Positions 1 to 64,000 of a DNA stretch of 64,000 nucleotides are shown here, piece by piece. Origin of the DNA: Rufibacter tibetensis (GTDB lineage Bacteria > Bacteroidota > Bacteroidia > Cytophagales > Hymenobacteraceae); the NCBI RefSeq assembly GCF_001310085.1, contig NZ_CP012643.1:1767001-1831000 (forward strand), in the 5' to 3' direction. The number at the start of each line of letters is the position of its first letter. The first letter of the stretch is position 1. Both the position numbers and the translations under genes were made by a program. The notes under the pieces were generated by a model. It ran no database searches. It had not been told where the DNA came from and saw only the letters and a program-made list of their open reading frames with translations.

Positions 1-211
1 TGACGCACAACTCAGAAAGCCGGAGCGCCAATTCGTTCTCCCGCAGTGGGTCAGGCTCTGGCAACCCCAGGGGCAATTTGTAGAGCAGGAATCCCAGCAC
101 GATAAAGAGCATGGCATACGAGAAAGGCACTTTCTCAAACCAGGTAGGCAACCAGGCCATGGCCAGAGCCGCCGCTCCAATCACCACGAAAGCTAAGAGG
201 TAATAATCCAT
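1..211 (-). CDS. Cation/proton antiporter, N-terminal fragment (runs off the left edge)
   Basis: Only the first 70 codons lie in the window. They start at the minus-strand ATG at 209-211 and encode two strongly hydrophobic helices (about residues 4-18 and 27-45), then a Pro-Glu-Pro-Asp-Pro turn and an amphipathic Arg-Leu-Ser-Glu-Leu stretch. CPA1-type (NhaP-like) sodium/proton antiporters of Bacteroidota begin in this way, with a similar Leu-Thr-Glu-Leu segment after the second helix; they exchange cations for protons across the inner membrane. The family call is from memory of that layout, and another polytopic transporter is possible. The reading frame is open throughout and matches the codon use of the neighbours. 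Confidence 0.6.
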   Translation of the reverse strand, partial: MDYYLLAFVVIGAAALAMAWLPTWFEKVPFSYAMLFIVLGFLLYKLPLGLPEPDPLRENELALRLSELCV

Positions 212-388
212 GGCCAGTTCTTTTCTGAGGGGTCAGGTATGCTTGTGTGGAACAAATACTTACCTCATACGGGAAAGCTCTGCCTTTTTCTGCCTTATCT
301 CACAGAAAAAGGGTAAAAACAGGGTTCACCAGATAAGAAACTCTTTTCCATACTACAATCAACCTTCTTTCATGCTTCAGTTTAAAAC

Positions 389-441
389 AGAGAAGCCGTT
401 TAGTAGCCTCTTTCAGAAAAAGGCTGCCAAACGGCTTCTCT
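389..441. repeat. Intergenic palindrome, family copy 1
   Basis: Perfect 13-bp arms (389-401 and 429-441) enclose a second stem in which GCC and GGC flank a TTTCAGAAAA core. The T-rich side (CCGTTT) comes first and the A-rich side (AAACGG) second, the opposite of an intrinsic terminator. It lies 48 nt past the kynureninase stop, in the 277-bp gap 212-488, which otherwise shows nothing convincing. Confidence 0.75.
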
Positions 442-488
442 TACTTCAATGAAGGCCAAAGCGATTAACCTCCAGCCCTCACCTGTTT

Positions 489-1760
489 CTACTTGTTGAA
501 GTGGGCTGCTAGAAATTGGCCAAACCGGTGCACGTCTTCAAACGTGTTGTACATGGGTGTTGGCGCCACGCGGATGACGTTGGGCTCGCGCCAATCCAGG
601 ATGAAGCCGTTGGCCATAAGCGTTTCAAATAACTGCCTACCGTTCTGATGCACCAGCAATGAAAGCTGACAACCCCTAGCCGAGGGTTCTGCGGGAGTAA
701 TCACCTCCAGCGCCTCTTTGGGCTGGTTTAGTTCTTTGATCAGGAATTCAAGATAACCCGTGAGTCTTTCGCTTTTGGCCCACAGGTTCTCTATGCCGGC
801 CTCGTCAAAGAGCTCCAGAGAGGCTTTGTGCACGGCCATAGGCAGAATCTGGCCGTTGGAAAGCTGCCATCCATCGGCTCCAGGCATGGGAGTAAAGCCT
901 TTCTTCATCTGGAAGCGCACATTTTGATCATGGCCCCACCAACCGGCAAACCTTGGGATCTCCGGATTATGGGCGTGCCGCTCATGAATGAACACCCCAG
1001 AGGTTCCGCCCGGACCAGAGTTCAGGTATTTATAAGTACACCACACGGCAAAGTCCACATCCCAGTCGTGTAGTTGCATGGTTACGTTTCCGGCCGCATG
1101 GGCCAGGTCAAAACCACACAACGCACCTACCCCATGGGCTGCCTGCGTAATAGCGGCCATGTCAAACACCTGACCGGTGTAATAATTGACCCCGCCCATC
1201 ATCACCAAGGCCAATTCCTCGCCGTGCTGCTGAATGGTGTTGACAATGTCCTCGGTGCGCAGCGTGTGTTCGCCCGCTCGTGGAGCAACTTCTATGATGG
1301 CATCATCGGGCTGAAAGCCGTGGAATTTCACCTGGCTTTCCAGCGCGTACTGGTCTGATGGGAAAGCGCCGGCTTCGGTTAAAATCTTGTAGCGCTTTCC
1401 CTGCGGCCGATAAAAAGACACCAGCATGAGATGCAAGTTCACGGTCAATTGGTTCATGACCACCACCTCTTCAGGCTTGGCTCCCACTAATCGGGCGGTA
1501 GCTGGCGCTAAAGCGGCATGGTACGTAAACCAAGGGTTGTCACCCGTAAAATGTCCTTCCACCCCTAATTCTGCCCACTTTACCATTTCGTTTTCCAGGG
1601 CGGCTCTGGCCGATTTTGGTTGCAAGCCCAAGGAGTTTCCGCAGAGGTAAACAGTGTCTTTTCCGTTATGCTGCGGAATATGGTATTGGTCTCGGAAGGA
1701 ACGAAGCGGGTCTGCCTGGTCCTGTGATTGGGCGTAGGCAAGGGTATTTTGAAAAGACAT
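489..1760 (-). CDS. kynU: Kynureninase
   Basis: PLP-dependent hydrolase that cleaves L-kynurenine or 3-hydroxykynurenine to (3-hydroxy)anthranilate and alanine, in cytosolic tryptophan degradation. The 423 residues are the normal family length. The PLP lysine is Lys244 in the Thr-Tyr-Lys-Tyr-Leu-Asn-Ser-Gly-Pro-Gly-Gly motif; Asp218 and His221 in Gly-Phe-Asp-Leu-Ala-His-Ala fit the pyridine-nitrogen and phosphate contacts of the fold. The N-terminal Leu-Cys-Gly-Asn-Ser-Leu-Gly motif (residues 39-45) is typical of kynureninases. It lies 83 nt downstream of the ACMS decarboxylase gene on the same strand and has its own TAnnTTTG box at 1782-1789, so it may be transcribed both alone and with that gene. 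The next pathway steps are encoded nearby. Confidence 0.95.
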   Translation of the reverse strand: MSFQNTLAYAQSQDQADPLRSFRDQYHIPQHNGKDTVYLCGNSLGLQPKSARAALENEMVKWAELGVEGHFTGDNPWFTYHAALAPATARLVGAKPEEVVVMNQLTVNLHLMLVSFYRPQGKRYKILTEAGAFPSDQYALESQVKFHGFQPDDAIIEVAPRAGEHTLRTEDIVNTIQQHGEELALVMMGGVNYYTGQVFDMAAITQAAHGVGALCGFDLAHAAGNVTMQLHDWDVDFAVWCTYKYLNSGPGGTSGVFIHERHAHNPEIPRFAGWWGHDQNVRFQMKKGFTPMPGADGWQLSNGQILPMAVHKASLELFDEAGIENLWAKSERLTGYLEFLIKELNQPKEALEVITPAEPSARGCQLSLLVHQNGRQLFETLMANGFILDWREPNVIRVAPTPMYNTFEDVHRFGQFLAAHFNK

Positions 1761-1781
1761 GGAAGGTTAATTTGTAGAAAA

Positions 1782-1789
1782 CAAAAGTA
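1782..1789 (-). promoter_or_regulatory. Bacteroidota -7 promoter element for kynU
   Basis: TACTTTTG on the minus strand, a perfect TAnnTTTG match, ends 21 nt before the kynU ATG. I see no clear -33 TTG element, so this rests on the -7 box and its position. Confidence 0.5.
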
Positions 1790-1843
1790 AGAAGAAGCCT
1801 GATTTAATGTTCCAGCCTCTAGGGTATATAAAAGAACAGCCGT

Positions 1844-2899
1844 TTACGGACTTTGTTTGGTCTGCTGAAGCTTCTGCACCAGAAATCGCTCCTTCTCCAG
1901 CCCCAGCCATTGCAACGCCGAGCCGCTGAGCAGCATTTCCTTTACCTCATCAGAGTACGGCATGGACTGGATGAGTTTGCCCGGCTCCTGCTCGCCCAGT
2001 GGAAACGGGTAATCTGAGCCCAAAGCCACTTTGTCTGCCCCGAATTGCTTCACCACATAATCTAAGGTGTTGGGGCTATGCACAAGGGAATCTATCCAGA
2101 ACTTGCCCACGTAGTTTTTCGGCGGAACGGGGTTGTCTACGGCGCAAAGATCGGGGCGTACGTCAAACCCGTGCTGGATGCGTCCTAAAGTAAATGGGAA
2201 AGAACCTCCGCCGTGGGCAAACGCCAGCCGTAGGTTGGGCAACCGTTCCAACACGCCCCCGAAGATAAGCGAGCAGATGGCGCGGGAGGTCTCGGCGGGC
2301 ATGCTCACGAGCCAAGGCAGCCAATACTTGCGCATCTTCTTTTCGCCCATCATGTCCCAAGGGTGCACAAAGAGGGCAGCGCCTAAATCAGCGGCGGCTT
2401 CAAAGATGGGGAAGAGGGCCGCATCATCCAGGTTGGTATCGTTCACGTTGGAGCCGATCTGCACGCCAGCCAAGCCGAGTTCTTTGACGCAGCGCTCCAG
2501 TTCTTTGATGGCCAGATCGGTGTCTTGCATGGGCAAAGTTCCTAATCCCACAAACCGGGTCGGATAGCGGGCGACTACGCCGGCAATATGGTCGTTCAGG
2601 ATTTTGGAAAGGTCCCAGGTGTGTTCGGGCTTGGCCCAGTAGCTGAACATAACCGGCACGGTGCTTAATACCTGCACGTGCACGCCGTGCTGGTCGCATT
2701 CCCGCATCCGGGCGGTTGGGTTCCAGCTGTTTTCCTGGATTTCGCGGAAGAACCGGTCGTCCAGCATCATGCGGGCGCAGCAGGGCTTGTGGTGCTCCAA
2801 CCTGATGAATCCGCCGTACCCGTACCGTTCCCGCAGATCGGGCCACCTTTCCGGCAAGATGTGCGTGTGGATGTCTATTTTGAGCGGCTGGTGCAACAT
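1844..2899 (-). CDS. 2-amino-3-carboxymuconate-6-semialdehyde decarboxylase (amidohydrolase family)
   Basis: Metal-dependent decarboxylase (ACMSD) of the amidohydrolase-2 family. It converts 2-amino-3-carboxymuconate semialdehyde to 2-aminomuconate semialdehyde, diverting tryptophan carbon away from quinolinate. I start it at the ATG at 2897-2899, giving 351 residues: the product then opens with the metal motif Asp-Ile-His-Thr-His within 12 residues, as the family does. The longer reading frame up to 3022 adds 41 atypical residues. Further metal ligands are visible: His in Phe-Val-His-Pro-Trp-Asp, His in Ala-Phe-Ala-His-Gly-Gly-Gly, and Asp in Leu-Gly-Ser-Asp-Tyr-Pro-Phe-Pro. It sits upstream of kynU and is divergent from the putative aminomuconate deaminase, which supports ACMSD over a generic amidohydrolase. 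Confidence 0.88.
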
Positions 2900-3115
2900 G
2901 GAAGGCAGGACAAACTCGTAGGAACTGTTTCTCAACTTACGAAAACTCTTGCACATAGTCTTGCCTCGGGTTCCCACGGCCAGCGTTTTTCCCTTGATTT
3001 TGGCAAAACACGCTTGGAACACCCAACCGGCTTCTCCCTTTTACCTAAAATTCTCTGGCAGAAGAGCGGCAGGTTACATAAACTTACGGCATTCATTCAC
3101 CTTACTTCTACCAAC

Positions 3116-3499
3116 ATGGCTCGACAATTATTTTCTTCGGGAGCTCCCTGGGAAACCAGCGTGGGCTACTCCCGCGCCGTCAAAGTGGGCCCGCTTATTG
3201 AAGTGGCCGGCACTACCGCTGTGGAAAACGGACAGGTAGTAGGCCCCGGCGATGTTTATGCGCAAACAATCTGTATTCTGCAGAAAATTGAACGGGTCTT
3301 GCAGGAAGCCGGTGCATCGTTGCAAGACGTGGTGCGCACGCGCATGTTTGTGACCAATATAAGGCAGTGGGAAGAGGTAGGACGCGCCCATGGCGAGTTC
3401 TTCAAAGACATCAGGCCGGTGACCAGCATGGTAGAAATAAAAGCCTTGATAGACCCTGCTCTTTTGGTGGAAATAGAAGCCACTGCTTATCTTGATTAA
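3116..3499 (+). CDS. RidA/YjgF-family protein, putative 2-aminomuconate deaminase
   Basis: A 127-residue Rid-fold protein. The ATG at 3116 is preferred because the usual family N-terminus follows it at once; the longer open frame upstream crosses the divergent promoter region. RidA proteins hydrolyse enamine/imine intermediates. A distinct Rid group (NbaF/AmnD of pseudomonads) deaminates 2-aminomuconate, and the flanking ACMSD, dioxygenase and aldehyde dehydrogenase genes suggest that role here. The Ser-Met-Val-Glu-Ile and Val-Glu-Ile-Glu-Ala core of the family is present. The arginine that binds the substrate carboxylate in E. coli RidA (Arg105) is replaced by Thr103, so this is not an archetypal RidA. 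Function is inferred from context. Confidence 0.72.
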
Positions 3500-3501
3500 A
3501 T

Positions 3502-3541
3502 CTGTTTAGAGACACTTTTTCCAGAAGCAGCCTTAAAACAG
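3502..3541. repeat. Intergenic palindrome, family copy 2
   Basis: CTGTTT (3502-3507) pairs with AAACAG (3536-3541) around a TTTTTCCAGAA core followed by GCC. It starts 3 nt after the stop of the RidA-like gene. The polarity is T side first, A side second, as in the other copies. Confidence 0.65.
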
Positions 3542-3703
3542 GTCTATTGTGTCCTGGTGTTTCTGGAAGGCCAAACATCTATTACTTAGACACACTTCCC
3601 TCATTACCAATTTTTATAATTCAGGAGCCTTTATTTGAAAAATTGGCAAAAAAGGAATAGTTTAGGGAAGTGTAGGAATACGTCCTTTCCCTTTTAACTC
3701 CTG

Positions 3704-4567
3704 ATGATGAAAACTGTCCTTGTTTTAGGAAGCACCGGAAGCCTGGGTTCTTCGGTACTGGAAGTACTGAAACAGCAATCGTATAAGATCAGGGCGACGG
3801 CCCGAACTGAACGCAAAGCCGAACAACTGAGGCCGTGGGTAAACGAGGTGGTGGTTTGTGACCCTACCGATCCTGAAACCCTTACCCCAGCGTTACTGGA
3901 GGGCGTAGACTACATTATCTCGGCATTAGGGAAGAGCCTGAGCCTCTCAGACCAAAGCCGCACGTCCTTTCACGACGTGGATTTTCAGGGCAACCTGAAT
4001 GTGCTCAAACTGGCACAGGAGCATGGACCTCAGGTGAAAAAGTTTGTGTACGTGGCGGCATTCAGCGGCGAGAACCACCCCGATGTGGCCTACTTCAAAG
4101 CCCATGAGGATTTTACCAAAGCACTGCGAAAGAGCGGCATTCCCAGCAGCATCATCAAACCTCCTGCCCTGTTCTCGGCTTTCCTGAACCTATTACCTTT
4201 AGCCCGTAAAGGACATTTGGCATCCATTGGTCCGGGTGATGCCATTACCAACCCTATCCATGAACATGAAGTGGCCGAAGCCTGCGTGCAGGCCTTAACC
4301 CTGCCAGTAGCTACCATTGAACTAGGTGGTCCGGTAGCGTATTCCAGGCTGCAGTTGGTGGAGTTAGTGGGCAAGGCTGCAGGCAAAACCAATCCCATCC
4401 CAAAAGTGCCCTACTGGGTGGTAGATACTTTTCTGCCCATGGTGCGCCTGGTGAACCGGTCTCTTTATGAAAAGGCAGCGTTCTTTGTAGAGGTCACCAA
4501 ACGCGACTGCGTGGCACCATTCAGAGGCAAGCTCACCTTGGAAGATTATTTAGCCGAACATGTATAG
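3704..4567 (+). CDS. NAD(P)-binding Rossmann-fold protein (atypical SDR, NmrA/YwnB-like)
   Basis: A 287-residue protein that opens with a beta-strand and Gly-Ser-Thr-Gly-Ser-Leu-Gly (residues 9-15), the dinucleotide loop of atypical short-chain dehydrogenases. The following Thr-Ala-Arg-Thr segment suggests NADP preference. The Tyr-Val-Ala-Ala-Phe-Ser-Gly-Glu and His-Glu-Asp-Phe-Thr segments in mid-protein fit nucleoside-diphosphate-sugar-epimerase-like NmrA proteins, which often lack the Tyr-x-x-x-Lys catalytic pair; I cannot identify that pair here. Substrate unknown. Two ATG codons are adjacent at the start (3704 and 3707). It stands alone on the plus strand between the RidA-like gene and yebC, and I see no clear link to kynurenine breakdown. 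Confidence 0.75.
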   Translation: MMKTVLVLGSTGSLGSSVLEVLKQQSYKIRATARTERKAEQLRPWVNEVVVCDPTDPETLTPALLEGVDYIISALGKSLSLSDQSRTSFHDVDFQGNLNVLKLAQEHGPQVKKFVYVAAFSGENHPDVAYFKAHEDFTKALRKSGIPSSIIKPPALFSAFLNLLPLARKGHLASIGPGDAITNPIHEHEVAEACVQALTLPVATIELGGPVAYSRLQLVELVGKAAGKTNPIPKVPYWVVDTFLPMVRLVNRSLYEKAAFFVEVTKRDCVAPFRGKLTLEDYLAEHV

Positions 4568-4633
4568 CAACCTGCTTGGGGCATCCGCCGTTTTTCCCGA
4601 TATTTGCTTGTACTTCGTTTTAGACTAACCGCA

Positions 4634-5365
4634 ATGGGAAGAGCATTTGAGTTCCGGAAAGCCCGGAAAATGAAACGCTGGGACATGATGTCCAAGCAGT
4701 TCACCCGCATAGGGAAAGAAATTGTGATGGCTGTGAAATCTGGCGGCCCAGACCCAGACACCAACGCCCGTCTGCGCGTGTGCATCCAGAACGCCAAAGG
4801 GGTGAACATGCCCAAAGACCGCGTGGAAGCCGCCATTAAACGCGCCCAAGGCAAAGACGAGAATGATTACTCAGAGGTAGTATATGAAGGGTACGGTCCG
4901 CACGGCGTAGCTGTGCTGGTAGAAACCGCCACCGATAACGTGAACCGTACCGTGGCCAACGTGCGCATGCACTTCAACCGCACCGGTGGTGAGCTAGGCC
5001 GTACCGGCCAGTTCGACTTCATCTTTGAGCGCAAAGGCGTGTTCCATCTGAACGGTGAAGGCTTGGATATGGAAGAACTGGAACTAGACCTGATTGATTT
5101 CGGGCTGGAGAGCATTGACAAAGACGAAGAAGAAAACGAAATCATCATCCAAACTTCCTTCGCTGACTTTGGTGCCATGCAGAAAGCCCTGGAAGAGCGT
5201 GGCCTTAACGTGAAAAGTTCTGAGTTGCAGCGTTACCCTACCGTTCTGAAAGAACTTTCACCGGAGCAGCAGGAAGACATGACTAAGTTGCTGGACCGCC
5301 TTGAAGAAGACGATGACGTGCAGGCCGTGTACCACAACATGAAAGAAGACGCCGAAGACGAATAA
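4634..5365 (+). CDS. yebC: YebC/PmpR-family protein
   Basis: A 243-residue member of the YebC/PmpR family, long annotated as transcriptional regulators and more recently linked to translation of difficult (proline-rich) stretches. The ATG at 4634 gives the conserved opening Met-Gly-Arg-Ala-Phe-Glu-Phe-Arg-Lys of the Bacteroidota subfamily; the frame is open 30 nt further upstream, but no conserved residues lie there. Three domains can be followed: a basic N-terminal helical part (1-75), a central part with Tyr-Glu-Gly-Tyr-Gly-Pro-His-Gly-Val-Ala (about 88-97), and an acidic C-terminal domain. It is monocistronic and followed by a strong bidirectional terminator at 5408-5452. Confidence 0.9.
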   Translation: MGRAFEFRKARKMKRWDMMSKQFTRIGKEIVMAVKSGGPDPDTNARLRVCIQNAKGVNMPKDRVEAAIKRAQGKDENDYSEVVYEGYGPHGVAVLVETATDNVNRTVANVRMHFNRTGGELGRTGQFDFIFERKGVFHLNGEGLDMEELELDLIDFGLESIDKDEEENEIIIQTSFADFGAMQKALEERGLNVKSSELQRYPTVLKELSPEQQEDMTKLLDRLEEDDDVQAVYHNMKEDAEDE

Positions 5366-5367
5366 AC

Positions 5368-5415
5368 CTGTTTGGTGCGTGTTTTCTTAAAACAGCTTCA
5401 AAAAAACATAAACAG
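5368..5415. repeat. Intergenic palindrome, family copy 3, overlapping a terminator
   Basis: CTGTTT (5368-5373) and AAACAG (5410-5415) flank a perfect inner GTTTTCTTAAAAC palindrome (5381-5393). It begins 3 nt after the yebC stop. Its right arm is shared with the left arm of the terminator at 5408-5452, so the two structures compete. Confidence 0.6.
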
Positions 5416-5452
5416 AGAGGCCCGCTTCTAAAAAGCGGGCCTCTCTGTTTAT
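5408..5452. terminator. Strong bidirectional intrinsic terminator
   Basis: Perfect 20-bp arms (5408-5427 and 5433-5452) with a GC-rich centre and a 5-nt loop, A-rich on the left and T-rich on the right. It separates yebC (plus) from the convergent STAS-like gene (minus). Confidence 0.88.
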
Positions 5453-5503
5453 ACCAGTGTATTTGCTTGTTTAATCTGCCAGGAATTTTTCAACCTAAAG
5501 AGT

Positions 5504-5899
5504 TCAGGCTCTTTCTAACCAAGGCAAAGCTTCTTCTTTTGTAGGGAACGACTCCACTTCAAAACTGAATCTCGCATTCTGTTTGAAGCTTTGCACATGT
5601 GCTTCTCTTATAGAACTATCAGTGATTAACCGCGCAAGCTTTCTAAGCCTGGTTGTAAGCAAGTTGTTGGCGAACTTTCCGGCTATCTCATCATATTCCT
5701 TTTGTCCAACCGCTATTACGGCACTTCTTGCGTCAATAAGCAGATTTTTGATGTCGTAGCTTCTCACAGCTTCCACTATACTGTCAAGGGTATAGTGCAA
5801 CTCTGGAATGGCGTACTCTTCAAAATCAGGCCACTCTACCATGAGCACATCTTTGGCAGGGTCGTATTCAAGCTTCAATAGCTTATTGGGTATTATCAT
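5504..5899 (-). CDS. STAS/SpoIIAA-like protein, paralogue A
   Basis: A 131-residue cytosolic protein with the alternating strand/helix rhythm of SpoIIAA-like or STAS domains: an opening strand pair around Leu-Met-Val-Glu-Trp, then Ile-Lys-Asn-Leu-Leu-Ile-Asp-Ala-Arg (about 50-58) where STAS proteins carry the regulatory loop, then a late strand and a helix ending in Ala-Leu-Pro-Trp-Leu. Hymenobacteraceae carry many such small proteins, often in multiple copies; their role is not established. It lies 60 nt downstream of a second 131-residue gene of similar plan (5960-6355) on the same strand, so the two probably form one transcript that arose by tandem duplication. Confidence 0.7.
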   Translation of the reverse strand: MIIPNKLLKLEYDPAKDVLMVEWPDFEEYAIPELHYTLDSIVEAVRSYDIKNLLIDARSAVIAVGQKEYDEIAGKFANNLLTTRLRKLARLITDSSIREAHVQSFKQNARFSFEVESFPTKEEALPWLERA

Positions 5900-5959
5900 A
5901 GGAGGTTAATTCCTGTCTTGGGAGAAATTGCTTGAAGGTATTGTTATCAAAGTTCATGC

Positions 5960-6355
5960 CTAAGATTGCATCCAAGCTAGCGCCTCTTCCTGTTTTACAA
6001 AGTAATGGGTATCAAAGGTAGTCGCATCTTTTGCCTCTACAATTATAGTAGAGATAGCCAAATGGCTGTAAAGGTCTTCAGGAATGACCACAGCCATTTT
6101 TACCAAACCCACCTTTGAAAGTTCAGGGAATAAAAATTCGCTTGTCCATTTCTGGTCTGCAGGCTGCAGTCTGGCAAATTTAGATGTGTCGGCTAGCCAA
6201 TACCTAAGCTGTAGAGCAGTCACTCTCTCTAACCCCCAGGTGCATCCTTGTCTGTACTGTTCAGAAGTGAACTCACTAGACCAATGCAAGCTTATGACAG
6301 ACGCTTTCTCATCAACTTCTACACTTAAAAACGGGAATTCCTTTATTCTCATCAT
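5960..6355 (-). CDS. STAS/SpoIIAA-like protein, paralogue B
   Basis: Also 131 residues, with the same plan as its downstream neighbour: an early strand with Val-Ile-Ser-Leu-His-Trp, a central Leu-Arg-Tyr-Trp-Leu-Ala-Asp-Thr (where paralogue A has Leu-Leu-Ile-Asp-Ala), and a C-terminal Glu-Glu-Ala-Leu-Ala-Trp-Met. Conservation of these landmarks at equal spacing suggests duplication followed by divergence. Two Met codons open the frame; I keep the outer one. No signal peptide or membrane segment is visible. A sensory or regulatory role is possible from the fold alone. Confidence 0.65.
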   Translation of the reverse strand: MMRIKEFPFLSVEVDEKASVISLHWSSEFTSEQYRQGCTWGLERVTALQLRYWLADTSKFARLQPADQKWTSEFLFPELSKVGLVKMAVVIPEDLYSHLAISTIIVEAKDATTFDTHYFVKQEEALAWMQS

Positions 6356-6596
6356 AACAGCATTGGCAATAAAGTCTAGGCAAGGTAGAACAATTCTGAA
6401 GGAAAGCTTTCTTACTAAGTAAGGATGGCTTCAGAAGAATACTTTCTCTCGTAAGAATAGGCATGGGTCAACTTTGTATTGACAATCTTCAACCAAGTAG
6501 TTTGACATGAAAAACCAGTGCTCACTTAGTCTACTACAGTTTGCACGCAAATCCTTCTAAAAGGTAGAAGTGAGAATAGGAGAACATCAACAGATT

Positions 6597-6893
6597 TACT
6601 TTTTCAGCAAAGTTGCAATTCCGTAGACCATTAAACTTACCACTGATACAATTCCTCCAATAAAGGCTAGATACATGAAGGGATACATAGTTCTCATGAT
6701 AATTTGATCAAACACATCTTCGTAAAAGGTTGCACCTATTGCTTTTGAGACAAGCAAGGATTAAATAATTGGTAAGAAACTTAATACCAAAACCAATAGA
6801 AGTGCTTTTGGGGGTGAATGCCAATACTTCTTTAGTAAACCTCCCAATAGCAACACCATTACGCCTAAAGGCAAAAAGAAACTCCAACTCATT
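6597..6893 (-). pseudogene. Decayed small membrane-protein gene
   Basis: Reading from the minus-strand ATG at 6891-6893 gives a hydrophobic segment ending in Leu-Leu-Leu-Gly-Gly. The frame must then shift by one base at the G run near 6840 to continue as a second hydrophobic helix. That frame hits TAA at 6761-6763 and, past it, resumes a plausible amphipathic and membrane segment (Tyr-Pro-Phe-Met-Tyr-Leu-Ala-Phe-Ile-Gly-Gly). The end point is approximate. One frameshift and one stop in an otherwise coherent two- to three-helix protein suggest decay. The rest of the 6356-6917 gap shows nothing else. Confidence 0.4.
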
Positions 6894-6917
6894 GTAAGAA
6901 ATGATAAGGACAATTAC

Positions 6918-7445
6918 CTACTGTGCCACCACTGGCTTCGCCATGACCTCACCGCAGTTGGAGCAGGTACGTTTTTCGTCTGAGGCCCAGAAGGCGTTCA
7001 TGACCACGGGCAATTGTCCCACGATGTCGGATACCGGAATAAACTCTTCGTACAGTTTGTTGTTGCAGTTCTCGCAGTACCATTGAAAACCGTCCATCTC
7101 ACTTTCATTACGGTAGCGCTCCATCACCAGACCTACGGTATTTGGGCCACGGCGCGGAGAGTGCGGTACATTAGGTGGAAGCAGGAAAATATCGCCTTCG
7201 TTGATGTGGATGTCTTTGAACTCACCGTTGTCAATGACTTTGAGCACGATGTCGCCCTCCAATTGAAAGAAGAACTCTTCGCCGTTGTTGATGTGGTAAT
7301 CTTTGCGCGAGTTAGGTCCGCCCACCACCATTACAATAAAGTCTTTGTTGTCTTTGTACACCTGTTGGTTGCCCACCGGCGGCTTAAGCAGGTGGCGGTG
7401 TTCCTCTATCCATTTCTTGAAGTTGAAGGCAGGTTGTAAGGCCAT
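6918..7445 (-). CDS. nbaC: 3-hydroxyanthranilate 3,4-dioxygenase
   Basis: Extradiol-type Fe(II) cupin that opens the ring of 3-hydroxyanthranilate to 2-amino-3-carboxymuconate semialdehyde, the substrate of the ACMSD encoded at 1844-2899. At 175 residues it is the bacterial form. The iron ligands are His51, Glu57 and His95, matching the numbering of the Cupriavidus enzyme, and Arg47 and Arg99 stand where substrate-carboxylate contacts are known. A C-terminal rubredoxin-like site has two Cys-x-x-Cys pairs (124/127 and 161/164), as in bacterial but not mammalian enzymes. It is transcribed divergently from the SDR gene at 7612. Confidence 0.95.
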   Translation of the reverse strand: MALQPAFNFKKWIEEHRHLLKPPVGNQQVYKDNKDFIVMVVGGPNSRKDYHINNGEEFFFQLEGDIVLKVIDNGEFKDIHINEGDIFLLPPNVPHSPRRGPNTVGLVMERYRNESEMDGFQWYCENCNNKLYEEFIPVSDIVGQLPVVMNAFWASDEKRTCSNCGEVMAKPVVAQ

Positions 7446-7534
7446 AAAAGTAGCGTTTGAGTACAGAATGCGTCTTTGATTTCAATCAGAGACTGCTCCA
7501 AGGTACGAAACCTCCTGCAGAAAAGATAGGCGCC

Positions 7535-7570
7535 GCTTTGAAGCCGTTTTCAGAAAAGCAGCCCTGAAAC
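7535..7570. repeat. Intergenic palindrome, imperfect family copy 4
   Basis: GCTTTGAAGCC, a central GTTTTCAGAAAA and GCAGCCCTGAAAC reproduce the core and GCC/AAAC parts of the family, but the arms are imperfect. This copy lies in the divergent promoter region between the dioxygenase and SDR genes, so the family is not limited to gene ends. Confidence 0.45.
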
Positions 7571-7611
7571 ACCCATTCCGCTGATCCATAATAATCTGTA
7601 CATTTACCTCT

Positions 7612-8400
7612 ATGGATCTGAATTTACAGCACAAGCACGCCGTGGTCTGCGGCAGTACACAGGGCATCGGGAAAGCGGTGGCTCTGGAGTTAGCGTTATT
7701 AGGCGCCACAGTTACTTTAGTAGCCCGCAACGAAGAACGCCTGCAGGAAACGGTGAAAGAACTTTCCACTGAAGCCAGCCAGCAACACCAGTACGTAGTG
7801 GCAGATTTCAGCCGGCCCCGGGAAGTGCAGGAGCGTTTAGAGGCTTATTTGGCAAAATTAGGCCAAGCGCATATTCTCGTCAACAACACCGGTGGCCCTG
7901 CGGGTGGACCAGCGTTGGATGCGGCTTTGGAAGAGTTTGAGAATGCCTTCGCAGCACACTTGTTGTCTAATCACGTGCTGGTACAAGCGGTGGTGCCGTA
8001 CATGAAAGAGGCCGGGTTTGGCCGTATCATCAACATCATCTCTACCTCGGTGAAGCAGCCTATCAAAGGGCTGGGCGTGTCCAATACCATCAGGGGAGCC
8101 GTGGCCAACTGGGCGAAGACGCTTTCCTTCGAACTGGCTCCTTTCGGGATTACCGTAAACAACGTGCTGCCCGGCGCCACGCTTACTGCCCGCCACCACT
8201 CTCTCATTGAAACCAGGATGCAGAAAACCGGCCTTCGGCGAGAAGAAATAGAGAAAGAGATGCTGGCCGGCATTCCCGCCAACCGATTCGCGGAGCCTGC
8301 CGAGGTTGCCGCTGCCGCTGCGTTTCTGGCCTCGCCCGCCGCAGGTTATATCAATGGCATCAACGTGCCGGTAGACGGCGGACGATTAGGTAACCTGTAA
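7612..8400 (+). CDS. SDR-family oxidoreductase with atypical active site
   Basis: A 262-residue Rossmann protein of the ketoacyl-reductase-like SDR group. The cofactor loop Cys-Gly-Ser-Thr-Gln-Gly-Ile-Gly (13-20), Asn-Asn-Thr-Gly-Gly-Pro after strand 4 and the C-terminal Val-Asp-Gly-Gly are all present. The catalytic Tyr-x-x-x-Lys is replaced by Ser-Asn-Thr-Ile-Arg, seen by aligning back from the conserved Glu-Leu-Ala-Pro. This agrees with an SDR subgroup known to lack the tetrad (BKR_like_SDR_like). It may not be a standard dehydrogenase. It lies between the dioxygenase and the aldehyde dehydrogenase, so a role in kynurenine or aminomuconate breakdown is possible but not shown. Confidence 0.85.
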   Translation: MDLNLQHKHAVVCGSTQGIGKAVALELALLGATVTLVARNEERLQETVKELSTEASQQHQYVVADFSRPREVQERLEAYLAKLGQAHILVNNTGGPAGGPALDAALEEFENAFAAHLLSNHVLVQAVVPYMKEAGFGRIINIISTSVKQPIKGLGVSNTIRGAVANWAKTLSFELAPFGITVNNVLPGATLTARHHSLIETRMQKTGLRREEIEKEMLAGIPANRFAEPAEVAAAAAFLASPAAGYINGINVPVDGGRLGNL

Positions 8401-8434
8401 CCAGAACAGACGAAGACCTTCAAACCCGAGGGCC

Positions 8435-8872
8435 GTGAAACAGAAGAAACTTAACTTTTATTTAAGCCTGTACCAAGCCGTTGGGTTTTCACTGGTCTCT
8501 CTGGTGTTCACCATCATGTGGATCAGGGAAGGAGGGATGGCCGTTTACCTGATCTTCTTCATGGCGCTTCTGTTTCTGCCGTTTTTACTGTTGTCCATTT
8601 CAGAACTCCTTAAACCTTTGCTCGGGAACCAAAACATCAAGCTGTGCATCTATCTCGCATTGGTCTTTCTGGTGATTCCTGCGTTGGCGCTGCCCTTCTT
8701 CTTTGAATTAGGCGGATTCCTGATCGCGGTTTTTTGTGTATGCTTCGCCGGAGCAGTAGGACTGCTGAAAGACTGGCACCAGAAATTATTGGTGATAAAT
8801 GTGTTGGGAGGCCTGATCCTTTCTGCGATCATCGTGTATCTGTTTTGGAGTATAGCCAACTACATGAACTGA
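8435..8872 (+). CDS. Four-helix membrane protein, unknown function
   Basis: A 145-residue integral membrane protein with four hydrophobic segments (about residues 10-30, 35-55, 68-90 and 93-140, the last probably a pair). Basic residues precede the first helix. The start codon is GTG at 8435; no ATG is nearby upstream in frame, and the gene begins 35 nt after the SDR stop, so it is probably co-transcribed with the SDR and aldehyde dehydrogenase. I do not recognise the family. There are no charged residues inside the helices that would suggest a transporter. Confidence 0.65.
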   Translation: MKQKKLNFYLSLYQAVGFSLVSLVFTIMWIREGGMAVYLIFFMALLFLPFLLLSISELLKPLLGNQNIKLCIYLALVFLVIPALALPFFFELGGFLIAVFCVCFAGAVGLLKDWHQKLLVINVLGGLILSAIIVYLFWSIANYMN

Positions 8873-8928
8873 TCTCGGCCTTGAGAAACACCTTCTTTTA
8901 CTACTGCTCTTAGAACAAATTGCCACCT

Positions 8929-10371
8929 ATGCTGCACCTCCAGAACTACATCAACGGTACTTTCCTAGCACCAGTATCCGGAGCCTATCTGCCCAATATC
9001 AATCCAGCCACCGGAGAGGTATACTCGCAAATTCCTGATTCTGATGAGCGTGATGTGCAGGCAGCAGTGGAAGCAGCGCAGGCAGCGTTTCCAGCATGGT
9101 CTGCGTTTTCTGCGGAGAAACGGGGCCGTTTTCTGATAAAGTTGTCAGAACTGATTGACCAGAACTTAGAACGCCTGGCCAAAGCGGAGACCACCGACAA
9201 CGGCAAACCGCTTTCGCTCTCCAGAACCGTTGACATTCCTAGGGCCAGCAGCAACCTGTATTTCTTCGGGACAGGCGTGCAACACTTCGCCTCAGAGGCC
9301 CATTCCATGGAAGGTGTGGCGGTGAACTATACGGTGCGTAAACCTTTAGGCGTGGTGGCCTGTATTTCCCCGTGGAACCTTCCGCTGTATCTCTTCACCT
9401 GGAAGATTGCCCCCGCCCTGGCTGCCGGGAACTGCGTGGTGGCTAAACCTTCGGAGATCACGCCGTACACTGCCCATCTACTAGCTGAACTTTGTGTAGA
9501 AGCAGGTTTACCCGCGGGGGTACTGAACATCGTGCACGGTACCGGTCCAAAAGCAGGAGCTGCCATGTGCGAGCACCCCGAGGTCAAGGCCATCTCTTTC
9601 ACTGGCGGCACCCAAACTGGCAAAACTATCGCGCGCACGGCTGCGCCGATGTTCAAGAAATTGTCCCTGGAACTGGGCGGCAAGAACGCCACTGTCATCT
9701 TCGCAGATTGTGATTTCGAGAAAACGGTGAGCACCGCCTTGCAGGCTGCCTTTGCGAACCAAGGACAGATCTGCCTCTGCGGCTCACGCATTCTGGTGGA
9801 GCGCCCGCTGTATGACCGTTTCAAGGCTGCTTTTTTGGAAAGAGTCAAAAATCTGACCGTAGGCGATCCGATGGAGGAAGGCTCCCGGATGGGCGCGCTT
9901 GTTTCAGAGGTGCATCTACAAAAAGTGCAGAACTACATCGCTTTGGCGCAGGAAGAAGGTGGCACGCTGCTCACCGGCGGCGAACGGGTGTACATGAAAG
10001 GACGCTGTGCCAACGGCTACTTCCTGCAACCCACCGTTTTTGAAGGCCTTCCCCACACCTGCCGCACCAACACCGAGGAAATCTTCGGACCGGTAGTCAC
10101 GTTGATGCCGTTTGATACTGAGGAAGAGGCCCTCACCTATGCTAATTACACGCAATATGGGTTAGCGGCCTCCGTTTGGACGCAAGACCTCACCCGTGCC
10201 CACCGGGTGGCGCATCAACTGCAATCGGGTATTGTATGGGTTAATACCTGGTTGCTTCGGGATTTGCGTACCCCGTTTGGCGGCACCAAACAAAGTGGCG
10301 TGGGTCGTGAAGGCGGCTGGGAAGCCCTGCGCTTTTTCACCGATCCGCAGAATGTGTGCATCAAGCTATAG
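8929..10371 (+). CDS. Aldehyde dehydrogenase, probable 2-aminomuconate-6-semialdehyde dehydrogenase
   Basis: NAD(P)-dependent aldehyde dehydrogenase of 480 residues from the ATG at 8929; a TTG nine bases upstream is an unneeded alternative. Active-site residues are Asn150 (Pro-Trp-Asn-Leu-Pro), Glu248 (Leu-Glu-Leu-Gly-Gly-Lys) and Cys282 (Gly-Gln-Ile-Cys), and the cofactor motif is Phe-Thr-Gly-Gly-Thr-Gln-Thr-Gly. In this cluster the expected substrate is 2-aminomuconate semialdehyde released by ACMSD, giving 2-aminomuconate for the RidA-like deaminase. The family is broad, so substrate assignment rests on context; betaine-aldehyde-like or hydroxymuconic-semialdehyde dehydrogenases look alike. 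It ends the plus-strand part of the kynurenine block. Confidence 0.88.
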   Translation: MLHLQNYINGTFLAPVSGAYLPNINPATGEVYSQIPDSDERDVQAAVEAAQAAFPAWSAFSAEKRGRFLIKLSELIDQNLERLAKAETTDNGKPLSLSRTVDIPRASSNLYFFGTGVQHFASEAHSMEGVAVNYTVRKPLGVVACISPWNLPLYLFTWKIAPALAAGNCVVAKPSEITPYTAHLLAELCVEAGLPAGVLNIVHGTGPKAGAAMCEHPEVKAISFTGGTQTGKTIARTAAPMFKKLSLELGGKNATVIFADCDFEKTVSTALQAAFANQGQICLCGSRILVERPLYDRFKAAFLERVKNLTVGDPMEEGSRMGALVSEVHLQKVQNYIALAQEEGGTLLTGGERVYMKGRCANGYFLQPTVFEGLPHTCRTNTEEIFGPVVTLMPFDTEEEALTYANYTQYGLAASVWTQDLTRAHRVAHQLQSGIVWVNTWLLRDLRTPFGGTKQSGVGREGGWEALRFFTDPQNVCIKL

Positions 10372-10374
10372 CTT

Positions 10375-10410
10375 GTTTAAAGGCTACTTTCTGCAAATCT
10401 GGCCTAAAAC
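10375..10410. repeat. Intergenic palindrome, family copy 5
   Basis: GTTTAAAGGC (10375-10384) pairs imperfectly with GGCCTAAAAC (10401-10410) around ACTTTCTGCAAAT. It begins 4 nt after the aldehyde dehydrogenase stop. Confidence 0.6.
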
Positions 10411-10483
10411 GAACGTTTTTAAGCCTGCTCCCTATCCAAAATAAATGCCTAATTTTAAGGCTACGAACTATCAAACAAACCGA

Positions 10484-12682
10484 ATGAGACATACAATGAA
10501 CCGCTGGTTTATAGCGGCTTCCTGCCTGGTGCTGGGCATGGCCGCCCAGGCCCAGCAGAAACGAGACTTTGATTTAGACGACATTTTTAGGAAAGGCACG
10601 TTCCAGGCCCGCTCGGTGTACGGAGTGAACTGGATGCGGAACGGCCAATTCTACTCTTCGCAGGTAGCCGATCAGGCGAACCAGGCCGTGGACATTGTGC
10701 AGGTAGACGTAACCACTGGTCAGCCGGTGAGCACTATCATTGAGGGCGAGGCCATCAAAGTGGACGGCAAAACCCTGGAATACGATGATTACAGCTTCAG
10801 CACCGATGAGACTAAAATCTTGTTCGAGACGGAGCACGAGCCGATTTACCGCCGCAGCAGCAAAGGCCATTTCTACGTGTATGACCGCGCCAGCAAGAAG
10901 CTTCAGAAACTAAGCCAGGGCGGAAAACAGTCATATGCTACCTTCTCACCGGACAACAAGTATGTGGCTTTCGTGCGGGACAACAATCTGTTCTACGTAG
11001 ACCTGGCCACCATGCAGGAGCGCCAGATCACCAATGACGGCAAGTGGAACTTCATCATCAACGGCGGCACCGACTGGGTGTACGAAGAGGAATTCGGCTT
11101 CGCGCAGGCCTTCTTCTGGTCGCCGCAGGGAAACCAGATCGCGTTTTACAAATTTGATGAGAGCCAGGTACCGGAGTACAACATGCAAATGTGGGGCCCG
11201 CTGTACCCGCAGGATTACAAATTCAAGTACCCGAAGGCCGGGGAGAAAAACGCCACCGTAGCCATCTACACCTTCGACCTGAATTCCGGCAAAACCACGA
11301 AGATGGAAACTGGTACCGAAGCCGATCAGTACATCCCGCGTATTAACTGGACCAACACGCCTAATCTGTTATCCATCCGCCGCATGAACCGTTTGCAGAA
11401 CACGCTGGAGATTCTGCACGCCAACACGCAGACCGGCCAGAGCAAAGTGGTTCTGAAAGAAACCGACAAAGCCTACATTGACATCACCGATGATTTGACT
11501 TACCTGGCCAACGGCAAGCAGTTTGTGCACAGCTCAGAGAAAGATGGTTTCAACCACCTGTACCTGTATGACATGAATGGCAAGCTGGTGCGCCAAATCA
11601 CGAAGGGTAAGTGGGAAGTAAGCAGTTTCTATGGCGTAGATGAAAAAAATGACCTGGTATACTTCACCTCCACCGAGATTTCGCCGCTGGAGCGCCATTT
11701 ATACAGCATTGGGCTGAACGGTAAAAACAAGAAAAGCCTCACGCCTGCTCGTGGTACGCACACCATTAACCTGAGCCGTGATTTCAAATACTTCTTGGAC
11801 TACTACTCCACTATTACTACTCCAACAGTGGTGAGTCTGCACACCTCAGACGGCAAGCAAATCAAGGTACTGGAGAGCAACGAGAACCTGAAGAACACCT
11901 TGGCCGCTCACAACATGCCTAAGCCGGAGTTCTTCCAATTCAAGACCTCTGAGAACGTGACGCTGAACGGCTACACCATCAAGCCTACAGACTTTGATGC
12001 AAGCAAAAAGTACCCGGTGCTGATGTTCCTGTACGGCGGTCCGGGTAGCCAGGAAGTAGTAAACAGCTGGAGAGGCCGAAACTACTTATGGCACAGCTAC
12101 CTGGCCAAACAAGGCTACATTATTGCCGTGATTGACAACCGGGGTACCGGCGGACGCGGAGCAGATTTCAAGAAAATGACCTACGGCAACCTAGGCCATT
12201 ACGAGACCATCGATCAGATTGAAGGCGCGAAACACCTGGGCAGCCTGCCGTACGTAGACAAAAGCCGTATCGGGATTTGGGGCTGGAGCTTTGGGGGCTA
12301 CATGAGCTCACTGGCCATCACCAAAGGCGCCGATGTGTTCAAAGCCGCTATAGCAGTAGCTCCGGTGATCAACTGGCGTTTCTACGACACCATCTACACT
12401 GAGCGTTTCCTGAAACTGCCGCAGGACAACGCCAAAGGCTACGATGAGAACTCCCCTATCACCCACGCGAACAAACTGCGCGGCAAGTACCTGCTCATCC
12501 ACGGCACCGGCGATGATAACGTGCACTTCCAGAACTCCATTGAGATGACGAATGCGCTGGTAAAAGCCAACATTCCGTTTGAGAGCGCCTACTACCCTAA
12601 CCGGAACCACGGCATCAGCGGCGGCAACACCAGCATCCACCTGTTCACTAAGATGACTGAGTTCGTGCTGCGTAATTTGTAG
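10484..12682 (+). CDS. Dipeptidyl peptidase IV-type prolyl oligopeptidase (S9B)
   Basis: Secreted or periplasmic serine exopeptidase that removes N-terminal dipeptides, usually X-Pro or X-Ala. The ATG at 10484 (or 10496) is followed by a typical signal peptide ending Ala-Gln-Ala; the frame is open to 10445 but adds only a polar tail. The beta-propeller occupies roughly residues 40-480. It contains Asp-Trp-Val-Tyr-Glu-Glu-Glu (197-203), the double-glutamate motif that anchors the substrate N-terminus and marks DPP-IV. The C-terminal hydrolase domain holds Ser602 in Gly-Trp-Ser-Phe-Gly-Gly, Asp677 in Gly-Asp-Asp-Asn and His709 in Asn-His-Gly. About 732 residues is the normal length. It is monocistronic and closed by a terminator. 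Confidence 0.93.
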   Translation: MRHTMNRWFIAASCLVLGMAAQAQQKRDFDLDDIFRKGTFQARSVYGVNWMRNGQFYSSQVADQANQAVDIVQVDVTTGQPVSTIIEGEAIKVDGKTLEYDDYSFSTDETKILFETEHEPIYRRSSKGHFYVYDRASKKLQKLSQGGKQSYATFSPDNKYVAFVRDNNLFYVDLATMQERQITNDGKWNFIINGGTDWVYEEEFGFAQAFFWSPQGNQIAFYKFDESQVPEYNMQMWGPLYPQDYKFKYPKAGEKNATVAIYTFDLNSGKTTKMETGTEADQYIPRINWTNTPNLLSIRRMNRLQNTLEILHANTQTGQSKVVLKETDKAYIDITDDLTYLANGKQFVHSSEKDGFNHLYLYDMNGKLVRQITKGKWEVSSFYGVDEKNDLVYFTSTEISPLERHLYSIGLNGKNKKSLTPARGTHTINLSRDFKYFLDYYSTITTPTVVSLHTSDGKQIKVLESNENLKNTLAAHNMPKPEFFQFKTSENVTLNGYTIKPTDFDASKKYPVLMFLYGGPGSQEVVNSWRGRNYLWHSYLAKQGYIIAVIDNRGTGGRGADFKKMTYGNLGHYETIDQIEGAKHLGSLPYVDKSRIGIWGWSFGGYMSSLAITKGADVFKAAIAVAPVINWRFYDTIYTERFLKLPQDNAKGYDENSPITHANKLRGKYLLIHGTGDDNVHFQNSIEMTNALVKANIPFESAYYPNRNHGISGGNTSIHLFTKMTEFVLRNL

Positions 12683-12703
12683 TCTGCACTCCCAACTGAA
12701 TAG

Positions 12704-12739
12704 AAAACGCCAGCCTTTTTGAAGGGCTGGCGTTTTTTT
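12704..12739 (+). terminator. Intrinsic terminator of the peptidase gene
   Basis: Twelve-bp arms AAAACGCCAGCC (12704-12715) and GGCTGGCGTTTT (12725-12736), a 9-nt loop and a T run, 21 nt past the stop codon. Confidence 0.9.
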
Positions 12740-12806
12740 ATCTACTAGACATTACTGTTTCAAGCTTCATTTCAGGGAATGGGTGCAAAACAGCTTATAT
12801 AGCTAC

Positions 12807-13054
12807 GCTGGCGCGAGCCTCCGGCTTGTGTCCGCACACATGCCGGATGGCTCTTTCCTCATTTTAAAATTCAAGCATTCTAGCCTATTAAGCTCCCCTC
12901 TTCTGTCATCTTGGAAAGATCTTGTGGACGAACCAGAAAAGCATTGATTCACCACCATTACTGTAACCCCCAAGGTCCTTTCAGGATGACAAATGTGAAT
13001 ATGAAGATTGCCCTCAGACATGCGTGTGGACACGAGCCGGAGGCTCGCGCCAGC
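12807..13054. repeat. Nested inverted-repeat element (possible miniature mobile or repetitive element)
   Basis: Outer 36-nt arms (12807-12842 and 13019-13054, three mismatches) begin GCTGGCGCGAGCCTCCGG and its complement. An inner pair of 23-nt arms (12905-12927 and 12968-12990) begins GTCATCTTGGAAAG and ends CTTTCAGGATGAC, an imperfect match. There is no reading frame inside. The GTCATCCTGAAAGG motif recurs in intergenic repeats of many Bacteroidota as I remember them. The element fills most of the 430-bp gap 12683-13113 and carries nothing else that I can name. Confidence 0.7.
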
Positions 13055-13113
13055 GAAGGCACGTAAACTAAGAAAGTCCCGGAAGTAAATAGCGAAATAC
13101 CTTTCAATTGTTT

Positions 13114-14076
13114 CTATCCTCTGAAACTAGCTCGTTGTAGTCGGTCATTGATAGCTCGACCTAACCCCTGCTCAGGCATCCATTCAGCTAAAATCACATC
13201 TACTGGTTGCTGATCTAGAGCACGAAGGGCAGAGAAAAGATTACGGGCAGCTTCGCTTAAGTTACCGGAAGCAGAGAGTTGGATTTGCTGCTCACGTGAA
13301 ACTTCAGGAAATACCTGCTGCAAAGAAATGATGCCTACCCGGGCAGAATCTGTTTTCAGCAGGTTTTCGGCAATATTGCCTAAAAGCACCTTTTTACGGG
13401 GCGAGTAATGGCTGCTGAGCATGCCAGGGGCAGCAGGGTTGGAAGATGAGGTTTTCACCTGTGCTTTGGAGATTTGAACTACTTCCTCTAGTTCTTCCAA
13501 AGCCAATCCGCCTAACCGAAGCACCTCCACTTCATTTCCATTTATTCTAATGATCGTAGACTCTATCCCGACGGCACAATCTCCGCCATTTAAGATATAA
13601 GGAATTCTTTCTCCTAACTGATCCTGCACATGCTGGGCAGTAGTGGGGCTCACATACCCAAATGGGTTGGCACTAGGCGCAGCTACCGGGAAAGGCAACT
13701 GCCTCAGCAAGTCTAATGTGAGCGGATGATTAGGGATTCGCACCCCAACTGAATCATGGCCGGAGGTAACTAATAGCGGCACCTGCTCGGCTTTGGGTAA
13801 AATGAGCGTTAAAGGACCAGGCCAGAACCGTTCGGCCAACAAATAAGCGGCGTCCGGCACTTCCTGCACAATATTGCTGATCTCAGAAACAGAATGGGTG
13901 TGTACGATGAGCGGATCAAAGGCGGGCCGGTTCTTGGCCTCAAATATTTTCACCACGGCGGCCTCATCATAGGCATTGGCTGCAAGGCCATACACGGTTT
14001 CTGTGGGAATGGCGACTAATTCGCCTTGCGTTAAATATGCTGCGGCTTTCTGTAAATCTATGCCGATATCTGCCAT
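13114..14076 (-). CDS. sua5: Threonylcarbamoyl-AMP synthase (Sua5 type)
   Basis: Makes threonylcarbamoyl-AMP from threonine, bicarbonate and ATP for the t6A modification at position 37 of ANN-decoding tRNAs. From the ATG at 14074-14076 it has 320 residues; seven further codons are open upstream but look unconserved. The YrdC domain (about 1-200) shows Gly-Glu-Leu-Val-Ala-Ile-Pro-Thr-Glu-Thr-Val-Tyr-Gly-Leu and Lys-Asn-Arg-Pro-Ala-Phe-Asp-Pro-Leu, the nucleotide and carbamoyl-binding motifs. After a linker comes the Sua5 C-terminal domain with Ser-Ser-His-Tyr-Ser-Pro. That two-domain form distinguishes Sua5 from the short TsaC. Confidence 0.92.
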   Translation of the reverse strand: MADIGIDLQKAAAYLTQGELVAIPTETVYGLAANAYDEAAVVKIFEAKNRPAFDPLIVHTHSVSEISNIVQEVPDAAYLLAERFWPGPLTLILPKAEQVPLLVTSGHDSVGVRIPNHPLTLDLLRQLPFPVAAPSANPFGYVSPTTAQHVQDQLGERIPYILNGGDCAVGIESTIIRINGNEVEVLRLGGLALEELEEVVQISKAQVKTSSSNPAAPGMLSSHYSPRKKVLLGNIAENLLKTDSARVGIISLQQVFPEVSREQQIQLSASGNLSEAARNLFSALRALDQQPVDVILAEWMPEQGLGRAINDRLQRASFRG

Positions 14077-14179
14077 GTCTGTAGAATGATTCCGCAAAGC
14101 TACTACGGTTCTCCTTCACATACACCTACTTGAGGGAAAGCCTACGGTGTTTTCAGATTATTTTTCTGTAAAGAGCCAA

Positions 14180-14217
14180 AAACAAGAAGCCCTGCGGCAA
14201 GGCAGGGCTTCTTGTTT
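14180..14217. terminator. Intrinsic terminator downstream of the cysteine desulfurase gene
   Basis: Perfect 16-bp arms (14180-14195 and 14202-14217), AAACAAGAAGCCCTGC and complement, with a 6-nt loop and A/T runs on both sides. On the minus strand it follows the desulfurase stop by 22 nt and precedes sua5, so the two genes are separate units. Confidence 0.88.
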
Positions 14218-14239
14218 ACTTTTCTTGTAAGTTGATTTC

Positions 14240-15382
14240 TTAAACTGTCTCTTTCTGGTAAAGCTTAGCTAAGGTAGCCACCGCATAGTCAATCTCTTCA
14301 ATGGTATTGTACTTACTAAAAGAGAAACGCACATTTCCACGCTCCATATCTGAACCAATGGCGCGCAGGACATGAGAACCCAAGTCTACCCCACTGGTAC
14401 AGGCACTCCCGCCAGAGGCTGATATCTTGTTGATGTCCAGGTTAAAAAGCAACATCTCGTTCATCTCAGACACAGGCAAGCTCACGTTCAAAACCGTGTA
14501 AAGGCTTTTATCTGCTTCTGCTGAAAGGCCATTGAACTGCACGTCTTCTATCTGCTCGCGCAGTTGAGCAATCATTCTATCTTTCAGGCTTTGGATATGC
14601 TGGCGATGCTCATCCATGTCGCGGAACGCAATCTCCATGGCCTTTGCCAAGCCAATGATGCCGTACACGTTTTCTGTTCCACCTCGCATGTTCCGCTCCT
14701 GAGACCCACCTTGGATTAACGGATGTATCTTGATGGATGAATCTACATAGATAAAACCCACGCCTTTAGGTCCGTGAAATTTATGTGCCGAGCCCACCAG
14801 AAAATTCAGACCTAAAGCTTGCACATCATGGCGGTAATGCCCTATGGTCTGCACTGTGTCTGAGTGGAAAACCGCATCATACTTCTTGCAAATGTCTGCA
14901 ATCGCCTGGATGTTATTCAGGTTGCCCAACTCATTGTTGGCATGCATGATTGACACAAAGGTGCGAGGCTGTGACGCCAGTGTGATTTCCAGGTGTTCCA
15001 GGTCAAGTACACCATTGGCATCCACCCGTAACATGGTCAACTCCACCTCTCCGTTTTTCTCCAGTACTTCCAGCGAGTGCAACACTGCATGGTGCTCCAG
15101 CGGAGAGGAGACCGCGTGCTTGATGCCCAGACTACGTACCGAACATATTATGGCTAGATTATCCGCTTCAGTACCGCCAGAAGTAAAAAAAACCTCAGAA
15201 GGAGACGCGTTGATTAAACCTGCCACTGTTTTACGGGCGCCTTCAATGGCAGCCCGTACCTGCCTGCCGTGGGCGTGTATAGATGATGGATTTCCGTAGT
15301 GCTCCAACATGAAGGGAGCCATTACTTCAAAAACTTCTTTATCTAGGGGCGTAGTCGCCGCATTATCTAAATATACACGCAT
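14240..15382 (-). CDS. Cysteine desulfurase (NifS/IscS family)
   Basis: PLP enzyme that takes sulfur from cysteine as an enzyme persulfide for iron-sulfur clusters and thiolated tRNA. The 380 residues fit the IscS/NifS group. Lys201 in Gly-Ser-Ala-His-Lys-Phe-His-Gly-Pro-Lys-Gly is the PLP lysine; His97 or His98 in Pro-Leu-Glu-His-His is the pyridine-stacking histidine; Cys328 in Ser-Gly-Gly-Ser-Ala-Cys-Thr-Ser-Gly is the persulfide cysteine. The C-terminus stops soon after the fold, without the IscU-docking tail of IscS. No scaffold gene is adjacent, so the partner is unknown. It stands as its own unit between terminator 14180-14217 and the glmM gene. Confidence 0.93.
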   Translation of the reverse strand: MRVYLDNAATTPLDKEVFEVMAPFMLEHYGNPSSIHAHGRQVRAAIEGARKTVAGLINASPSEVFFTSGGTEADNLAIICSVRSLGIKHAVSSPLEHHAVLHSLEVLEKNGEVELTMLRVDANGVLDLEHLEITLASQPRTFVSIMHANNELGNLNNIQAIADICKKYDAVFHSDTVQTIGHYRHDVQALGLNFLVGSAHKFHGPKGVGFIYVDSSIKIHPLIQGGSQERNMRGGTENVYGIIGLAKAMEIAFRDMDEHRQHIQSLKDRMIAQLREQIEDVQFNGLSAEADKSLYTVLNVSLPVSEMNEMLLFNLDINKISASGGSACTSGVDLGSHVLRAIGSDMERGNVRFSFSKYNTIEEIDYAVATLAKLYQKETV

Positions 15383-15477
15383 GACAAATCTTACTTTTTA
15401 CAACAACAGCAGGTGAAACAGGTACGGTTCATAGGAAGGTTTCCTGGAGAGACGTTATGAATGACTTTTATTAAGTA

Positions 15478-16872
15478 TTACTCAGATTTGGCTGAGATGA
15501 TTTCTTTGATATCGCCAATGATCTTATTAGCTAAATGGTCTGCCGTTGAAAGGCTGTCAGACTCAGCATAGATTCTTATGATTGGCTCTGTATTAGATTT
15601 ACGTAAGTGTACCCACTCCTTATTAAACTCGATCTTCACTCCGTCAATAGTATTGATTGGTTGCTTCACATAGTGCTTCTGCACTTTAGAAAGCACAGCA
15701 TCAACATCAATTTCTTTAGTAAGCTCAATCTTATTTTTGGAGATGTGGTAATTAGGGTACTTAGCGCGCAAACGAGACATTCTCAAGCCTGATTTAGCTA
15801 AATGAGACAAAAACAGGGCAATTCCCACTAAGGCATCACGGCCGTAATGCAGTTCTGGATAGATGATACCTCCGTTGCCTTCGCCACCTATGATGGCGTT
15901 CTGTTCCTTCATCATGTTCACTACGTTCACCTCGCCAACAGCAGAGGCAAAGTACTGCCCACCCGCTTTCTCAGTTACGTCACGCAAGGCGCGGGTAGAA
16001 GAAAGGTTTGAAACGGTATTTCCTACCTGGTGCTGCAACACGTAATCAGCTACGGCCACCAAGGTGTATTCTTCCCCAAACATGCTGCCGTCTTCGTTGA
16101 TCAAGGCCAAGCGGTCTACATCTGGGTCTACCACTATGCCTAAATCAAATTTGCCTTTTTCCATAAGGCGGGAGATTTCACCCAGGTTCTCGGGCAATGG
16201 CTCTGGATTATGTGCGAAGTTTCCGGTTGGGTCACAGTGAAGTCTCTCTATTTGCTCTACCCCTAAAGCTTCCAGCAGCATGGGCACGGCAATTCCTCCG
16301 CTTGAGTTGACGGCGTCTACCACCACTTTAAAGCCTTTGGCTTTGATGGCCTCTACGTCAACAAGAGGCAGGTCCAACACGGCTTTGATGTGTTTCTTTA
16401 GAAACTTATCGCTTTGGGTGTATTTCCCTAGTTTGGTTACTTCAGCAAACTTAAAGGCCTCCTGTTCAGCTAACTCTAATACCAACTTTCCTTCAGCATC
16501 ATTGATGAATTCGCCGTGCTGGTTCAGGAGCTTAAGAGCGTTCCATTGTTTAGGGTTGTGGCTGGCGGTGAGAATGATACCTCCGCCAGCTTTTTTAGCA
16601 GGAACCGCCATCTCTACCGTTGGGGTAGTTGACAGGCCTAAATCAATGACATTGATCCCTAAACCCTGAAGGGTTGCGGCCACTAATCTATTAACCATCT
16701 CGCCAGACAAGCGGGCGTCACGGCCAATAACTATTGTATTGTTATTGGTGGTTTGCAGAACCCAAGTCCCGAAAGCTGCCGCAAATTTCACTACATCTAC
16801 CGGCGTTAGGGCCTCTCCCACTTCTCCCCCAATAGTACCTCTTATTCCTGATATTGATTTTATAAGTGCCAC
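15478..16872 (-). CDS. glmM: Phosphoglucosamine mutase / phosphomannomutase family (GlmM-like)
   Basis: Alpha-D-phosphohexomutase of 464 residues. The phosphoserine is Ser104 in Thr-Ala-Ser-His-Asn-Pro; the metal loop is Asp-Pro-Asp-Val-Asp-Arg-Leu (about 246-252); the sugar loop is Gly-Glu-Gly-Asn-Gly-Gly; the phosphate-binding motif Arg-Lys-Ser-Asn-Thr-Glu-Pro closes domain 4. Bacteroidota usually use this gene as GlmM, making glucosamine-1-phosphate for peptidoglycan and LPS. The family also contains phosphomannomutases, so exact sugar specificity is inferred. A TAnnTTTG promoter lies at 16894-16901. Confidence 0.88.
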   Translation of the reverse strand: MALIKSISGIRGTIGGEVGEALTPVDVVKFAAAFGTWVLQTTNNNTIVIGRDARLSGEMVNRLVAATLQGLGINVIDLGLSTTPTVEMAVPAKKAGGGIILTASHNPKQWNALKLLNQHGEFINDAEGKLVLELAEQEAFKFAEVTKLGKYTQSDKFLKKHIKAVLDLPLVDVEAIKAKGFKVVVDAVNSSGGIAVPMLLEALGVEQIERLHCDPTGNFAHNPEPLPENLGEISRLMEKGKFDLGIVVDPDVDRLALINEDGSMFGEEYTLVAVADYVLQHQVGNTVSNLSSTRALRDVTEKAGGQYFASAVGEVNVVNMMKEQNAIIGGEGNGGIIYPELHYGRDALVGIALFLSHLAKSGLRMSRLRAKYPNYHISKNKIELTKEIDVDAVLSKVQKHYVKQPINTIDGVKIEFNKEWVHLRKSNTEPIIRIYAESDSLSTADHLANKIIGDIKEIISAKSE

Positions 16873-16893
16873 TGATTCCTATTTTTGAACAAG

Positions 16894-16901
16894 CAAAAGT
16901 A
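16894..16901 (-). promoter_or_regulatory. Promoter (-7 element) of glmM
   Basis: TACTTTTG on the minus strand, a perfect TAnnTTTG, 21 nt before the ATG. A GTTG stands 17 nt further upstream, a fair -33 element. This is the best complete promoter in the window. Confidence 0.6.
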
Positions 16902-17119
16902 GTAAAATTGAACTGAATCAACACAAAAACGGAGACAAAGGAATGCTTACGTTTCTTTAAAATATTTTATTCCTCCTTTGAATTCATGGCCTAGCACCAA
17001 ACCCACCTTATTTTAGGACAAGAAAGCTGTTATTGAAAAGAAGCAAAAAAGGTGCTTTGATAGGTGCAACCACAAGTTCTCTGCTTTCTAAATCTTCCAC
17101 CAGAAACCTTTGTCTTAGC

Positions 17120-17159
17120 TTGGTTCTGCTGTGTTTTTGTAAAACTGGCCTAAAACCAA
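17120..17159. repeat. Intergenic palindrome, family copy 6
   Basis: TTGGTT (17120-17125) pairs with AACCAA (17154-17159) around GTTTTTGTAAAAC (17133-17145) and GGCC. It lies in the 677-bp divergent gap 16873-17549. That gap is AT-rich and holds this copy, the next copy and the two flanking promoters; I see no gene in it. Confidence 0.6.
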
Positions 17160-17397
17160 CAGCCAGTATTTTTGCTTTCTTCTTCTACTCCAGTAAAGAC
17201 AACCTTTTACTATCTGGTTTCGTTGTCTTGGTACTTTCTAAGCACCAACCCTTTTATACCAGTGCCATTGGTTGCCCATTAAAGGCTGAAGAAAAAAATA
17301 TATTTTTTTGAATAAGGATTTATGGAATCCGGAAAACACATGCATCATAGTAGAAAATAAATCGTTCTTCGCTGCGACAAGGTCCAGGCTGGAACGT

Positions 17398-17443
17398 AAC
17401 CTGTTTTATGCTTGCTTTTTCTAAAACAGCAGAAAAACAGGTT
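17398..17443. repeat. Intergenic palindrome, family copy 7
   Basis: AACCTGTTTT (17398-17407) and AAAACAGGTT (17434-17443) are perfect 10-bp arms around GCTTTTTCTAAAACAGC. Same T-then-A polarity as the other copies. Confidence 0.7.
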
Positions 17444-17537
17444 GGCCCTAAGCACCAATGCAGAAAAGTTTACGGTTTGTTGTGTTACTAAAACGTTAAG
17501 AAACTATGCATACCTCCTGATTTCCTAACAATACGTT

Positions 17538-17545
17538 TATCTTTG
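17538..17545 (+). promoter_or_regulatory. -7 promoter element directly in front of mazG (leaderless mRNA likely)
   Basis: TATCTTTG is a perfect TAnnTTTG and ends only 4 nt before the mazG ATG. Transcription from it would begin at or next to the start codon, so the mRNA would have almost no 5' leader. Confidence 0.5.
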
Positions 17546-17549
17546 CTAA

Positions 17550-18356
17550 ATGGAAAACCCTGTAGTACCCGCTTACTCGCGCCAGGCCCAGTTAGATGCT
17601 TTTAACCGTTTACTGGATGTTTTAGATGATTTGCGGGAGAAATGCCCTTGGGACAGGAAACAAACCATGGAAACTTTGCGGCACCTCACCATTGAGGAAA
17701 CCTACGAGCTTTCAGAGGCCATTCTAACCCAGGACATGCCTGAAATCAAAAAAGAGTTAGGTGATGTATTACTGCATTTGGTTTTCTACGCAAAGATTGC
17801 TTCAGAGAAAGGTGAATTTGACATTGCTGAGGTCCTGAATGCCCAGTGCGATAAACTGATCTTCAGACATCCGCATATTTACGGAGACACCAAGGCCGAA
17901 ACAGAAGAAGAGGTAAAACAGAACTGGGAAAGCTTAAAGCTGAAAGAAGGCAATAAGTCAGTGCTGGAAGGCGTTCCTTCGTCGCTCCCTTCCATGGTGA
18001 AAGCTATGCGGATTCAAGAGAAGGCCCGCGGTGTTGGTTTTGACTGGGATGAACCATCAAAGGTCTGGGAGAAAGTAGAAGAAGAACTGGCCGAATTCAA
18101 AGCTGAATTTGACAAGCCTACTCTAAGCAATGAAGACAAAGCCAAAGCCACTGATGAGTTGGGCGATGTTTTCTTTTCCCTGATCAACTTTGCCCGCTTC
18201 CTGGACCTTAACCCTGAAGAAGCATTAGCAAGAACGAACCAGAAGTTCATCAAGCGGTTCCAGTACCTTGAAAAGGCAGCTTCTGCCCAGGGAAAAAGAC
18301 TTAGCGAAATGACTTTAGCAGAAATGGACGTCTATTGGAATGAAGCCAAGACCTAA
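17550..18356 (+). CDS. mazG: Nucleoside triphosphate pyrophosphohydrolase MazG
   Basis: Cytosolic enzyme that hydrolyses (d)NTPs to NMP and pyrophosphate, cleaning the nucleotide pool and affecting stress alarmones. The 268 residues form two tandem MazG domains. The first has Glu-Glu-Thr-Tyr-Glu-Leu-Ser-Glu (49-56) and Lys-Glu-Leu-Gly-Asp-Val-Leu (68-74), the E-x-x-E and E-x-x-D metal sites. The second repeats the pattern with Glu-Glu-Glu-Leu-Ala-Glu-Phe and Asp-Glu-Leu-Gly-Asp-Val-Phe. The early Cys-Pro-Trp-Asp motif (32-35) is diagnostic. It is monocistronic, with a 269-bp gap before the Ton operon. Confidence 0.95.
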   Translation: MENPVVPAYSRQAQLDAFNRLLDVLDDLREKCPWDRKQTMETLRHLTIEETYELSEAILTQDMPEIKKELGDVLLHLVFYAKIASEKGEFDIAEVLNAQCDKLIFRHPHIYGDTKAETEEEVKQNWESLKLKEGNKSVLEGVPSSLPSMVKAMRIQEKARGVGFDWDEPSKVWEKVEEELAEFKAEFDKPTLSNEDKAKATDELGDVFFSLINFARFLDLNPEEALARTNQKFIKRFQYLEKAASAQGKRLSEMTLAEMDVYWNEAKT

Positions 18357-18396
18357 CGCGAGTCTACTACCTAAATTGCAAAATTTCAAATAATTG

Positions 18397-18442
18397 ATAA
18401 TTTGATTGTACTTTTTGGATAAATTTTCGAGCATAATTTGAT
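18397..18442. promoter_or_regulatory. Ten-base direct repeat upstream of the Ton operon
   Basis: ATAATTTGAT occurs at 18397-18406 and 18433-18442, 36 bp start to start, in the AT-rich leader of exbB. It could be a paired operator site; no regulator is indicated. Confidence 0.3.
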
Positions 18443-18625
18443 ATTTTGCGTTTAAATCCCTAGGCTTGTATCTAGGTTGCTCCTAAACTGAAGCAATTCT
18501 GTTTCTCAAATAACCTGATTGATGGAATTATTCATGTCAAAAGAGCATTTAACTTTTTAACAACCAATTCATTATTAACAACTAACACAGTAACACAAAC
18601 AACTAAACCTAAATTTTTAGAAACA

Positions 18626-19489
18626 ATGGAAAAAAAGAGTGCACCTGCATCTGCAACTACAAAACCAGCACAAAAAAATGAAGGCAAAGCAGGCTCAATG
18701 TTTGCAAGCATCGTAATTCCGGTGGCCATTATTGCTGCTGTTCTTATTTATCTGTTTATCCTTGGTAATCCAGCCAACTTTGAGGGCGGAGACAATGCTA
18801 ATCACCCCCTACCAGGTAACTATCTTGGCCAGGTATACAAAGGAGGTTTCATTGTGCCTATCTTAATTTCCATCAACATTCTGGTAGTCGCTTTCTCAAT
18901 TGAGCGTTTCTTGACCATCAGCAAAGCGAAAGGTGGTAAAGGCCTTGAGTCTTTCGTGAGAAGCGTACGTCAGAAAATGAATGCCAACGATATTAATGGC
19001 GCTATTGCTGTTTGCGACCAACAAAAAGGTTCTGTAGGTAACGTAGTAAAAGCTGGCTTACTGAAATATCAAGAAATGCACAATGAGCATGGTATGACGA
19101 AAGATCAGCGTATCCTGGCTATCCAGAAGGAAATTGAAGAAGCAACTGCTCTTGAATTGCCAATCCTAGAGAAAAACTTGGTAATCATCTCAACTATCGC
19201 CTCTATCTCTACTCTGGTAGGTCTGATTGGAACGGTACTAGGTATGATTAAAGCGTTCGCGGCTCTTGCAACTGCAAGTGGTGCTCCTGACGCTACCCAG
19301 CTGGCAAACGGTATCTCTGAGGCTTTGATTAACACGGCTCTTGGTATTACAGGTTCTGCAATCGCCATTGTTGCTTACAACTACTTCACAAGCAAAATTG
19401 ATGAGTTGACTTACAGCATTGATGAGGCTTCTTACAGCATCATTCAAACGTATGCTGCTCAGCACACTGAAAACAACAGAACTATCTAA
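18626..19489 (+). CDS. exbB: ExbB/TolQ/MotA-family proton channel protein
   Basis: Inner-membrane stator subunit that forms the proton channel energising TonB. The 287 residues have one helix near the N-terminus (about 27-48), a second at about 78-96, a cytoplasmic loop, and two closely spaced helices in the second half (about 195-220 and 235-260) containing Leu-Ile-Gly-Thr-Val-Leu-Gly-Met-Ile, the conserved MotA/TolQ/ExbB signature. An extra N-terminal hydrophobic segment is common in Bacteroidota ExbB. It is the first gene of exbB-exbD-exbD-tonB, 30 nt before the next gene, with a long AT-rich leader. Confidence 0.93.
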   Translation: MEKKSAPASATTKPAQKNEGKAGSMFASIVIPVAIIAAVLIYLFILGNPANFEGGDNANHPLPGNYLGQVYKGGFIVPILISINILVVAFSIERFLTISKAKGGKGLESFVRSVRQKMNANDINGAIAVCDQQKGSVGNVVKAGLLKYQEMHNEHGMTKDQRILAIQKEIEEATALELPILEKNLVIISTIASISTLVGLIGTVLGMIKAFAALATASGAPDATQLANGISEALINTALGITGSAIAIVAYNYFTSKIDELTYSIDEASYSIIQTYAAQHTENNRTI

Positions 19490-19519
19490 TTTAAGCTTCT
19501 AGCTTAGAAGGAAAAGCAA

Positions 19520-20125
19520 ATGCCTAAAGTTAAAATACACAGAACTTCCCCCTCCCTGGACATGACGCCCATGGTGGACCTGGCATTCCTTCTGGTAACG
19601 TTCTTCATGCTTATCTCGAAGTTCGCGCCAGAGGAAGTGCTGGTAGTGGATACGCCTTCTGCCACCTCAGAAATCAAAGCTCCTGACGCCAATATTATCA
19701 CCATTAGTATTGGTAATGACGAACGGGTTTTCTTTGGGGTAGACGACAAAAACACTAAATTAAGACTGATAGACAAAATCAGCGAGAAATACGGAGTTGC
19801 CTTCACAGACACAGAAAAGCAGACATTTTCTACTTTAGCGTCTTTCGGAGTTCCTATCAATCAGCTTAAGTCTTATCTGTCTATGAACCCCGAGGCTATG
19901 AAAAAGGTGAATCAGCCAGGTATTCCAATTGATTCTACAAGAAATGAGTTAGGAGACTGGGTACAATTGGCCCGTTACTCCAACCCTCAGTCTATTGTAG
20001 CTATCAAAGGAGACGGCAAGGCAGGTTACCCAATAGCTGGTCGTGTGATTGAGATCTTGCAAGAAAAGAACGTGAACCGTTTCAATCTTGTAACAGATAT
20101 GGAAGTTAAACCTCGTAACCTATAA
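19520..20125 (+). CDS. exbD: Biopolymer transport protein ExbD, first copy
   Basis: Single-pass ExbD of 201 residues. A short cytoplasmic start leads into Asp-Met-Thr-Pro-Met-Val-Asp-Leu-Ala-Phe, where Asp20 is the proton-carrying carboxylate of the transmembrane helix (about 18-36). The periplasmic domain (about 45-201) is longer than in classic ExbD (about 140 residues). It ends with Ile-Val-Ala-Ile-Lys-Gly-Asp and Asn-Arg-Phe-Asn-Leu-Val-Thr-Asp, the usual ExbD C-terminal strands. With ExbB and the second ExbD it forms the stator that drives TonB; the two different ExbD proteins may assemble as a heterodimer in the ExbB pore. Confidence 0.92.
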   Translation: MPKVKIHRTSPSLDMTPMVDLAFLLVTFFMLISKFAPEEVLVVDTPSATSEIKAPDANIITISIGNDERVFFGVDDKNTKLRLIDKISEKYGVAFTDTEKQTFSTLASFGVPINQLKSYLSMNPEAMKKVNQPGIPIDSTRNELGDWVQLARYSNPQSIVAIKGDGKAGYPIAGRVIEILQEKNVNRFNLVTDMEVKPRNL

Positions 20126-20140
20126 CGAAAGGGAACCAAC

Positions 20141-20674
20141 ATGGCAGAAATACAGCAGTCCGGTGGTGACGATGGCGGTAAGAAACGGGCCAAGAAAGGC
20201 TCTACAAAAGTGGACATGACTCCGTTGGTGGACCTTGGCTTCTTACTACTTACTTTCTTCGTTATGACCACAACGCTGGCAAAACCCCAGATCATGGAGA
20301 TCAACATGCCAGTGAAGCCAAAGAACCAAGAAGAGCAATCTGAGATTAAAGCATCTAATGCTTTTACTGTCCTTTTGGGTTCTGATGATAGAATTTTCTA
20401 TTATGCTGGCTTGCACCAACCTAGCCAGAACATTATACCAACCCTAGAGGAAACGGATTGGTCAGCGAAAGGAATCAGAAAAGTATTACTGGAGAAGAAA
20501 TCAAATCCGAAACTGGTAGTATTGATTAAAGCTGATGAAACTTCTTCTTACAAGAACCTGGTAGACATTCTGGATGAAATGAGTATTTCGGGCACACAAA
20601 GATATGCCATTGTCGAGCTAGATAATGCAGATGCCACTTTACTTAGAAACGCACTGAAAGGAGGAGCGCAATAA
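20141..20674 (+). CDS. exbD: Biopolymer transport protein ExbD, second copy
   Basis: A second, divergent ExbD (177 residues) 15 nt after the first. A basic, glycine-rich cytoplasmic segment (residues 8-23) precedes Asp-Met-Thr-Pro-Leu-Val-Asp-Leu-Gly-Phe, with Asp31 as the membrane carboxylate. The periplasmic part carries Val-Val-Leu-Ile-Lys-Ala-Asp and Tyr-Ala-Ile-Val-Glu-Leu. Its stop codon overlaps the tonB start by one base, so the two genes are translationally coupled. Two ExbD paralogues in one Ton operon are usual in Bacteroidota. Confidence 0.92.
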   Translation: MAEIQQSGGDDGGKKRAKKGSTKVDMTPLVDLGFLLLTFFVMTTTLAKPQIMEINMPVKPKNQEEQSEIKASNAFTVLLGSDDRIFYYAGLHQPSQNIIPTLEETDWSAKGIRKVLLEKKSNPKLVVLIKADETSSYKNLVDILDEMSISGTQRYAIVELDNADATLLRNALKGGAQ

Positions 20675-21498
20675 TGGACAACCAACGTTTAGCAACCGCC
20701 AGCCTTGATGATATGGTCTTTGAAGGCCGTAATAAAGAGTATGGCGCGTACATGCTTCGTAAGCTTTACACGAAGCATGTTAACCGGGCGATTGTTATTG
20801 CAATCATTCTTTTCGTTCTCTTCTTAAGTATTCCTTTGATTCAGTCAATGTTCAAGGATGAAGAAGAGGTCGTGAAGGCTCCGGTAGTAAAAGTAGTGGA
20901 CTTGGCAGCCCCACCTTCCGTTGAGAAGGTAGTGCCACCGCCGCCCCCACCACCAGATGCACCACCACCCCCACCACCTGTACGTTCAACCGTTAAGTTT
21001 ACTCCTCCGGTAGTAAAGAAAGACGAAGAAGTACGGAAGGAAGAGATTCCGGACGTGAAGGAACTTCAGAAAACAGATGCTGGTACAGAAACGGTAAAAG
21101 GTGACCCAACAGCACCACCAACCCTGGAAGGCATTGAAAACGGAACTGGTCCTGCTGGTCCGGCTCAGGAAGTTTTTGAAGAGAAGGTTTACATTGCTGT
21201 AGAGAAAATGCCTGAGTTCCCTGGAGGACAAGCAGCCATGTTCAAATACCTTGGTGAGAAATTCAGAATTCCGTCTGCCGCTCAACGCGCTGGCGCTGAA
21301 GGAACAGTAGTACTTAGCTTCGTGGTAGGCCCTACTGGTGAAATCACTAACATTGAAGTAATGAAAGGCCTTGGTTATGGTCTTGATGAGGAAGCCGTAA
21401 GAGTGATCAAGGGTATGCCTAAATGGAGCCCAGGAGAGCAGAACGGCCGTAAAGTGTCTGTAAAATATACAGTACCTTACCGTATCGTGATCAAGTAA
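20674..21498 (+). CDS. tonB: TonB energy transducer
   Basis: Links the proton motive force to TonB-dependent outer-membrane receptors. The 274 residues show a cytoplasmic N-terminus with Arg-Asn-Lys-Glu-Tyr-Gly-Ala-Tyr-Met-Leu-Arg (19-29, typical of Bacteroidota TonB), one helix (about 38-57), a very proline-rich periplasmic spacer (about 80-102) and an acidic linker. The C-terminal TonB domain (about 200-274) has Gly-Thr-Val-Val-Leu-Ser-Phe-Val-Val and Lys-Val-Ser-Val-Lys-Tyr-Thr-Val-Pro-Tyr. It ends the four-gene operon and is followed by a hairpin at 21528-21577. Confidence 0.95.
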   Translation: MDNQRLATASLDDMVFEGRNKEYGAYMLRKLYTKHVNRAIVIAIILFVLFLSIPLIQSMFKDEEEVVKAPVVKVVDLAAPPSVEKVVPPPPPPPDAPPPPPPVRSTVKFTPPVVKKDEEVRKEEIPDVKELQKTDAGTETVKGDPTAPPTLEGIENGTGPAGPAQEVFEEKVYIAVEKMPEFPGGQAAMFKYLGEKFRIPSAAQRAGAEGTVVLSFVVGPTGEITNIEVMKGLGYGLDEEAVRVIKGMPKWSPGEQNGRKVSVKYTVPYRIVIK

Positions 21499-21527
21499 CC
21501 AATCCCACACGTTCTTTAAAGTAAAAG

Positions 21528-21577
21528 CTCCGGAGACAGTCATTCTTAAAGAATGGGTTGTCTTCGGAGTTCTTTTT
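21528..21577 (+). terminator. Imperfect intrinsic terminator after tonB
   Basis: CTCCGGAGACA (from 21528) pairs with TGTCTTCGGAG (to 21569) through an AT stem with a central TTAAAG, followed by TTCTTTTTT. It lies 30 nt after the tonB stop. Confidence 0.7.
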
Positions 21578-21634
21578 TACCTGAGTCCCTTATTAAACGT
21601 ATTCTGTTAGAAGCCCTCATCAAATAGTAACACC

Positions 21635-21892
21635 ATGAACTACTCAAGAAGACCCACGCGTGACCGCCAACAAAGTACCTATGGAAGTATCATGAAGTAT
21701 GTTTCTTTACTTATGGTGCTTTTATACTTTGGCTTTGGTTTGTACGTTTTACTTTCCAATCCTCAACAAATACCGTTTCCTAAAGAATATAAATATATTC
21801 TAGGCGGACTGCTCCTTTTCTATGGAATTATTAGATTTGTGAGAGCGTATCAACAATATTTCAAAAAATCCAGACGATATGATGAAGATTAA
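21635..21892 (+). CDS. Small two-helix membrane protein
   Basis: An 85-residue protein with a basic N-terminus, two hydrophobic helices (about 20-41 and 53-71) and a basic/acidic tail (Lys-Lys-Ser-Arg-Arg-Tyr-Asp-Glu-Asp). I do not recognise a named family. Its last 14 bases overlap the start of the PstS-like gene, so the two are translationally coupled and probably act in the same process. The same small gene between tonB and a PstS-like gene occurs in relatives as I remember them, which supports it being real. Confidence 0.75.
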   Translation: MNYSRRPTRDRQQSTYGSIMKYVSLLMVLLYFGFGLYVLLSNPQQIPFPKEYKYILGGLLLFYGIIRFVRAYQQYFKKSRRYDED

Positions 21893-22826
21893 TCTTTTAA
21901 CATTCTTGGCATCTGTAGGTGTAGCTCTAGCTACTTTTTCCTGCGGCCAGTCTGGAAGTGGCCCAGCAGACTCCCCTACTACTGGTTCTATCAAGATCAG
22001 TGTAGATGAGTCATTTGCCCCTATTATAGATGCACAAATACAGACCTTTCAAAGCATATACAAATATGCTAAGGTGCAGGCTGTGTATAAACCAGAGGTG
22101 CAGGTAGTGCAGGACTTGCTTACCGATACCGTTCGCTTTGCTATCATGGCCCGCCAATTAAATGCAGAGGAAAAAGCTGAATTTGCTAAACTGAAAATTA
22201 CTCCCAGAGTTAATAAGATTGCTGTAGACGGTATTGCTCTTATCCTGAACAAGGAAAACACTGATACAACGCTTACCATGCAGCAGATACGCAGCATTTT
22301 TACGGGGAAAACAACCTCATGGAAGCAATTAGATCCTACTGCGGCAGACGGAAAGATTACCATTGTCTTTGATAACAGTAACTCTAGTACAGCACGATTT
22401 ATTCTGGATTCAATCAATCAGAAACAACCTCTTCCTCCTAATACCTATGCTTCTACCTCCAACTCGAACTTGGTAGATTACGTAGCACAAAACAGGAATG
22501 CCATTGGTGTTATTGGCGTAAACTGGATTAGTGATCGCCATGATAGTACAGCTATAAGTTTCCTGAACAGGGTGAATGTAGTGGGAATCAGCGTGAAAGA
22601 GAACCCAACGTCTGAAGATGATTTCGTACAACCTTATCAAGGATACTTAGCACAAGGAACTTATCCGTTACGCAGAGAGGTTTTTATAATAAGTAAGGAG
22701 GCCCGTGCCGGACTTGGCACAGGTTTTGCATCCTTCATTACCGGTGACAAAGGGCAGAGAATTATTTTAAAATCTGGCTTAGTTCCTGCATCAATGCCTG
22801 TACGCATTGTAGGCTTTAGAGAATAA
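21879..22826 (+). CDS. PstS-like substrate-binding lipoprotein
   Basis: A 315-residue exported protein of the phosphate-binding-protein superfamily. The N-terminal signal ends at a lipobox-like Thr-Phe-Ser-Cys (about residues 19-22), so it is probably an inner- or outer-membrane lipoprotein. PBP-like landmarks are Phe-Ala-Ile-Met-Ala-Arg (early ligand loop), Ile-Arg-Ser-Ile-Phe-Thr-Gly-Lys-Thr-Thr-Ser-Trp (the region usually I-F-x-G) and Asp-Asn-Ser-Asn-Ser-Ser-Thr-Ala-Arg (anion-binding loop). No pstCAB genes accompany it, so import through a Pst transporter is unlikely. It sits between the Ton operon and a TPR protein and may serve them. The ligand is unknown. Confidence 0.75.
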   Translation: MMKINLLTFLASVGVALATFSCGQSGSGPADSPTTGSIKISVDESFAPIIDAQIQTFQSIYKYAKVQAVYKPEVQVVQDLLTDTVRFAIMARQLNAEEKAEFAKLKITPRVNKIAVDGIALILNKENTDTTLTMQQIRSIFTGKTTSWKQLDPTAADGKITIVFDNSNSSTARFILDSINQKQPLPPNTYASTSNSNLVDYVAQNRNAIGVIGVNWISDRHDSTAISFLNRVNVVGISVKENPTSEDDFVQPYQGYLAQGTYPLRREVFIISKEARAGLGTGFASFITGDKGQRIILKSGLVPASMPVRIVGFRE

Positions 22827-22864
22827 TTTAAACTAGAATTTCACTCACACTAACAACCAAACCA

Positions 22865-24364
22865 ATGATTAAGAACTGGAAAACGTATGGAGTTTTAGCG
22901 GCTGCTTTTTTCACTGCCGCTGGGGCCTCAGCACATAACAATGGGCTGCGTTCTGGTAAGATTGAAAATAAACTTTTAGTTATACAGTCCCCCCAGGAGC
23001 AAACAGAGTTTGCTTTTAGCGCAGTACAAGACAACTCGGCAGCCGGCTTAGTAAAACAAGGCAAAGCTGCATTAGAAGCTAACAAAACTGCCGAAGCCCA
23101 GCAACTTTTTGATAAGGCCTTGTCTATGACTAAAAACAAGGATAACAACATCAAAATCATGATTGGCGAAGCTTACGTGACCTCTGGTGTAAAAGATCTT
23201 TCTCAGGCTATTAAGGTGTTAGAGGAAGCAGTAAGCAAAGACACTAAAAATGCCAATGCTTACGTGCTTTTAGGCGATGCTTACCTGAATAACAAAACAG
23301 TTGATGGCGGTAAGGCAATGGCTAACTATGACAAAGCTATCGCTGCTAATAATAAGTTCGCTAAAGCGTATTTGCGCAAGGGACAATTGTACGTACAGTC
23401 TCGTAACTTCCCTCAGGCCAAAGAAGCGTTAGATGCCGCAGTAGCAGCTGATCCTAACTACGCTCCAACGTACCTTGAGCTAGCAGAACTGTATTACCGT
23501 GCAGAGCAATACCCTAAGAGCTCTGAGTACATCAAGAAGTATGTGTCTATGGCGGAAAACACGCCTGAGACTCGCGCTAAGTATGCTTCTATCTTGTACT
23601 TGACAAAGGATTACGCCAATGCTATGAATGAAATTCAGGCAGTATTGAAAGTAGATCCTAACAACATTGCAATGAACCGTTTGCTGGCATATAACTACTA
23701 TGACACCAAACAGTACGATAAAGCGATGGAGGCAATGACTGCTTACTTCAACAAGTATGATGAGTCTAAGCGTATTCCTTCAGACTATGAGTACTATGCT
23801 AACATCCTTTCTGAAAACAACAAACCACAGGAAGCAGTAGCTCTCATTGAAAAGGCGAAACAGTTAGACCCTAAGAACCCGTTATATGATGATCTTTTGG
23901 CAAAGCAATACCTGAGCCTCAAGAACTATCCTAAAGCGATTGAAGCATATAAATCTAAATTTGCGACCACGCCTCCTAACAATACCGATCTATTCTACTA
24001 TGGTTATGCACATGAGTTGAATGATGATTATAAAACGGCAGATAGCGTGTACGCAATCATCACTACAAAGAACCCTACCTACGCGTATGGTCACTTCTGG
24101 AGAGCCCGTGTAAATTATAGCTTAGACCCAGAGACGAAAGCTGGTTTGGCAAAACCCCACTATGAAGAATTCATTAAGTTGACATCTGGTGATAAAGAGA
24201 AGTATAAAAAAGATCTTATCACCGCAAACAACTATCTTGGCTATTACTATTATTTGAAAAAAGACAAAGCTAATGCCACCAAACATTGGCAGGAAGTAAA
24301 AGCACTGGATCCTACCAATGCTGATGCTGCTAATGGTTTGAATGGATTAAAAGCCATGAAATAA
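22865..24364 (+). CDS. Exported TPR-repeat protein
   Basis: A 499-residue protein with an N-terminal signal peptide (about 1-23, ending Ala-Ser-Ala) and then about ten tetratricopeptide repeats covering residues 60-495. Examples are Ala-Tyr-Val-Leu-Leu-Gly-Asp-Ala-Tyr-Leu and Ala-Pro-Thr-Tyr-Leu-Glu-Leu-Ala-Glu-Leu-Tyr-Tyr, spaced about 34-37 residues apart. TPR arrays are protein-binding scaffolds; here it is periplasmic. It follows the PstS-like lipoprotein by 38 nt and ends the exbB-to-TPR series, closed by a very strong terminator. The binding partner is unknown; the conserved neighbourhood suggests a Ton-linked envelope role. Confidence 0.85.
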   Translation: MIKNWKTYGVLAAAFFTAAGASAHNNGLRSGKIENKLLVIQSPQEQTEFAFSAVQDNSAAGLVKQGKAALEANKTAEAQQLFDKALSMTKNKDNNIKIMIGEAYVTSGVKDLSQAIKVLEEAVSKDTKNANAYVLLGDAYLNNKTVDGGKAMANYDKAIAANNKFAKAYLRKGQLYVQSRNFPQAKEALDAAVAADPNYAPTYLELAELYYRAEQYPKSSEYIKKYVSMAENTPETRAKYASILYLTKDYANAMNEIQAVLKVDPNNIAMNRLLAYNYYDTKQYDKAMEAMTAYFNKYDESKRIPSDYEYYANILSENNKPQEAVALIEKAKQLDPKNPLYDDLLAKQYLSLKNYPKAIEAYKSKFATTPPNNTDLFYYGYAHELNDDYKTADSVYAIITTKNPTYAYGHFWRARVNYSLDPETKAGLAKPHYEEFIKLTSGDKEKYKKDLITANNYLGYYYYLKKDKANATKHWQEVKALDPTNADAANGLNGLKAMK

Positions 24365-24369
24365 GCTTA

Positions 24370-24423
24370 AATAAAGGCATAAAAAAACTCCTCTTTATAG
24401 AGGAGTTTTTTTATGCCTTTATT
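24370..24423. terminator. Very strong bidirectional terminator
   Basis: Perfect 25-bp arms (24370-24394 and 24399-24423) around a 4-nt loop, with seven A on the left and seven T on the right of the inner stem. It separates the TPR gene from convergent rluD. Confidence 0.9.
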
Positions 24424-24467
24424 CTTGAAAGTTTCCTATAACCAGTAGCAAAAACCTTCTTACTTAG

Positions 24468-24527
24468 AACCCAAACTGGTAAGACCAAATGAACTGTGCT
24501 ATTCATTTGGTCTTACCAGTTTGGGTT
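24468..24527. repeat. Second long perfect hairpin between convergent genes
   Basis: Perfect 26-bp arms (24468-24493 and 24502-24527), starting AACCCAAACTGGTAAG, with an 8-nt loop and no flanking T run. It is unrelated in sequence to the terminator 44 nt away. It could be a backup terminator or a stability element. Confidence 0.75.
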
Positions 24528-24640
24528 AATTTCAGATAGATTTTGAAAAACAGGCTGGTAACAGAAACCAAATTAGAATTAAGGGCCATCAAAATATATA
24601 AATAAGTGGTAAGAAAATTTTTACTGACCCCACGATCAAG

Positions 24641-25711
24641 TTAAACATGTATTCTATCTTGAAGAACTTGGCCGTACTGTCGCCATCTTTCTAAACCAGC
24701 CTTAAAGTCATCTGGAAGATCGGATTCAAAGAAGATAAATTCACCAGTAGTAGGATGAGTAAACCCTAGAGACTTAGCATGAAGGGCTTGTCTGGGTAAT
24801 GCATCAAAAGTGTTTTGAACAAAGGCTTTGTAAGAGCCTGTTTGCTGCCCTTTCACTATTTTATCTCCTCCGTAAGTACTGTCATTGAATAGAGGGTGAC
24901 CTAAGTACTTCATATGAGCCCGTATCTGGTGGGTCCGTCCTGTCTCAAGGTTACATTTAACCAAGCTGCAGTAAGTGAAGCTTTCAAGGACTTCATAATG
25001 GGTAACAGCAGGTTTACCAAACTCCCCGTCGGGGTACACTGCCATTACTTTTCTATCCTTCAAGCTACGTCCTATATGGCCAATAATGGTTCCTTTCTGT
25101 AAATCTGGAACTCCCCATACAATGGCATAATAAGTTCGCTCAATAGAATGATCAAAAAACTGGCGAGCTAAGACTGCCATAGCTAATTCGGTCTTGGCAA
25201 TCACCAACAAGCCCGAGGTGTCTTTATCAATCCTATGTACTAATCCAGGCCTTATTTCTCCATTTCTGGAAGTGGGAAGATTTTGGAGGTAATAAACCAA
25301 TCCATTCACTAACGTGCCTGACCAATTGTTATACGCTGGGTGCACCACCATGCCAGCTGGTTTATTGATCATCATCAACTCCTCATCTTCATACATGATG
25401 TTCAAAGGAATATCCTCCGGCACTACATCCGTGTCTCTGGGCGGAGTAGCCAAGGTTACGGTAATAACGTCTAAAGGCTTGACTTTATAACTTGCCTTAG
25501 TGGCCTTACCATTTATCCTTACAGATTCTGCCTTGATAGCATCTTGCAGCTTGTTCCGCGTTACGTTGGGCAAACGATCCATCAGGAACTTATCAAGACG
25601 TAACAGCGCCTGGCCTTTATCAACCTGGATACGGTGGTGTTCAAATAATTCATCTGAATCAGCACCTGCCAAGTCCTCTAAATCATCTTCTCTGCCTTCA
25701 GGTAATTCCAT
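24641..25711 (-). CDS. rluD: RluA-family pseudouridine synthase (RluD-like)
   Basis: Isomerises uridines in 23S rRNA (RluD type: the helix 69 positions). The 356 residues start with an acidic tail, then an S4 RNA-binding domain (about 33-90, Leu-Asp-Lys-Phe-Leu-Met and Val-Arg-Ile-Asn-Gly-Lys), then the catalytic domain. The domain has His-Arg-Ile-Asp-Lys-Asp-Thr-Ser-Gly (159-167), with Asp162 the nucleophile; Asn-Lys-Pro-Ala-Gly-Met and Thr-Gly-Arg-Thr-His-Gln-Ile-Arg follow the family. Exact target positions cannot be read from the sequence. It is a single-gene unit with a TAnnTTTG box at 25743-25750. Confidence 0.9.
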   Translation of the reverse strand: MELPEGREDDLEDLAGADSDELFEHHRIQVDKGQALLRLDKFLMDRLPNVTRNKLQDAIKAESVRINGKATKASYKVKPLDVITVTLATPPRDTDVVPEDIPLNIMYEDEELMMINKPAGMVVHPAYNNWSGTLVNGLVYYLQNLPTSRNGEIRPGLVHRIDKDTSGLLVIAKTELAMAVLARQFFDHSIERTYYAIVWGVPDLQKGTIIGHIGRSLKDRKVMAVYPDGEFGKPAVTHYEVLESFTYCSLVKCNLETGRTHQIRAHMKYLGHPLFNDSTYGGDKIVKGQQTGSYKAFVQNTFDALPRQALHAKSLGFTHPTTGEFIFFESDLPDDFKAGLERWRQYGQVLQDRIHV

Positions 25712-25742
25712 GCGCTTTTGATGTGTTTTCCAAAATCTACCA

Positions 25743-25750
25743 CAAAAATA
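25743..25750 (-). promoter_or_regulatory. -7 promoter element of rluD
   Basis: TATTTTTG on the minus strand, 31 nt before the ATG. It overlaps the edge of the terminator of the upstream skp gene. Confidence 0.4.
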
Positions 25751-25786
25751 AAGAGCCGGTAACGATATACGTCACCGGCTCTTTAT
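25748..25786 (-). terminator. Terminator at the end of the skp operon
   Basis: Thirteen-bp perfect arms (25748-25760 and 25774-25786), ATAAAGAGCCGGT and complement, 13-nt loop, T run on the minus strand. It lies 22 nt past the last skp stop. Confidence 0.85.
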
Positions 25787-25808
25787 AATAATCGAAGAAT
25801 CTAAATCC

Positions 25809-26423
25809 TTATTTTTTCTTCTTAACAGGAGCAGAGTTTTGTACTGCTGGCTTAGGAGAAGTTCCTGCACCTGGAGTAGCAGCAGAAGCAGCTGGAGAAC
25901 CCTTAGGAGCTGGAGTTACACCTAGGTCTTTCAAAACTAAATCAGTGAAGCTGTTTCCATCTTCTGGTCCGTATAACAAAGCCTCAGCGGTGAAGATGTG
26001 GGTATAACCATTCTCTTTCGCTACTTTGTCAATAGCCTTCTGGATCTTGTTCATTACAGGTTCTAATGCTGACTGCTCTTTTTTCTGCAAAGAAGCGTCT
26101 GCATTACGCTGAAACTCTTCAATGGATGACTGCAAGGTGGTCAACTCTTTTTCTCTATCAGCTCTAACCACATCTGTCATAGTAGGAGCACCTTTTTTAT
26201 AAGCTTCTACTTTCTCCTGATAAGACTTGTACTTGTTCTGAAGCTCTTTCTCCAATTGGCTGCTGTGTGCTTTCAGGTCAGACTCAATTTGGCGGCTCTC
26301 GGGGAGTTGACTGATAATGTAATTAGCGTTGGTATAACCAACCTTTACGTTTCCTGTCTGTGCAAAAGAAGCCACACTTACCAGTAAAAAAGCGGCTACC
26401 AACAGAGATTTCAATTTGTTCAT
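25809..26423 (-). CDS. skp: OmpH/Skp-family periplasmic chaperone, copy 2
   Basis: Holds unfolded outer-membrane proteins in the periplasm for BamA. The 204 residues open with a clear signal peptide (about 1-21, Val-Ala-Ser-Phe-Ala-Gln), then Val-Gly-Tyr-Thr-Asn-Ala-Asn-Tyr-Ile (Skp strand 1) and a long charged coiled coil (about 45-125) for the chaperone tentacles. A closing strand follows, then an extended Ala/Pro/Ser tail ending in a basic Lys stretch, which is longer than in E. coli Skp. It is the last gene of the bamA operon, 22 nt after its paralogue. Confidence 0.88.
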   Translation of the reverse strand: MNKLKSLLVAAFLLVSVASFAQTGNVKVGYTNANYIISQLPESRQIESDLKAHSSQLEKELQNKYKSYQEKVEAYKKGAPTMTDVVRADREKELTTLQSSIEEFQRNADASLQKKEQSALEPVMNKIQKAIDKVAKENGYTHIFTAEALLYGPEDGNSFTDLVLKDLGVTPAPKGSPAASAATPGAGTSPKPAVQNSAPVKKKK

Positions 26424-26445
26424 TTTAAGTTACTTAGTAGTTTGT

Positions 26446-27126
26446 TTAATTGTTTTTCTTTTTAACAGGTGCTGCTTGACGCTTAGGCGTAACCTTTTTA
26501 GTTGTTGGGGTAGCAGGAGTAACTTCTGCTGGCAATGGCGGCACATCTGCCGGATCTTCTTTCAAAGCATCTGCCGGACGGGCACCTGCTATATTCTGCT
26601 CTTTAGAGGCTAAACCTAACTCTTCTAATACAAACTCTGTATAATCATGCCGCGGATCCGTATAAAGCATCACCACATCACCAGATTTGTCAAACATAAA
26701 GTTTAAACCCCTTGCGCGGACAATCTTCTCAACTGCTTCAAATAATTGATCCTGGGCTGGTCTTATCAACTCCTGGCGTCTTTTAAACAAAGCACCTTCA
26801 AAGCCAAACATCTTACGCTGGAACTCTCTTAGCTCAGTGTCTTTACGGTTGAGTTCCTCCTGACGCTTCTTCTTCATATCAGGCGTTAAAAGAATCTCTT
26901 CAGCTTGATAACTCTTTTGAAGCTTTTCAAGTTCCGCACGCATACCCTCTATCTCCTTTTGCCATGTTTGGGAGAGTTTCTCTACCTCTGATTGGGCATT
27001 AGCATAGGCAGGCATTTTCTGTAAGATAAAACCAGAATCAATATAGCCAAAGCGCTGGGCATAGGCGTCCCTTCCAAAGAGTAGAAACAAACCCAATACT
27101 AAAAAGCACCCTACCTTTTTCATCAT
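26446..27126 (-). CDS. skp: OmpH/Skp-family periplasmic chaperone, copy 1
   Basis: A 226-residue paralogue of the downstream gene: signal peptide to about residue 23 (Asp-Ala-Tyr-Ala), then Phe-Gly-Tyr-Ile-Asp-Ser-Gly-Phe-Ile-Leu, a charged coiled coil from about 40 to 125 and a C-terminal strand. A Pro/Thr/Lys-rich tail ends in Lys-Lys-Lys-Asn-Asn. It begins 29 nt after the bamA stop. Two Skp genes behind bamA is a standard Bacteroidota arrangement; the pair may form heterotrimers or serve different clients. Confidence 0.88.
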   Translation of the reverse strand: MMKKVGCFLVLGLFLLFGRDAYAQRFGYIDSGFILQKMPAYANAQSEVEKLSQTWQKEIEGMRAELEKLQKSYQAEEILLTPDMKKKRQEELNRKDTELREFQRKMFGFEGALFKRRQELIRPAQDQLFEAVEKIVRARGLNFMFDKSGDVVMLYTDPRHDYTEFVLEELGLASKEQNIAGARPADALKEDPADVPPLPAEVTPATPTTKKVTPKRQAAPVKKKNN

Positions 27127-27155
27127 GTTTACCTTAACAAATTCTGTTCCAACAA

Positions 27156-29726
27156 TTATCTGATCTGCTGGCCAATGATAAAGTGGAACTGACCTCCATT
27201 TGCTCCAGGTAAACCCGGAACGGTATCAAGTCCCCAACCATAGTCAAATCCAAGCAAACCAAAGGCTGCCATGAATACCCTGGCTCCTACCCCTACAGAA
27301 CGATACAATTTAAATGGATCGTATTCACGATAGTTTCCAAAGTTATTACCTGCTTCTGCAAAACCAAGAACAAACACGGTAGCAGCGGGGTTCAAAGAAA
27401 CAGGATAGCGTAGCTCCGCAACGTATTTGTTGAAAGCAATACCTCCAGCTCCGTTTGGAGTGATACTTTCGTCTTCATAGCCTCTCAAACCTATATAGTC
27501 AGTAGCCACAATAAAAGAACCTCCACCCAGGCCTGAACCACCTAGTTTAAATCGTTCAAACGGACCAATTTCTCCTTTAGAGCTGTAGGTTCCAATAAAG
27601 CCGAAGTGAGCCCGGGTGTTTAACACAAGCTTTCCATTACCACTTAGTGAATGGAACCAGGAAGCATCAAACATCCATTTGTGGAATTCAATCCATTGGA
27701 AGTTATTCACAGTACTCTTAAATAAAGAGTAAGGAGGGGTAAAGGTCACGTTCAGTCCTATGGAAGAACCAGAACGGGTATAGGTCGGGTTGTCAATGCT
27801 TGAGCGCGCGAAAGATGTAATGAAAGAAACGTTGTTTGCATCTCTAATCTTATCGGCCTCTGCATACCCCCGGAAAATGGTTGAGCCATTGCTCATGTTG
27901 TACCTGAAGTAAGAAAGAGAGTTACTCAGGGTAAAATAGTCATCTGGCCACCGTAATCTTCTACCAAGGTTTACACTCGCTCCAGAGATATCAATGAAGG
28001 ATTCCTGAATCTGGCTAAACTCATCACGTTGGTTAAAGCGTTGGATAGACTTACTTAAACTTACCGTTAATGAGTTTGGTCTGCGACCACCTAACCAAGG
28101 CTCAGTGAAAGAAAGCGAGTAAGACTGGTACCTTTTACCATTAGCTTGGATATTCAAAGCCAGGCGTTGTCCGTCACCGGAAGGAACGGGTCTCCACTCT
28201 TTAAAGTTAGTTGCCTTGCGTAGAGAGAAGTTATTCAATACTAAACCTACCGTACCCACAGCACCAAGGCCACCGCCCCAACCACCGGATAAGGTAATCT
28301 GGTCATTTGGACGTTCCTCTACCGTATAGCGAATATCTACTGTTCCATTTTCAGGGTTTGGAACAGGCTCCATTCCAATTTTCTCCGGGTCAAAATATCC
28401 TAAATTGGAAAGTTCACGCTGAGAACGGATCAAAGCTGATCTACTGAAGTTCTGCCCTGGTAAGGTCCGTAACTCACGAAGAATCACATGGTCACTTGTC
28501 TTAGTGTTACCAGCCACGGTAATAGAGTTTACTGTAGCTTGGGAACCTTCACTAAGACGCATCTCAATGTCAATAGAATCACCTTCTACGGCAACCTCTA
28601 CAGGTTCAATTTGGAAGAACAGGTAACCATCATCCATGTACAGAGAGGTGATGTCGTTTCCGCTAGGGTTATAGTTCAGACGCTTGTCCAACTCTTCCCT
28701 ATTGTATACATCTCCTTTCTCTAAACCCAACACTCTGGCAAGCATAGCATCATCATACAGATAATTGCCGCTCCAAGTAATGTTCCGGTAGTAGTATCTT
28801 CTTCCTTCATCTACTACAATCTTGATTCCTATTCTGTCCTCTGACATTTTGTAGATAGAGTCAGAGACAATGACTGCATCACGGTAGCCTTCTTTGTTGT
28901 AGAAATCAATAAGAAGCTTTTTGTCTGCCTCGTACTCTGTTCTGTTGAACTTAGCTCCCGTGAAGACCTTATAGAATTTCTTTTCTTTGGTCTTTTTTAA
29001 CTGGCGTTTCAGTTTTGTTTCAGAAAAACCCTCTTCCTCTTCCTTCCAGATACCAGATATTAAGCTACCTAAACCGCCCTTCACTTCATTGACAGGGTTA
29101 AGTCTTTCAATATCCAGTTCGCCAATGCGTACTTTCTCCCCTTTGTCTACTCTAATATCTAACGCAACACTGTTCGCGATAACAGAGTCTGGGGTTTGCC
29201 GGATAACTACTTGCGCGTTAAGGTAGCCTTTGTCCTGGAAAAATTTTTGAACAGTGGTACGGGTAGAATTGAGAAGAGCATCTGTAACAACTCTTCCTTT
29301 GTTAAGGGAAATTTGTTTCTGAAGGTCTTCCGCCTGCGCCTTTGTAGCACCGGTAAAATCGAACCGTGATAAACGAGGACGTTCGGTTAAAAAGAAATCA
29401 AGAAATATCTTATTCCCTTCAATTTTTGTAGCACGTACATCCACGCCACCCAAAATGCCTTGATCCCAAAGCTTTTGAATAGCGCTACTGATCGCATCAC
29501 CAGGCACATCAATTTCATCGCCTACTTTCAACCCTGTCAGAGAAACTAACGTAGTAGGATCTAAGAACTTAGCACCACTTACTGTGATGCCACCAATTTC
29601 GTATTTTTTAGGATTAGCGTAATCAACAGAGGTTGCAGCGTTGCTGCCCACACCCAGTCTGATTTGCGCTGTGGCAGTTATACCAGACGTCACTAAGAGG
29701 CATAACAGCCAAAAGTACTTACTCAT
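27156..29726 (-). CDS. bamA: Outer-membrane protein assembly factor BamA
   Basis: Core of the BAM machine that folds beta-barrels into the outer membrane. The 856 residues contain a signal peptide (about 1-20), about five POTRA domains (about 45-430, e.g. Tyr-Glu-Ile-Gly-Gly-Ile-Thr-Val-Ser-Gly-Ala and Gly-Ser-Gln-Ala-Thr-Val-Asn-Ser-Ile-Thr-Val-Ala-Gly-Asn) and a C-terminal 16-strand barrel ending Phe-His-Phe-Ile-Ile-Gly-Gln-Gln-Ile-Arg. Tyr-Thr-Val-Glu-Glu-Arg-Pro and Gly-Gly-Trp-Gly-Gly-Gly mark the barrel start. An insert after POTRA 2 with Glu-Glu-Glu-Glu-Gly is larger than in E. coli. Its ATG overlaps the uppS stop by one base (TAATG). Confidence 0.95.
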   Translation of the reverse strand: MSKYFWLLCLLVTSGITATAQIRLGVGSNAATSVDYANPKKYEIGGITVSGAKFLDPTTLVSLTGLKVGDEIDVPGDAISSAIQKLWDQGILGGVDVRATKIEGNKIFLDFFLTERPRLSRFDFTGATKAQAEDLQKQISLNKGRVVTDALLNSTRTTVQKFFQDKGYLNAQVVIRQTPDSVIANSVALDIRVDKGEKVRIGELDIERLNPVNEVKGGLGSLISGIWKEEEEGFSETKLKRQLKKTKEKKFYKVFTGAKFNRTEYEADKKLLIDFYNKEGYRDAVIVSDSIYKMSEDRIGIKIVVDEGRRYYYRNITWSGNYLYDDAMLARVLGLEKGDVYNREELDKRLNYNPSGNDITSLYMDDGYLFFQIEPVEVAVEGDSIDIEMRLSEGSQATVNSITVAGNTKTSDHVILRELRTLPGQNFSRSALIRSQRELSNLGYFDPEKIGMEPVPNPENGTVDIRYTVEERPNDQITLSGGWGGGLGAVGTVGLVLNNFSLRKATNFKEWRPVPSGDGQRLALNIQANGKRYQSYSLSFTEPWLGGRRPNSLTVSLSKSIQRFNQRDEFSQIQESFIDISGASVNLGRRLRWPDDYFTLSNSLSYFRYNMSNGSTIFRGYAEADKIRDANNVSFITSFARSSIDNPTYTRSGSSIGLNVTFTPPYSLFKSTVNNFQWIEFHKWMFDASWFHSLSGNGKLVLNTRAHFGFIGTYSSKGEIGPFERFKLGGSGLGGGSFIVATDYIGLRGYEDESITPNGAGGIAFNKYVAELRYPVSLNPAATVFVLGFAEAGNNFGNYREYDPFKLYRSVGVGARVFMAAFGLLGFDYGWGLDTVPGLPGANGGQFHFIIGQQIR

Positions 29727-30478
29727 TAAGAATGTGCTTTTTGTAATTGTTCGCTTGTTTTCCCAAAACGGCGTTCCCGTGCCTGAAAAGCAAGTATGGC
29801 TTCGTATAGGTGTTCTTTTCTAAAATCTGGCCATAAAAGATCTGTAATGTACAGTTCTGTATAGGCTAGCTGCCAAAGCAAGAAATTACTGATTCTTTGC
29901 TCCCCACTTGTTCTGATTAACAGCTCTGGGTCTGGTATGCCTGCAGTAGTAAGTGCACCACTCACCAGAGCTTCAGTGATAGCTTCAGGCTCTAACTCTC
30001 CGGCCTTTACCTGAGCAGCCAATTTTTGTATCACATTCACCAATTCCCATCGTCCACTATAGCTCAAAGCCAAGACCAGTGTCATGCGGGTATTCTGACT
30101 TGTGATTTCGATGGCCTCTTCCAGCTGCTTTCTGCAAGCCTGTGGCAGTGCTGCCAAATCTCCTATGGACTGCAACCGGATGTTATTTTTGTTCAACGTC
30201 TCGGTCTCCTTCCGGATGGTGCTTACCAATAACTGCATGAGGGCATCCACTTCATACTTTGGCCTTGACCAATTTTCAGTGGAAAAAGCGTAGAGGGTTA
30301 AGTATTTAACACCCAGTTCAGCAGATGCTTCTACTGTTTCGCGAACGGCAGTAATAGCATTCTGGTGGCCAAAAATCCTAAGATTGCCCTTTTTCTTTGC
30401 CCATCTACCATTCCCGTCCATAATAACGGCAACATGTTGCGGCAAATTGCCTATATCTATCTTTTCCTTGAGGCTCAT
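29726..30478 (-). CDS. uppS: Isoprenyl transferase (undecaprenyl diphosphate synthase)
   Basis: Cis-prenyltransferase that builds the C55 lipid carrier for peptidoglycan and LPS O-units. The 250 residues are the usual length. Asp21 in Ile-Met-Asp-Gly-Asn-Gly-Arg-Trp-Ala is the magnesium aspartate; Ser-Thr-Glu-Asn-Trp-Ser-Arg-Pro and the late Arg-Thr-Ser-Gly-Glu-Gln-Arg-Ile-Ser-Asn-Phe-Leu and Tyr-Thr-Glu-Leu follow the family exactly. It overlaps bamA by one base, so lipid-carrier and barrel-assembly genes are translationally coupled. Confidence 0.96.
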   Translation of the reverse strand: MSLKEKIDIGNLPQHVAVIMDGNGRWAKKKGNLRIFGHQNAITAVRETVEASAELGVKYLTLYAFSTENWSRPKYEVDALMQLLVSTIRKETETLNKNNIRLQSIGDLAALPQACRKQLEEAIEITSQNTRMTLVLALSYSGRWELVNVIQKLAAQVKAGELEPEAITEALVSGALTTAGIPDPELLIRTSGEQRISNFLLWQLAYTELYITDLLWPDFRKEHLYEAILAFQARERRFGKTSEQLQKAHS

Positions 30479-30554
30479 TAAAAAGAAATTTCAATGCAAT
30501 TTAGGAAAAGCTCACCATATAATACTTATTTCTCGTAATGCTTCCCCATTTACC

Positions 30555-31322
30555 TCAACGGATGGGGCAATTGATTTTGTAAAAAGTATAGGAAACACTT
30601 ACTCCATTGTAGAAGTAGAGGTCTCTGCTATTCGGATTCATTACCTGTTCGTTCTGCTCAACAAGATTATCAAACTTATCTGTGAAGAGAACTCTCACTC
30701 CAGCTTCAAAGCCTAAGTTCCAATGTTCAGATAAGGCATATTTAACGCCAGCTCCTACGGGAACCGCTAAAGCAAAGCGGGTTTTATATTTCTGCTCCTC
30801 GTCTGTGTTGGCAGGATAAATAATTGAAGGATTGATGGCAATGGTCTTATTATTGTAAACCAATCCTGCCGCACTTACTGTGAAATAGGGCGTCCATCGT
30901 AGATTACGCCTAAAATCATAGTAATCAAGGAAGTTGTAGTCTATACCTGCACTTAGCTCCAACACGCTTGTGGTTACATTGGCTCCTCTGTAGACAGACA
31001 AGGGCAAGTCATTGGCCAGACCAGAGTTTGTTCCCTCCTGATCTTCCGCACGCATTTTCCCTAGGAGTACCGCTGCTTTCCAGGCTAAAGAAGTAGATAT
31101 GTCTTTTTTATAGAAGAGGGTCAAAGCAGGCCTGTTGCTTTTCAAGCGATATCTGGGAGCCACATCACCCTTGTACACCACTCCTCCTATGCCAATACCT
31201 ATCTCACTAGTAGTTCTTGGCTGTCCCGTCTGTTGCTGCGCAGCGGCAGGTAATGCAAAAAAAACACTCCCTATTTGTACCAAAGTGCAAATAAGGAGTG
31301 TGCGTACTGTTTTTAAAATCAT
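30555..31322 (-). CDS. Outer-membrane beta-barrel protein (DUF6089-like), copy 2
   Basis: A 255-residue exported protein with a signal peptide (about 1-28, Ala-Ala-Ala) and an alternating-hydrophobic sequence through to a C-terminal aromatic strand, as in small eight-stranded barrels. Gly-Ile-Gly-Gly-Val-Val-Tyr-Lys-Gly-Asp-Val and Leu-Glu-Leu-Ser-Ala-Gly-Ile-Asp-Tyr-Asn match DUF6089-family outer-membrane proteins found beside uppS/bamA in many Bacteroidota. Function not established; it may help barrel biogenesis or LPS traffic given its position. It has the same plan as its upstream neighbour at 31350-32300 (27 nt apart). Confidence 0.78.
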   Translation of the reverse strand: MILKTVRTLLICTLVQIGSVFFALPAAAQQQTGQPRTTSEIGIGIGGVVYKGDVAPRYRLKSNRPALTLFYKKDISTSLAWKAAVLLGKMRAEDQEGTNSGLANDLPLSVYRGANVTTSVLELSAGIDYNFLDYYDFRRNLRWTPYFTVSAAGLVYNNKTIAINPSIIYPANTDEEQKYKTRFALAVPVGAGVKYALSEHWNLGFEAGVRVLFTDKFDNLVEQNEQVMNPNSRDLYFYNGVSVSYTFYKINCPIR

Positions 31323-31349
31323 TTACTCAAAATCAAAGGTGTTTCCGGA

Positions 31350-32300
31350 TTAACGGAATTTCGGTCCTCTTCTTGCAGGAGTTAGGATATAATTTAAAGA
31401 AAATCCTGTAGAGATGTACCAATCCTCATCTGAAGCATCTCCTCTTTGATCTCCTTTGGCACCATAACCGTTTATTCTGCTGTACCCATTCTCTGTAATG
31501 ATAGGATAAGAGCCTGCTCTGGAATTATCAGCACTTCTGTCAGATAAGATGGCAGCAACGGTAGTTAAATCTCCTTTGTCTGCATAAGTAGTGCTCACAT
31601 CATCCAAGTAATCTGTGAAGGTTTTACGCCAGGTGATTTCAAAACCAAGGTCCCAGTTTCTAGCCAACTTGTATTTCACACCTAAACCAAAAGGTATAGC
31701 AAACTGGACTTTTTTGTAGGGCTCTGGATAATCATTGTCATCCGCATATTGGCCTTCAGTTCCCAGAGGCTGCAATTCATACCAGCCGGCATCAACCCTT
31801 GCATCTCTGCCGTCATAATAAGCTTTAGGATTGTGATGGAATACAGCAACTCCTAAGAAGGCATAAGGTGTAAAGTCAGGACGACGCAAATATGTTCTGC
31901 GGTTCTGAAATAGGTCTACTACCCCTTGTACACTTAACTCTTTAATGTCATTTCTGAAGCTCAGATTACGTTTGAATCTTGGCTCATTTTCTGGCTCAGA
32001 AAAGTCAGCACTTTTACTGTCATCACCTGTGATTCTACCCCATGAAAGTGCAGCTCTACCAGAGATTCTTGGAGTGAATTTACGAGTAAAGTGAACAGAT
32101 ACACTTGGGCGGGTAGAGTTTAAACGTAAGCTGGTAAAGTCAGACTCAGGGGTAACGTCACCAAAGTAGTTCATGGCGTTCAAACTAATCCCAACACTAT
32201 TGTAAAGATTTCTCCTACTAAACCGCTGGGCTTCTGCCTCGGGAGCAGCAGCCATAAAAAGAACAAACAAAATTAAAGAAGTAGAGAAAAATTTTTTCAT
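31350..32300 (-). CDS. Outer-membrane beta-barrel protein (DUF6089-like), copy 1
   Basis: A 316-residue paralogue with a signal peptide (about 1-24, Ala-Glu-Ala-Gln) and repeated amphipathic strands, e.g. Val-Gly-Ile-Ser-Leu-Asn-Ala-Met-Asn-Tyr-Phe-Gly-Asp-Val and Phe-Ala-Ile-Pro-Phe-Gly-Leu-Gly-Val-Lys-Tyr-Lys-Leu. The last strand is followed by Arg-Arg-Gly-Pro-Lys-Phe-Arg. It is first in the barrel/uppS/bamA/skp series and has its own TAnnTTTG element at 32361-32368. Enlarged loops with many Asp/Gly residues distinguish it from copy 2. Confidence 0.78.
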   Translation of the reverse strand: MKKFFSTSLILFVLFMAAAPEAEAQRFSRRNLYNSVGISLNAMNYFGDVTPESDFTSLRLNSTRPSVSVHFTRKFTPRISGRAALSWGRITGDDSKSADFSEPENEPRFKRNLSFRNDIKELSVQGVVDLFQNRRTYLRRPDFTPYAFLGVAVFHHNPKAYYDGRDARVDAGWYELQPLGTEGQYADDNDYPEPYKKVQFAIPFGLGVKYKLARNWDLGFEITWRKTFTDYLDDVSTTYADKGDLTTVAAILSDRSADNSRAGSYPIITENGYSRINGYGAKGDQRGDASDEDWYISTGFSLNYILTPARRGPKFR

Positions 32301-32360
32301 GCCATCAACTATTACTGTATTACTTTTTGTATGCTAAATCGTGTATTGTCCTGCAACGGA

Positions 32361-32368
32361 CAAAATTA
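32361..32368 (-). promoter_or_regulatory. -7 promoter element of the barrel-uppS-bamA operon
   Basis: TAATTTTG on the minus strand, 60 nt before the ATG of the first barrel gene; the likely start point of the whole envelope operon. Confidence 0.45.
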
Positions 32369-32424
32369 TACTTTTTTTTATTACTACAAACAAACAATAG
32401 GACTTTAATATATTTAAGTTTTAC

Positions 32425-33303
32425 TTAACCATTCCGTTGGTCAAGCCCCCAATGCATCTTCGTTCTAAGCGTTGTTAAGAAATTTACCTGGTTTAATTTC
32501 ACTAATCTGGCATTGAAATCCTCCCGCCTTACCGCTAGCTGAATTGAAGCATCAACTGGTTTAGACCTTGAATCCAAAGACACCAGATACCTTGTGCTTC
32601 TCCCCTCAATCTCAAAAGAAATTACACTTTTATCAGATACCACCAGAGGCCTCACATTTAAGTTATGCGGGCATACGGGGGATATCACAAAATTGTTTGT
32701 CTGTGGCATCATCACCGGACCACCACAAGAAAGTGAATATCCCGTAGATCCGGTAGGGGTTGCCACTATCAGGCCATCTGCCCAATAAGAATTCAGATAC
32801 TCCCCGTCAATGTACGTATGCACCGCTATCATAGAAGAGGTATCACGCTTCACAATTGAAAACTCATTTAACCCGAAGTTCTTTCCGTCAAATACCTCCT
32901 GATCACTATCTAAGTGGATGAGAGACCGATCTTCTAAAGTAAAATGCCCCTTTAACAGAGAATCTACGGCAACATCTAACTGGGCATAAGGTACTGAAGC
33001 TAGAAACCCTAGCCGTCCCATGTTAATACCCATGATAGGAATTTGCAAAGCCCCCACATACGTCACCGCATCCAACAATGTACCATCACCGCCCAGACTC
33101 AACATGTAATTGACATCTTTGAGACTGGTTTCCCGGTCAAAGACATCAGCTTGGGATGGTATGTTGGCGAAAGGCGACAGTGATTCCACAAAATGATCTG
33201 CAACCGTCACTTGAATCCCTTGGCGGACCAAAATATCGAATAGCCGGCTTACAAAAGGAATCACTTCCTCTTTCACTGGTTTACCAACTATTGCTATTTT
33301 CAT
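32425..33303 (-). CDS. nadK: NAD kinase
   Basis: Phosphorylates NAD to NADP. The 292 residues contain Gly-Gly-Asp-Gly-Thr-Leu-Leu-Asp-Ala (71-79) with the catalytic Asp73, Gly-Arg-Leu-Gly-Phe-Leu-Ala, Asn-Glu-Phe-Ser-Ile-Val-Lys-Arg and the diphosphate motif Ala-Thr-Pro-Thr-Gly-Ser-Thr-Gly-Tyr-Ser-Leu-Ser. All are conserved in order. It has a perfect -7 promoter box at 33317-33324 with a very short leader. Confidence 0.96.
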   Translation of the reverse strand: MKIAIVGKPVKEEVIPFVSRLFDILVRQGIQVTVADHFVESLSPFANIPSQADVFDRETSLKDVNYMLSLGGDGTLLDAVTYVGALQIPIMGINMGRLGFLASVPYAQLDVAVDSLLKGHFTLEDRSLIHLDSDQEVFDGKNFGLNEFSIVKRDTSSMIAVHTYIDGEYLNSYWADGLIVATPTGSTGYSLSCGGPVMMPQTNNFVISPVCPHNLNVRPLVVSDKSVISFEIEGRSTRYLVSLDSRSKPVDASIQLAVRREDFNARLVKLNQVNFLTTLRTKMHWGLDQRNG

Positions 33304-33316
33304 AGTCCGTCTTGCT

Positions 33317-33324
33317 CAAAGATA
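33317..33324 (-). promoter_or_regulatory. -7 promoter element of nadK
   Basis: TATCTTTG on the minus strand, 13 nt before the ATG, so the mRNA leader is probably under 10 nt. A TTTG lies 23 nt further upstream as a possible -33 element. Confidence 0.55.
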
Positions 33325-33380
33325 GTGCAAAGCATTCAATATCAGAACAAATATATATTGCCTCTGCTAATATTTAAAAT

Positions 33381-34046
33381 TTAAATATTTAAATACCGGA
33401 GAAGCATGTCTAATCTATCCTGATCTTCTGGTTCGTTGGAAGTGTCCTGAAATTGCGCTGTGATCTTATACCCGAACCTTTCAAGGGTGGCGACTATACG
33501 GGTTAAATCTGAAGTGTTAATTTTAAGGGTAAGCTTTATTCTAAAAATATCGGCTTCATCTGGTGAAACGTAGGCGCTCAATATTTTGGCATTGTTTGAC
33601 TCCACTAGACGGCTTATCTCACTTAAAGAATAGTCCCGCTCAGCCATGCAGAGCACCAAAATACCGCCTTGCCCCTGTATAGCAGACATTTGCCCGAAGG
33701 CTGAGATAGTATCGTTCACCGTGATTACCCCTAAATATTCTTGCAGATCGTCAAGGACGGGTACCACTTGCACCTTGTTTTTAATGGCAAGCTCCATCAC
33801 ATTATAGAAGTGCTGATTCTGCTGCACGTGCACGTGCTCGAAATCAAAAGGAATGTTTTCCAGGATCAAGTCTGGGTTCTTAGCCTCCATCACATTCTCT
33901 TCAGTGACCAGGCCCAAATATTTTCGGTTCTTTACCACAGGCAGTTGGTTCAGCCGGAATTCGTCCATCCAACGCACGGCTTTTTCGCCGGTGTCAGAGA
34001 GTTTGAGAGGCGGAACCATCTGGTTTATCAGTTCTTCAGCGATCAT
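33381..34046 (-). CDS. CBS-domain pair protein with ACT-like C-terminus
   Basis: A 221-residue cytosolic protein. Two CBS motifs fill residues 1-130 (Asn-Gln-Leu-Pro-Val-Val-Lys-Asn-Arg and Gln-Val-Val-Pro-Val-Leu-Asp, each followed by Tyr-Leu-Gly-Leu/Val-Val/Ile-Thr). These bind adenosyl nucleotides and act as energy sensors. The C-terminal part (about 133-205) has the beta-alpha-beta pattern of an ACT-like domain (Ile-Leu-Val-Leu-Cys-Met-Ala-Glu-Arg, Leu-Thr-Leu-Lys-Ile-Asn). Its start overlaps the end of the upstream hydrolase gene by 11 nt. What it regulates is unknown. Confidence 0.82.
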   Translation of the reverse strand: MIAEELINQMVPPLKLSDTGEKAVRWMDEFRLNQLPVVKNRKYLGLVTEENVMEAKNPDLILENIPFDFEHVHVQQNQHFYNVMELAIKNKVQVVPVLDDLQEYLGVITVNDTISAFGQMSAIQGQGGILVLCMAERDYSLSEISRLVESNNAKILSAYVSPDEADIFRIKLTLKINTSDLTRIVATLERFGYKITAQFQDTSNEPEDQDRLDMLLRYLNI

Positions 34047-34806
34047 ACACAGCAGTCTTTATCAGGAATCTCTCTAAGATACTGTTAAAGGCGTCCGGAT
34101 GTTCCATCATAGGCGCATGACAACAATGGTCTATGAAATGTAATTCTGAATTTTGAATCAATTTATTAAACTCGTGGGCCACTACAGGTGGGGTGATTGT
34201 ATCATTTAGGCCCCAAATTAGCAAGGTAGGTGCGGTGATGGCTCCCAAGTCCTTCCCTAGATTATTCCGCTGCGCAGATTTAGCTATAGAGATAATCCGT
34301 AGCACTTTGGGGTTGCTGTTGGTAATGTCAAAAACCTCATCAACCAATTCTGGAGTAGCCACTGCCGGGTCATAGAACGTGTATTCTATGCGTTCTTTTA
34401 CAAAACCATAGTTGCCTCGCTTAGGGAAAGACCCACCCATGGAATCTTCAAACAAGCCTGAACTGCCGGTTAATACCAATCGCTTTACGTACTCCGGCCT
34501 TTTTAAGGCAAACTCAAGGGCTACGTGCCCACCCAGAGAATTCCCAAGTAGAGTTAAGTCTGACAGGTTTTTAAACGAAACAAAATCTTCCACGAACTCA
34601 ACCAAACCAGGCACGCTAGCCTGTGGCAATGGCATTTCATACAAAGGCATGAGCGGAATGACTACGCGGTAGTTCTTATGGAAGTAGGAGACTACTCCCT
34701 GCCAATTACTAAGCGCTCCAAACAGACCATGCAAGAGCAAAAGCACTTCGCCTTCGCCTTCATCAATGTACTCAAACCCGTCTTCCTTCTTGATTTCCAA
34801 GTTCAT
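34036..34806 (-). CDS. Alpha/beta-fold hydrolase
   Basis: A 256-residue serine hydrolase. The oxyanion loop is Leu-Leu-His-Gly-Leu-Phe-Gly-Ala; the nucleophile elbow is Gly-Asn-Ser-Leu-Gly-Gly-His (about 93-99); the late Trp-Gly-Leu-Asn-Asp-Thr-Ile-Thr contains the likely acid and His-Cys-Cys-His-Ala-Pro the catalytic histidine. No signal peptide. The substrate cannot be named; similar proteins are annotated as esterases or meta-cleavage-product hydrolases. It overlaps the downstream CBS gene, so the two are co-translated. Confidence 0.85.
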   Translation of the reverse strand: MNLEIKKEDGFEYIDEGEGEVLLLLHGLFGALSNWQGVVSYFHKNYRVVIPLMPLYEMPLPQASVPGLVEFVEDFVSFKNLSDLTLLGNSLGGHVALEFALKRPEYVKRLVLTGSSGLFEDSMGGSFPKRGNYGFVKERIEYTFYDPAVATPELVDEVFDITNSNPKVLRIISIAKSAQRNNLGKDLGAITAPTLLIWGLNDTITPPVVAHEFNKLIQNSELHFIDHCCHAPMMEHPDAFNSILERFLIKTAVYDR

Positions 34807-34841
34807 GTGAGAAAATCGCTTGTAATGATAGTAAGTAGAAA

Positions 34842-35417
34842 CTAGTATAAGGATGTAATATTAGCAATATTCACCCAATTTCTGAGCATTTCCAGTCCGT
34901 GCCGGGTAAGTGCCGCCTCAGGATGGAACTGCAGAGCGTACAGCGGCAGGTGAGCGTGCTTAAAAGCCATCAACTCTCCCTCAGAAGTCTTCGCCAACGG
35001 CACCAGATCTGCCGGGGCTTCCTGCACCACCAGAGAGTGATAGCGCACCACAGGCACCTTTTCGGGAAGTCCCGCGAAGATGGGGTCTGGCACACAGATA
35101 ATCTCAGAAACTTTGCCGTGCATCGGACGAAGGCCTTTTACCACCTTCGCCCCAAAGAACTGCCCTAATGCCTGATGCCCCAGACAGATCCCTAACATGG
35201 GCACTCGATCGTGGTAATAATCAATAACAGCAGGCATAACACCGGCTCTTTCAGGCGTACCCGGCCCAGGCGACAAGACAATACCTTCTAAAGGCATGCT
35301 TTGGACCTCCTCTAAGGAAATGTCATTCCGGCGCACCTCCACCTCTACCCCTAACTGACGAAAATAGTCATACAGGTTATAGGTGAAAGAATCAAAATTA
35401 TCTAACAACAACAGCAC
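34842..35417 (-). CDS. pabA: Glutamine amidotransferase subunit of aminodeoxychorismate/anthranilate synthase
   Basis: Class-I glutamine amidotransferase of 191 residues that supplies ammonia to chorismate-using partners (PabB for folate, TrpE for tryptophan). The catalytic triad is Cys78 (Gly-Ile-Cys-Leu-Gly-His-Gln), His165 and Glu167 (Phe-His-Pro-Glu-Ala). The N-terminal Leu-Asp-Asn-Phe-Asp-Ser-Phe-Thr-Tyr-Asn and Ser-Pro-Gly-Pro-Gly-Thr-Pro are standard. No pabB or trp gene is adjacent, so the folate or dual role is more likely than a dedicated TrpG, but sequence alone does not separate them. Confidence 0.85.
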   Translation of the reverse strand: MLLLLDNFDSFTYNLYDYFRQLGVEVEVRRNDISLEEVQSMPLEGIVLSPGPGTPERAGVMPAVIDYYHDRVPMLGICLGHQALGQFFGAKVVKGLRPMHGKVSEIICVPDPIFAGLPEKVPVVRYHSLVVQEAPADLVPLAKTSEGELMAFKHAHLPLYALQFHPEAALTRHGLEMLRNWVNIANITSLY

Positions 35418-35455
35418 AGAGAAGAAACGCAGAGCAGGGAAAAAGGATATTCCTA

Positions 35456-35489
35456 TTCTGAGCCTACTTTCTTAAAAGTAAGCTCAGAA
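35456..35489. terminator. Hairpin between cvpA and pabA
   Basis: Fifteen-bp arms with one mismatch (35456-35470 and 35475-35489), TTCTGAGCCTACTTT against AAAGTAAGCTCAGAA, 4-nt loop. It lies on the minus-strand path from cvpA to pabA. Its T run is weak. Confidence 0.5.
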
Positions 35490-35527
35490 CATGAAAGATG
35501 TTTTGATTGGAAGAAAGGAGAAACTTA

Positions 35528-35563
35528 GTTTTAAAGTCACATTTTATAAAACGTCTTTAAAAC
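35528..35563. repeat. Intergenic palindrome, family copy 8
   Basis: GTTTTAAAG (35528-35536) and CTTTAAAAC (35555-35563) are perfect arms around ATTTTATAAAACG. It lies 21 nt beyond the cvpA stop. Confidence 0.6.
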
Positions 35564-35584
35564 AGAAGATAAAACTCAGTTTTA

Positions 35585-36094
35585 CTAAGCGAATGACTCC
35601 AGGGCCTCACGGCCGAAAGGAATGATCCATTGCACAAAAGCCCACGCGTTAGGTGCGGCCTGCAGGTAATAAGGATACACTTCAGAATCACGCACGGTCT
35701 GCAGCGCTACGTCTAAGCCGGTGGCATGGGCAAAATACACGAGCAGGCAAATGGCAAACGCCCACTTACCACCACCCAGAACAGCGCCAACAAAGTTATC
35801 CATCATGCCCAGCGGCGTCAGGTGCACTCCTTTCTTTACCATCATGCCTACAACACGTACCGCAAACCCAATGCCTATAAACACCAGCAGAAATGGAATG
35901 AACGGCAGGAAACTAGCTTTATCGCCTAGCCACTCATGAATGAGTGGTGTCACCAGCCCCACTAACTTCATCCCAAAAACGGTGATGATAATAAATGAGG
36001 CCAGTGACGCAATTTCCAACACCAGTCCTTTAAAGAACCCTTTAAAAGCGCCGTAAGCTACCGGCAAAAGCAAAAAAAGATCAAACGTACTCAC
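35585..36094 (-). CDS. cvpA: CvpA-family membrane protein
   Basis: A 169-residue inner-membrane protein with four hydrophobic helices (about 3-22, 27-50, 60-85 and 98-122). The family opening Phe-Asp-Leu-Phe-Leu-Leu-Leu-Pro-Val-Ala-Tyr-Gly-Ala-Phe-Lys-Gly-Phe-Phe-Lys-Gly is intact. CvpA proteins are linked to colicin V production and envelope-stress tolerance; the biochemical role is unknown. It lies 12 nt downstream of yqeY, so the two form an operon. Confidence 0.87.
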   Translation of the reverse strand: MSTFDLFLLLPVAYGAFKGFFKGLVLEIASLASFIIITVFGMKLVGLVTPLIHEWLGDKASFLPFIPFLLVFIGIGFAVRVVGMMVKKGVHLTPLGMMDNFVGAVLGGGKWAFAICLLVYFAHATGLDVALQTVRDSEVYPYYLQAAPNAWAFVQWIIPFGREALESFA

Positions 36095-36106
36095 GCAGGG
36101 GTAGAC

Positions 36107-36568
36107 TTACGCGTTGGTGTTGTTTAAAAGGGCATTCACCGCGTTGGAGATCGCACGGCCATCGGCTTGGCCTGCCAGCTCACGGGAAGCCACACCCATT
36201 ACCTTGCCCATGTCAGAAGGCCCTAGCGCACCCACGCGCTGGATGATTTCCAAAAGACGCTCCCGCAGATCGCCTTCGTCTAATTGCTGCGGCAGGAACT
36301 CCTCAATGATGGCGAGCTCGGCCATTTCAATTTCTTCCAGGTCTGGACGTGCCTGGGCACGGTACACTTCGGCAGACTCACGGCGCTGTTTAGCGGCTTT
36401 AGTCAACAACTTCAGCTCCATGTCAGGAGTAAGGGCTTGCACCCCGCCTTTTTCTGTTTCAGCTAACAAAATCTGTGACTTGATGCCACGCAGGGCTTGC
36501 AGACGGGTTTTATCTTTGGCCAGCATGGCTTGCTTGATGCCAGATTCTACTTTTTCTTTCAGGCTCAT
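36107..36568 (-). CDS. yqeY: GatB/YqeY domain-containing protein
   Basis: A 153-residue helical protein equal to the tRNA-binding tail of GatB/GatE without the catalytic part. It has Leu-Lys-Glu-Lys-Val-Glu-Ser-Gly-Ile-Lys-Gln-Ala-Met at the start, a central lysine-rich helix and the YqeY C-terminal Gly-Lys-Val-Met-Gly-Val-Ala-Ser-Arg-Glu-Leu-Ala-Gly-Gln-Ala-Asp-Gly. It may act on charged tRNA, but no activity is established. It is the first gene of the yqeY-cvpA unit. Confidence 0.9.
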   Translation of the reverse strand: MSLKEKVESGIKQAMLAKDKTRLQALRGIKSQILLAETEKGGVQALTPDMELKLLTKAAKQRRESAEVYRAQARPDLEEIEMAELAIIEEFLPQQLDEGDLRERLLEIIQRVGALGPSDMGKVMGVASRELAGQADGRAISNAVNALLNNTNA

Positions 36569-36639
36569 AGTTTTATTTTAGTAAAGGCGCCAAGGCGCCC
36601 GGGTCAGAAATCATTTAAAAAGTGACGGCAAGTTTCTTT

Positions 36640-36647
36640 TATCTTTG
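36640..36647 (+). promoter_or_regulatory. -7 promoter element of pdxJ
   Basis: TATCTTTG, a perfect TAnnTTTG, 36 nt before the pdxJ ATG. Confidence 0.55.
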
Positions 36648-36683
36648 CCCCATTCTTTAAAAGGAACGTTAACGCAAGAGACT

Positions 36684-37400
36684 ATGACGAAGCTGAGCGT
36701 AAATATAAATAAAATAGCCACGTTACGGAACGCACGCGGCGGCAACCGGCCAAATGTAGTGCAAACGGCACTGGACTGCGAGCGGTTTGGGGCGCAAGGC
36801 ATCACTGTGCACCCACGGCCCGATGAGCGGCACATCCGGTTTCAGGATGTATACGACCTGAAAGAAGTAGTGACCACTGAGTTCAACATTGAAGGCAACC
36901 CTACCCCTGATTTCATCAAGCTAGTTCTTGCGGTAAAGCCTGAACAGGTAACGTTGGTACCCGATGCCCCCGATGCCATTACCTCCAACGCGGGCTGGGA
37001 CACCCTCAAACACAAAGATTTCCTCATAGACGTCATTGGTCAGTTCAAAGCCGAAGGCATCAGGACCTCCATCTTCGTGGACCCTATCAACCAACAGGTA
37101 GAGGGCGCGGCGCTCACTGGTACAGACCGCATTGAGTTGTATACGGAAGCGTATGCCCATGACTACCTCACCAACCGTGAAGCTGCCGTAAAGCCTTATG
37201 CTGAGGCAGCTCGGGTAGCCCAGCAGTGCAACTTAGGTTTGAACGCAGGCCATGACTTAGACTTGGGCAACCTGCGGTATCTGAAAGAACAACTGCCAAA
37301 CCTAGCGGAGGTTTCTATTGGCCACGCTCTTATTTGTGATGCTTTATACTATGGTTTGGAAAACACTATCCAGCTGTACCTGCGCCAACTGAATTTCTAA
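36684..37400 (+). CDS. pdxJ: Pyridoxine 5'-phosphate synthase
   Basis: TIM-barrel enzyme joining 1-deoxyxylulose-5-phosphate and 3-amino-2-oxopropyl phosphate to pyridoxine 5'-phosphate, the last ring-forming step of the DXP-dependent vitamin B6 route. From the ATG at 36684 it has 238 residues and starts with the conserved Leu-Ser-Val-Asn-Ile-Asn-Lys-Ile-Ala. It has Arg-Pro-Asp-Glu-Arg-His-Ile (phosphate and catalytic region), Glu-Gly-Asn-Pro-Thr, Ser-Ile-Phe-Val-Asp-Pro and Gly-Leu-Asn-Ala-Gly-His-Asp-Leu. Thirteen open codons upstream lie past the promoter and are not used. Several PLP enzymes (kynureninase, desulfurase, Alr) are encoded in the window. Confidence 0.95.
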
Positions 37401-37470
37401 TGCTACACCTTTCTTTTTTAACTCATTTTCTGAAAACTGGCCTCAGAACGCACTTTAGCCCCTGCAGTTC

Positions 37471-38049
37471 ATGTTAGGGGTATTACTTAAAATTGCGGCT
37501 TGGGTCATTGCGGCGTACTATGGGGTGCAGTTCTTCAGCTGGATTTTCCAGAAACAGCAGCGGGTATTTTTCCTCTCGCCCATGCGCCAATTTAAAATGG
37601 TGTTCTGGTCATTGCTGAGTTTCTGGTTGGGCGGCACTATGTTGGGTATGCTGCTTAGAGACCAGAATGACACACCATTGGAAAGAGGTATTGCCGTTGG
37701 CTTGGGTACTGTGTTGTTTCTTTTCGCGCTGCCTACGTTCCTGGTCCATTTTCAATATTGGCGCCATGAGCGGGAAAATGCCATGGAACTGGAAAAGGAC
37801 ACCAAAAGCGCGTTGCTGCTTCAGCCAAGTGGCAAGTACTTGCTCAATGCCCAGAACATCAGGGAAATCCTACAAACGTCCAGCTATTCCAAGCGCTTTT
37901 TTTGGAGTTCCTACCAATACCTCACCCTTACCCTTACTGACGGACGGCAGGTAAAAATCACGTCTTTGCTCATTGACTTAAATCAGCTTAAAGCGCTTTG
38001 GCCCCAGGTCCCGTACCATACCAGAACGAAATGGGTCTGTTTTCTGTAA
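37471..38049 (+). CDS. Membrane protein with cytoplasmic domain, unknown function
   Basis: A 192-residue protein with three hydrophobic helices (about 3-27, 43-64 and 73-92), then a charged linker and a soluble C-terminal part (about 100-192) with beta-strand character (Tyr-Leu-Thr-Leu-Thr-Leu-Thr-Asp-Gly-Arg-Gln-Val-Lys-Ile-Thr-Ser), perhaps a small PH-like or EF-P-like fold. No family recognised. Its stop codon lies inside palindrome copy 9. It precedes a hydrolase gene by 42 nt on the same strand. Confidence 0.7.
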   Translation: MLGVLLKIAAWVIAAYYGVQFFSWIFQKQQRVFFLSPMRQFKMVFWSLLSFWLGGTMLGMLLRDQNDTPLERGIAVGLGTVLFLFALPTFLVHFQYWRHERENAMELEKDTKSALLLQPSGKYLLNAQNIREILQTSSYSKRFFWSSYQYLTLTLTDGRQVKITSLLIDLNQLKALWPQVPYHTRTKWVCFL

Positions 38050-38057
38050 AACAGACC
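38034..38057. repeat. Palindrome, family copy 9, overlapping a stop codon
   Basis: Perfect 10-bp arms GGTCTGTTTT (38034-38043) and AAAACAGACC (38048-38057) with loop CTGT. The coding stop at 38047-38049 lies in the loop and right arm, so the element supplies the last residues of the upstream protein. Confidence 0.7.
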
Positions 38058-38091
38058 AAAACCATACCTCGCACGCTAATCCTGCCAAACT

Positions 38092-38859
38092 ATGGAATTA
38101 AATTATAAACTTTTAGGCGAAGGCCAACCATTACTCATTTTACATGGCCTCTTCGGCACCTTAGATAACTGGCAGACGCTGGGCCGGGAGTTCTCCAAAA
38201 CGTTTCAGGTATATCTCATTGACCTCCGCAACCACGGGCGCTCCCCGCACTCGCAGGAATTCAGTTACCAACTCATGACCGATGACCTGCTGGAGTTCAT
38301 TGAGCAGCACCAACTGCAAAACCCCATGATCATTGGGCACTCTATGGGTGGTAAGGTAGCCATGAACTTCGCCCTGCAAAACCCGGACAAGCTATCTAAA
38401 TTATTGGTTGCTGATATTGCCCCCAAAGCCTATCCGCCACACCATGATGACATCATTGCCGGTTTCCGGTCTATTGATTTAAATGCCATCCAGAACCGTC
38501 AGGAAGCCGATGATCAGTTGGCGCAGAAGGTAGATGATGTAGGGACCCGCATGTTTCTGCTGAAGAACTTGTACCGGAAAGATGATAACAGTTTCGGCTG
38601 GCGCCTGAACTTGGATTCCATTGAGCAGAATCTAGACCAGATACTGGGCAACATTGAGTCTGAAACGCCTTTTACCAAGCCCACGCTTTTTCTACGCGGA
38701 GGTAATTCCCGCTACATTAAACCAGAGCAGGACATAGCACAGATACAGGGTTTGTTTCCGGCGGCTAAAATAGAAACTATTGAAAATGCAGGGCACTGGC
38801 TGCACGCCGAGCAACCGCAGGAGTTCTACCGTTTAACCATGCAATTCCTGCAGGGCTAG
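38092..38859 (+). CDS. Alpha/beta-fold hydrolase (YbfF-like esterase)
   Basis: A 255-residue cytosolic serine hydrolase. It opens Met-Glu-Leu-Asn-Tyr-Lys-Leu-Leu-Gly-Glu-Gly and has Leu-His-Gly-Leu-Phe-Gly-Thr-Leu-Asp-Asn-Trp, Asp-Leu-Arg-Asn-His-Gly-Arg-Ser-Pro and the nucleophile elbow Gly-His-Ser-Met-Gly-Gly-Lys (about 82-88). The catalytic histidine is in Ala-Gly-His-Trp-Leu-His-Ala-Glu-Gln-Pro. These motifs fit the YbfF acyl-ester hydrolase group closely. The natural substrate is unknown. Confidence 0.87.
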   Translation: MELNYKLLGEGQPLLILHGLFGTLDNWQTLGREFSKTFQVYLIDLRNHGRSPHSQEFSYQLMTDDLLEFIEQHQLQNPMIIGHSMGGKVAMNFALQNPDKLSKLLVADIAPKAYPPHHDDIIAGFRSIDLNAIQNRQEADDQLAQKVDDVGTRMFLLKNLYRKDDNSFGWRLNLDSIEQNLDQILGNIESETPFTKPTLFLRGGNSRYIKPEQDIAQIQGLFPAAKIETIENAGHWLHAEQPQEFYRLTMQFLQG

Positions 38860-38928
38860 GATAAACGCTCCAGCTTTCATCCTGCAGAAACAGATTGCCC
38901 CGACCAAACCAATAAGAAAACCGATTAC

Positions 38929-39648
38929 ATGAGTACTCCCGCCAAAGGCACTCTTTTCCTTATTCCTACAGTGTTAGCCGAAGACACAGCGGCAGAGGTT
39001 ATCTGCCGGCAGGTGGCAGAGGTGACAGGCCACTTGAAGTACTTTTTAGTAGAGAATGCCCGTACTGCCCGCCGATACATCAAGTCTATTGCGCCTTCCC
39101 AAACCATAGAAGAACTGCAGATAACCGTCATAGACAAGAATTCTTCTGATGCAGAATTAACAGCCGCTTTGAAACCATTGTTGGCTGGGCAAGACGCTGG
39201 AGTAATTTCTGAGGCTGGCTGCCCTGGAGTAGCGGACCCGGGAGCAGAACTGGCGCGGTTGGCCCACCAAAACGGCGTAAAGGTAGTCCCCCTGGTAGGT
39301 CCTTCGGCTATTTTGATGGGATTGATGGCTTCGGGCTTTAATGGGCAATCTTTTGCGTTTCACGGATACCTTCCCATTGAGAAACGGGACCGGATCTTGG
39401 CTCTGAAAGCTTTGGAGAAGGAAATGGTGCAGAAAGACCAGACGCAGATTTTCATGGAAACTCCTTACCGCAACAGGCAGATGGTGGATGACCTACTTCA
39501 AAATCTAAGCAAAGACACGAAGCTCTGTATTGCGGCTAATATCACCGGCCCAAACGAATTCATTAAAACCCTGCGCATTGCTGACTGGAAAGGCAAGGTG
39601 CCAGATCTACACAAACAACCAGCCGTTTTCTTAATCTACCGCAGATAA
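38929..39648 (+). CDS. SAM-dependent methyltransferase, tetrapyrrole-methylase fold (RsmI-like)
   Basis: A 239-residue enzyme of the tetrapyrrole-methylase superfamily. It shows Gly-Thr-Leu-Phe-Leu-Ile-Pro-Thr near the N-terminus, Val-Ile-Ser-Glu-Ala-Gly-Cys-Pro-Gly-Val-Ala-Asp-Pro-Gly (about 91-104) and Val-Pro-Leu-Val-Gly-Pro-Ser-Ala-Ile. RsmI methylates the 2'-OH of C1402 in 16S rRNA, but it is about 280 residues long with a different N-terminal Gly-x-Gly motif. This shorter version is a second paralogue widespread in Bacteroidota, of unproven target. It follows the hydrolase gene by 69 nt. Confidence 0.82.
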   Translation: MSTPAKGTLFLIPTVLAEDTAAEVICRQVAEVTGHLKYFLVENARTARRYIKSIAPSQTIEELQITVIDKNSSDAELTAALKPLLAGQDAGVISEAGCPGVADPGAELARLAHQNGVKVVPLVGPSAILMGLMASGFNGQSFAFHGYLPIEKRDRILALKALEKEMVQKDQTQIFMETPYRNRQMVDDLLQNLSKDTKLCIAANITGPNEFIKTLRIADWKGKVPDLHKQPAVFLIYRR

Positions 39649-39683
39649 AACAGAACCTGCTAAGAGGCTTATTAAAAGAAAAA

Positions 39684-39734
39684 AAGCCGTAACCTTCCAG
39701 AAGTTTACTAATAACCTCTGGAAGGTTACGGCTT
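39684..39734 (-). terminator. Intrinsic terminator, minus-strand T run
   Basis: Perfect 18-bp arms (39684-39701 and 39717-39734), AAGCCGTAACCTTCCAGA and complement, 15-nt loop. The T run is on the minus strand, so it serves the EnvC-like gene, with palindrome copy 10 between. Confidence 0.8.
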
Positions 39735-39746
39735 AAAAAGAAGTAA

Positions 39747-39794
39747 CTCTCCGTTTTAGGGCACCTTTTCAGAAAGGCGCCCTAAAACGGAGAG
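39747..39794. repeat. Intergenic palindrome, family copy 10 (textbook example)
   Basis: Perfect 16-bp arms CTCTCCGTTTTAGGGC (39747-39762) and complement (39779-39794), with an inner CCTTTTCAGAAAGG stem. It ends 3 nt before the EnvC-like stop codon. It shows all parts of the family: outer arm, GTTTTAGGGC, TTTTCAGAAA and GCCCTAAAAC. Confidence 0.85.
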
Positions 39795-39797
39795 CTT

Positions 39798-41177
39798 TTA
39801 TTTTGGCATCAGCCAGCCTTGTGGGTTCAGGTTGGTTTGGTTTTTCCATATCTGGAACTGGAGTTCAGAGGTTCCCTCGGCATCGGTATACACAGTCCCG
39901 ATGGTTTGTTTCGTGCTGATTTCCTGGCCTTCAGTTACGCTTACGGTCCGGAGTTTGGCGTAGACGGTGAAATACTCACCATGCTGCACCATCACAATGT
40001 TGTTCATCCCCGGGATAGTCTGTACCGCCAATACCTTTCCTCCAAAAATGGCTCTCACCCGCTCATTGGCTCCGGTCTGGATATCAATTCCGCGGTTTTC
40101 CACTACAACTCCTCTCAATACCGGGTGAGCCTGCCGGCCGAAGCGTTGGGAGATAAAGCCGCGCTCTACAGGCCAGGCAAAGCGGCCTCTGTTTCCGGCA
40201 AAGTTGTTGGATAAGACGGCAGCCTCTGGGGTTAGCGTTACCCGGTCGCTGCGGGTAGCGGCAGGCCTTTCGGCGGCAGGCTCAGGGGCGGGTCTTCCGG
40301 CGGCAGCGGCGGCGGCTCTGGCAGCGGCAGCCTCACGGGCGGCTTTGGCTCTGGCAGCAGCTTCGGCGGCACGAGCAGCCCGGGCAATTTCCTCCCGCAC
40401 AATATTGGCAATCAGCCTCTCTAACTGCTGTACTGCTTTCTGACGCTGTTCTACCTCTTGTTTTAAGGCTTGCTCCTGTTTGCTCAGTTGCTGAATCACC
40501 TGGTCCTGCTGGTCATGCATAGAGAGCAGGTTCTTGTTTTCGTTTAACTGCACACTTAGCAGGCTTCTTTTCTGCTGTTTCTGGGAGGTCAGCGTGTTAA
40601 GCTGCTGGTTTAGATTCTTCTGCACATTCTCAATGGCAGCCGCCTGAGTCTTGCGTGCTTCAGTGTACTGGCGCAGGTAGCGCATGCGCCGCATCATCTG
40701 GTTGAAAGAGTCAGAGGCAAACAGGAACATGAGTTTGTTGTAGCTGTTGGCCGTTTTAGACGCGGCGTAGATGAGCCGGGCGTATTCTTTCTTTAGCCGT
40801 TGCAGATCAGTTTGTGCATCGGCTACTTTTTCCTCAGTTGTGCGTAGGTCGCGGTTGAGGTAAGAAATCTCAGAAGAAATGTTTTTTATGACTCCGGTCT
40901 GTACTGTGATTTTCTCTTTAATCACGTTAAGCTGCCCCAAAGAAGCCTGTTTTTTTTGAGCAGTTTGCGCCAGAATTCGGTTTGCCTCCTGAATGCGCTT
41001 CAGGTTGGCATTTTTTTCGCGCTCAAGCTGCGCTTTACTCTTAACAGGAGCTTTTTTTCTGGTAGACGCCTTGGAAGAAGTACGGGTAGTTTTCTTCTGC
41101 TGCGCCTCTGCAGAAGTCAACCCAATCAAGAAAAAGAATAAAAAAAGATAAAGAAGCCCCGCCCTATTTACGTTCAT
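39798..41177 (-). CDS. envC: EnvC-like murein hydrolase activator (degenerate LytM domain)
   Basis: A 459-residue exported protein that probably activates cell-division amidases. It has a signal peptide (about 1-25) and a basic stretch, then a long coiled coil (about 45-270, rich in Gln/Lys/Glu), then an alanine-rich helix (about 270-300). A C-terminal M23/LytM domain (about 335-459) follows. In that domain the zinc motif is altered: the expected His before Gly-Ile-Asp is Asn-Arg, and the late His-x-His region reads Leu-Gln-Phe-Gln. This loss of zinc ligands is known in EnvC-type activators. It ends the four-gene unit of nucleotidyltransferase, TPR protein, DUF4292 protein and EnvC. Confidence 0.88.
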   Translation of the reverse strand: MNVNRAGLLYLFLFFFLIGLTSAEAQQKKTTRTSSKASTRKKAPVKSKAQLEREKNANLKRIQEANRILAQTAQKKQASLGQLNVIKEKITVQTGVIKNISSEISYLNRDLRTTEEKVADAQTDLQRLKKEYARLIYAASKTANSYNKLMFLFASDSFNQMMRRMRYLRQYTEARKTQAAAIENVQKNLNQQLNTLTSQKQQKRSLLSVQLNENKNLLSMHDQQDQVIQQLSKQEQALKQEVEQRQKAVQQLERLIANIVREEIARAARAAEAAARAKAAREAAAARAAAAAAGRPAPEPAAERPAATRSDRVTLTPEAAVLSNNFAGNRGRFAWPVERGFISQRFGRQAHPVLRGVVVENRGIDIQTGANERVRAIFGGKVLAVQTIPGMNNIVMVQHGEYFTVYAKLRTVSVTEGQEISTKQTIGTVYTDAEGTSELQFQIWKNQTNLNPQGWLMPK

Positions 41178-41925
41178 AGTTCGAAGGTACTGAAAAAGGA
41201 AAATCCAGGGAAGTTTCAGCGGTAGAAACCTGCCGGTGTTTTACCGCTACTACATTTGTTTTGGAAGCGTTTCCTTCTGGCTGCTGGATAGAAAGCAGCA
41301 ACGCCATGGCAAAAGGTTTGCCATTCACGTCCTCAAAATCCTTGTAATCTACAGACATGTAATCTTTGTTCTGTAGGTTCCGCACCTCGGTGCGTTTTAA
41401 TTTATAGCGCGTGGTATCCACATACTGGTCAATTTGCAAATTGCCCCGCTTGGTACGCAAATGTTGGTTAGGACCATCTTGCTCCAGTTTCTCTCCATTA
41501 GAAGTACTGGCCACAAAATTCCCGATGAGGATGTCTTGTAAGGTTTTAAAGTCTACATCTACGTTATACCGTTGCCGCAAAACCTCATAAGATCCTACCA
41601 AGTATTCATCTTTGAGTTTATTTACAATGTACACTGAGTCTGGAGTGACTTTCAAGCGGGCAGCCTCAAACCCGAAGGCCTGCAAAGAGGCCCAAATAAC
41701 TTCGTTTTTCTTCATGCGCAGCGTGAGATTGGCGCTCATCTTACTATTCTCACTCTGTACTTTTCCTTTAGCTGAGAAGTAGGTATAATCTGTATTGACT
41801 ACACTTACTTTGTTCATTGTTTCTGGAGCTATCGCGCCAGAGGCACTTGGAGTTACCTTCTTCTGGCACCCAACCAGCACCAGCAAACTCAACCCCAAGG
41901 TGTACAGAAAATTATTTTTATTCAT
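41164..41925 (-). CDS. DUF4292-family lipoprotein
   Basis: A 253-residue lipoprotein. I start it at the ATG at 41923-41925, which gives a compact signal and the lipobox Leu-Val-Gly-Cys (about 16-19); the frame runs open to 41973 inside the upstream gene. The body has the strand pattern of LolA/LolB-like half-barrels (Ala-Lys-Gly-Lys-Val-Gln, Ala-Asn-Leu-Thr-Leu-Arg-Met, Ile-Trp-Ala-Ser-Leu, Ile-Gly-Asn-Phe-Val). DUF4292 proteins are conserved in Bacteroidota and unassigned. Its start overlaps the TPR gene by 8 nt and its end overlaps the EnvC-like gene by 14 nt. The tight packing suggests a shared envelope function. Confidence 0.82.
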   Translation of the reverse strand: MNKNNFLYTLGLSLLVLVGCQKKVTPSASGAIAPETMNKVSVVNTDYTYFSAKGKVQSENSKMSANLTLRMKKNEVIWASLQAFGFEAARLKVTPDSVYIVNKLKDEYLVGSYEVLRQRYNVDVDFKTLQDILIGNFVASTSNGEKLEQDGPNQHLRTKRGNLQIDQYVDTTRYKLKRTEVRNLQNKDYMSVDYKDFEDVNGKPFAMALLLSIQQPEGNASKTNVVAVKHRQVSTAETSLDFPFSVPSNYERK

Positions 41926-43675
41926 ACAGTTTTTTGTCTTTGATCTTTTTGCTGATGCCTTCTGAGGCACCACCCACTTGGTTTGCCCGTACCCATTGTT
42001 TCAGCGCCAGATCACGCTGACCTAATTGGTAGAGCACATCACCGTAGTGTTCTATGATAGTAGCATCTGAAGAATTCGCCACCGCTTTTTCCAACAGCCG
42101 CTTTGCTTCTGGGTACTCCTTCATTTTATATAACACCCACGCATAGGTATCCAGATAAGTAGCGTTGTCAGGAAACTGCGCCACTAGCGCACTGGCCATG
42201 GCTTTGGCTTTTGTCAGATTCTGGCCGCGTATGGATAGAAAGTAGCTGTAGTTGTTCAGCGCATGCGGATTACCCGGATCAAGTGCCAGAACCGCCTCAT
42301 ACGCTTGGTCTGACAGGGTGAACTGCTCTGAAGAATGGTAGGCATCGCCTAACTGCAGGTTGAACTGTAGTTGCAGGTCTTTGTTGTTTCCAGCCAGCCG
42401 CTTGCCATACTCCAATGACTTGATGGCTTTGGGATAGTTTTTGTTGATTAAGTGCGCCGTACCATTGTAAAACCAGAACATAGGCTGGTTAGGAAAGAAC
42501 TCCAGTGCCCGCTCAGAATGGTTGATAAGTGAATCATTCTGATTCATCTCCCCGTCCAGCAATACAATCTGCTGCCAAATTTTATAATGACCGGGGTCTA
42601 AAGCAACCGCTTTCAGGTAATTGTCTCGGGCAGGTAATTTCTTGTTAGCGTTTACATAGATATCACCGGCCACAGCAAAAGCTTTGGCTTCGCGCGGATG
42701 GGCGGCGGTGGTAAGATCAGCCAATTTGATTGCCTGAGCGGCTACTTTGTCGTTAGGTAACCGCTTAATGTAATCTACTAAGATTTTTACTTTAGAGTCA
42801 ATGTCCAGAGTAGGATTACCGAACGCCAGCTCCAACTGAGCATCTGCCTCAGTGGTTTTGCCCTGTTGCTGCAGCAGGTCTGCTAACATCAGGCGGCCGT
42901 AGGCATTGTCTGGAGCTACTTGTAAAGCCTTTTCGGCCATTTTGATGGCATCAACAATCTTCTTGTTTGCGGCCAGTATCTCGGCTTGCGCCAATAAATA
43001 GCGAACTTCCTCAGGTTTAGAGGCGATTAAATTGTCACCTTCCTGCAGGGCTTTGGACAGGTTATTCTGCTTCAGGTAGATTTGCTGCTTTTTAAAGGAG
43101 ATTTCCTCAATTAAGCCGTATTTCTCTTCAATTTGCCCCAAGGTGCGCAAAGCATCATCCAGCCGGTTCTTGGCCAGATACAAGTCCGTCAAATTGAAGA
43201 GGTATTGTTCAGTATTAGGGAGCTCTTGGGTAAGCCGAGCGTAGGTTTTGATAGCATCATCATACTCCTGCTGGTTTGTATAGATTTGGGCCAGTAACAG
43301 ATGGTAATATTGGTTCTTAGGGTTCAGTTCCAGGGCAGCTTTGGAGAAAGGCAGGGCGCCTCTCACATTGCCCAGAAGCAAACTGGTTTCTGCTAACTTG
43401 TAATTGACCGCAGCATTATTGGGGCTTATGGCATACGCCCGCTGAAAACGGTCCAGGGCTTTATTATATTCTTCCAGCAGGAAGAACTTCATGCCCTCAA
43501 GAAAATAGGACTCACTTAGCTGCTGCTCCTGCGGGCTTAAGCTCAGAGAAGGGGCACCCGTTGTGTGGGTAACCGCATTCTTCTCTTTCTTGCGCTCAGA
43601 CTGGGCATAGCTTTGTTCTCCCGCCACTGCCAACCCGCACAAAGCGGCCACTATCGTGAGTCCTCTTTTCAACAT
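41918..43675 (-). CDS. Exported TPR-repeat protein of the envelope operon
   Basis: A 585-residue protein with a signal peptide (about 1-25, Ser-Tyr-Ala-Gln) and about fourteen TPR-like helix pairs from about residue 50 to the end. Examples are Ala-Leu-Asp-Arg-Phe-Gln-Arg-Ala-Tyr-Ala, Asn-Lys-Asp-Leu-Gln-Leu-Gln-Phe-Asn-Leu-Gln-Leu-Gly-Asp-Ala-Tyr and Pro-Glu-Ala-Lys-Arg-Leu-Leu-Glu-Lys. It overlaps the DUF4292 gene by 8 nt. Periplasmic TPR proteins scaffold other envelope factors; BamD-like or Lpt-linked roles are possible but not shown. Confidence 0.85.
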   Translation of the reverse strand: MLKRGLTIVAALCGLAVAGEQSYAQSERKKEKNAVTHTTGAPSLSLSPQEQQLSESYFLEGMKFFLLEEYNKALDRFQRAYAISPNNAAVNYKLAETSLLLGNVRGALPFSKAALELNPKNQYYHLLLAQIYTNQQEYDDAIKTYARLTQELPNTEQYLFNLTDLYLAKNRLDDALRTLGQIEEKYGLIEEISFKKQQIYLKQNNLSKALQEGDNLIASKPEEVRYLLAQAEILAANKKIVDAIKMAEKALQVAPDNAYGRLMLADLLQQQGKTTEADAQLELAFGNPTLDIDSKVKILVDYIKRLPNDKVAAQAIKLADLTTAAHPREAKAFAVAGDIYVNANKKLPARDNYLKAVALDPGHYKIWQQIVLLDGEMNQNDSLINHSERALEFFPNQPMFWFYNGTAHLINKNYPKAIKSLEYGKRLAGNNKDLQLQFNLQLGDAYHSSEQFTLSDQAYEAVLALDPGNPHALNNYSYFLSIRGQNLTKAKAMASALVAQFPDNATYLDTYAWVLYKMKEYPEAKRLLEKAVANSSDATIIEHYGDVLYQLGQRDLALKQWVRANQVGGASEGISKKIKDKKLYE

Positions 43676-43689
43676 AACATTAATCCTGT

Positions 43690-44697
43690 CTAGCCGCGCA
43701 GGGTGTTGTAATCGCCTAAGCTCAAGTCAGAAGGCATCCCTTCATATACAACGTGATTTCCTACCATTGAGTTAGAGATAAGCGCATGGTTTATCTTGCT
43801 GCTTTCCTGCACAATAGAGTTGCTGATCACGGAACCGGTTACCTGCGTGTTATTTCCAATGGAAACGTGCGGACCTACTACTGAATTGTTCAGAACCACG
43901 TTTTCTCCTACATAAACCGGAGGAATAATGATAGAGTTGTTCAATTGCGCTGAACTAGCCACCAGACCTTCTTCATCCTGGATGTACTCCAGATAACGCT
44001 GGTTGGTGAACACAGTAGAATCTTTGTTTCCGCAGTCCAGCCACTCAGAGATTTGGCCCGGTATGAACACAGAGCCTTTGCTCTTCATGTTCTCCAGGGC
44101 ATTGGTGATCTGGTACTCGCCTTTGTCTTTGATGTCGTTGTCCAGCAGGTACTGCAGTTCGCTGCGCAGGTACTCGCCGTCTTTGAAGTAATAGATACCA
44201 ATGATAGCCAGGTCAGAAACGAAATCCTGTGGTTTCTCCACGAACTCGGTAATCTGGCCCTGCTCATTCAGTTTTACTACACCAAACGGACGAGGGTCTT
44301 CTACTTTCTGCACCCAAATGGTACCTTCAGCCGAAGTATCTAATTTGAAGTCTGCTTTGAAGAGTGTATCAGCAAACGCTACCACTACGTTGCCTTTTAG
44401 AGCGCTTTGGGCGCAAAGGATAGCGTGAGCGGTACCAAGCGGCTGATCCTGGTAATGGATGGAACCTACGGCCCCAACAGACTCAGCAATTTTCAACAAA
44501 CGGGCCTCTACCTCTTTCCCGAAGTTACCAATGATAAAAGCTACTTCTTCAATTGGTTCCTGGCATACCTTGGCTATGTCTTCCACCAACCGCTGCACGA
44601 TAGGTTTTCCAGCAATAGGAATAAGGGGTTTAGGAACAGTAAGGGTGTGGGGGCGCATACGTTTGCCCATGCCGGCCATTGGTACAATGATTCTCAT
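43690..44697 (-). CDS. Sugar-phosphate nucleotidyltransferase with hexapeptide-repeat C-terminus
   Basis: A 335-residue NTP-transferase. It begins with the nucleotide motif Pro-Met-Ala-Gly-Met-Gly-Lys-Arg-Met-Arg-Pro-His-Thr (6-18) and Lys-Pro-Leu-Ile-Pro-Ile-Ala-Gly-Lys-Pro-Ile (24-34). Gln-Pro-Leu-Gly-Thr-Ala-His-Ala and Glu-Lys-Pro mark the base and sugar sites. The C-terminal quarter (about 245-325) is a left-handed beta-helix of Ile/Val-Gly-x hexapeptides. It makes an activated sugar for LPS or polysaccharide; whether dTDP-, UDP- or GDP-linked is not visible. It is first in the EnvC unit and precedes the TPR gene by 14 nt. Confidence 0.85.
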   Translation of the reverse strand: MRIIVPMAGMGKRMRPHTLTVPKPLIPIAGKPIVQRLVEDIAKVCQEPIEEVAFIIGNFGKEVEARLLKIAESVGAVGSIHYQDQPLGTAHAILCAQSALKGNVVVAFADTLFKADFKLDTSAEGTIWVQKVEDPRPFGVVKLNEQGQITEFVEKPQDFVSDLAIIGIYYFKDGEYLRSELQYLLDNDIKDKGEYQITNALENMKSKGSVFIPGQISEWLDCGNKDSTVFTNQRYLEYIQDEEGLVASSAQLNNSIIIPPVYVGENVVLNNSVVGPHVSIGNNTQVTGSVISNSIVQESSKINHALISNSMVGNHVVYEGMPSDLSLGDYNTLRG

Positions 44698-44768
44698 AGT
44701 GTCTTTTAAAAAGGTTGCTTAAGTAAGGCCTACCTACGGGTTTTTCGCATTTTAGATATAAGAACTCC

Positions 44769-44808
44769 CGGTTTTGAGGCTATTTCTCCTAAAATATAGT
44801 AAAAACCG
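44769..44808. repeat. Intergenic palindrome, family copy 11
   Basis: CGGTTTT (44769-44775) and AAAACCG (44802-44808) enclose GAGGC and TATTTCTCCTAAAATA. It lies between dut and the nucleotidyltransferase gene, 12 nt after the dut stop. Confidence 0.5.
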
Positions 44809-44820
44809 TAGATAGTCAAT

Positions 44821-45267
44821 TTATTGTTTTCCAGTGCTTCCGTATCCGCCGGCCCCACGTTGGGTTTCGGTGAGTTCTTCTACCGCCTGCCACTCCACGC
44901 GCTCATACCGGGCTATTACCATTTGGGCTATTCGCTCGCCGTCTTCCACCACAAAATCAGTGTCGGATAGATTTACCAACAGTACTTTGATTTCGCCACG
45001 GTAATCAGCGTCAATGGTGCCGGGGCTATTGACAATAGAAATGCCGTATTTGAAAGCCAGTCCGCTACGGGGTCTGATTTGGGCCTCGTGCCCTTCCGGG
45101 AGTTCAATAGAAAGCCCTGTGGGAATGAGCGTACGTTGCAAAGGTTTTAAGGTCACCGAAGCCTCCAGATTGGCCCGTAGGTCAAGTCCGGCAGAATGCT
45201 CAGTGGCGTAAGCAGGCAGCGGGTGCTTGCCTAGGTTAATTATTTTGATGGGAAGTGTGCTATTCAT
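44821..45267 (-). CDS. dut: dUTP diphosphatase
   Basis: Hydrolyses dUTP to dUMP, keeping uracil out of DNA and feeding dTMP synthesis. The 148 residues carry all five trimeric dUTPase motifs: Ala-Gly-Leu-Asp-Leu-Arg-Ala (motif 1), Pro-Arg-Ser-Gly-Leu-Ala (2), [10 protein letters not shown] (3), Gly-Glu-Arg-Ile-Ala-Gln-Met (4) and the C-terminal [10 protein letters not shown] (5). It is co-directional with the flippase gene 19 nt upstream. Confidence 0.96.
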
Positions 45268-45286
45268 AGAAAGCCAATATAGGAAA

Positions 45287-46789
45287 TTATCTACTTATCT
45301 GCCGCCCCTGCATGGGCTTTTCCACTACCCAAACTACTATCAGGAAAAGGACACAGAGACCTATGTGGTACGCTTGCCGTAACCAGAAATTCTCTAGGCT
45401 GAAGGCATAAGCTAACCAGATAAGGCCTGAGGCAAGAAGCAGGTAGCCAAAGATAGCTTTGACGGGGTAAGGCACCGGAAAATACTTCTGCCCAATGGCG
45501 TAGCATACCACTGACATGCTAAAGTAACAGAGAAAAGCCGCAATCGCACTGCCCATGTACCCTAAGACTGGAATCAGTAGGAAGTTTGCCACCACCGTCA
45601 CAATGGCTCCGAAGATGGTAATGTAAGTACCATATCGGGTTTTATCTGTGAGTTTAAACCAGACCGTAAGATTGTAGTAGACGCCGTTGAATAGATACGC
45701 TAACAAAAGAACAGGCACAATCTCCAACCCCGTCCGGTACTCCTCCTGCCCTAAGAAATACTGAAAGATATCCAAGTTGGCGCTAATGCCTAGGTATGCC
45801 AAAGCACATACAATCACAAACCATTTCATCACCACAGCAAAAGTGGCGGGAGAATTTTTTTCCTGAGACTGAGAGAAAAAGAAGGGCTCCGCCGAATACC
45901 TAAAAGCTTGAATCATGAGGCTCATCATGATGGCTAATTTATAGGTGGCCCCAAATACTCCCACTGCTTGTTCAGTGGTTACCCCGGGGTAAAAGCCTTC
46001 AGGAAGCCAGTAATCCAACATAATTCTGGACAGCATCTCATTAGTGGCTCCGGCCAAACCCATGATTAGGATTGGGAAAGCGTATACCACCATAGGCTTC
46101 ATCTCGCCAATGCTTAACCTAAATCGAAAATCAGAAAATTCTCGCCATAGCAGGGGAATGAACAGTAGGTTGGCCACCATGTTCACCAGGAAAATATAGC
46201 CTATTCCAAGATCAGGATCATAAATAGGCTCCACCATCGGGCGAAGCTCTGTCAGGTATTTCCCTTCGTATACCTGGCGGCAGAAAAGTAGGAAAAACAA
46301 ATTTCCCCCAATCACCAGAAAGATGTTGGTAAGACGAATGATAGCGAAACGAACTGCCTGATTTTCCAGCCGCAAACGGGCAAAGGGTATGGCTGAAATA
46401 GCATCTACCGCCATGGTGATGGCTAACCAAATAATGTACTTCTCTCTTCCGGGGTAGTCTAGTGCTGCAGCAATAGGTGATGCATTCAGAGTAATTGCTG
46501 CCGTTAGAAGAAGACTAGACACCAGTATGAGCGTCTGCACCTTATGATAAAGCTCTCTACGGTCCACCCCTGGCTTATTGGCGAACCTGAAAAAGGCCGT
46601 TTCCATCCCAAAAGTGTACACAATGTTTAGGAAAGCGACAATAGCATAGAGCTTTGTAACAACCCCATATTCCTCGCGCTCAAAAACACCTGTGTAGAGC
46701 GGAACCAACAGATAATTTAAGGCTCGACCTACAATACTGCTGAGCCCGTACGCTGCCGTTTGCCCTAGCAGTTTTTTTGCAATACTCAT
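45287..46789 (-). CDS. Oligosaccharide flippase (Wzx/MOP-superfamily)
   Basis: A 500-residue polytopic protein with about 14 hydrophobic helices, belonging to the polysaccharide-transport branch of the MOP superfamily that flips lipid-linked sugars across the inner membrane. The ATG at 46787-46789 gives the normal start [16 protein letters not shown]. The frame is open to 46882, but the extra codons run through palindrome copy 12 and are surely not coding. [15 protein letters not shown] is the typical first loop. It precedes dut by 19 nt. Confidence 0.86.
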
Positions 46790-46843
46790 ATCAGGGGAAT
46801 AGCGGGACGAAGGTGTAATGAAAATAACTTCATAGTCCCTATT

Positions 46844-46904
46844 TACGCTTACTCCCGTTTGAAGCCTGTTTTCTGTAAACAAGCTTCAAACGGGAGTAAG
46901 CGTA
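46844..46904. repeat. Intergenic palindrome, family copy 12 (longest arms)
   Basis: Perfect 22-bp arms (46844-46865 and 46883-46904), TACGCTTACTCCCGTTTGAA onward and complement, around CTGTTTTCTGTAAACAA. It sits between the flippase start and the crotonase gene. Confidence 0.85.
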
Positions 46905-46945
46905 GCTTTAAAAATAGTTAAATAATTGAAGCGATAGCAGAAAAG

Positions 46946-47728
46946 TTACTCACCTTTGAAGGCAGGCTTGCGCTTTTCCAGAAATGCCGATGTGCCTTCT
47001 TTGAAGTCTGCAGACCCGCAGCAGCGGCTGAAGGAGTTGGCTTCAGTTTGGTAGCCGTGCTCTTCCTTGTCATACCAGGCATTTACGCAGTCTACAATCA
47101 TACCTACCGCTAATGGCGCCTTGGCTACAATCTTCTGCATGATCTCTAAACATTTGCCCATCAGGTCATCCATGGTGGTCACGTGGTTCACCAGCCCCAG
47201 CTCTTTTGCTTCAGCTGCGGAGACCATGTCACCGGTCATCATCAGTTCCATCGCCTTGCCTTTGCCTACCAATTGCGTCAAACGTTGCGTGCCACCATAG
47301 CCGGGGATAATACCTAAATTCACTTCAGGCTGCCCAAAGCGGGCATTTTCACTGGCCACTCTTATATGGCAGGCCATGGCAAGTTCACAGCCACCACCTA
47401 AGGCAAACCCGTTTACGGCTGCAATCACAGGCTTAGGACACTCTTCAATCATAGAGAAGACATCCTGCCCCCGCTCTGCGAAACGTCTTCCGTTTACTTC
47501 GTTGAGTTCAGCTATCTCAGAAATATCAGCACCGGCCACAAACGCCTTCTCACCGCTTCCCGTCAGGATCACTCCCCGCACCTCTGTATCATCATACACT
47601 TCCTGGAAGGCGTTGTTGATTTCCTTTACCGTCTCAATGTTGAGGGCATTCATCTTGTTAGGACGATTCACCGTGATAAATAAAATGCCGCCTTTGTTTT
47701 CCAGCAGAAGGTTATTGTAGTGGGCCAT
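46946..47728 (-). CDS. Enoyl-CoA hydratase / crotonase-family protein
   Basis: Hydrates trans-2-enoyl-CoA to 3-hydroxyacyl-CoA in fatty-acid or amino-acid degradation. The 260 residues have the oxyanion-hole segments Ala-Gly-Ala-Asp-Ile-Ser-Glu and Gly-Phe-Ala-Leu-Gly-Gly-Gly-Cys-Glu-Leu-Ala. The two catalytic glutamates are Glu115 and Glu135, at the correct 20-residue spacing (second one in Gly-Gln-Pro-Glu-Val). Both are needed for hydratase activity and are lost in many other crotonases, so a true hydratase is likely. Promoter element at 47771-47778; single gene. Confidence 0.9.
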   Translation of the reverse strand: MAHYNNLLLENKGGILFITVNRPNKMNALNIETVKEINNAFQEVYDDTEVRGVILTGSGEKAFVAGADISEIAELNEVNGRRFAERGQDVFSMIEECPKPVIAAVNGFALGGGCELAMACHIRVASENARFGQPEVNLGIIPGYGGTQRLTQLVGKGKAMELMMTGDMVSAAEAKELGLVNHVTTMDDLMGKCLEIMQKIVAKAPLAVGMIVDCVNAWYDKEEHGYQTEANSFSRCCGSADFKEGTSAFLEKRKPAFKGE

Positions 47729-47770
47729 GTTCTATTGTCTAATCGTCTGTTTCTTTAAAAATAAGAGGCG

Positions 47771-47778
47771 CAAATATA
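47771..47778 (-). promoter_or_regulatory. -7 promoter element of the enoyl-CoA hydratase gene
   Basis: TATATTTG on the minus strand, a perfect TAnnTTTG, 42 nt before the ATG. Confidence 0.5.
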
Positions 47779-47964
47779 AAGAAATACACACAGAATGTTT
47801 CTCTACCCACGCTCCTTTAAAAATACTCTTCAAACATCCTCCTTTAATTGAAAAGCTTAGGAAAGTATAATATTTTTACCAAATTTAAGTTTCCATAGAC
47901 GGAACACTGCACATCTGTTCAGCGTTATAGGCCATATTCTCACAACTCTCCGCATCTACTTCAT

Positions 47965-48384
47965 ATGAACAGATTTTTCAGATATGTTGCCTTTGCATTA
48001 ACGTTGGCCCTCCTGGGGGCAAACGCGTCTGAAGCAATTGCACAGAAGGCAAAGAAAAGCAGCCGCCGTGGTCCTGAAGGCATTAAGAAAGGACAGGTAA
48101 GTACTGGTAATGTAGACCGCCAATTGCTTATGGACAGACAGAAAGCGGTAGCTTCTGCAAAAACTAGTGGCGGCATGAATTCCGGGGTTCGCTACTCTTT
48201 ACCTGACAACAAGTATGATACGGGGGTTGGTCGTTTTTCCCTGGGTTCATACAAAAACAAGACAGCTTCTAAAAGAGCTACCAAAGTTCGTAAATCAAAA
48301 AGACTGATTGATCAGGATAACCCTAACGGCAGGATTTATCAACAAAGCCTGAATCGTAGAAACCGGAAGTTTCTGGTCTTCTAA
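47965..48384 (+). CDS. Small exported basic protein, unknown
   Basis: A 139-residue protein with a signal peptide (about 1-25, Ala-Ser-Glu-Ala-Ile-Ala-Gln) and a highly basic remainder rich in Lys, Arg and Ser. I recognise no domain. Its codon use fits the neighbours and a strong terminator follows 7 nt after the stop, so it is a real gene. The charge suggests binding to an anionic envelope component. Confidence 0.72.
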   Translation: MNRFFRYVAFALTLALLGANASEAIAQKAKKSSRRGPEGIKKGQVSTGNVDRQLLMDRQKAVASAKTSGGMNSGVRYSLPDNKYDTGVGRFSLGSYKNKTASKRATKVRKSKRLIDQDNPNGRIYQQSLNRRNRKFLVF

Positions 48385-48391
48385 TTAAAGC

Positions 48392-48443
48392 CTAAAACGA
48401 GAAAGCCCCATTTACTTCTGTAAATGGGGCTTTCTCGTTTTAG
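48392..48443. terminator. Strong terminator, perfect 24-bp stem
   Basis: Perfect arms (48392-48415 and 48420-48443), CTAAAACGAGAAAGCCCC onward, loop TTCT. A side first and T side second, so terminator polarity. The rest of the 417-bp gap to infB holds only AT-rich sequence and one more hairpin. Confidence 0.88.
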
Positions 48444-48740
48444 TGGCGTTTTCATAAATCAAGCGCGAAACTGAACTACTCTATCTACTTTTTGATGCTG
48501 CTACTCCTGCTATCAGCAAAACATCTACAGGATAAGTAAACATACTTCTATTTTAAATAGCTGGTGCGTTTGAAGGAAGCCATCAGAAACCTTAATTAAG
48601 TCACTGGCGGTTCTGCTTCAACACACTGCACCGTAAAAGTCACTTTTGTGATTTATAAATTCAAATACCAGCACGATATACACTTCTGATTATAACCAGT
48701 TTTTAGAAAAAAACCCAAAATCAAAATCAGGCTAAACAAA

Positions 48741-48766
48741 AAGCCCCACCTGTTCAGGCGGGGCTT
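48741..48766 (-). terminator. Terminator of the rimP-nusA-infB operon
   Basis: AAGCCCCACCTG against CAGGCGGGGCTT (one mismatch) with a minus-strand T run, 35 nt after the infB stop. Confidence 0.75.
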
Positions 48767-48801
48767 CTCTTATTCTAATAATAGTTCTTATCAACTAAAG
48801 A

Positions 48802-51800
48802 TTACAGTGTACGTTTAATTTCACGCTCTTCGTAAGCCTCAATGATGTCACCTTGCTGGAGATCGTTGAAGTTCTTGATGCTGATACCGCATTCGTAACC
48901 TTGACGTACCTCAGAGGCATCGTCTTTAAAGCGTTTCAGCGCCAGGATTTCTCCTGAGTGTACCACTATACCATCGCGCACCAGACGTACTTTGGAGTTT
49001 CTGGTGATAGTACCATCTGTCACCATACAACCTGCAATGGTTCCCACTTTGGTGATCTTGAACACCTCGCGTACCTCTACGTTGGCAATTACCACCTCTT
49101 GTACCGTTGGCGCCAACATACCCTCCATGGCGTCTTTCAACTCATTGATGGCATTGTAGATGATAGAGTACAGACGGATGTCAATCTCCTCCTGCTCTGC
49201 CAGTTTACGCGCATTGGCTGATGGACGAACCTGGAAACCAATGATGATCGCATCTGAAGCGGAAGCCAAAAGAACGTCTGATTCGGAGATCTGACCAACC
49301 CCTTTGGAAAGGATGTTTACCTGTACCTCTTCGGTAGACAGTTTCAATAATGAGTCAGAAAGTGCCTCAACAGAACCATCCACGTCACCACGTACAATCA
49401 CGTTCAATTCCTTAAATGTACCGATTGCCAAACGACGACCGATCTCATCCAAAGTAATGTGTTTCTTGGTACGCATGCTCTGCTCACGCTGCAACTGCTG
49501 ACGGCTCACGGCAATCTCACGGGCTTCACGCTCCGTCTCCATTACCACAAACTTATCACCTGCCTGCGGAGCTCCGTCAATACCCAACACCTGGATAGGC
49601 ATGGATGGACCCGCTTGCTTATGGCGGCGACCCAACACATCAGTCATTGCTTTCACACGACCATAGTGCGAACCAGCTACCAGGATATCCCCAATTTTCA
49701 AAGTTCCGGTTTGTACCAGTACAGTAGCCACGTATCCACGGCCTTTATCCAGGGCAGCTTCAATCACGGTACCCACGGCACGACGGTCTGGGTTGGCTCT
49801 TAGCTCCAATAATTCAGCTTCCAGCAATACTTTCTCCAGTAGCTCGTCAATTCCTTGTCCGGTTTTGGCCGAGATTTCCTGGCTTTGGTATTTACCACCC
49901 CACTCTTCTACCAGTACGTTCAACTGGGCAAGTTCCTCACGGATCTTATCTGGGTTGGCGGTTGGCTTATCTACTTTGTTTATCGCAATTACAATAGGTG
50001 AACCAGCTGCTTGTGCGTGATTCAAGGCCTCCTTGGTTTGCGGCATCACGCTATCGTCAGCAGCTACCACAATAATAACTACGTCAGTTACTTTGGCACC
50101 ACGGGCACGCATTGCGGTAAAGGCCTCGTGACCCGGCGTATCCAGGAAGGTAATGTCTTTTCCGGCATCAGTGGTTACCTGGTAGGCTCCAATGTGCTGG
50201 GTGATACCTCCGGCCTCACCGGCGGTTACTTTGGTTCTACGGATGTAGTCAAGCAAAGAGGTTTTACCGTGGTCAACGTGACCCATAATGGTCACAATTG
50301 GAGCACGTGGCTGCAGATCTTCTTCTGCATCATCTTCCTCTACGCCAATATTTTCTTCCTCTTCAGCAGAAGCGAACTGCACATCATAGCCGAACTCATC
50401 AGCAATAATAGTGATGGCTTCTGCATCAAGACGCTGGTTAATGGAAACGAACATACCAAGGTTCATACAAGCCTTGATTACGTCGTTCACACTCACGTCC
50501 ATCAACGCAGCCAGGTCATTCGCAGACACGAACTCAGTTACCCGTAGAATCTTAGATTCTAACTGCTCCTGCATTCTACGCTCATCAGCAGCATCTGCCA
50601 CGGCAGAACGTTTCTCTCTACGATATTTGGCACGGTTACCTTGGTTTCCGCCTTTGCCTCCGCTCAGACGGGCCAATGTAGCCTTAATCTGATCCTGGAT
50701 TTCCTTATCTGTCAATTCAGCACGTGGTGCAGCTGGCGCTCCGGTACGGTTTCCGCCACCACCGCCACCTGGACGTTGGCCTGGGCCTCCGCCCGCCGGA
50801 CGGTTTCCTTGGTAACCACCTCCACCACCAGCAGGACGGTTACCTTGCTGTGGTCCACCGGCAGCACCACCTTGACGGTTAGCTGCTTGGCCGGTTCCTA
50901 ACGGACGGTTACTTGTTGCTCTGTCACCGGCACGGTGTCCTTGCGGGGCTGCCGTAGCATTACCACCTGCACCACCTTGCGCACCAGTTTTAGGCACTTC
51001 AATGCGTTTGCGTTTTTTCTTGTCTCCGCCACCTTGGCCTTGGCCTGGCTGGCCTGGGCCACCTGGTTGGTTTCCTCTGCGGCGCTCATCTGAAGATGCC
51101 ACTGGTTTACCTCCTTTGCCGCGGCCACCGCTAACTGGTAATTCAATCTTACCAAGAACGGTTAAGCCTTTCAGCTGATCTGCCTGCGCTTTGATGGTCT
51201 CTTTTGGAGGCTCAGGCGCAGTTGGCTCAGATGGTTCAGCCGGTTTTGTTGAAGCAGTTGGAGCCGGAATTGGAGTTGGAGCTGCAGCTGGAGCCGGAGT
51301 TGAAGCTGGAGCCGGTGCCGCAGGCGCAGATACCTCAGGAGCTTTGGGCGCTGGCGCCTGAGGAGCTTCTGCAGTTGGTGTTTGAACTGGAGCTGGTGCT
51401 GCTTGTGCAGGAGCAGGTTCTACCGGAGCCGGAGCTGCTGGTTTTTCAACAGCAACAGGGGCTTCAGGGGCTTTCGCTTCTACTGGTGCCTGAGGGGCCG
51501 GAGCAGCAGGTTGTGCCACTGGTGCAGGAGCTGGAGCAACTGGCTCTGCAGGCGCAGCCTGAACTGCTGCCACTGGTGCCGGAGCTGGTTTTTCCTGAGC
51601 TGCCGGAGCCGGTGCTGCAGCAGGGGCTTGAGGTGCAGGCGCTGGAGTCTGAGCAGCTGGCACCGGTGCAACCGCTGCCGGAGCGGGAGCAGCTTTAGGA
51701 ATTGGCCTACCTTTGGCATCCAGTTCAATTTTGCCTAGAATCTTGATTCCTGGCAAAGAGGAGTTTCCTGCCGCTACTGCCGGAGCAGGCGCAGCAGTTG

Positions 51801-52140
51801 GGGCCGGAGCCGCTGGCTTTGGCTGCTCTGCAACTGGCGTCCTTACCTGATTGGATTTGATAAACATCTCCTGCTCGGGCTCAGGCTGCTTCTTAGGCTC
51901 CGGGCGCTCTGGCTCAGGCTGCTTTTTCCCAGGCATGTTCAGCACTTGCGCCTCGGCCTTGGCCTGTATAGAGGACGCAAATTCTTTCGACAGCATATTG
52001 AACTGCTCCGGGGTAATTTTTGAAGTAGGTTTATTCTCGATCTCAACCCCTTTCTTGCCCAGGAATTCCACTACCGTGGCCAGGCTGATGTTTAAGGTGG
52101 TTGCTACCTGTTTAAGCCTCATCGTTCTTTCTTCTGACAT
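48802..52140 (-). CDS. infB: Translation initiation factor IF-2
   Basis: GTPase that brings initiator tRNA to the 30S subunit and joins subunits. About 1112 residues from the ATG at 52138-52140 (an extra Met codon two codons upstream is possible). The N-terminal IF2 helix-turn domain (Met-Arg-Leu-Lys-Gln-Val-Ala) is followed by a very long Ala/Pro/Val stretch (about 110-330), then Gly/Gln-rich segments with a basic patch (about 365-500). The GTPase has Gly-His-Val-Asp-His-Gly-Lys-Thr (about 617-624), [11 protein letters not shown] and Asn-Lys-Val-Asp-Lys-Pro. Domains II to IV end with Gln-Gln-Gly-Asp-Ile-Ile-Glu-Ala-Tyr. The spacer explains why it is some 200 residues longer than E. coli IF-2. 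Confidence 0.97.
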
Positions 52141-52225
52141 GTTCAAATATGCTGTTATAATTTACTTTTAGTAGTTACTTGTTTCTTACTCATTGATAAG
52201 GATGGGGTGGCCATGACGACTTCGC

Positions 52226-52260
52226 GTTTTTGCCCTATATCCCGGAAAACAGGCCAAAAA
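52226..52260. repeat. Intergenic palindrome, imperfect family copy 13
   Basis: GTTTTTGCC (52226-52234) and GGCCAAAAA (52252-52260) with AAAAC between. A weak family match in the nusA-infB gap (52141-52313). Confidence 0.35.
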
Positions 52261-52313
52261 TATGGCACCCACCCTCCAGTAAGGTCAAATAACCCGGCAC
52301 ATAAAGCGCACCA

Positions 52314-53570
52314 CTAGTTGTTGCTTTCTTCTGAATCGAACTCTTGGCGGATGATGTTGAGCAAATCCTCTACGGTTTCTTCTTCAAGCTCCGTACGGCG
52401 CACCAAATCCTCCTTGCTGACTGCCATCACGCTGCGGGCTGTATCCAGACCTATGCGTTTCAGTTCATCAATTACCCAGCTTTCAATCTCGTCAGAGAAT
52501 TCAGTCAGGTCAATATCTTCATCAAACTCTTCTGTTTCACGGAACACGTCAATCTCCAAACCAACTAATTTACTAGCCAATTTGATGTTCTGACCGCCTT
52601 TCCCAATCGCTAGAGACACTTGGTCTGGCTTCAGGAATACCGAGGCGCGTCCGGTTTCTTCGTTTATCTTGATGCTGCTGATCTTGGCAGGGCTCAACGC
52701 CCGTTGGATGTACAGCTCCATGTTATCTGTGTAGTTGATAACATCAATGTTCTCGTTCTCCAACTCCCGCACAATGGTGTGGATACGAGAGCCTTTCATA
52801 CCCACGCAAGCTCCTACCGGGTCAATACGGTCATCGTAAGACTCAACGGCTACCTTGGCACGCTCACCTGGCTCACGCACAATCTTCTTAATGGTGATAA
52901 GGCCATCAAAAATCTCAGGCACTTCGCCTTCAAACAGACGCTCCAGGAATTGTGGAGAAGTACGGGAAAGAATGATCTTTGGGTTCCCGTTTATGATCTC
53001 AACACGCTGAACCACTGCCCGTACCACGTCACCTTTGCGGTAACGGTCTTTAGGGATCTGCTCAGATTTAGGGATCAACAGTTCGTTATCCTCAGAGTCA
53101 AGAATCAATACCTCGCGGTTCCAAACCTGGTACACCTCGCCGGAGATGATCTCTCCAACCTGGTCTTTGTACTTTTGGTACAACAAGTCTTTTTCTAAGT
53201 CTTTTACACGCTGAATCAAGGTCTGACGAGCAGTCAAAACGGCTCTGCGGCCGAAATCTTCCAACTTCACCAACTCAGACACTTCTTCACCTACTTCAAA
53301 ATCGGGCTCAATCTTACGAGCATCTGAAAGGGCAATTTTATCATCGTCCCAGATGTCTTCTGAGTTATCGTCCACAATCTCGCGGTTACGCCAAATCTCA
53401 AGATCGCCTTTCTCTACGTTCAGGATGATGTCAAAATTCTCATCAGTAGACCATTTCTTCCGGATCATTGTACGGAACACGTCCTCCAAGATCCGCATCA
53501 TGGTAGGGCGGTCAATGTTCTTGAATTTAGCGAACTCCGCAAACGACTCGATCAATACTGAACTATCCAT
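52314..53570 (-). CDS. nusA: Transcription termination/antitermination factor NusA
   Basis: RNA-polymerase factor for pausing, termination and antitermination. The 418 residues have the N-terminal polymerase-binding domain (about 1-125), an S1 domain (about 135-200, Gly-Glu-Ile-Ile-Ser-Gly-Glu-Val), KH1 (Val-Gly-Ala-Cys-Val-Gly-Met-Lys-Gly-Ser-Arg-Ile) and KH2 (Leu-Ala-Ile-Gly-Lys-Gly-Gly-Gln-Asn-Ile-Lys-Leu-Ala), then an acidic helical tail. The tail is short, without the E. coli AR repeats. It lies 7 nt downstream of rimP and upstream of infB, the classic rimP-nusA-infB order. Confidence 0.96.
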   Translation of the reverse strand: MDSSVLIESFAEFAKFKNIDRPTMMRILEDVFRTMIRKKWSTDENFDIILNVEKGDLEIWRNREIVDDNSEDIWDDDKIALSDARKIEPDFEVGEEVSELVKLEDFGRRAVLTARQTLIQRVKDLEKDLLYQKYKDQVGEIISGEVYQVWNREVLILDSEDNELLIPKSEQIPKDRYRKGDVVRAVVQRVEIINGNPKIILSRTSPQFLERLFEGEVPEIFDGLITIKKIVREPGERAKVAVESYDDRIDPVGACVGMKGSRIHTIVRELENENIDVINYTDNMELYIQRALSPAKISSIKINEETGRASVFLKPDQVSLAIGKGGQNIKLASKLVGLEIDVFRETEEFDEDIDLTEFSDEIESWVIDELKRIGLDTARSVMAVSKEDLVRRTELEEETVEDLLNIIRQEFDSEESNN

Positions 53571-53577
53571 GTCTTTC

Positions 53578-54051
53578 TTATTTAAAAGAGATTACAATCT
53601 GCGCTTTCACAATATCACTAAAGGCCACATGCACGGGCTCCAGCAACGCTTTCTTATGTTTCTGTTTTACTTCCTCGGCAAACAAGATTCCGTCTTCTAA
53701 AACTTCTCTTATCTCTCCCACCTTTTCTACGCCTTCAGCCAACGTTATTTTTACGAAACGACCAACATTTTTGGCGTATTGGCGCGGCGACGTTAACGGA
53801 AAATCAACTCCCGGGGAAGACACTTCTAACACGTAGGAAATCTCTTCTCCGTAAGCCTCTTCAATCTGCTTGGCTACCCGGCGGCTGATCTTAGCGCACT
53901 GGTCTATGCTGATGCCTTGGTCACCGTCAGCAAGGATAGTAATCTTAGGCCGCACCGGCGTATCAGACACCTTCACACTCACGATGAACAGGTCTGGTTC
54001 GGGCAGGGCTGCCTGGGCATATCCTTGTATTATTATTTCCTCTAAGGCCAT
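53578..54051 (-). CDS. rimP: Ribosome maturation factor RimP
   Basis: Assists 30S subunit assembly. From the ATG at 54049-54051 it has 157 residues, the usual Bacteroidota length; the open frame to 54150 includes the promoter and is not used. Characteristic Ile-Val-Ser-Val-Lys-Val-Ser-Asp, Ile-Ser-Ile-Asp-Gln-Cys-Ala-Lys-Ile-Ser-Arg and Leu-Glu-Val-Ser-Ser-Pro-Gly-Val-Asp-Phe-Pro-Leu are present, then the Sm-like C-terminal domain. It is the first gene of the operon, with a TAnnTTTG box at 54116-54123. Confidence 0.94.
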   Translation of the reverse strand: MALEEIIIQGYAQAALPEPDLFIVSVKVSDTPVRPKITILADGDQGISIDQCAKISRRVAKQIEEAYGEEISYVLEVSSPGVDFPLTSPRQYAKNVGRFVKITLAEGVEKVGEIREVLEDGILFAEEVKQKHKKALLEPVHVAFSDIVKAQIVISFK

Positions 54052-54115
54052 TCGCAATCTGGATAACAAATAAAAAGGGGGACTCTCTCGTCCCCTCCAA
54101 TTCACTTTAATCGCA

Positions 54116-54123
54116 CAAATGTA
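54116..54123 (-). promoter_or_regulatory. -7 promoter element of rimP-nusA-infB
   Basis: TACATTTG on the minus strand, 64 nt before the rimP ATG. In between, GGGGAC and GTCCCC form a small leader hairpin. Confidence 0.55.
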
Positions 54124-54380
54124 CAAACAAATCCACTGAAACACAAGCAACAGGGCATTATGTACGTTTTAAGATATTGTAAAAGAAAATGACCAAAGGA
54201 AAATCCGCTTCAGAAAAGCATACTCACTACCATGAGGCAGTTCTCTTTTGCTTATAAAGAAACTAAGAGAGGGCATAAATAGTTCAAGAGATATATTTAC
54301 TTTTATAAACATACCTCTAAGGCATATACCTTCATCTATAGTACGTAGAAAAACAAGACTTACCCTTCCAAATGAAAGTA

Positions 54381-54421
54381 AAACAGCTCACCCCTTTATT
54401 AGCTTAGGGAATAAGCTGTTT
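54381..54421. terminator. Weak imperfect hairpin downstream of feoB
   Basis: AAACAGCT (54381-54388) and AGCTGTTT (54414-54421) with CCCT/AGGG inside. It may end the feoAB transcript. The rest of the 54052-54468 gap shows no gene. Confidence 0.4.
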
Positions 54422-54468
54422 ATGATTTAAGCCTTCTTTTCAGGAAAATAGCCCGAATCAAAAATAGA

Positions 54469-55548
54469 TTAGGAGAATAAACGGAACACCACAAAAGCCG
54501 AGGCATACGCCAGACCTGTCATGTAAATCAACTGCAAAACCGGCCATCTCCAGCCTTTGGTTTCGCGGTACACAACAGCCAGCGTACTCATACACTGCAT
54601 GGCAAATACATAGAAAATAAGCAGCGAAAACGCACGGGCGGGGGTGAAGAATGGCTGACCGAATTCGTCTTTCTCAGCCATCAACTTTTCTTTAACAGTA
54701 GAGATATTCTCGGAATCACCCACACTGTAAATGGTGGAAATGGTGCCTACAAAAACCTCACGGGCGGCAAAAGAAGTAAGCAGGGCAATGCCCACTTTCC
54801 AGTCATAGCCCAGCGGACGAATAGCAGGTTCAATGAACTTCCCGAACTGGCCGGCATACGAGGCTTCCAGTTTCTGACTGGCAATGTGCGCTTCTGCATC
54901 AGTTTCACTTATCTGTAAGGAAGTCAACTCTTTTGTGGCACGTTCTTCAGCTTGCTGCAGAGCATCACCAGGACCATAGGATGACAAGACCCAAAGCACC
55001 ACGGAGATCGCCAGAATCACTTTACCAGCCTGGAACACGAATGCTTTTACCTTCTCAATAATGGTAAGTCCCACGTTTTTCCAGCGTGGCATTTTATAGG
55101 TAGGAAACTCCATGATGAAGTAACTCCGCTCCTTGGTTTTCAGCACCCATTTCAGCAAAGCCGCCGAAACAATGGCTGCCACAAACCCAATCAAATACAA
55201 GCCCATAAGCACCACACTCTGCAGACTCAGGAACCCAAAGTAATAGGTCTCCGGCACTACTAAGGCAATCATAACCGTGTAAATAGGCAAACGGGCCGAG
55301 CAGCTCATGAGCGGCGTCACAAAGATGGTGATCATCCGGTCTTTCCAGGAGTCAATGGTACGGGTTGCCATGATGGCGGGTACGGCACAGGCTACGCCCG
55401 AGATCAAAGGCACCACACTTTTCCCATTTAACCCAAACTTGCGCATAATTTTGTCCATCAAGAAGGTCACACGGGCCATATAGCCGGTCTCTTCCAGAAT
55501 GGCGATAAACGCAAATAAAATGGCAATCTGAGGCACAAACATCAACAC
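54469..55548 (-). CDS. feoB: FeoB ferrous iron transporter, C-terminal part (out of frame with the N-terminal part)
   Basis: The membrane half of FeoB: 359 codons with about eight helices, continuing seamlessly from the preceding frame (Val-Leu-Met-Phe-Val-Pro-Gln-Ile-Ala-Ile-Leu-Phe). It holds the conserved Glu-Glu-Thr-Gly-Tyr-Met-Ala-Arg and Cys-Ala-Val-Pro-Ala-Ile-Met-Ala-Thr-Arg. It has no plausible start of its own family type: GTG at 55546-55548 or ATG at 55540-55542 are the first candidates. The ATG overlaps the stop of the N-terminal part (TGATG), so coupling is possible. Joined with the upstream frame it makes a normal FeoB of about 720 residues. The break is at a run of six G on the coding strand. 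Confidence 0.85.
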   Translation of the reverse strand: MLMFVPQIAILFAFIAILEETGYMARVTFLMDKIMRKFGLNGKSVVPLISGVACAVPAIMATRTIDSWKDRMITIFVTPLMSCSARLPIYTVMIALVVPETYYFGFLSLQSVVLMGLYLIGFVAAIVSAALLKWVLKTKERSYFIMEFPTYKMPRWKNVGLTIIEKVKAFVFQAGKVILAISVVLWVLSSYGPGDALQQAEERATKELTSLQISETDAEAHIASQKLEASYAGQFGKFIEPAIRPLGYDWKVGIALLTSFAAREVFVGTISTIYSVGDSENISTVKEKLMAEKDEFGQPFFTPARAFSLLIFYVFAMQCMSTLAVVYRETKGWRWPVLQLIYMTGLAYASAFVVFRLFS

Positions 55549-56630
55549 CCCCCGCCCAAACCAGCCAGTACTCCTTCGGTGAGCAGATCCACCAAAGGGC
55601 CATCGGCCTGAGAATGAATCCAGGCGTTGAGCGTTGCTATTCCGGTATCAATCAGATCCATGGGATAAGCGGCCCAGGCAAAAATGGCCTGAAAGATCAT
55701 GAACAGAATCAGGAAGAAAATCAGATACCCGAAGATCTTGTGCGTGAGGATTTGATCCAGTTTGTTGCTGAACTGCTCATTGTTTTCAGCCTTGGTCACG
55801 CGCATGGCATCCAACAACAGACCGTTGATGCGGGTGTAGCGCTCTATGGTTTCATTAGCCTGGAGCGTATTAGAGCGGAAGTCGTACTTCTTGACTAATT
55901 CGCCAATGTACTCCTTGTCGTCTTCAGACAGGAATGAAAGCTTTTGATATTGGTGCGCGTAATGCCAAGCTAGGTAATCGTTGCTTAGTTCAAAGTAATA
56001 CCGGATCTGGCGCACCATCACCAATAGGTCTTCGGGGATTGGGAAGAATGTGGTTTTAGGCGCCTCCAGCTCTTGCGAGAGGAGAATTTTGAGTGCCGCC
56101 AGTCCACTGCCGGTACGGGCATTCACTGGAATAACCGGTACCCCCAGTTCTTTCTGCAGTTCGGCTAGGTCAATCTTGACCCCATGCTTCTCAGCTACGT
56201 CCATCATGTTCAGGGCCAGTACCGCCGGAATTTTCAGATCAGCGAGCTGGGTGAACAATAAAAGGTTGCGTTTCAGGTTTGAAGCATCGGCCGTGATGAC
56301 GAGAACGTCTGGGTAAGAAGCGGATTTTTTGTCGTGGAGCAGGTCAATGATCACCTTTTCGTCCAAGGACTTTGGGTAAAGGCTATAGGTACCTGGCAAG
56401 TCAATGACTTGCGCCTTCAGGCCAGGTGTTAGTTGGCTAATGCCGGTTTTCTTGTCAACCGTTACCCCAGGAAAGTTTCCTACTTTTTGGTTCAGACCGG
56501 TCAAATGGTTGAACAAAGATGATTTCCCGGAGTTAGGATTCCCGATGAGGGCGATCTTAGCCACCTGACGGGACGTAGTTGTAAGTGTATCTGGAACGGA
56601 GGCGGGAGCCGGCGCAAGAACCTGGGACAT
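55542..56630 (-). CDS. feoB: FeoB ferrous iron transporter, N-terminal part (GTPase and first helices)
   Basis: The first 362 residues of FeoB, the inner-membrane Fe(II) importer. After a Pro/Ala-rich tail comes the G-protein domain: Gly-Asn-Pro-Asn-Ser-Gly-Lys-Ser-Ser (30-38), Asp-Leu-Pro-Gly (77-80) and Asn-Met-Met-Asp (G4). A helical spacer and the first membrane segments follow, and the frame ends Leu-Ala-Gly-Leu-Gly-Gly-Gly-Cys-stop. FeoB proteins here read Gly-Gly-Val-Leu/Ile-x-Phe-x-Pro-Gln, so the stop comes from the G6 tract at 55548-55553. It is 3 nt downstream of feoA. Confidence 0.88.
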   Translation of the reverse strand: MSQVLAPAPASVPDTLTTTSRQVAKIALIGNPNSGKSSLFNHLTGLNQKVGNFPGVTVDKKTGISQLTPGLKAQVIDLPGTYSLYPKSLDEKVIIDLLHDKKSASYPDVLVITADASNLKRNLLLFTQLADLKIPAVLALNMMDVAEKHGVKIDLAELQKELGVPVIPVNARTGSGLAALKILLSQELEAPKTTFFPIPEDLLVMVRQIRYYFELSNDYLAWHYAHQYQKLSFLSEDDKEYIGELVKKYDFRSNTLQANETIERYTRINGLLLDAMRVTKAENNEQFSNKLDQILTHKIFGYLIFFLILFMIFQAIFAWAAYPMDLIDTGIATLNAWIHSQADGPLVDLLTEGVLAGLGGGC

Positions 56631-56633
56631 AGA

Positions 56634-56867
56634 CTAAGCCTTTAACTTGATGGTAGCAGCTTCGTCTAAACGCAAGGAAAGGGTATAATCGTTCACAATA
56701 ATAGTAATGGGGTCACCCAGGGGGGCACGGCTGTTTAGTTTCACTTCTTCGCCGGGAATACAGCCCATCTCCAGCAGTTTCAAAGACATTTCGGGATCAG
56801 TTAAGCAACAGATCACACCCTTCTCCCCAATCTTCAAATCCCGCACACTCTTCTGCTCTTCTTGCAC
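56634..56867 (-). CDS. feoA: FeoA-family ferrous iron transport accessory protein
   Basis: A 77-residue SH3-like cytosolic protein needed for FeoB activity. It has the family pattern: Gly-Glu-Lys-Gly-Val-Ile, Leu-Leu-Glu-Met-Gly-Cys-Ile-Pro-Gly-Glu-Glu-Val, Ala-Pro-Leu-Gly-Asp-Pro and Tyr-Thr-Leu-Ser-Leu-Arg-Leu-Asp-Glu-Ala. The start codon is GTG at 56865-56867. It is the first gene of feoA-feoB. A near-miss promoter element (TACCTTGC) lies about 40 nt upstream, and I see no Fur-like box that I can defend. Confidence 0.92.
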   Translation of the reverse strand: MQEEQKSVRDLKIGEKGVICCLTDPEMSLKLLEMGCIPGEEVKLNSRAPLGDPITIIVNDYTLSLRLDEAATIKLKA

Positions 56868-57033
56868 CTTTCGTTTACTTATTTAGACTTGTTATAAACA
56901 GTTGCAAGGTACAAGGTGTTCCTAATGAATCCAAAAAGAACCCGAGGTTTCGTGTTCTGGCCAATTACTAGCACTCTTTTTGCTTATATTTCTACTGACT
57001 TTTGCTTAATTTTCGTAAAAACAAACTAAAAAC

Positions 57034-57783
57034 ATGTCACTTTTCAGTTCTAACAACCCTGCTCTAAAAGAGGAGGCTTTTATACAATCAGCGACTCCTC
57101 AGACCCTGGATGGACCTGCCATGACCCTGAACGGCACCATTGCCAAGTCGGCTTTGCTGCTGGGGATAGTCTTAGTCTTTGCGGTTTTCTCCTGGGACCT
57201 GTTCACCCTGATGGGTGTGCCACTACCGTTCCTGGTTTCTATTCCGTTAGTTGGGGTAGGCCTGGCTTTCCTGCTAGTTTTTAAGAAAGAATGGGCCGCC
57301 TACATTGCTCCTATTTACTGCGCGTTGCAAGGTCTGTTTCTGGGCGGAATCTCAGGCATTCTGGAGGCGAAGTTCCCGGGCATTGCTACGCAAGCCATGC
57401 TGTTGACCTTTACGGTTTTCGGCGGCATGTTGCTGCTTTACAGCACCCGCATCATCAGAGCTACCGAGCGGTTTAAGTCTATTGCCATGACGGCCACCTT
57501 TGGAATCTTCTGCTACTACATGCTGGGGTTCATTCTGCAGTTCTTTGGGGTAGAGATGGCCTTGATTCACAGCAGCGGCACGGCTGGCATTATCTTCAGT
57601 GTGCTGGTAGTGATCATTGCGGCCATGAACCTGATCATGGATTTTGACACCATTGAACAAGGCGTAGCTTACGGAGCTCCTAAAAACATGGAGTGGTACG
57701 CTGCCTTCGGACTGGCGGTGACCTTAATCTGGCTCTACATTGAAATTCTGCGGCTGCTTTCTAAGCTGAACAGCCGTAACTAA
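57034..57783 (+). CDS. Bax inhibitor-1/YccA-family membrane protein
   Basis: A 249-residue protein with seven hydrophobic helices from about residue 35 to 245 and a short polar N-terminus. BI-1/YccA proteins are calcium-leak channels or modulators of membrane proteases. Bacterial YccA binds FtsH. The long form with Phe-x-x-Ile-Glu-Gln-Gly-Val-Ala-Tyr-Gly-Ala-Pro-Lys-Asn-Met-Glu-Trp is typical of the Bacteroidota branch. It is divergent from feoA and monocistronic. Confidence 0.9.
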   Translation: MSLFSSNNPALKEEAFIQSATPQTLDGPAMTLNGTIAKSALLLGIVLVFAVFSWDLFTLMGVPLPFLVSIPLVGVGLAFLLVFKKEWAAYIAPIYCALQGLFLGGISGILEAKFPGIATQAMLLTFTVFGGMLLLYSTRIIRATERFKSIAMTATFGIFCYYMLGFILQFFGVEMALIHSSGTAGIIFSVLVVIIAAMNLIMDFDTIEQGVAYGAPKNMEWYAAFGLAVTLIWLYIEILRLLSKLNSRN

Positions 57784-57830
57784 TTCACGACCTGGATCTT
57801 CTACGGCCGCACATACCAGTATATCAATCA

Positions 57831-57944
57831 AGTACGAAGAAGGACCAGAAGAAAGAAGACCCATGCTGGAAAGGCTATGAACAAGCCGGCATGATAGACA
57901 AAGACGGCAAAAAGGTACCCAATTGTGTCAAGAAGAAAGACTAA
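57831..57944 (+). pseudogene. Headless gene fragment (Cys-Trp-Lys-Gly-Tyr ... Pro-Asn-Cys-Val tail)
   Basis: A frame open from 57780 to the TAA at 57942-57944 encodes a hydrophilic peptide with Asp-Pro-Cys-Trp-Lys-Gly-Tyr-Glu-Gln and Val-Pro-Asn-Cys-Val-Lys-Lys-Lys. The Cys-Trp-Lys-Gly-Tyr to Pro-Asn-Cys-Val pattern is familiar to me from small proteins and phage-protein tails. There is no ATG, GTG or TTG before the internal Met at 57891, so the start is lost or lies in another frame. A perfect terminator follows, which supports a former gene. The rest of 57784-58095 is terminator and AT-rich sequence. Confidence 0.4.
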
Positions 57945-57957
57945 CCCTTTAACATAG

Positions 57958-57987
57958 AAAACGCCACTGAAGCTTCAGTGGCGTTTT
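57958..57987. terminator. Perfect palindromic terminator
   Basis: Perfect 15-bp arms with no loop spacer (57958-57972 and 57973-57987), AAAACGCCACTGAAG and complement, with T run. It ends the BI-1 side of the convergent pair with murF-alr. Confidence 0.85.
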
Positions 57988-58095
57988 TGTTTCTGGTTAC
58001 CAGCATAACCTTTGCTAATGAGTTATCTTATCTATTTCGGAAAAGGCAAGAAAAGCTATTTTAAGAGTCACTTCCTCAAAACCAGCCCCTAAACA

Positions 58096-60567
58096 CTACT
58101 CATTAAAGAACACCCGCTTCACCCGGGTACTTACGTTGGTGAGCAGTTCATACGGAATGGTGCCGATGCGGGAAGCCAGTTCCGTGAGCGGCAGTTCTTC
58201 GCCAAACACCAGTACCTCATCGCCAGCGCGTACGTCAAGACCTGTCACATCTACCATGCACATGTCCATGCACACATTCCCAATGATGGGAGCCCGTTGC
58301 CCGTTAATCAGCACCACACCCACCCCGTTCCCGAAGCGCCGGTCATAACCATCGGCGTAACCAATAGCGATAGTGGCGGTTTGCTTATCGGTAGCCGCAA
58401 TGCCACGGCGGCTGTACCCTATCGTTTCACCTGCTTTTATGTATTTCACCTGCGAAACAGTGGTTTTCAATTGGCCTACCGTCAGCAGATTACCCTGCTC
58501 CTGCCCCGCAGATTCTATCCCGTACAAACCAATACCTAAACGCACCATGTCAAAAGCGGCCTTTTCTCCGAACCGCACGATGCCTGCTGAGTTGAGAATG
58601 TGCTTGGTCACAGAATAGCCCAGTGCCTTCTCTACCTGAGTCGCCATCTGCTTGAATTGCGTGATCTGCTCTTGAGAGAAATCATTGTACAGGGCTTCAT
58701 CGGCGCCGGCCAGGTGACTGAACACGCTTTGCACCCGCACGTGCGGCATATGGTCCAGCACTTCCAATGCTTCTTCCAATTCAGACGGGTTAAACCCGAG
58801 GCGGTGCATGCCGGTATCCAGCTTAAGGTGAATGCGAGGCGTTTTGGAGCTCTTTTTGGGGAAATAGTCCAGAAACCGATGTAGCAGATCTGGGGAGTAG
58901 ATCTCAGGTTCCAGGCTGTACTGCCGCATTTTCAGGAAACTGTCTGGGCTGGGGTTCATGACCATGATGGGCAGCGTGATGCCGTGCTCCCGCAGGGCAA
59001 TGCCCTCATCGGCGTAGGCCACAGCAAGATAATCCACCCGCTGAAACTGCAGAAGGTTGGCAATCTCATAGGCGCCTGCGCCGTAAGCAAAGGCTTTCAC
59101 CATAACCATTATTTTTACCCGGGCAGGCACTTTGGTGCGGTAATAATTAAGGTTGTGTACCAAGGCATCCAGGTTTACTTCCAACTTGGTGCCGTGAATT
59201 TGCTGCTGCAGCGCGGCCACGATCTTCTCAAACTGGAACACGCGGGCGCCTTTCACCAAAATGGTTTCCTGCCGGAACGTCTCGGAGCGGAGTTGTCCCA
59301 GAAACGAATCGGTGCCCAGGTAGAACTCGCTGCCGGCGGGGAACAAATCCTGATGCCGGGTAATGATGTCGCCAATACCGATGACGCGGTCCACACCCCG
59401 GGAGGTGATTTCCTGCGCCACCTGTTGGTAGAGCGCAGTTTCTTCCACCCCGGCCTCCAGCAGGTCAGAGACAATTAAAGTCTTACGACCGCGGCGGGCT
59501 TGTTGTCCCAGCACATCTAACGCGATGCGCAGACCGGCCAAATCATTATTATAGGTATCGTCAATGACGTAGCAGCCGTTGATGGCTTCTTTGCGCTCCA
59601 AACGCATGGCTACGGGGTGCAGGCGTTCAAAGCGACCTAGTAATTCTTCGGGTTTTACGCCCAGGTACAGCAGAACCGCTAAGCAGTGCAGGGCGTTTTC
59701 CAGCGAAGCTTCATCAGCGAAAGGCAGGGTAAAGTCCTGCCCTTTCCCGTTGTACCGGAACCGGATTCTGGTTTTACCATGGTGCATCTCCAATACTTTG
59801 AGCTGCACCTGCGCTGCAGGGTGTTCATGGGTGCTCCACGCAAAACCAGGTAAGCCCGTGACTTGAATCACCTCCTGCACAGGTTTCTGATCGGCACAAT
59901 AAATCAACTGGTTAACGTGCTCAAACAGCTTCAGCTTTTCTTCCAGCTTTTGGGTTGGAGAAATGAAACCTTCGTCATGCGCCGAACCCAAGTTGGTAAA
60001 CACTCCAATGGTAGGCTGCAGCACGCTGGCCAGATGCTCCATTTCATCTGGTTTTGAAATTCCGGCCTCAAAAACTCCAACGGTATGGCTTTCATTAATC
60101 TGCCACACAGAGAGCGGCACGCCAATCTGGGAGTTATAGCTGCGGGGGCTTTTCACCACCCGTTCAGAAGCGCTTAACAGCTGCGCCAGCCATTCTTTGA
60201 CAATGGTTTTGCCGTTGCTGCCCGTGATCCCGATGACCGGGATGGCAAACTTCCGGCGGTGATAGGCGGCCAGACGTTGCATGGCGTGAATGCTATCACT
60301 GACCAACAGCACATTGGCCTCAGGCAGCGTAGACAAGTCCATTACGCCTGAGGCATCTTCCACCACAAACTGCCGCACACCGGCGGCGTAGAGTTCTGGA
60401 ATGTATTGGTGCCCGTCATGGAATTCACCCCGGATGGCGAAAAACACCGAAGAAACGGCATTGGCTATTTTACGGCTATCGGTGAGCAGGTGCTGCACAG
60501 GATACGTTGCCTTGCACTGCACCAGCATGCCTCCCACTACCTGGGCAATCTCTTTAAAAGTAAACAT
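58096..60567 (-). CDS. murF-alr: Bifunctional MurF ligase / alanine racemase
   Basis: An 823-residue fusion of two peptidoglycan enzymes. Residues 1 to about 450 are MurF, which adds D-Ala-D-Ala to the UDP-MurNAc-tripeptide: ATP loop Gly-Ile-Thr-Gly-Ser-Asn-Gly-Lys-Thr (113-121), Tyr-Asn-Ser-Gln-Ile-Gly-Val-Pro-Leu. From about 455 on is alanine racemase with PLP Lys491 (Val-Lys-Ala-Phe-Ala-Tyr-Gly; the usual Asp after Ala is Phe) and the catalytic tyrosine in Ile-Gly-Tyr-Ser-Arg-Arg-Gly. It makes D-Ala for its own partner pathway. The fusion is characteristic of many Bacteroidota. A perfect -7 element lies at 60587-60594. Confidence 0.95.
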   Translation of the reverse strand: MFTFKEIAQVVGGMLVQCKATYPVQHLLTDSRKIANAVSSVFFAIRGEFHDGHQYIPELYAAGVRQFVVEDASGVMDLSTLPEANVLLVSDSIHAMQRLAAYHRRKFAIPVIGITGSNGKTIVKEWLAQLLSASERVVKSPRSYNSQIGVPLSVWQINESHTVGVFEAGISKPDEMEHLASVLQPTIGVFTNLGSAHDEGFISPTQKLEEKLKLFEHVNQLIYCADQKPVQEVIQVTGLPGFAWSTHEHPAAQVQLKVLEMHHGKTRIRFRYNGKGQDFTLPFADEASLENALHCLAVLLYLGVKPEELLGRFERLHPVAMRLERKEAINGCYVIDDTYNNDLAGLRIALDVLGQQARRGRKTLIVSDLLEAGVEETALYQQVAQEITSRGVDRVIGIGDIITRHQDLFPAGSEFYLGTDSFLGQLRSETFRQETILVKGARVFQFEKIVAALQQQIHGTKLEVNLDALVHNLNYYRTKVPARVKIMVMVKAFAYGAGAYEIANLLQFQRVDYLAVAYADEGIALREHGITLPIMVMNPSPDSFLKMRQYSLEPEIYSPDLLHRFLDYFPKKSSKTPRIHLKLDTGMHRLGFNPSELEEALEVLDHMPHVRVQSVFSHLAGADEALYNDFSQEQITQFKQMATQVEKALGYSVTKHILNSAGIVRFGEKAAFDMVRLGIGLYGIESAGQEQGNLLTVGQLKTTVSQVKYIKAGETIGYSRRGIAATDKQTATIAIGYADGYDRRFGNGVGVVLINGQRAPIIGNVCMDMCMVDVTGLDVRAGDEVLVFGEELPLTELASRIGTIPYELLTNVSTRVKRVFFNE

Positions 60568-60586
60568 GATGCGGTTATCTGTTACT

Positions 60587-60594
60587 CAAAGATA
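60587..60594 (-). promoter_or_regulatory. -7 promoter element of murF-alr
   Basis: TATCTTTG on the minus strand, 19 nt before the ATG. Confidence 0.55.
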
Positions 60595-60785
60595 CAACAG
60601 AAGAAATACTACCGCACCCTGCCCTGGAAAAGGAGTCGCTAAGTCGTAGAAAGCGCTTTTGTGCTGTTTTCTGAAAAAGAAGCTAAAAAAGACTGACATG
60701 AGAAGCAGACAAGCAGTTTAACTTTTCAGAACCACAGATTATAGGCAGAACCGGCTGTGAATTAGGCAGTACGCTAAGCAACTTC

Positions 60786-60793
60786 TACCTTTG
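60786..60793 (+). promoter_or_regulatory. -7 promoter element of the RarD-like gene
   Basis: TACCTTTG, a perfect TAnnTTTG, 20 nt before the GTG start. Confidence 0.5.
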
Positions 60794-60813
60794 CACTTCT
60801 CAAAAAAAATATT

Positions 60814-61719
60814 GTGAAATTTAGTCGTTACCACATCGCTGCCATTAGCGCCTTTCTCATCTGGGGATTTATCCCGTTTCCGCTTAAAGCTTTAACCGCC
60901 TTCCCCAGTAGCCAGATTCTTTATTTTCGTATCCTGATTTCGGTGCTCACCCTGCTGCTGATTTCCAGCACCACTCGCCGGGAGCAGTGGCGCCAAACGT
61001 TTGCCATGTACAAGAGCCATAGCCCCATTCTGAAGCGGCGGTTCATTTTATTCACCCTCATGGGCGGTGCTTTGCTCACTATCAATTGGCTTGCGTTCAT
61101 CTACGTGGTGAACCACGTAGACATCCAGACGGGTTCTTTCTCGTATCTGCTGTGCCCTATCTTAACGGCGGCGCTTGGTTTCCTAATTTTGCATGAGCAC
61201 CTGCGGGTAAACCAATGGGTATCTGTGGGCTTAAGTTTGATGAGCTGTCTTTTGGTAGGCACCGATTCTGTCTACAACCTGCTGTTCAGTTTGTTGATTG
61301 CCTCTTCTTACGCGTTTTACCTCATCACCCAACGGCTGCTCAAAGACTACGACAAGACTGTGTTGCTCACCTTGCAACTGCTATTAGCCTTTACGTTCAT
61401 TGGGCCGAGTTACCCATGGTTTGTGGGCGCAGACGCGCAGCCAATCACCGGCCATTTTGTAGGGCAGATTGTATTGCTGAGCTGGCTCTTTACAGTAATT
61501 CCTTTGTTTCTGAACCTGTATGCCCTGAAAGAACTGAAATCTGCTACCGTGGGCGTACTCATGTACCTGAACCCGATTATCAATTTCACCATGGCGTTCC
61601 TGTACTTCGGGGAAGTGGCTAGCCAGCAGAAGGTGATTGCATATGCGGTTATTTTTGCTTCGGTGGTGTTGTACAACCTACCTATCGGGAAGAAGAAGGC
61701 AGTTCCTGCTACTGCTTGA
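60814..61719 (+). CDS. rarD: EamA/RarD-family permease
   Basis: A 301-residue inner-membrane protein with ten helices, the two-fold EamA repeat of the drug/metabolite transporter superfamily. The opening Ala-Ala-Ile-Ser-Ala-Phe-Leu-Ile-Trp-Gly-Phe-Ile-Pro is the RarD signature; RarD proteins are linked to chloramphenicol sensitivity and to small-metabolite export, with no proven substrate here. The start codon is GTG at 60814, 20 nt past a clear promoter box, and no ATG upstream is available. Confidence 0.86.
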   Translation: MKFSRYHIAAISAFLIWGFIPFPLKALTAFPSSQILYFRILISVLTLLLISSTTRREQWRQTFAMYKSHSPILKRRFILFTLMGGALLTINWLAFIYVVNHVDIQTGSFSYLLCPILTAALGFLILHEHLRVNQWVSVGLSLMSCLLVGTDSVYNLLFSLLIASSYAFYLITQRLLKDYDKTVLLTLQLLLAFTFIGPSYPWFVGADAQPITGHFVGQIVLLSWLFTVIPLFLNLYALKELKSATVGVLMYLNPIINFTMAFLYFGEVASQQKVIAYAVIFASVVLYNLPIGKKKAVPATA

Positions 61720-61796
61720 TTCTTCGCCCGTGCAACTTTTAGGCATCCGTCAGGCTCTTCTAATAAACCTTAGGCCAAACTAAAACCAGTCTCCTG

Positions 61797-62168
61797 ATGA
61801 AAAGAAAACTCTTTCCTCTGTTCTTTTTGGCCCTGGCTTTTGGCTGCACCCGTCCAGATCTGATCTCGCCAGAGGAAGAGGAGGCCATTGTAGAAGCCCG
61901 AACCAAGGGCGCCACCATCCTGACAGTAAACAAGCCCACGCACATTGGGGGTTTATTGGTGAACCTGCAGAAAATAGAAGACAGCCGCTGCCCGAAGGAT
62001 GTGACGTGCTTCTGGTATGGAAACGCAGCAGCTACTTTTCAGTTAAAGGATGCCCAAGGCATCAGCATCAGCCAACGTCTGTACTTGGGGGAACCTTTGC
62101 CAACTCTTGATAACCGTGGCTTCCGGACAGCAGACACCGTAGTGGTGCAGCTTGGAGACAAACCCTAA
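61797..62168 (+). CDS. Lipoprotein, truncated by an in-frame stop
   Basis: A 123-residue lipoprotein with lipobox Ala-Phe-Gly-Cys (about 14-17). The mature part has a compact beta pattern and a Cys pair (Arg-Cys-Pro-Lys-Asp-Val-Thr-Cys-Phe-Trp), which I recall from small Bacteroidota lipoproteins of unknown role. The frame ends at TAA 62166-62168 after Leu-Gly-Asp-Lys-Pro. It continues unchanged for 30 sense codons to TAA 62259-62261, starting Arg-Leu-Ile-Leu-Ser-Asp-Val-Gln-Pro-Tyr-Pro, which looks like the real C-terminal strand. A single TAC to TAA change (Tyr before Arg) would explain it. Either the short form is made or the gene is dying. Confidence 0.72.
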   Translation: MKRKLFPLFFLALAFGCTRPDLISPEEEEAIVEARTKGATILTVNKPTHIGGLLVNLQKIEDSRCPKDVTCFWYGNAAATFQLKDAQGISISQRLYLGEPLPTLDNRGFRTADTVVVQLGDKP

Positions 62169-62261
62169 CGGTTAATTTTGAGCGACGTACAGCCGTACCC
62201 TGATTTCAACAACCCTTCTCCCAGCGAGAAGAAAGCAATGATCTCCGTGTTGGCGTTGTAA
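62169..62261 (+). pseudogene. Orphaned C-terminal codons of the preceding lipoprotein gene
   Basis: Thirty codons in the same frame as the lipoprotein, directly after its stop, with protein-like composition (Val-Gln-Pro-Tyr-Pro-Asp-Phe). There is no start codon of its own at the left end. Confidence 0.5.
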
Positions 62262-62273
62262 GTTCTACCCTAT

Positions 62274-62325
62274 CCCTCTAAATCAGAAAACCCGCAGCAT
62301 GCTGCGGGTTTTCTGATTTAGAGGG
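62274..62325. terminator. 52-bp perfect palindrome, terminator-like
   Basis: Arms of 26 bp (62274-62299 and 62300-62325) with no loop spacer, centred on GCATGC, starting CCCTCTAAATCAGAAAACCC. It begins 12 nt after the second stop of the lipoprotein. The rest of the gap to 62543 is AT-rich with only a weak palindrome near 62347-62385. Confidence 0.8.
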
Positions 62326-62543
62326 TTCTACTAGCAATGGACGATCCGTTTTTTAGTTACTTTTATAAAATAGCCTCAAATCAAAGAGCCAATCTTCGTT
62401 TGCCGTTATGGAAAATAGGCAAAGAGTTCAGCTCATCCTTTTCCAGAAGTATTTTACTTCCAAGCCCCTCAGTATAAAGCAAATTTAATAATTTCAGCCA
62501 CCCACAAGTCTTACCCTAGCTGCCACCTAACTTTTATTGTCTC

Positions 62544-63869
62544 ATGAAGAAGTCTTGGTTTAGAAGTCTGCTTTTCCTTTGTATTGCTGTTCTTCCCCTT
62601 TCCTGCGCGCAGGACAATTCTCCGGCTTCGGCTATTCAGGCTCCTGAGGTTTCGACGAAGGCCATTAAAGTAGAAGTGCGAAAAGAGGACGGTCGTTTTC
62701 AATTATACAGAGGCGGAAAACCCTACTTCATTAAAGGTGCCGGCGGGAACCGTTATATGGACCGATTGGCAGCATACGGCGGTAACTCCATTAGAACCTG
62801 GAGCACTCATTATGGGCAACAAATACTGGACGAGGCGCACAACCACGGCTTGACGGTGACCATGGGCTTGGATGTGGCACGCGAACGGCACGGCTTTGAC
62901 TATAATAACACTGAGGCGGTGGCCAAACAACTCGCCAAACTCCGCGAAGAGGTGATGAAGTACAAAGATCATCCGGCTTTGCTGGTGTGGGGCATCGGGA
63001 ATGAACTGAATCTAAGCTACTCCAATCCCAAAGTTTGGGATGCGGTAAATGATATCGCCAAGATGATTCATGAAGTAGATCCCAACCATCCGACCAGCAC
63101 TATGCTGGCGGGTCTCAACAAAAAGGAAGTAGACTACATCAAAGCGCAGGCTCCGGCAATAGACCTGTTGTCCATCAATGCCTACGGCGATCTACCTTCT
63201 ATTCCGGGCAAGGTTAGGGAGTTTGGCTGGGAGGGCGCCTACATGATTACGGAGTGGGGACCAACTGGCCATTGGGAAAGACCACAAACCCCCTGGAAAG
63301 CCTCAGTGGAGGAAACCAGTTCTGAGAAAGCCGCTGTGTACCGCAGCCGCTATGAGGCTACCATGAAAAAAGACAGTGAGCGCTGCCTGGGTTCCTATGT
63401 GTTCCTTTGGGGACAGAAGCAGGAAAGAACGCCCACCTGGTACGGCCTCTTCACCGAGCAAGGCGAAGAATCTGAAGTAGTAGATGTCATGCACTATCTC
63501 TGGTCAGGCCAATGGCCCCAGAACCTGGCCCCGCACCTCAGCTACCTGCACCTGGACGGGAAAAAAGCCACGGACAACATCTACCTGAAACCCAACCAAA
63601 GTTACCCTATCCAGACCGAGGTCACCGATCCGGATCAGGATGCACTCACCTACCGCTGGGAGTTACTGCCTGAAAGCACTGACCTCAAAGAAGGCGGCGA
63701 TGCCGAAAACAGACCCAGTGCTATCTCTGGCCTTTTACAAGACAGAGGCAAAGGGAAGGCGACGTTAGAGGCTCCGGAAAAGGAAGGTGCTTACCGGCTG
63801 TTTGTGTATGCGTATGACGGAAAAAACAACGTAGCCACGGCCAACACTCCTTTTTTTGTAAAACAGTAA
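62544..63869 (+). CDS. Lipoprotein glycoside hydrolase (TIM-barrel, clan GH-A-like)
   Basis: A 441-residue exported enzyme with lipobox Leu-Pro-Leu-Ser-Cys, lipid cysteine Cys21. The TIM barrel (about 50-330) begins Tyr-Phe-Ile-Lys-Gly-Ala-Gly-Gly-Asn. It has the clan GH-A pair: acid/base Glu154 in Gly-Ile-Gly-Asn-Glu-Leu and nucleophile Glu237 in Ile-Thr-Glu-Trp-Gly-Pro-Thr. A Gly-Asn-Ser-Ile-Arg-Thr-Trp segment follows strand 2. A C-terminal beta-sandwich (about 345-441) with Val-Thr-Asp-Pro-Asp-Gln-Asp-Ala-Leu resembles cadherin/PKD-type modules. It probably acts on glucan or a similar polysaccharide at the outer membrane. The exact GH family (GH2-like, GH5 or GH17-like) is not certain. 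No SusC/D genes are adjacent. Confidence 0.82.
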   Translation: MKKSWFRSLLFLCIAVLPLSCAQDNSPASAIQAPEVSTKAIKVEVRKEDGRFQLYRGGKPYFIKGAGGNRYMDRLAAYGGNSIRTWSTHYGQQILDEAHNHGLTVTMGLDVARERHGFDYNNTEAVAKQLAKLREEVMKYKDHPALLVWGIGNELNLSYSNPKVWDAVNDIAKMIHEVDPNHPTSTMLAGLNKKEVDYIKAQAPAIDLLSINAYGDLPSIPGKVREFGWEGAYMITEWGPTGHWERPQTPWKASVEETSSEKAAVYRSRYEATMKKDSERCLGSYVFLWGQKQERTPTWYGLFTEQGEESEVVDVMHYLWSGQWPQNLAPHLSYLHLDGKKATDNIYLKPNQSYPIQTEVTDPDQDALTYRWELLPESTDLKEGGDAENRPSAISGLLQDRGKGKATLEAPEKEGAYRLFVYAYDGKNNVATANTPFFVKQ

Positions 63870-63952
63870 AACCTTCTTTACGCTCGTTTTCTGAATAGAT
63901 GGTTCGAAACGATAATCTTTAGCCAACCGTCTTTGCCTTAACAAGAGAAAGC

Positions 63953-64000
63953 CTCCGGGTATTTGGGCAGTTTTTATGAAAACGGCCCAAATACCCGGAG
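63953..64000. repeat. Intergenic palindrome, family copy 14 (cut by the window end)
   Basis: Perfect 16-bp arms (63953-63968 and 63985-64000), CTCCGGGTATTTGGGC and complement, around GTTTTTATGAAAAC. The arms may continue beyond the window. Confidence 0.75.

Follow-up and report, generated by a model that had tools for sequence, protein, structure and literature searches.

A 38-bp palindromic DNA site repeated throughout the chromosomes of Rufibacter

Fis, MatP, ParB and Noc are dimeric proteins with palindromic, double-stranded sites at many chromosomal places. The DNA-uptake signals DUS and USS are short and asymmetric. The available text of PMC3630211 describes species dialects of the DUS, and that of PMC2397512 reports that the signal is conserved where the core genome is permissive. 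According to the accessible part of PMC6379681, BIME-2 of E. coli contains gyrase cleavage sites, and the gyrase motif has a 4-bp stagger. Here, we describe a palindrome from a 64,000-nt stretch of Rufibacter tibetensis DNA (the window) that shares features with each of these systems.

A first-pass annotation of the window had reported a dispersed family of palindromes with a conserved core, mostly intergenic, unlike a classic REP and in many cases close behind a stop codon. This description was borne out, and all 14 of the copies listed were found, each with at least 20 bits in a symmetric site matrix. The list was incomplete, however, as the window holds 37 sites of at least 14 bits, of which 30 reach at least 20 bits. 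Moreover, the copies at 7535 and 52226, which had been called weak, score 34.4 and 27.6 bits, above several of the supposedly good ones. The site is a symmetric 38-bp palindrome with an information content of roughly 23 bits, comprised of a 17-nt half, yGTTTtnagsCTgtTTT, a 4-nt centre and the mirror half. Each half carries two T tracts that are spaced by ≈11 bp and flank a short G/C stretch, and extends outward by 1–3 weaker positions. The centre is 4 bp, sometimes 3 bp, with a preference for about 3–5 bp. Lone half sites numbered 134 (61 in shuffled sequence), while full sites at 12 bits numbered 443. A search of the 64,000-nt window against Rfam gave no match above the gathering score.

In 784 kb of the genome, 406 sites of at least 14 bits were found, or ≈2,700 per chromosome by extrapolation; the extrapolated total for this genome is 1,900–2,700 copies, and bacteria of the genus are estimated to have two to three thousand. 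The excess of the core over shuffled sequence that the first-pass annotation implied for the rest of the genome was present: with the first matrix, 831.5 kb contained 349 sites of at least 14 bits, compared to none in one local shuffle and four in a single third-order Markov sequence; at 20 bits or more, there were 242 sites and none in either control. A pattern with three mismatches matched the whole genome 31 times forward and 34 times in reverse (overlapping counts, some places being read on both strands), while the reversed pattern gave 0 and 0. A strict pattern had 527–2,124 matches in each of the 16 Rufibacter genomes searched (16/16), but 0–5 in 104 other genomes of the family. The second contig contained one site in 40 kb.

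The 30 stronger sites of the window, which were assigned no strand, occupy a range of contexts. Three lie within genes: 9817..9854 (24.9 bits) in an aldehyde dehydrogenase gene (8929–10371), 13351..13388 (24.4 bits) in a Sua5-family gene (13114–14076) and 58840..58877 (29.3 bits) in a murF-alr fusion gene (58096–60567, minus strand), the last being found at the same place in 15/16 Rufibacter. Site 2984..3021 (26.5 bits) is at the 5′ end of the called gene 1844–3022 (minus strand). Others follow closely on reading frames: 5369..5405 (29.6 bits) begins 3 bp past the stop of a YebC-like gene (4634–5365), 10374..10411 (33.5 bits) has a stop codon 2 bp before it, and 3503..3540 (30.1 bits), between called genes, lies 3 bp past the end of a plus-strand ORF (2678–3499) that the gene caller did not keep. 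Site 38027..38064 (22.3 bits) has the inner palindrome only and overlaps the end of gene 37471–38049; no site of at least 14 bits was found in its gap in 15/15 relatives, nor in this genome's gap as cut.

Divergent gaps contain 7534..7571 (34.4 bits), 17121..17157 (26.1 bits), 17402..17439 (33.0 bits), 56997..57034 (23.1 bits; site in 7/11 syntenic relatives) and 60654..60691 (30.8 bits; site in 14/15 relatives, with flanks that can hardly be aligned). In convergent gaps are 12756..12792 (20.3 bits), the pair 48436..48472 (26.0 bits) and 48687..48723 (25.6 bits), which share a gap with sites in 11/11 syntenic relatives, and 58058..58095 (21.8 bits; 12/13), and in tandem gaps 14148..14185 (22.7 bits), 25713..25749 (20.6 bits) and 62347..62383 (28.1 bits; 2/2). 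Sites 35454..35491 (22.6 bits; arms paired at 15/17 positions) and 35527..35564 (23.0 bits) share a gap with at least one site in 15/15 relatives. A site is likewise kept in the gaps of 37413..37450 (23.0 bits; 15/15 relatives), 44770..44807 (25.7 bits; one site in 15/15, arms 10–13 of 17) and 52225..52262 (27.6 bits; 10/10 syntenic), and sites in that of 54423..54461 (21.5 bits; 13/13 syntenic). The remaining four belong to longer hairpins: 397..433 (20.8 bits; arms 14/17) in 389–441, 39752..39789 (30.5 bits; gap with sites in 15/15 relatives) in 39747–39794, 46856..46892 (28.3 bits; site in 14/14 syntenic relatives) in 46844–46904, and 63958..63995 (26.5 bits) in 63953–64000.

Among gaps of at least 40 bp, 243/435 contain a site. 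The density is highest in convergent gaps (4.05 sites per kb), where, by the established twin-domain model, positive supercoils gather, followed by tandem (2.51) and divergent (1.58) gaps; this bias could simply reflect where a 38-bp site is tolerated. Coding sequence is not avoided altogether: 64/349 sites are located within well-scored genes, 20 bp or more from the gene ends, and coding sites outnumbered those in synonymous-codon shuffles at 16 bits (80 vs. 9.25), 20 bits (42 vs. 2.45) and 25 bits (16 vs. 0.25). The evenness of spacing did not exceed that predicted from gap occupancy (CV of 0.766 vs. 0.799, with a standard deviation of 0.044), and no gradient from origin to terminus was seen by eye.

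Where compared, the positions of the sites are conserved across the genus. In a comparison of 20 gaps with 15 other Rufibacter, gaps that have a site here had one in 143/149 syntenic gaps, compared to 10/113 for gaps without. At seven single-site loci, pairwise flank identity fell from 0.54 beside the site to 0.35 at 41–45 nt, but identities of 0.98–0.99 were kept at positions 4, 15 and 16 of the half-site (values for the T/A tracts are biased upward, because the rows were picked by the matrix). The murF-alr site, the one locus at which conservation of a coding site was followed, lies within a variable loop. It is not a 38-bp insertion, since the loop in 16 outgroup sequences differs by only 1–2 codons, with no 38-bp gap. 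Species differ in dialect: in the sampled sites, position 7 is always T in relatives G007 and G013, position 13 is C at 0.90 in G012, and positions 6 and 7 are A (0.69) and G (0.78) in G005. The dialects resemble what a change in a recognition surface would produce. The site sets of some species look homogenised. There were no identical pairs among the sampled sites within any one species (386 sites here, 13–28 per relative), and the closest pair here matched at 33/36 positions (n = 386).

Because positions are kept in 143/149 gaps while the flanks diverge, we favor, with confidence a little above even, a site that is read in double-stranded DNA by a putative dimeric protein that serves the whole genus Rufibacter; what we infer here is the existence of the protein, that it acts as a dimer, and its role. 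Since each half has two T tracts ≈11 bp apart, each protomer would probably contact two successive helical turns, with the two half-sites facing each other across the 4-bp, sometimes 3-bp, centre. Bound dimers might mark or bridge the 3′ ends of transcription units, and the protein probably has an architectural role near these ends, as part of the nucleoid or as a boundary. No chromosome-scale pattern backs such a role, as the spacing is not extra even and no origin–terminus gradient is visible by eye. ParB (PF02195), HU (PF00216) and HU-HIG (PF18291) families showed no expansion in eight Rufibacter compared to nine other genomes. The first-pass annotation had included a protein-binding site among its possibilities, and this reading was retained as the best. 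In keeping with it, the arms vary independently in coding sites (z of −0.5, n = 64 here; −0.6, n = 23 in relatives) and in divergent intergenic sites (0.1, n = 44; −0.2, n = 25; all pairing statistics are for sites with a 4-bp centre). A counterpoint to the protein site is that the remaining intergenic sites pair above chance (4.5, n = 241; 4.7, n = 254).

The main rival is an origin like that of Neisseria DUS or Haemophilus USS, in which, by analogy, the palindrome would be a DNA-uptake or self-recognition signal read by a receptor and spread by preferential uptake or recombination. Positional conservation, dialects and the scarcity in the second contig (one site in 40 kb) also fit such a drive. 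Like those signals, the site is over-represented, clade-specific and kept at orthologous positions, and, of the genomes searched, those of a single genus contain it in hundreds to thousands of copies; the dialects (PMC3630211) and the conservation in permissive parts of the core genome (PMC2397512) have parallels in the available text on DUS, where some copies are also reported to double as terminator-like hairpins. Nevertheless, we consider this origin unlikely: the unit is the 38-bp palindrome rather than a single short element on its own, with lone half sites rare, and spacing is no more even than gap occupancy.

A role in RNA, as a bidirectional terminator or mRNA 3′-end stabiliser selected for its fold, with the unpaired copies as by-forms, appears improbable. 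The first-pass annotation described the outer arms as fully complementary within each copy and the folded structure as selected. The former is close to true of the copies at 389, 39747, 46844 and 63953, perfect or near-perfect long hairpins in which 14–16 of the 17 arm positions pair and the pairing continues into the flanks. It does not hold for the other ten, with 9–12 pairs to which the constant T/A tracts contribute most, although the inner stem of 38034 is perfect over 10 bp and the outer arm of 17398 pairs over 4 bp. Most of the 14 fold weakly. Selection for folding is not supported as a general rule, given the independent arms of coding and divergent sites, and is consistent with a minority: 15–17 of 17 pairs occur in 19/349 sites here and 52/302 in relatives, and the excess of pairing seen in the remaining intergenic sites, those of non-divergent gaps, is modest (0.421 vs. 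0.380 here; 0.583 vs. 0.549 in relatives). The anticipated compensatory changes between species are visible in the outer arms of the 46844–46904 hairpin. A terminator-like hairpin overlaps the site in 19/52 convergent but only 7/122 tandem gaps with a site (26/174 together), so that a paired stem with a U tract, as in an intrinsic terminator, is found in a minority only. Separate intrinsic terminators are about equally common in gaps with and without a site (convergent, 16/52 vs. 4/14; tandem, 16/122 vs. 7/89), and terminators are about as common here as in five other genera (convergent, 74/113 vs. 19/28; tandem, 51/261 vs. 17/86). Where a tandem gap contains a site as well as a terminator apart from it, the terminator precedes the site in 12/16 cases. 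Under the protein-site reading, the copies with a full hairpin would probably double as a terminator or 3′-end stem.

We give still less credence to a mobile palindrome (REP/RAYT, MITE or ancient insertion burst) that is now mostly inherited vertically, although the sites are dispersed, intergenic and palindromic, some species look homogenised, and identical 36-nt copies occur at two or three places among the G005 matches listed. The transposase-mobilised hairpin suggested previously is disfavored by the orthologous positions, by the sites inside genes, including the murF-alr site, by the absence of identical pairs among sampled sites, and by the single Y1_Tnp (PF01797) match in the genome, whose gene carries a different, GCTGGCGCGAGC-type palindrome on both flanks. 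Two 38-bp sites lie 0.4–0.8 kb from this gene within its 3.2-kb locus, one of them 25 nt beyond the gene's palindrome, but this is about average density. Finally, it is highly improbable that the palindrome is a site favored by a type IIA topoisomerase, whether gyrase or topoisomerase IV. In favor of this reading are the dyad, the 4-bp centre, the bias to convergent gaps and the ≈36 constant bp, a length equal to that of the central region of the gyrase motif of E. coli in the available text of PMC6379681. Against it, that motif is degenerate in the same text, and no clear 10-bp period of G/C content stood out in the flanks of 596 sites (strongest periods 7–9 bp). Each of 10 genomes has two PF00521 genes, with no extra Rufibacter copy, and the GyrA-type protein is without any Rufibacter-only fixed difference or insertion (the second PF00521 protein has L61F, V228F and a 3-residue insertion found only in Rufibacter).

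Returning to the protein site, we suggest tentatively that it may be a chromatin mark of Rufibacter's own: a putative DNA-binding protein with, by extrapolation, roughly 1,900–2,700 conserved 38-bp sites in this genome, located near the ends of transcription units, whose dialect drifts with genome-wide rewriting. If true, the site would document, in nature, how a DNA-binding protein and an entire chromosome evolve together. We know of no bacterial factor for which sites of this length are so numerous. The site can serve as bait for finding its protein, and with it two questions can be tested: what marks transcription-unit ends in Rufibacter, and how DNA signals that span a genome originate and shift in dialect.

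Compared to known systems, the site resembles REP/BIME in being an extragenic palindrome, but differs from REP/BIME and RAYT in its T/A-tract consensus, its occurrence also in genes and its genus-wide conserved positions. It resembles the cyanobacterial HIP1, in the accessible part of PMC4390886, as a clade-wide, hyper-abundant palindrome that gives way to a different form in certain species. Unlike HIP1, a contiguous, methyltransferase-linked 8-bp palindrome, it is long, bipartite and degenerate, with a variable centre. With the DUS of Neisseriaceae and the USS of Pasteurellaceae, as far as described in the available portions of PMC3630211 and PMC2397512, it shares clade restriction, very high number, dialects, conservation in permissive DNA and copies in terminator-like inverted pairs; it differs in its unit, a mostly intergenic dyad of 38 bp whose halves each contain two T tracts. 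Like the sites of Fis, MatP, ParB and Noc, it is palindromic and found at many chromosomal places, but it stands apart from them in its extrapolated copy number, its information content and its restriction to one genus.

All 14 palindrome copies listed by the first-pass annotation are present in the window, and all were recovered with a symmetric half-site matrix describing a 38-bp site of two mirrored 17-nt halves around a short centre. With such a matrix, derived from the sites of this genome, the window contains 37 sites of at least 14 bits and 30 of at least 20 bits. The excess over shuffled sequence outside the window, which the annotation had named as a check, is present: in 831.5 kb, the first matrix found 349 sites at 14 bits and 242 at 20 bits, compared to 0 and 0 after local shuffling and 4 and 0 in third-order Markov sequence (one shuffle each). 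In 784 kb of chromosomal sequence, a refined matrix found 406 sites that reach 14 bits, of which 290 reach 20 bits; extrapolated to the 5.17-Mb contig, the number is 2,700 or 1,900, respectively. The second contig (235 kb) yielded one site within the 40 kb read and the third (7.5 kb) three. Rfam returned no matches.

From the outside inwards, each half reads yGTTTtnagsCTgtTTT, with the information concentrated at positions 2–5, 11–12 and 15–17. Among 443 sites at 12 bits, scored for centres of 3, 4 and 5 bp only, the centre is 4 bp in 321, 3 bp in 112 and 5 bp in 10. Isolated half sites also occur (134, compared to 61 in shuffles). Altogether, the site holds ≈23 bits, more than the ≈11 bits that by our own arithmetic would suffice to locate 2,700 places in 5.4 Mb. 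In the other Rufibacter genomes (15 in all, here "relatives", designated G001, G002 and so on), the site is 1–3 nt longer on each side, through a G/C position and an A-rich step. Samples of 13–27 sites per relative revealed dialects: position 7 is T in all sampled sites of G007 and G013, position 13 is C in G012 (0.90), and in G005 positions 6 and 7 are mostly A (0.69) and G (0.78), respectively. Concerted evolution was among the readings set aside: at orthologous loci, the letters at flexible positions were more locus-specific than species-specific in 10 of 16 species, and the reverse in G001, G006, G007, G008, G012 and G013 (3–15 site pairs each). No identical sites were found within one species among those sampled; in G005, some identical 36-nt copies recur among the matches listed.

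The genomes were searched with the Rufibacter consensus, which differing dialects in other taxa would escape (18 fixed bases, at most two mismatches), giving 527 matches in R. tibetensis and 716–2,124 in the relatives (control, 0–3 over the 16). Of the 120 genomes searched in the family, themselves drawn from a larger set, 16 are Rufibacter; the 104 genomes of other genera had 0–5 matches (control, 0–2), and 10 genomes from the order's other families had 0–7 (control, 0–3). With at most one mismatch, and with 296 genomes drawn from the phylum, 190 matches in R. tibetensis compare to 0–1 in the 295 others (control, 0–2). For five other genera, dyads were counted in 66–80 kb apiece; the counts gave AAAA-N-TTTT (terminator-like) or weak dyads, not the Rufibacter dyad, and revealed no sister-genus dialect of it. 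The top intergenic dyad in three other genera (stretches L265–L268 and L273–L280) was AAAA-N26..28-TTTT, presumably bidirectional terminators of uniform length. The 24 viral IMG/VR stretches have one palindromic place each, which was taken as background.

Genes were called with our own codon-score caller, which missed some, and gaps shorter than 30–40 bp were omitted from gap counts. On this basis, 279 of the sites found by the first matrix at 12 bits are in gaps and 90 lie within called genes. Density is highest in convergent gaps (4.05 sites per kb), followed by tandem (2.51) and divergent ones (1.58); a site is found in 243 of 435 gaps of at least 40 bp. At 16 bits, there are 80 coding sites, compared to 9.25 in synonymous-codon shuffles. 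Of the gaps with a site, 19 of the 52 convergent ones and 7 of the 122 tandem ones have a terminator-like hairpin that overlaps it. Separate intrinsic terminators were neither displaced nor attracted by sites, whether gaps with and without a site or five other genera were compared, and the idea that the site substitutes for them was rejected, since no such replacement was seen. Even spacing was also rejected: the coefficient of variation was 0.97 compared to 1.11 under a simple null, but the effect disappeared under a gap-occupancy null. No origin–terminus gradient was apparent by eye across 37 stretches. Low-G+C chromosome stretches (L082, L091 and L080; 0.37–0.42), perhaps acquired DNA, seemed to have fewer strong sites. 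The window also contains ten strong hairpins of other sequence (5408–5452, 12704–12736, 14180–14217, 24370–24423, 24468–24527, 25748–25786, 39684–39734, 48392–48443, 57958–57987 and 62274–62325), several with terminal A and T tracts like those of bidirectional intrinsic terminators.

The positions of the sites are conserved. For 12 site-bearing window gaps, a site was present in 143 of 149 syntenic gaps of the relatives, compared to 10 of 113 for eight site-free gaps. Upstream of murF-alr, the flanks barely align, and the T/A tracts are kept in most of 16 species; the region is missing in one species and the right half-site in another. A site within murF-alr itself is found in 15 of 16 Rufibacter species; the corresponding loop is 1–2 codons shorter in 16 outgroup sequences, with no 38-bp gap. 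Besides this site, the 33–64 kb part of the window has four coding sites of 16–20.5 bits, each in a single species. The murF-alr protein (58096–60567) fuses Mur ligase and alanine racemase domains, and named relatives, mostly Cytophagales, align over almost its full length; those from Rufibacter (one filed as Sabulibacter ruber) share 80–91% identity, the next 63%.

Arm pairing was evaluated at the flexible positions of sites with 4-bp centres only. In R. tibetensis, it matched expectation both for coding sites (z = −0.5, n = 64 of 349) and for sites in divergent gaps (z = 0.1, n = 44 of 349), and similarly in the relatives (z = −0.6, n = 23, and z = −0.2, n = 25). Positional conservation without general pairing, together with the palindromic unit, constant tracts one helical turn apart and the presence of sites in genes, argues in favor of a double-stranded site for a candidate DNA-binding protein. 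Our preferred reading is that such sites would act locally near transcription-unit ends. The main rival, an origin as an uptake signal, accounts for many of the same facts. Comparison of the ParB, HU, HU-HIG and GyrA/ParC families offered no candidate for the protein, none being expanded in Rufibacter compared with other genomes. Five Rufibacter, compared to five others, share two fixed differences and a 3-residue insertion in the ParC-type protein. G012, one of the species with a site dialect, encodes a full-length HU-HIG protein (contig C1:1936694–1937047), absent from seven other Rufibacter tested and found in two Hymenobacteraceae of another genus.

In the remaining intergenic sites, pairing was raised, both in R. 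tibetensis (0.421 compared to 0.380, z = 4.5, n = 241 of 349) and in the relatives (0.583 compared to 0.549, z = 4.7, n = 254). When 28 copies were first aligned, 75.4% of cells were paired, compared to 72.0% in shuffles. Between 15 and 17 of the 17 arm pairs form in 19 of 349 R. tibetensis sites, all intergenic and non-divergent, and in 52 of the relatives' 302 sites, which contain orthologs of one another. In the hairpin at 46844, both outer arms vary jointly from species to species (TTACTCC/GGAGTAA, CTACTCC/GGAGTAG, CTGCTCC/GGAGCAG); its longest paired run is 7–12 in 10 of 15 species and 0–5 in G001, G002, G006, G012 and G013. The selected hairpin proposed by the first-pass annotation thus holds for a minority of sites, which are hairpins in addition, but does not extend to the coding and divergent sites. 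Full hairpins being more frequent among the relatives' sites, some weight shifts from a protein site to an RNA element, i.e., a terminator or 3'-end stem selected for its fold, which we still regard as improbable.

The transposase-mobilised family also suggested there is improbable. The only Y1_Tnp (RAYT-like) gene in R. tibetensis (stretch L130, ≈187 kb on contig C1) is flanked on both sides by a GC-rich palindrome, GCTGGCGCGAGC / GCTCGCGCCAGC, unlike the 38-bp site; this palindrome is a separate REP family, and RAYT/REP membership of the 38-bp site was rejected. By title, none of the matches listed in one literature collection gives an account of the site, and the word Rufibacter is absent from RepRanger (PMC12306157). 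The nearest kinds are DUS/USS and HIP1, as described in PMC3630211 and PMC2397512 and in PMC4390886, respectively; PMC6379681 describes the E. coli gyrase motif. Compared with these descriptions, the 38-bp site has neither the single short unit of DUS/USS nor the short contiguous palindrome of HIP1. With the REP/RAYT association also lacking, we file the 38-bp site with clade-specific iterated DNA signals, outside the DUS/USS, HIP1 and REP/RAYT families.
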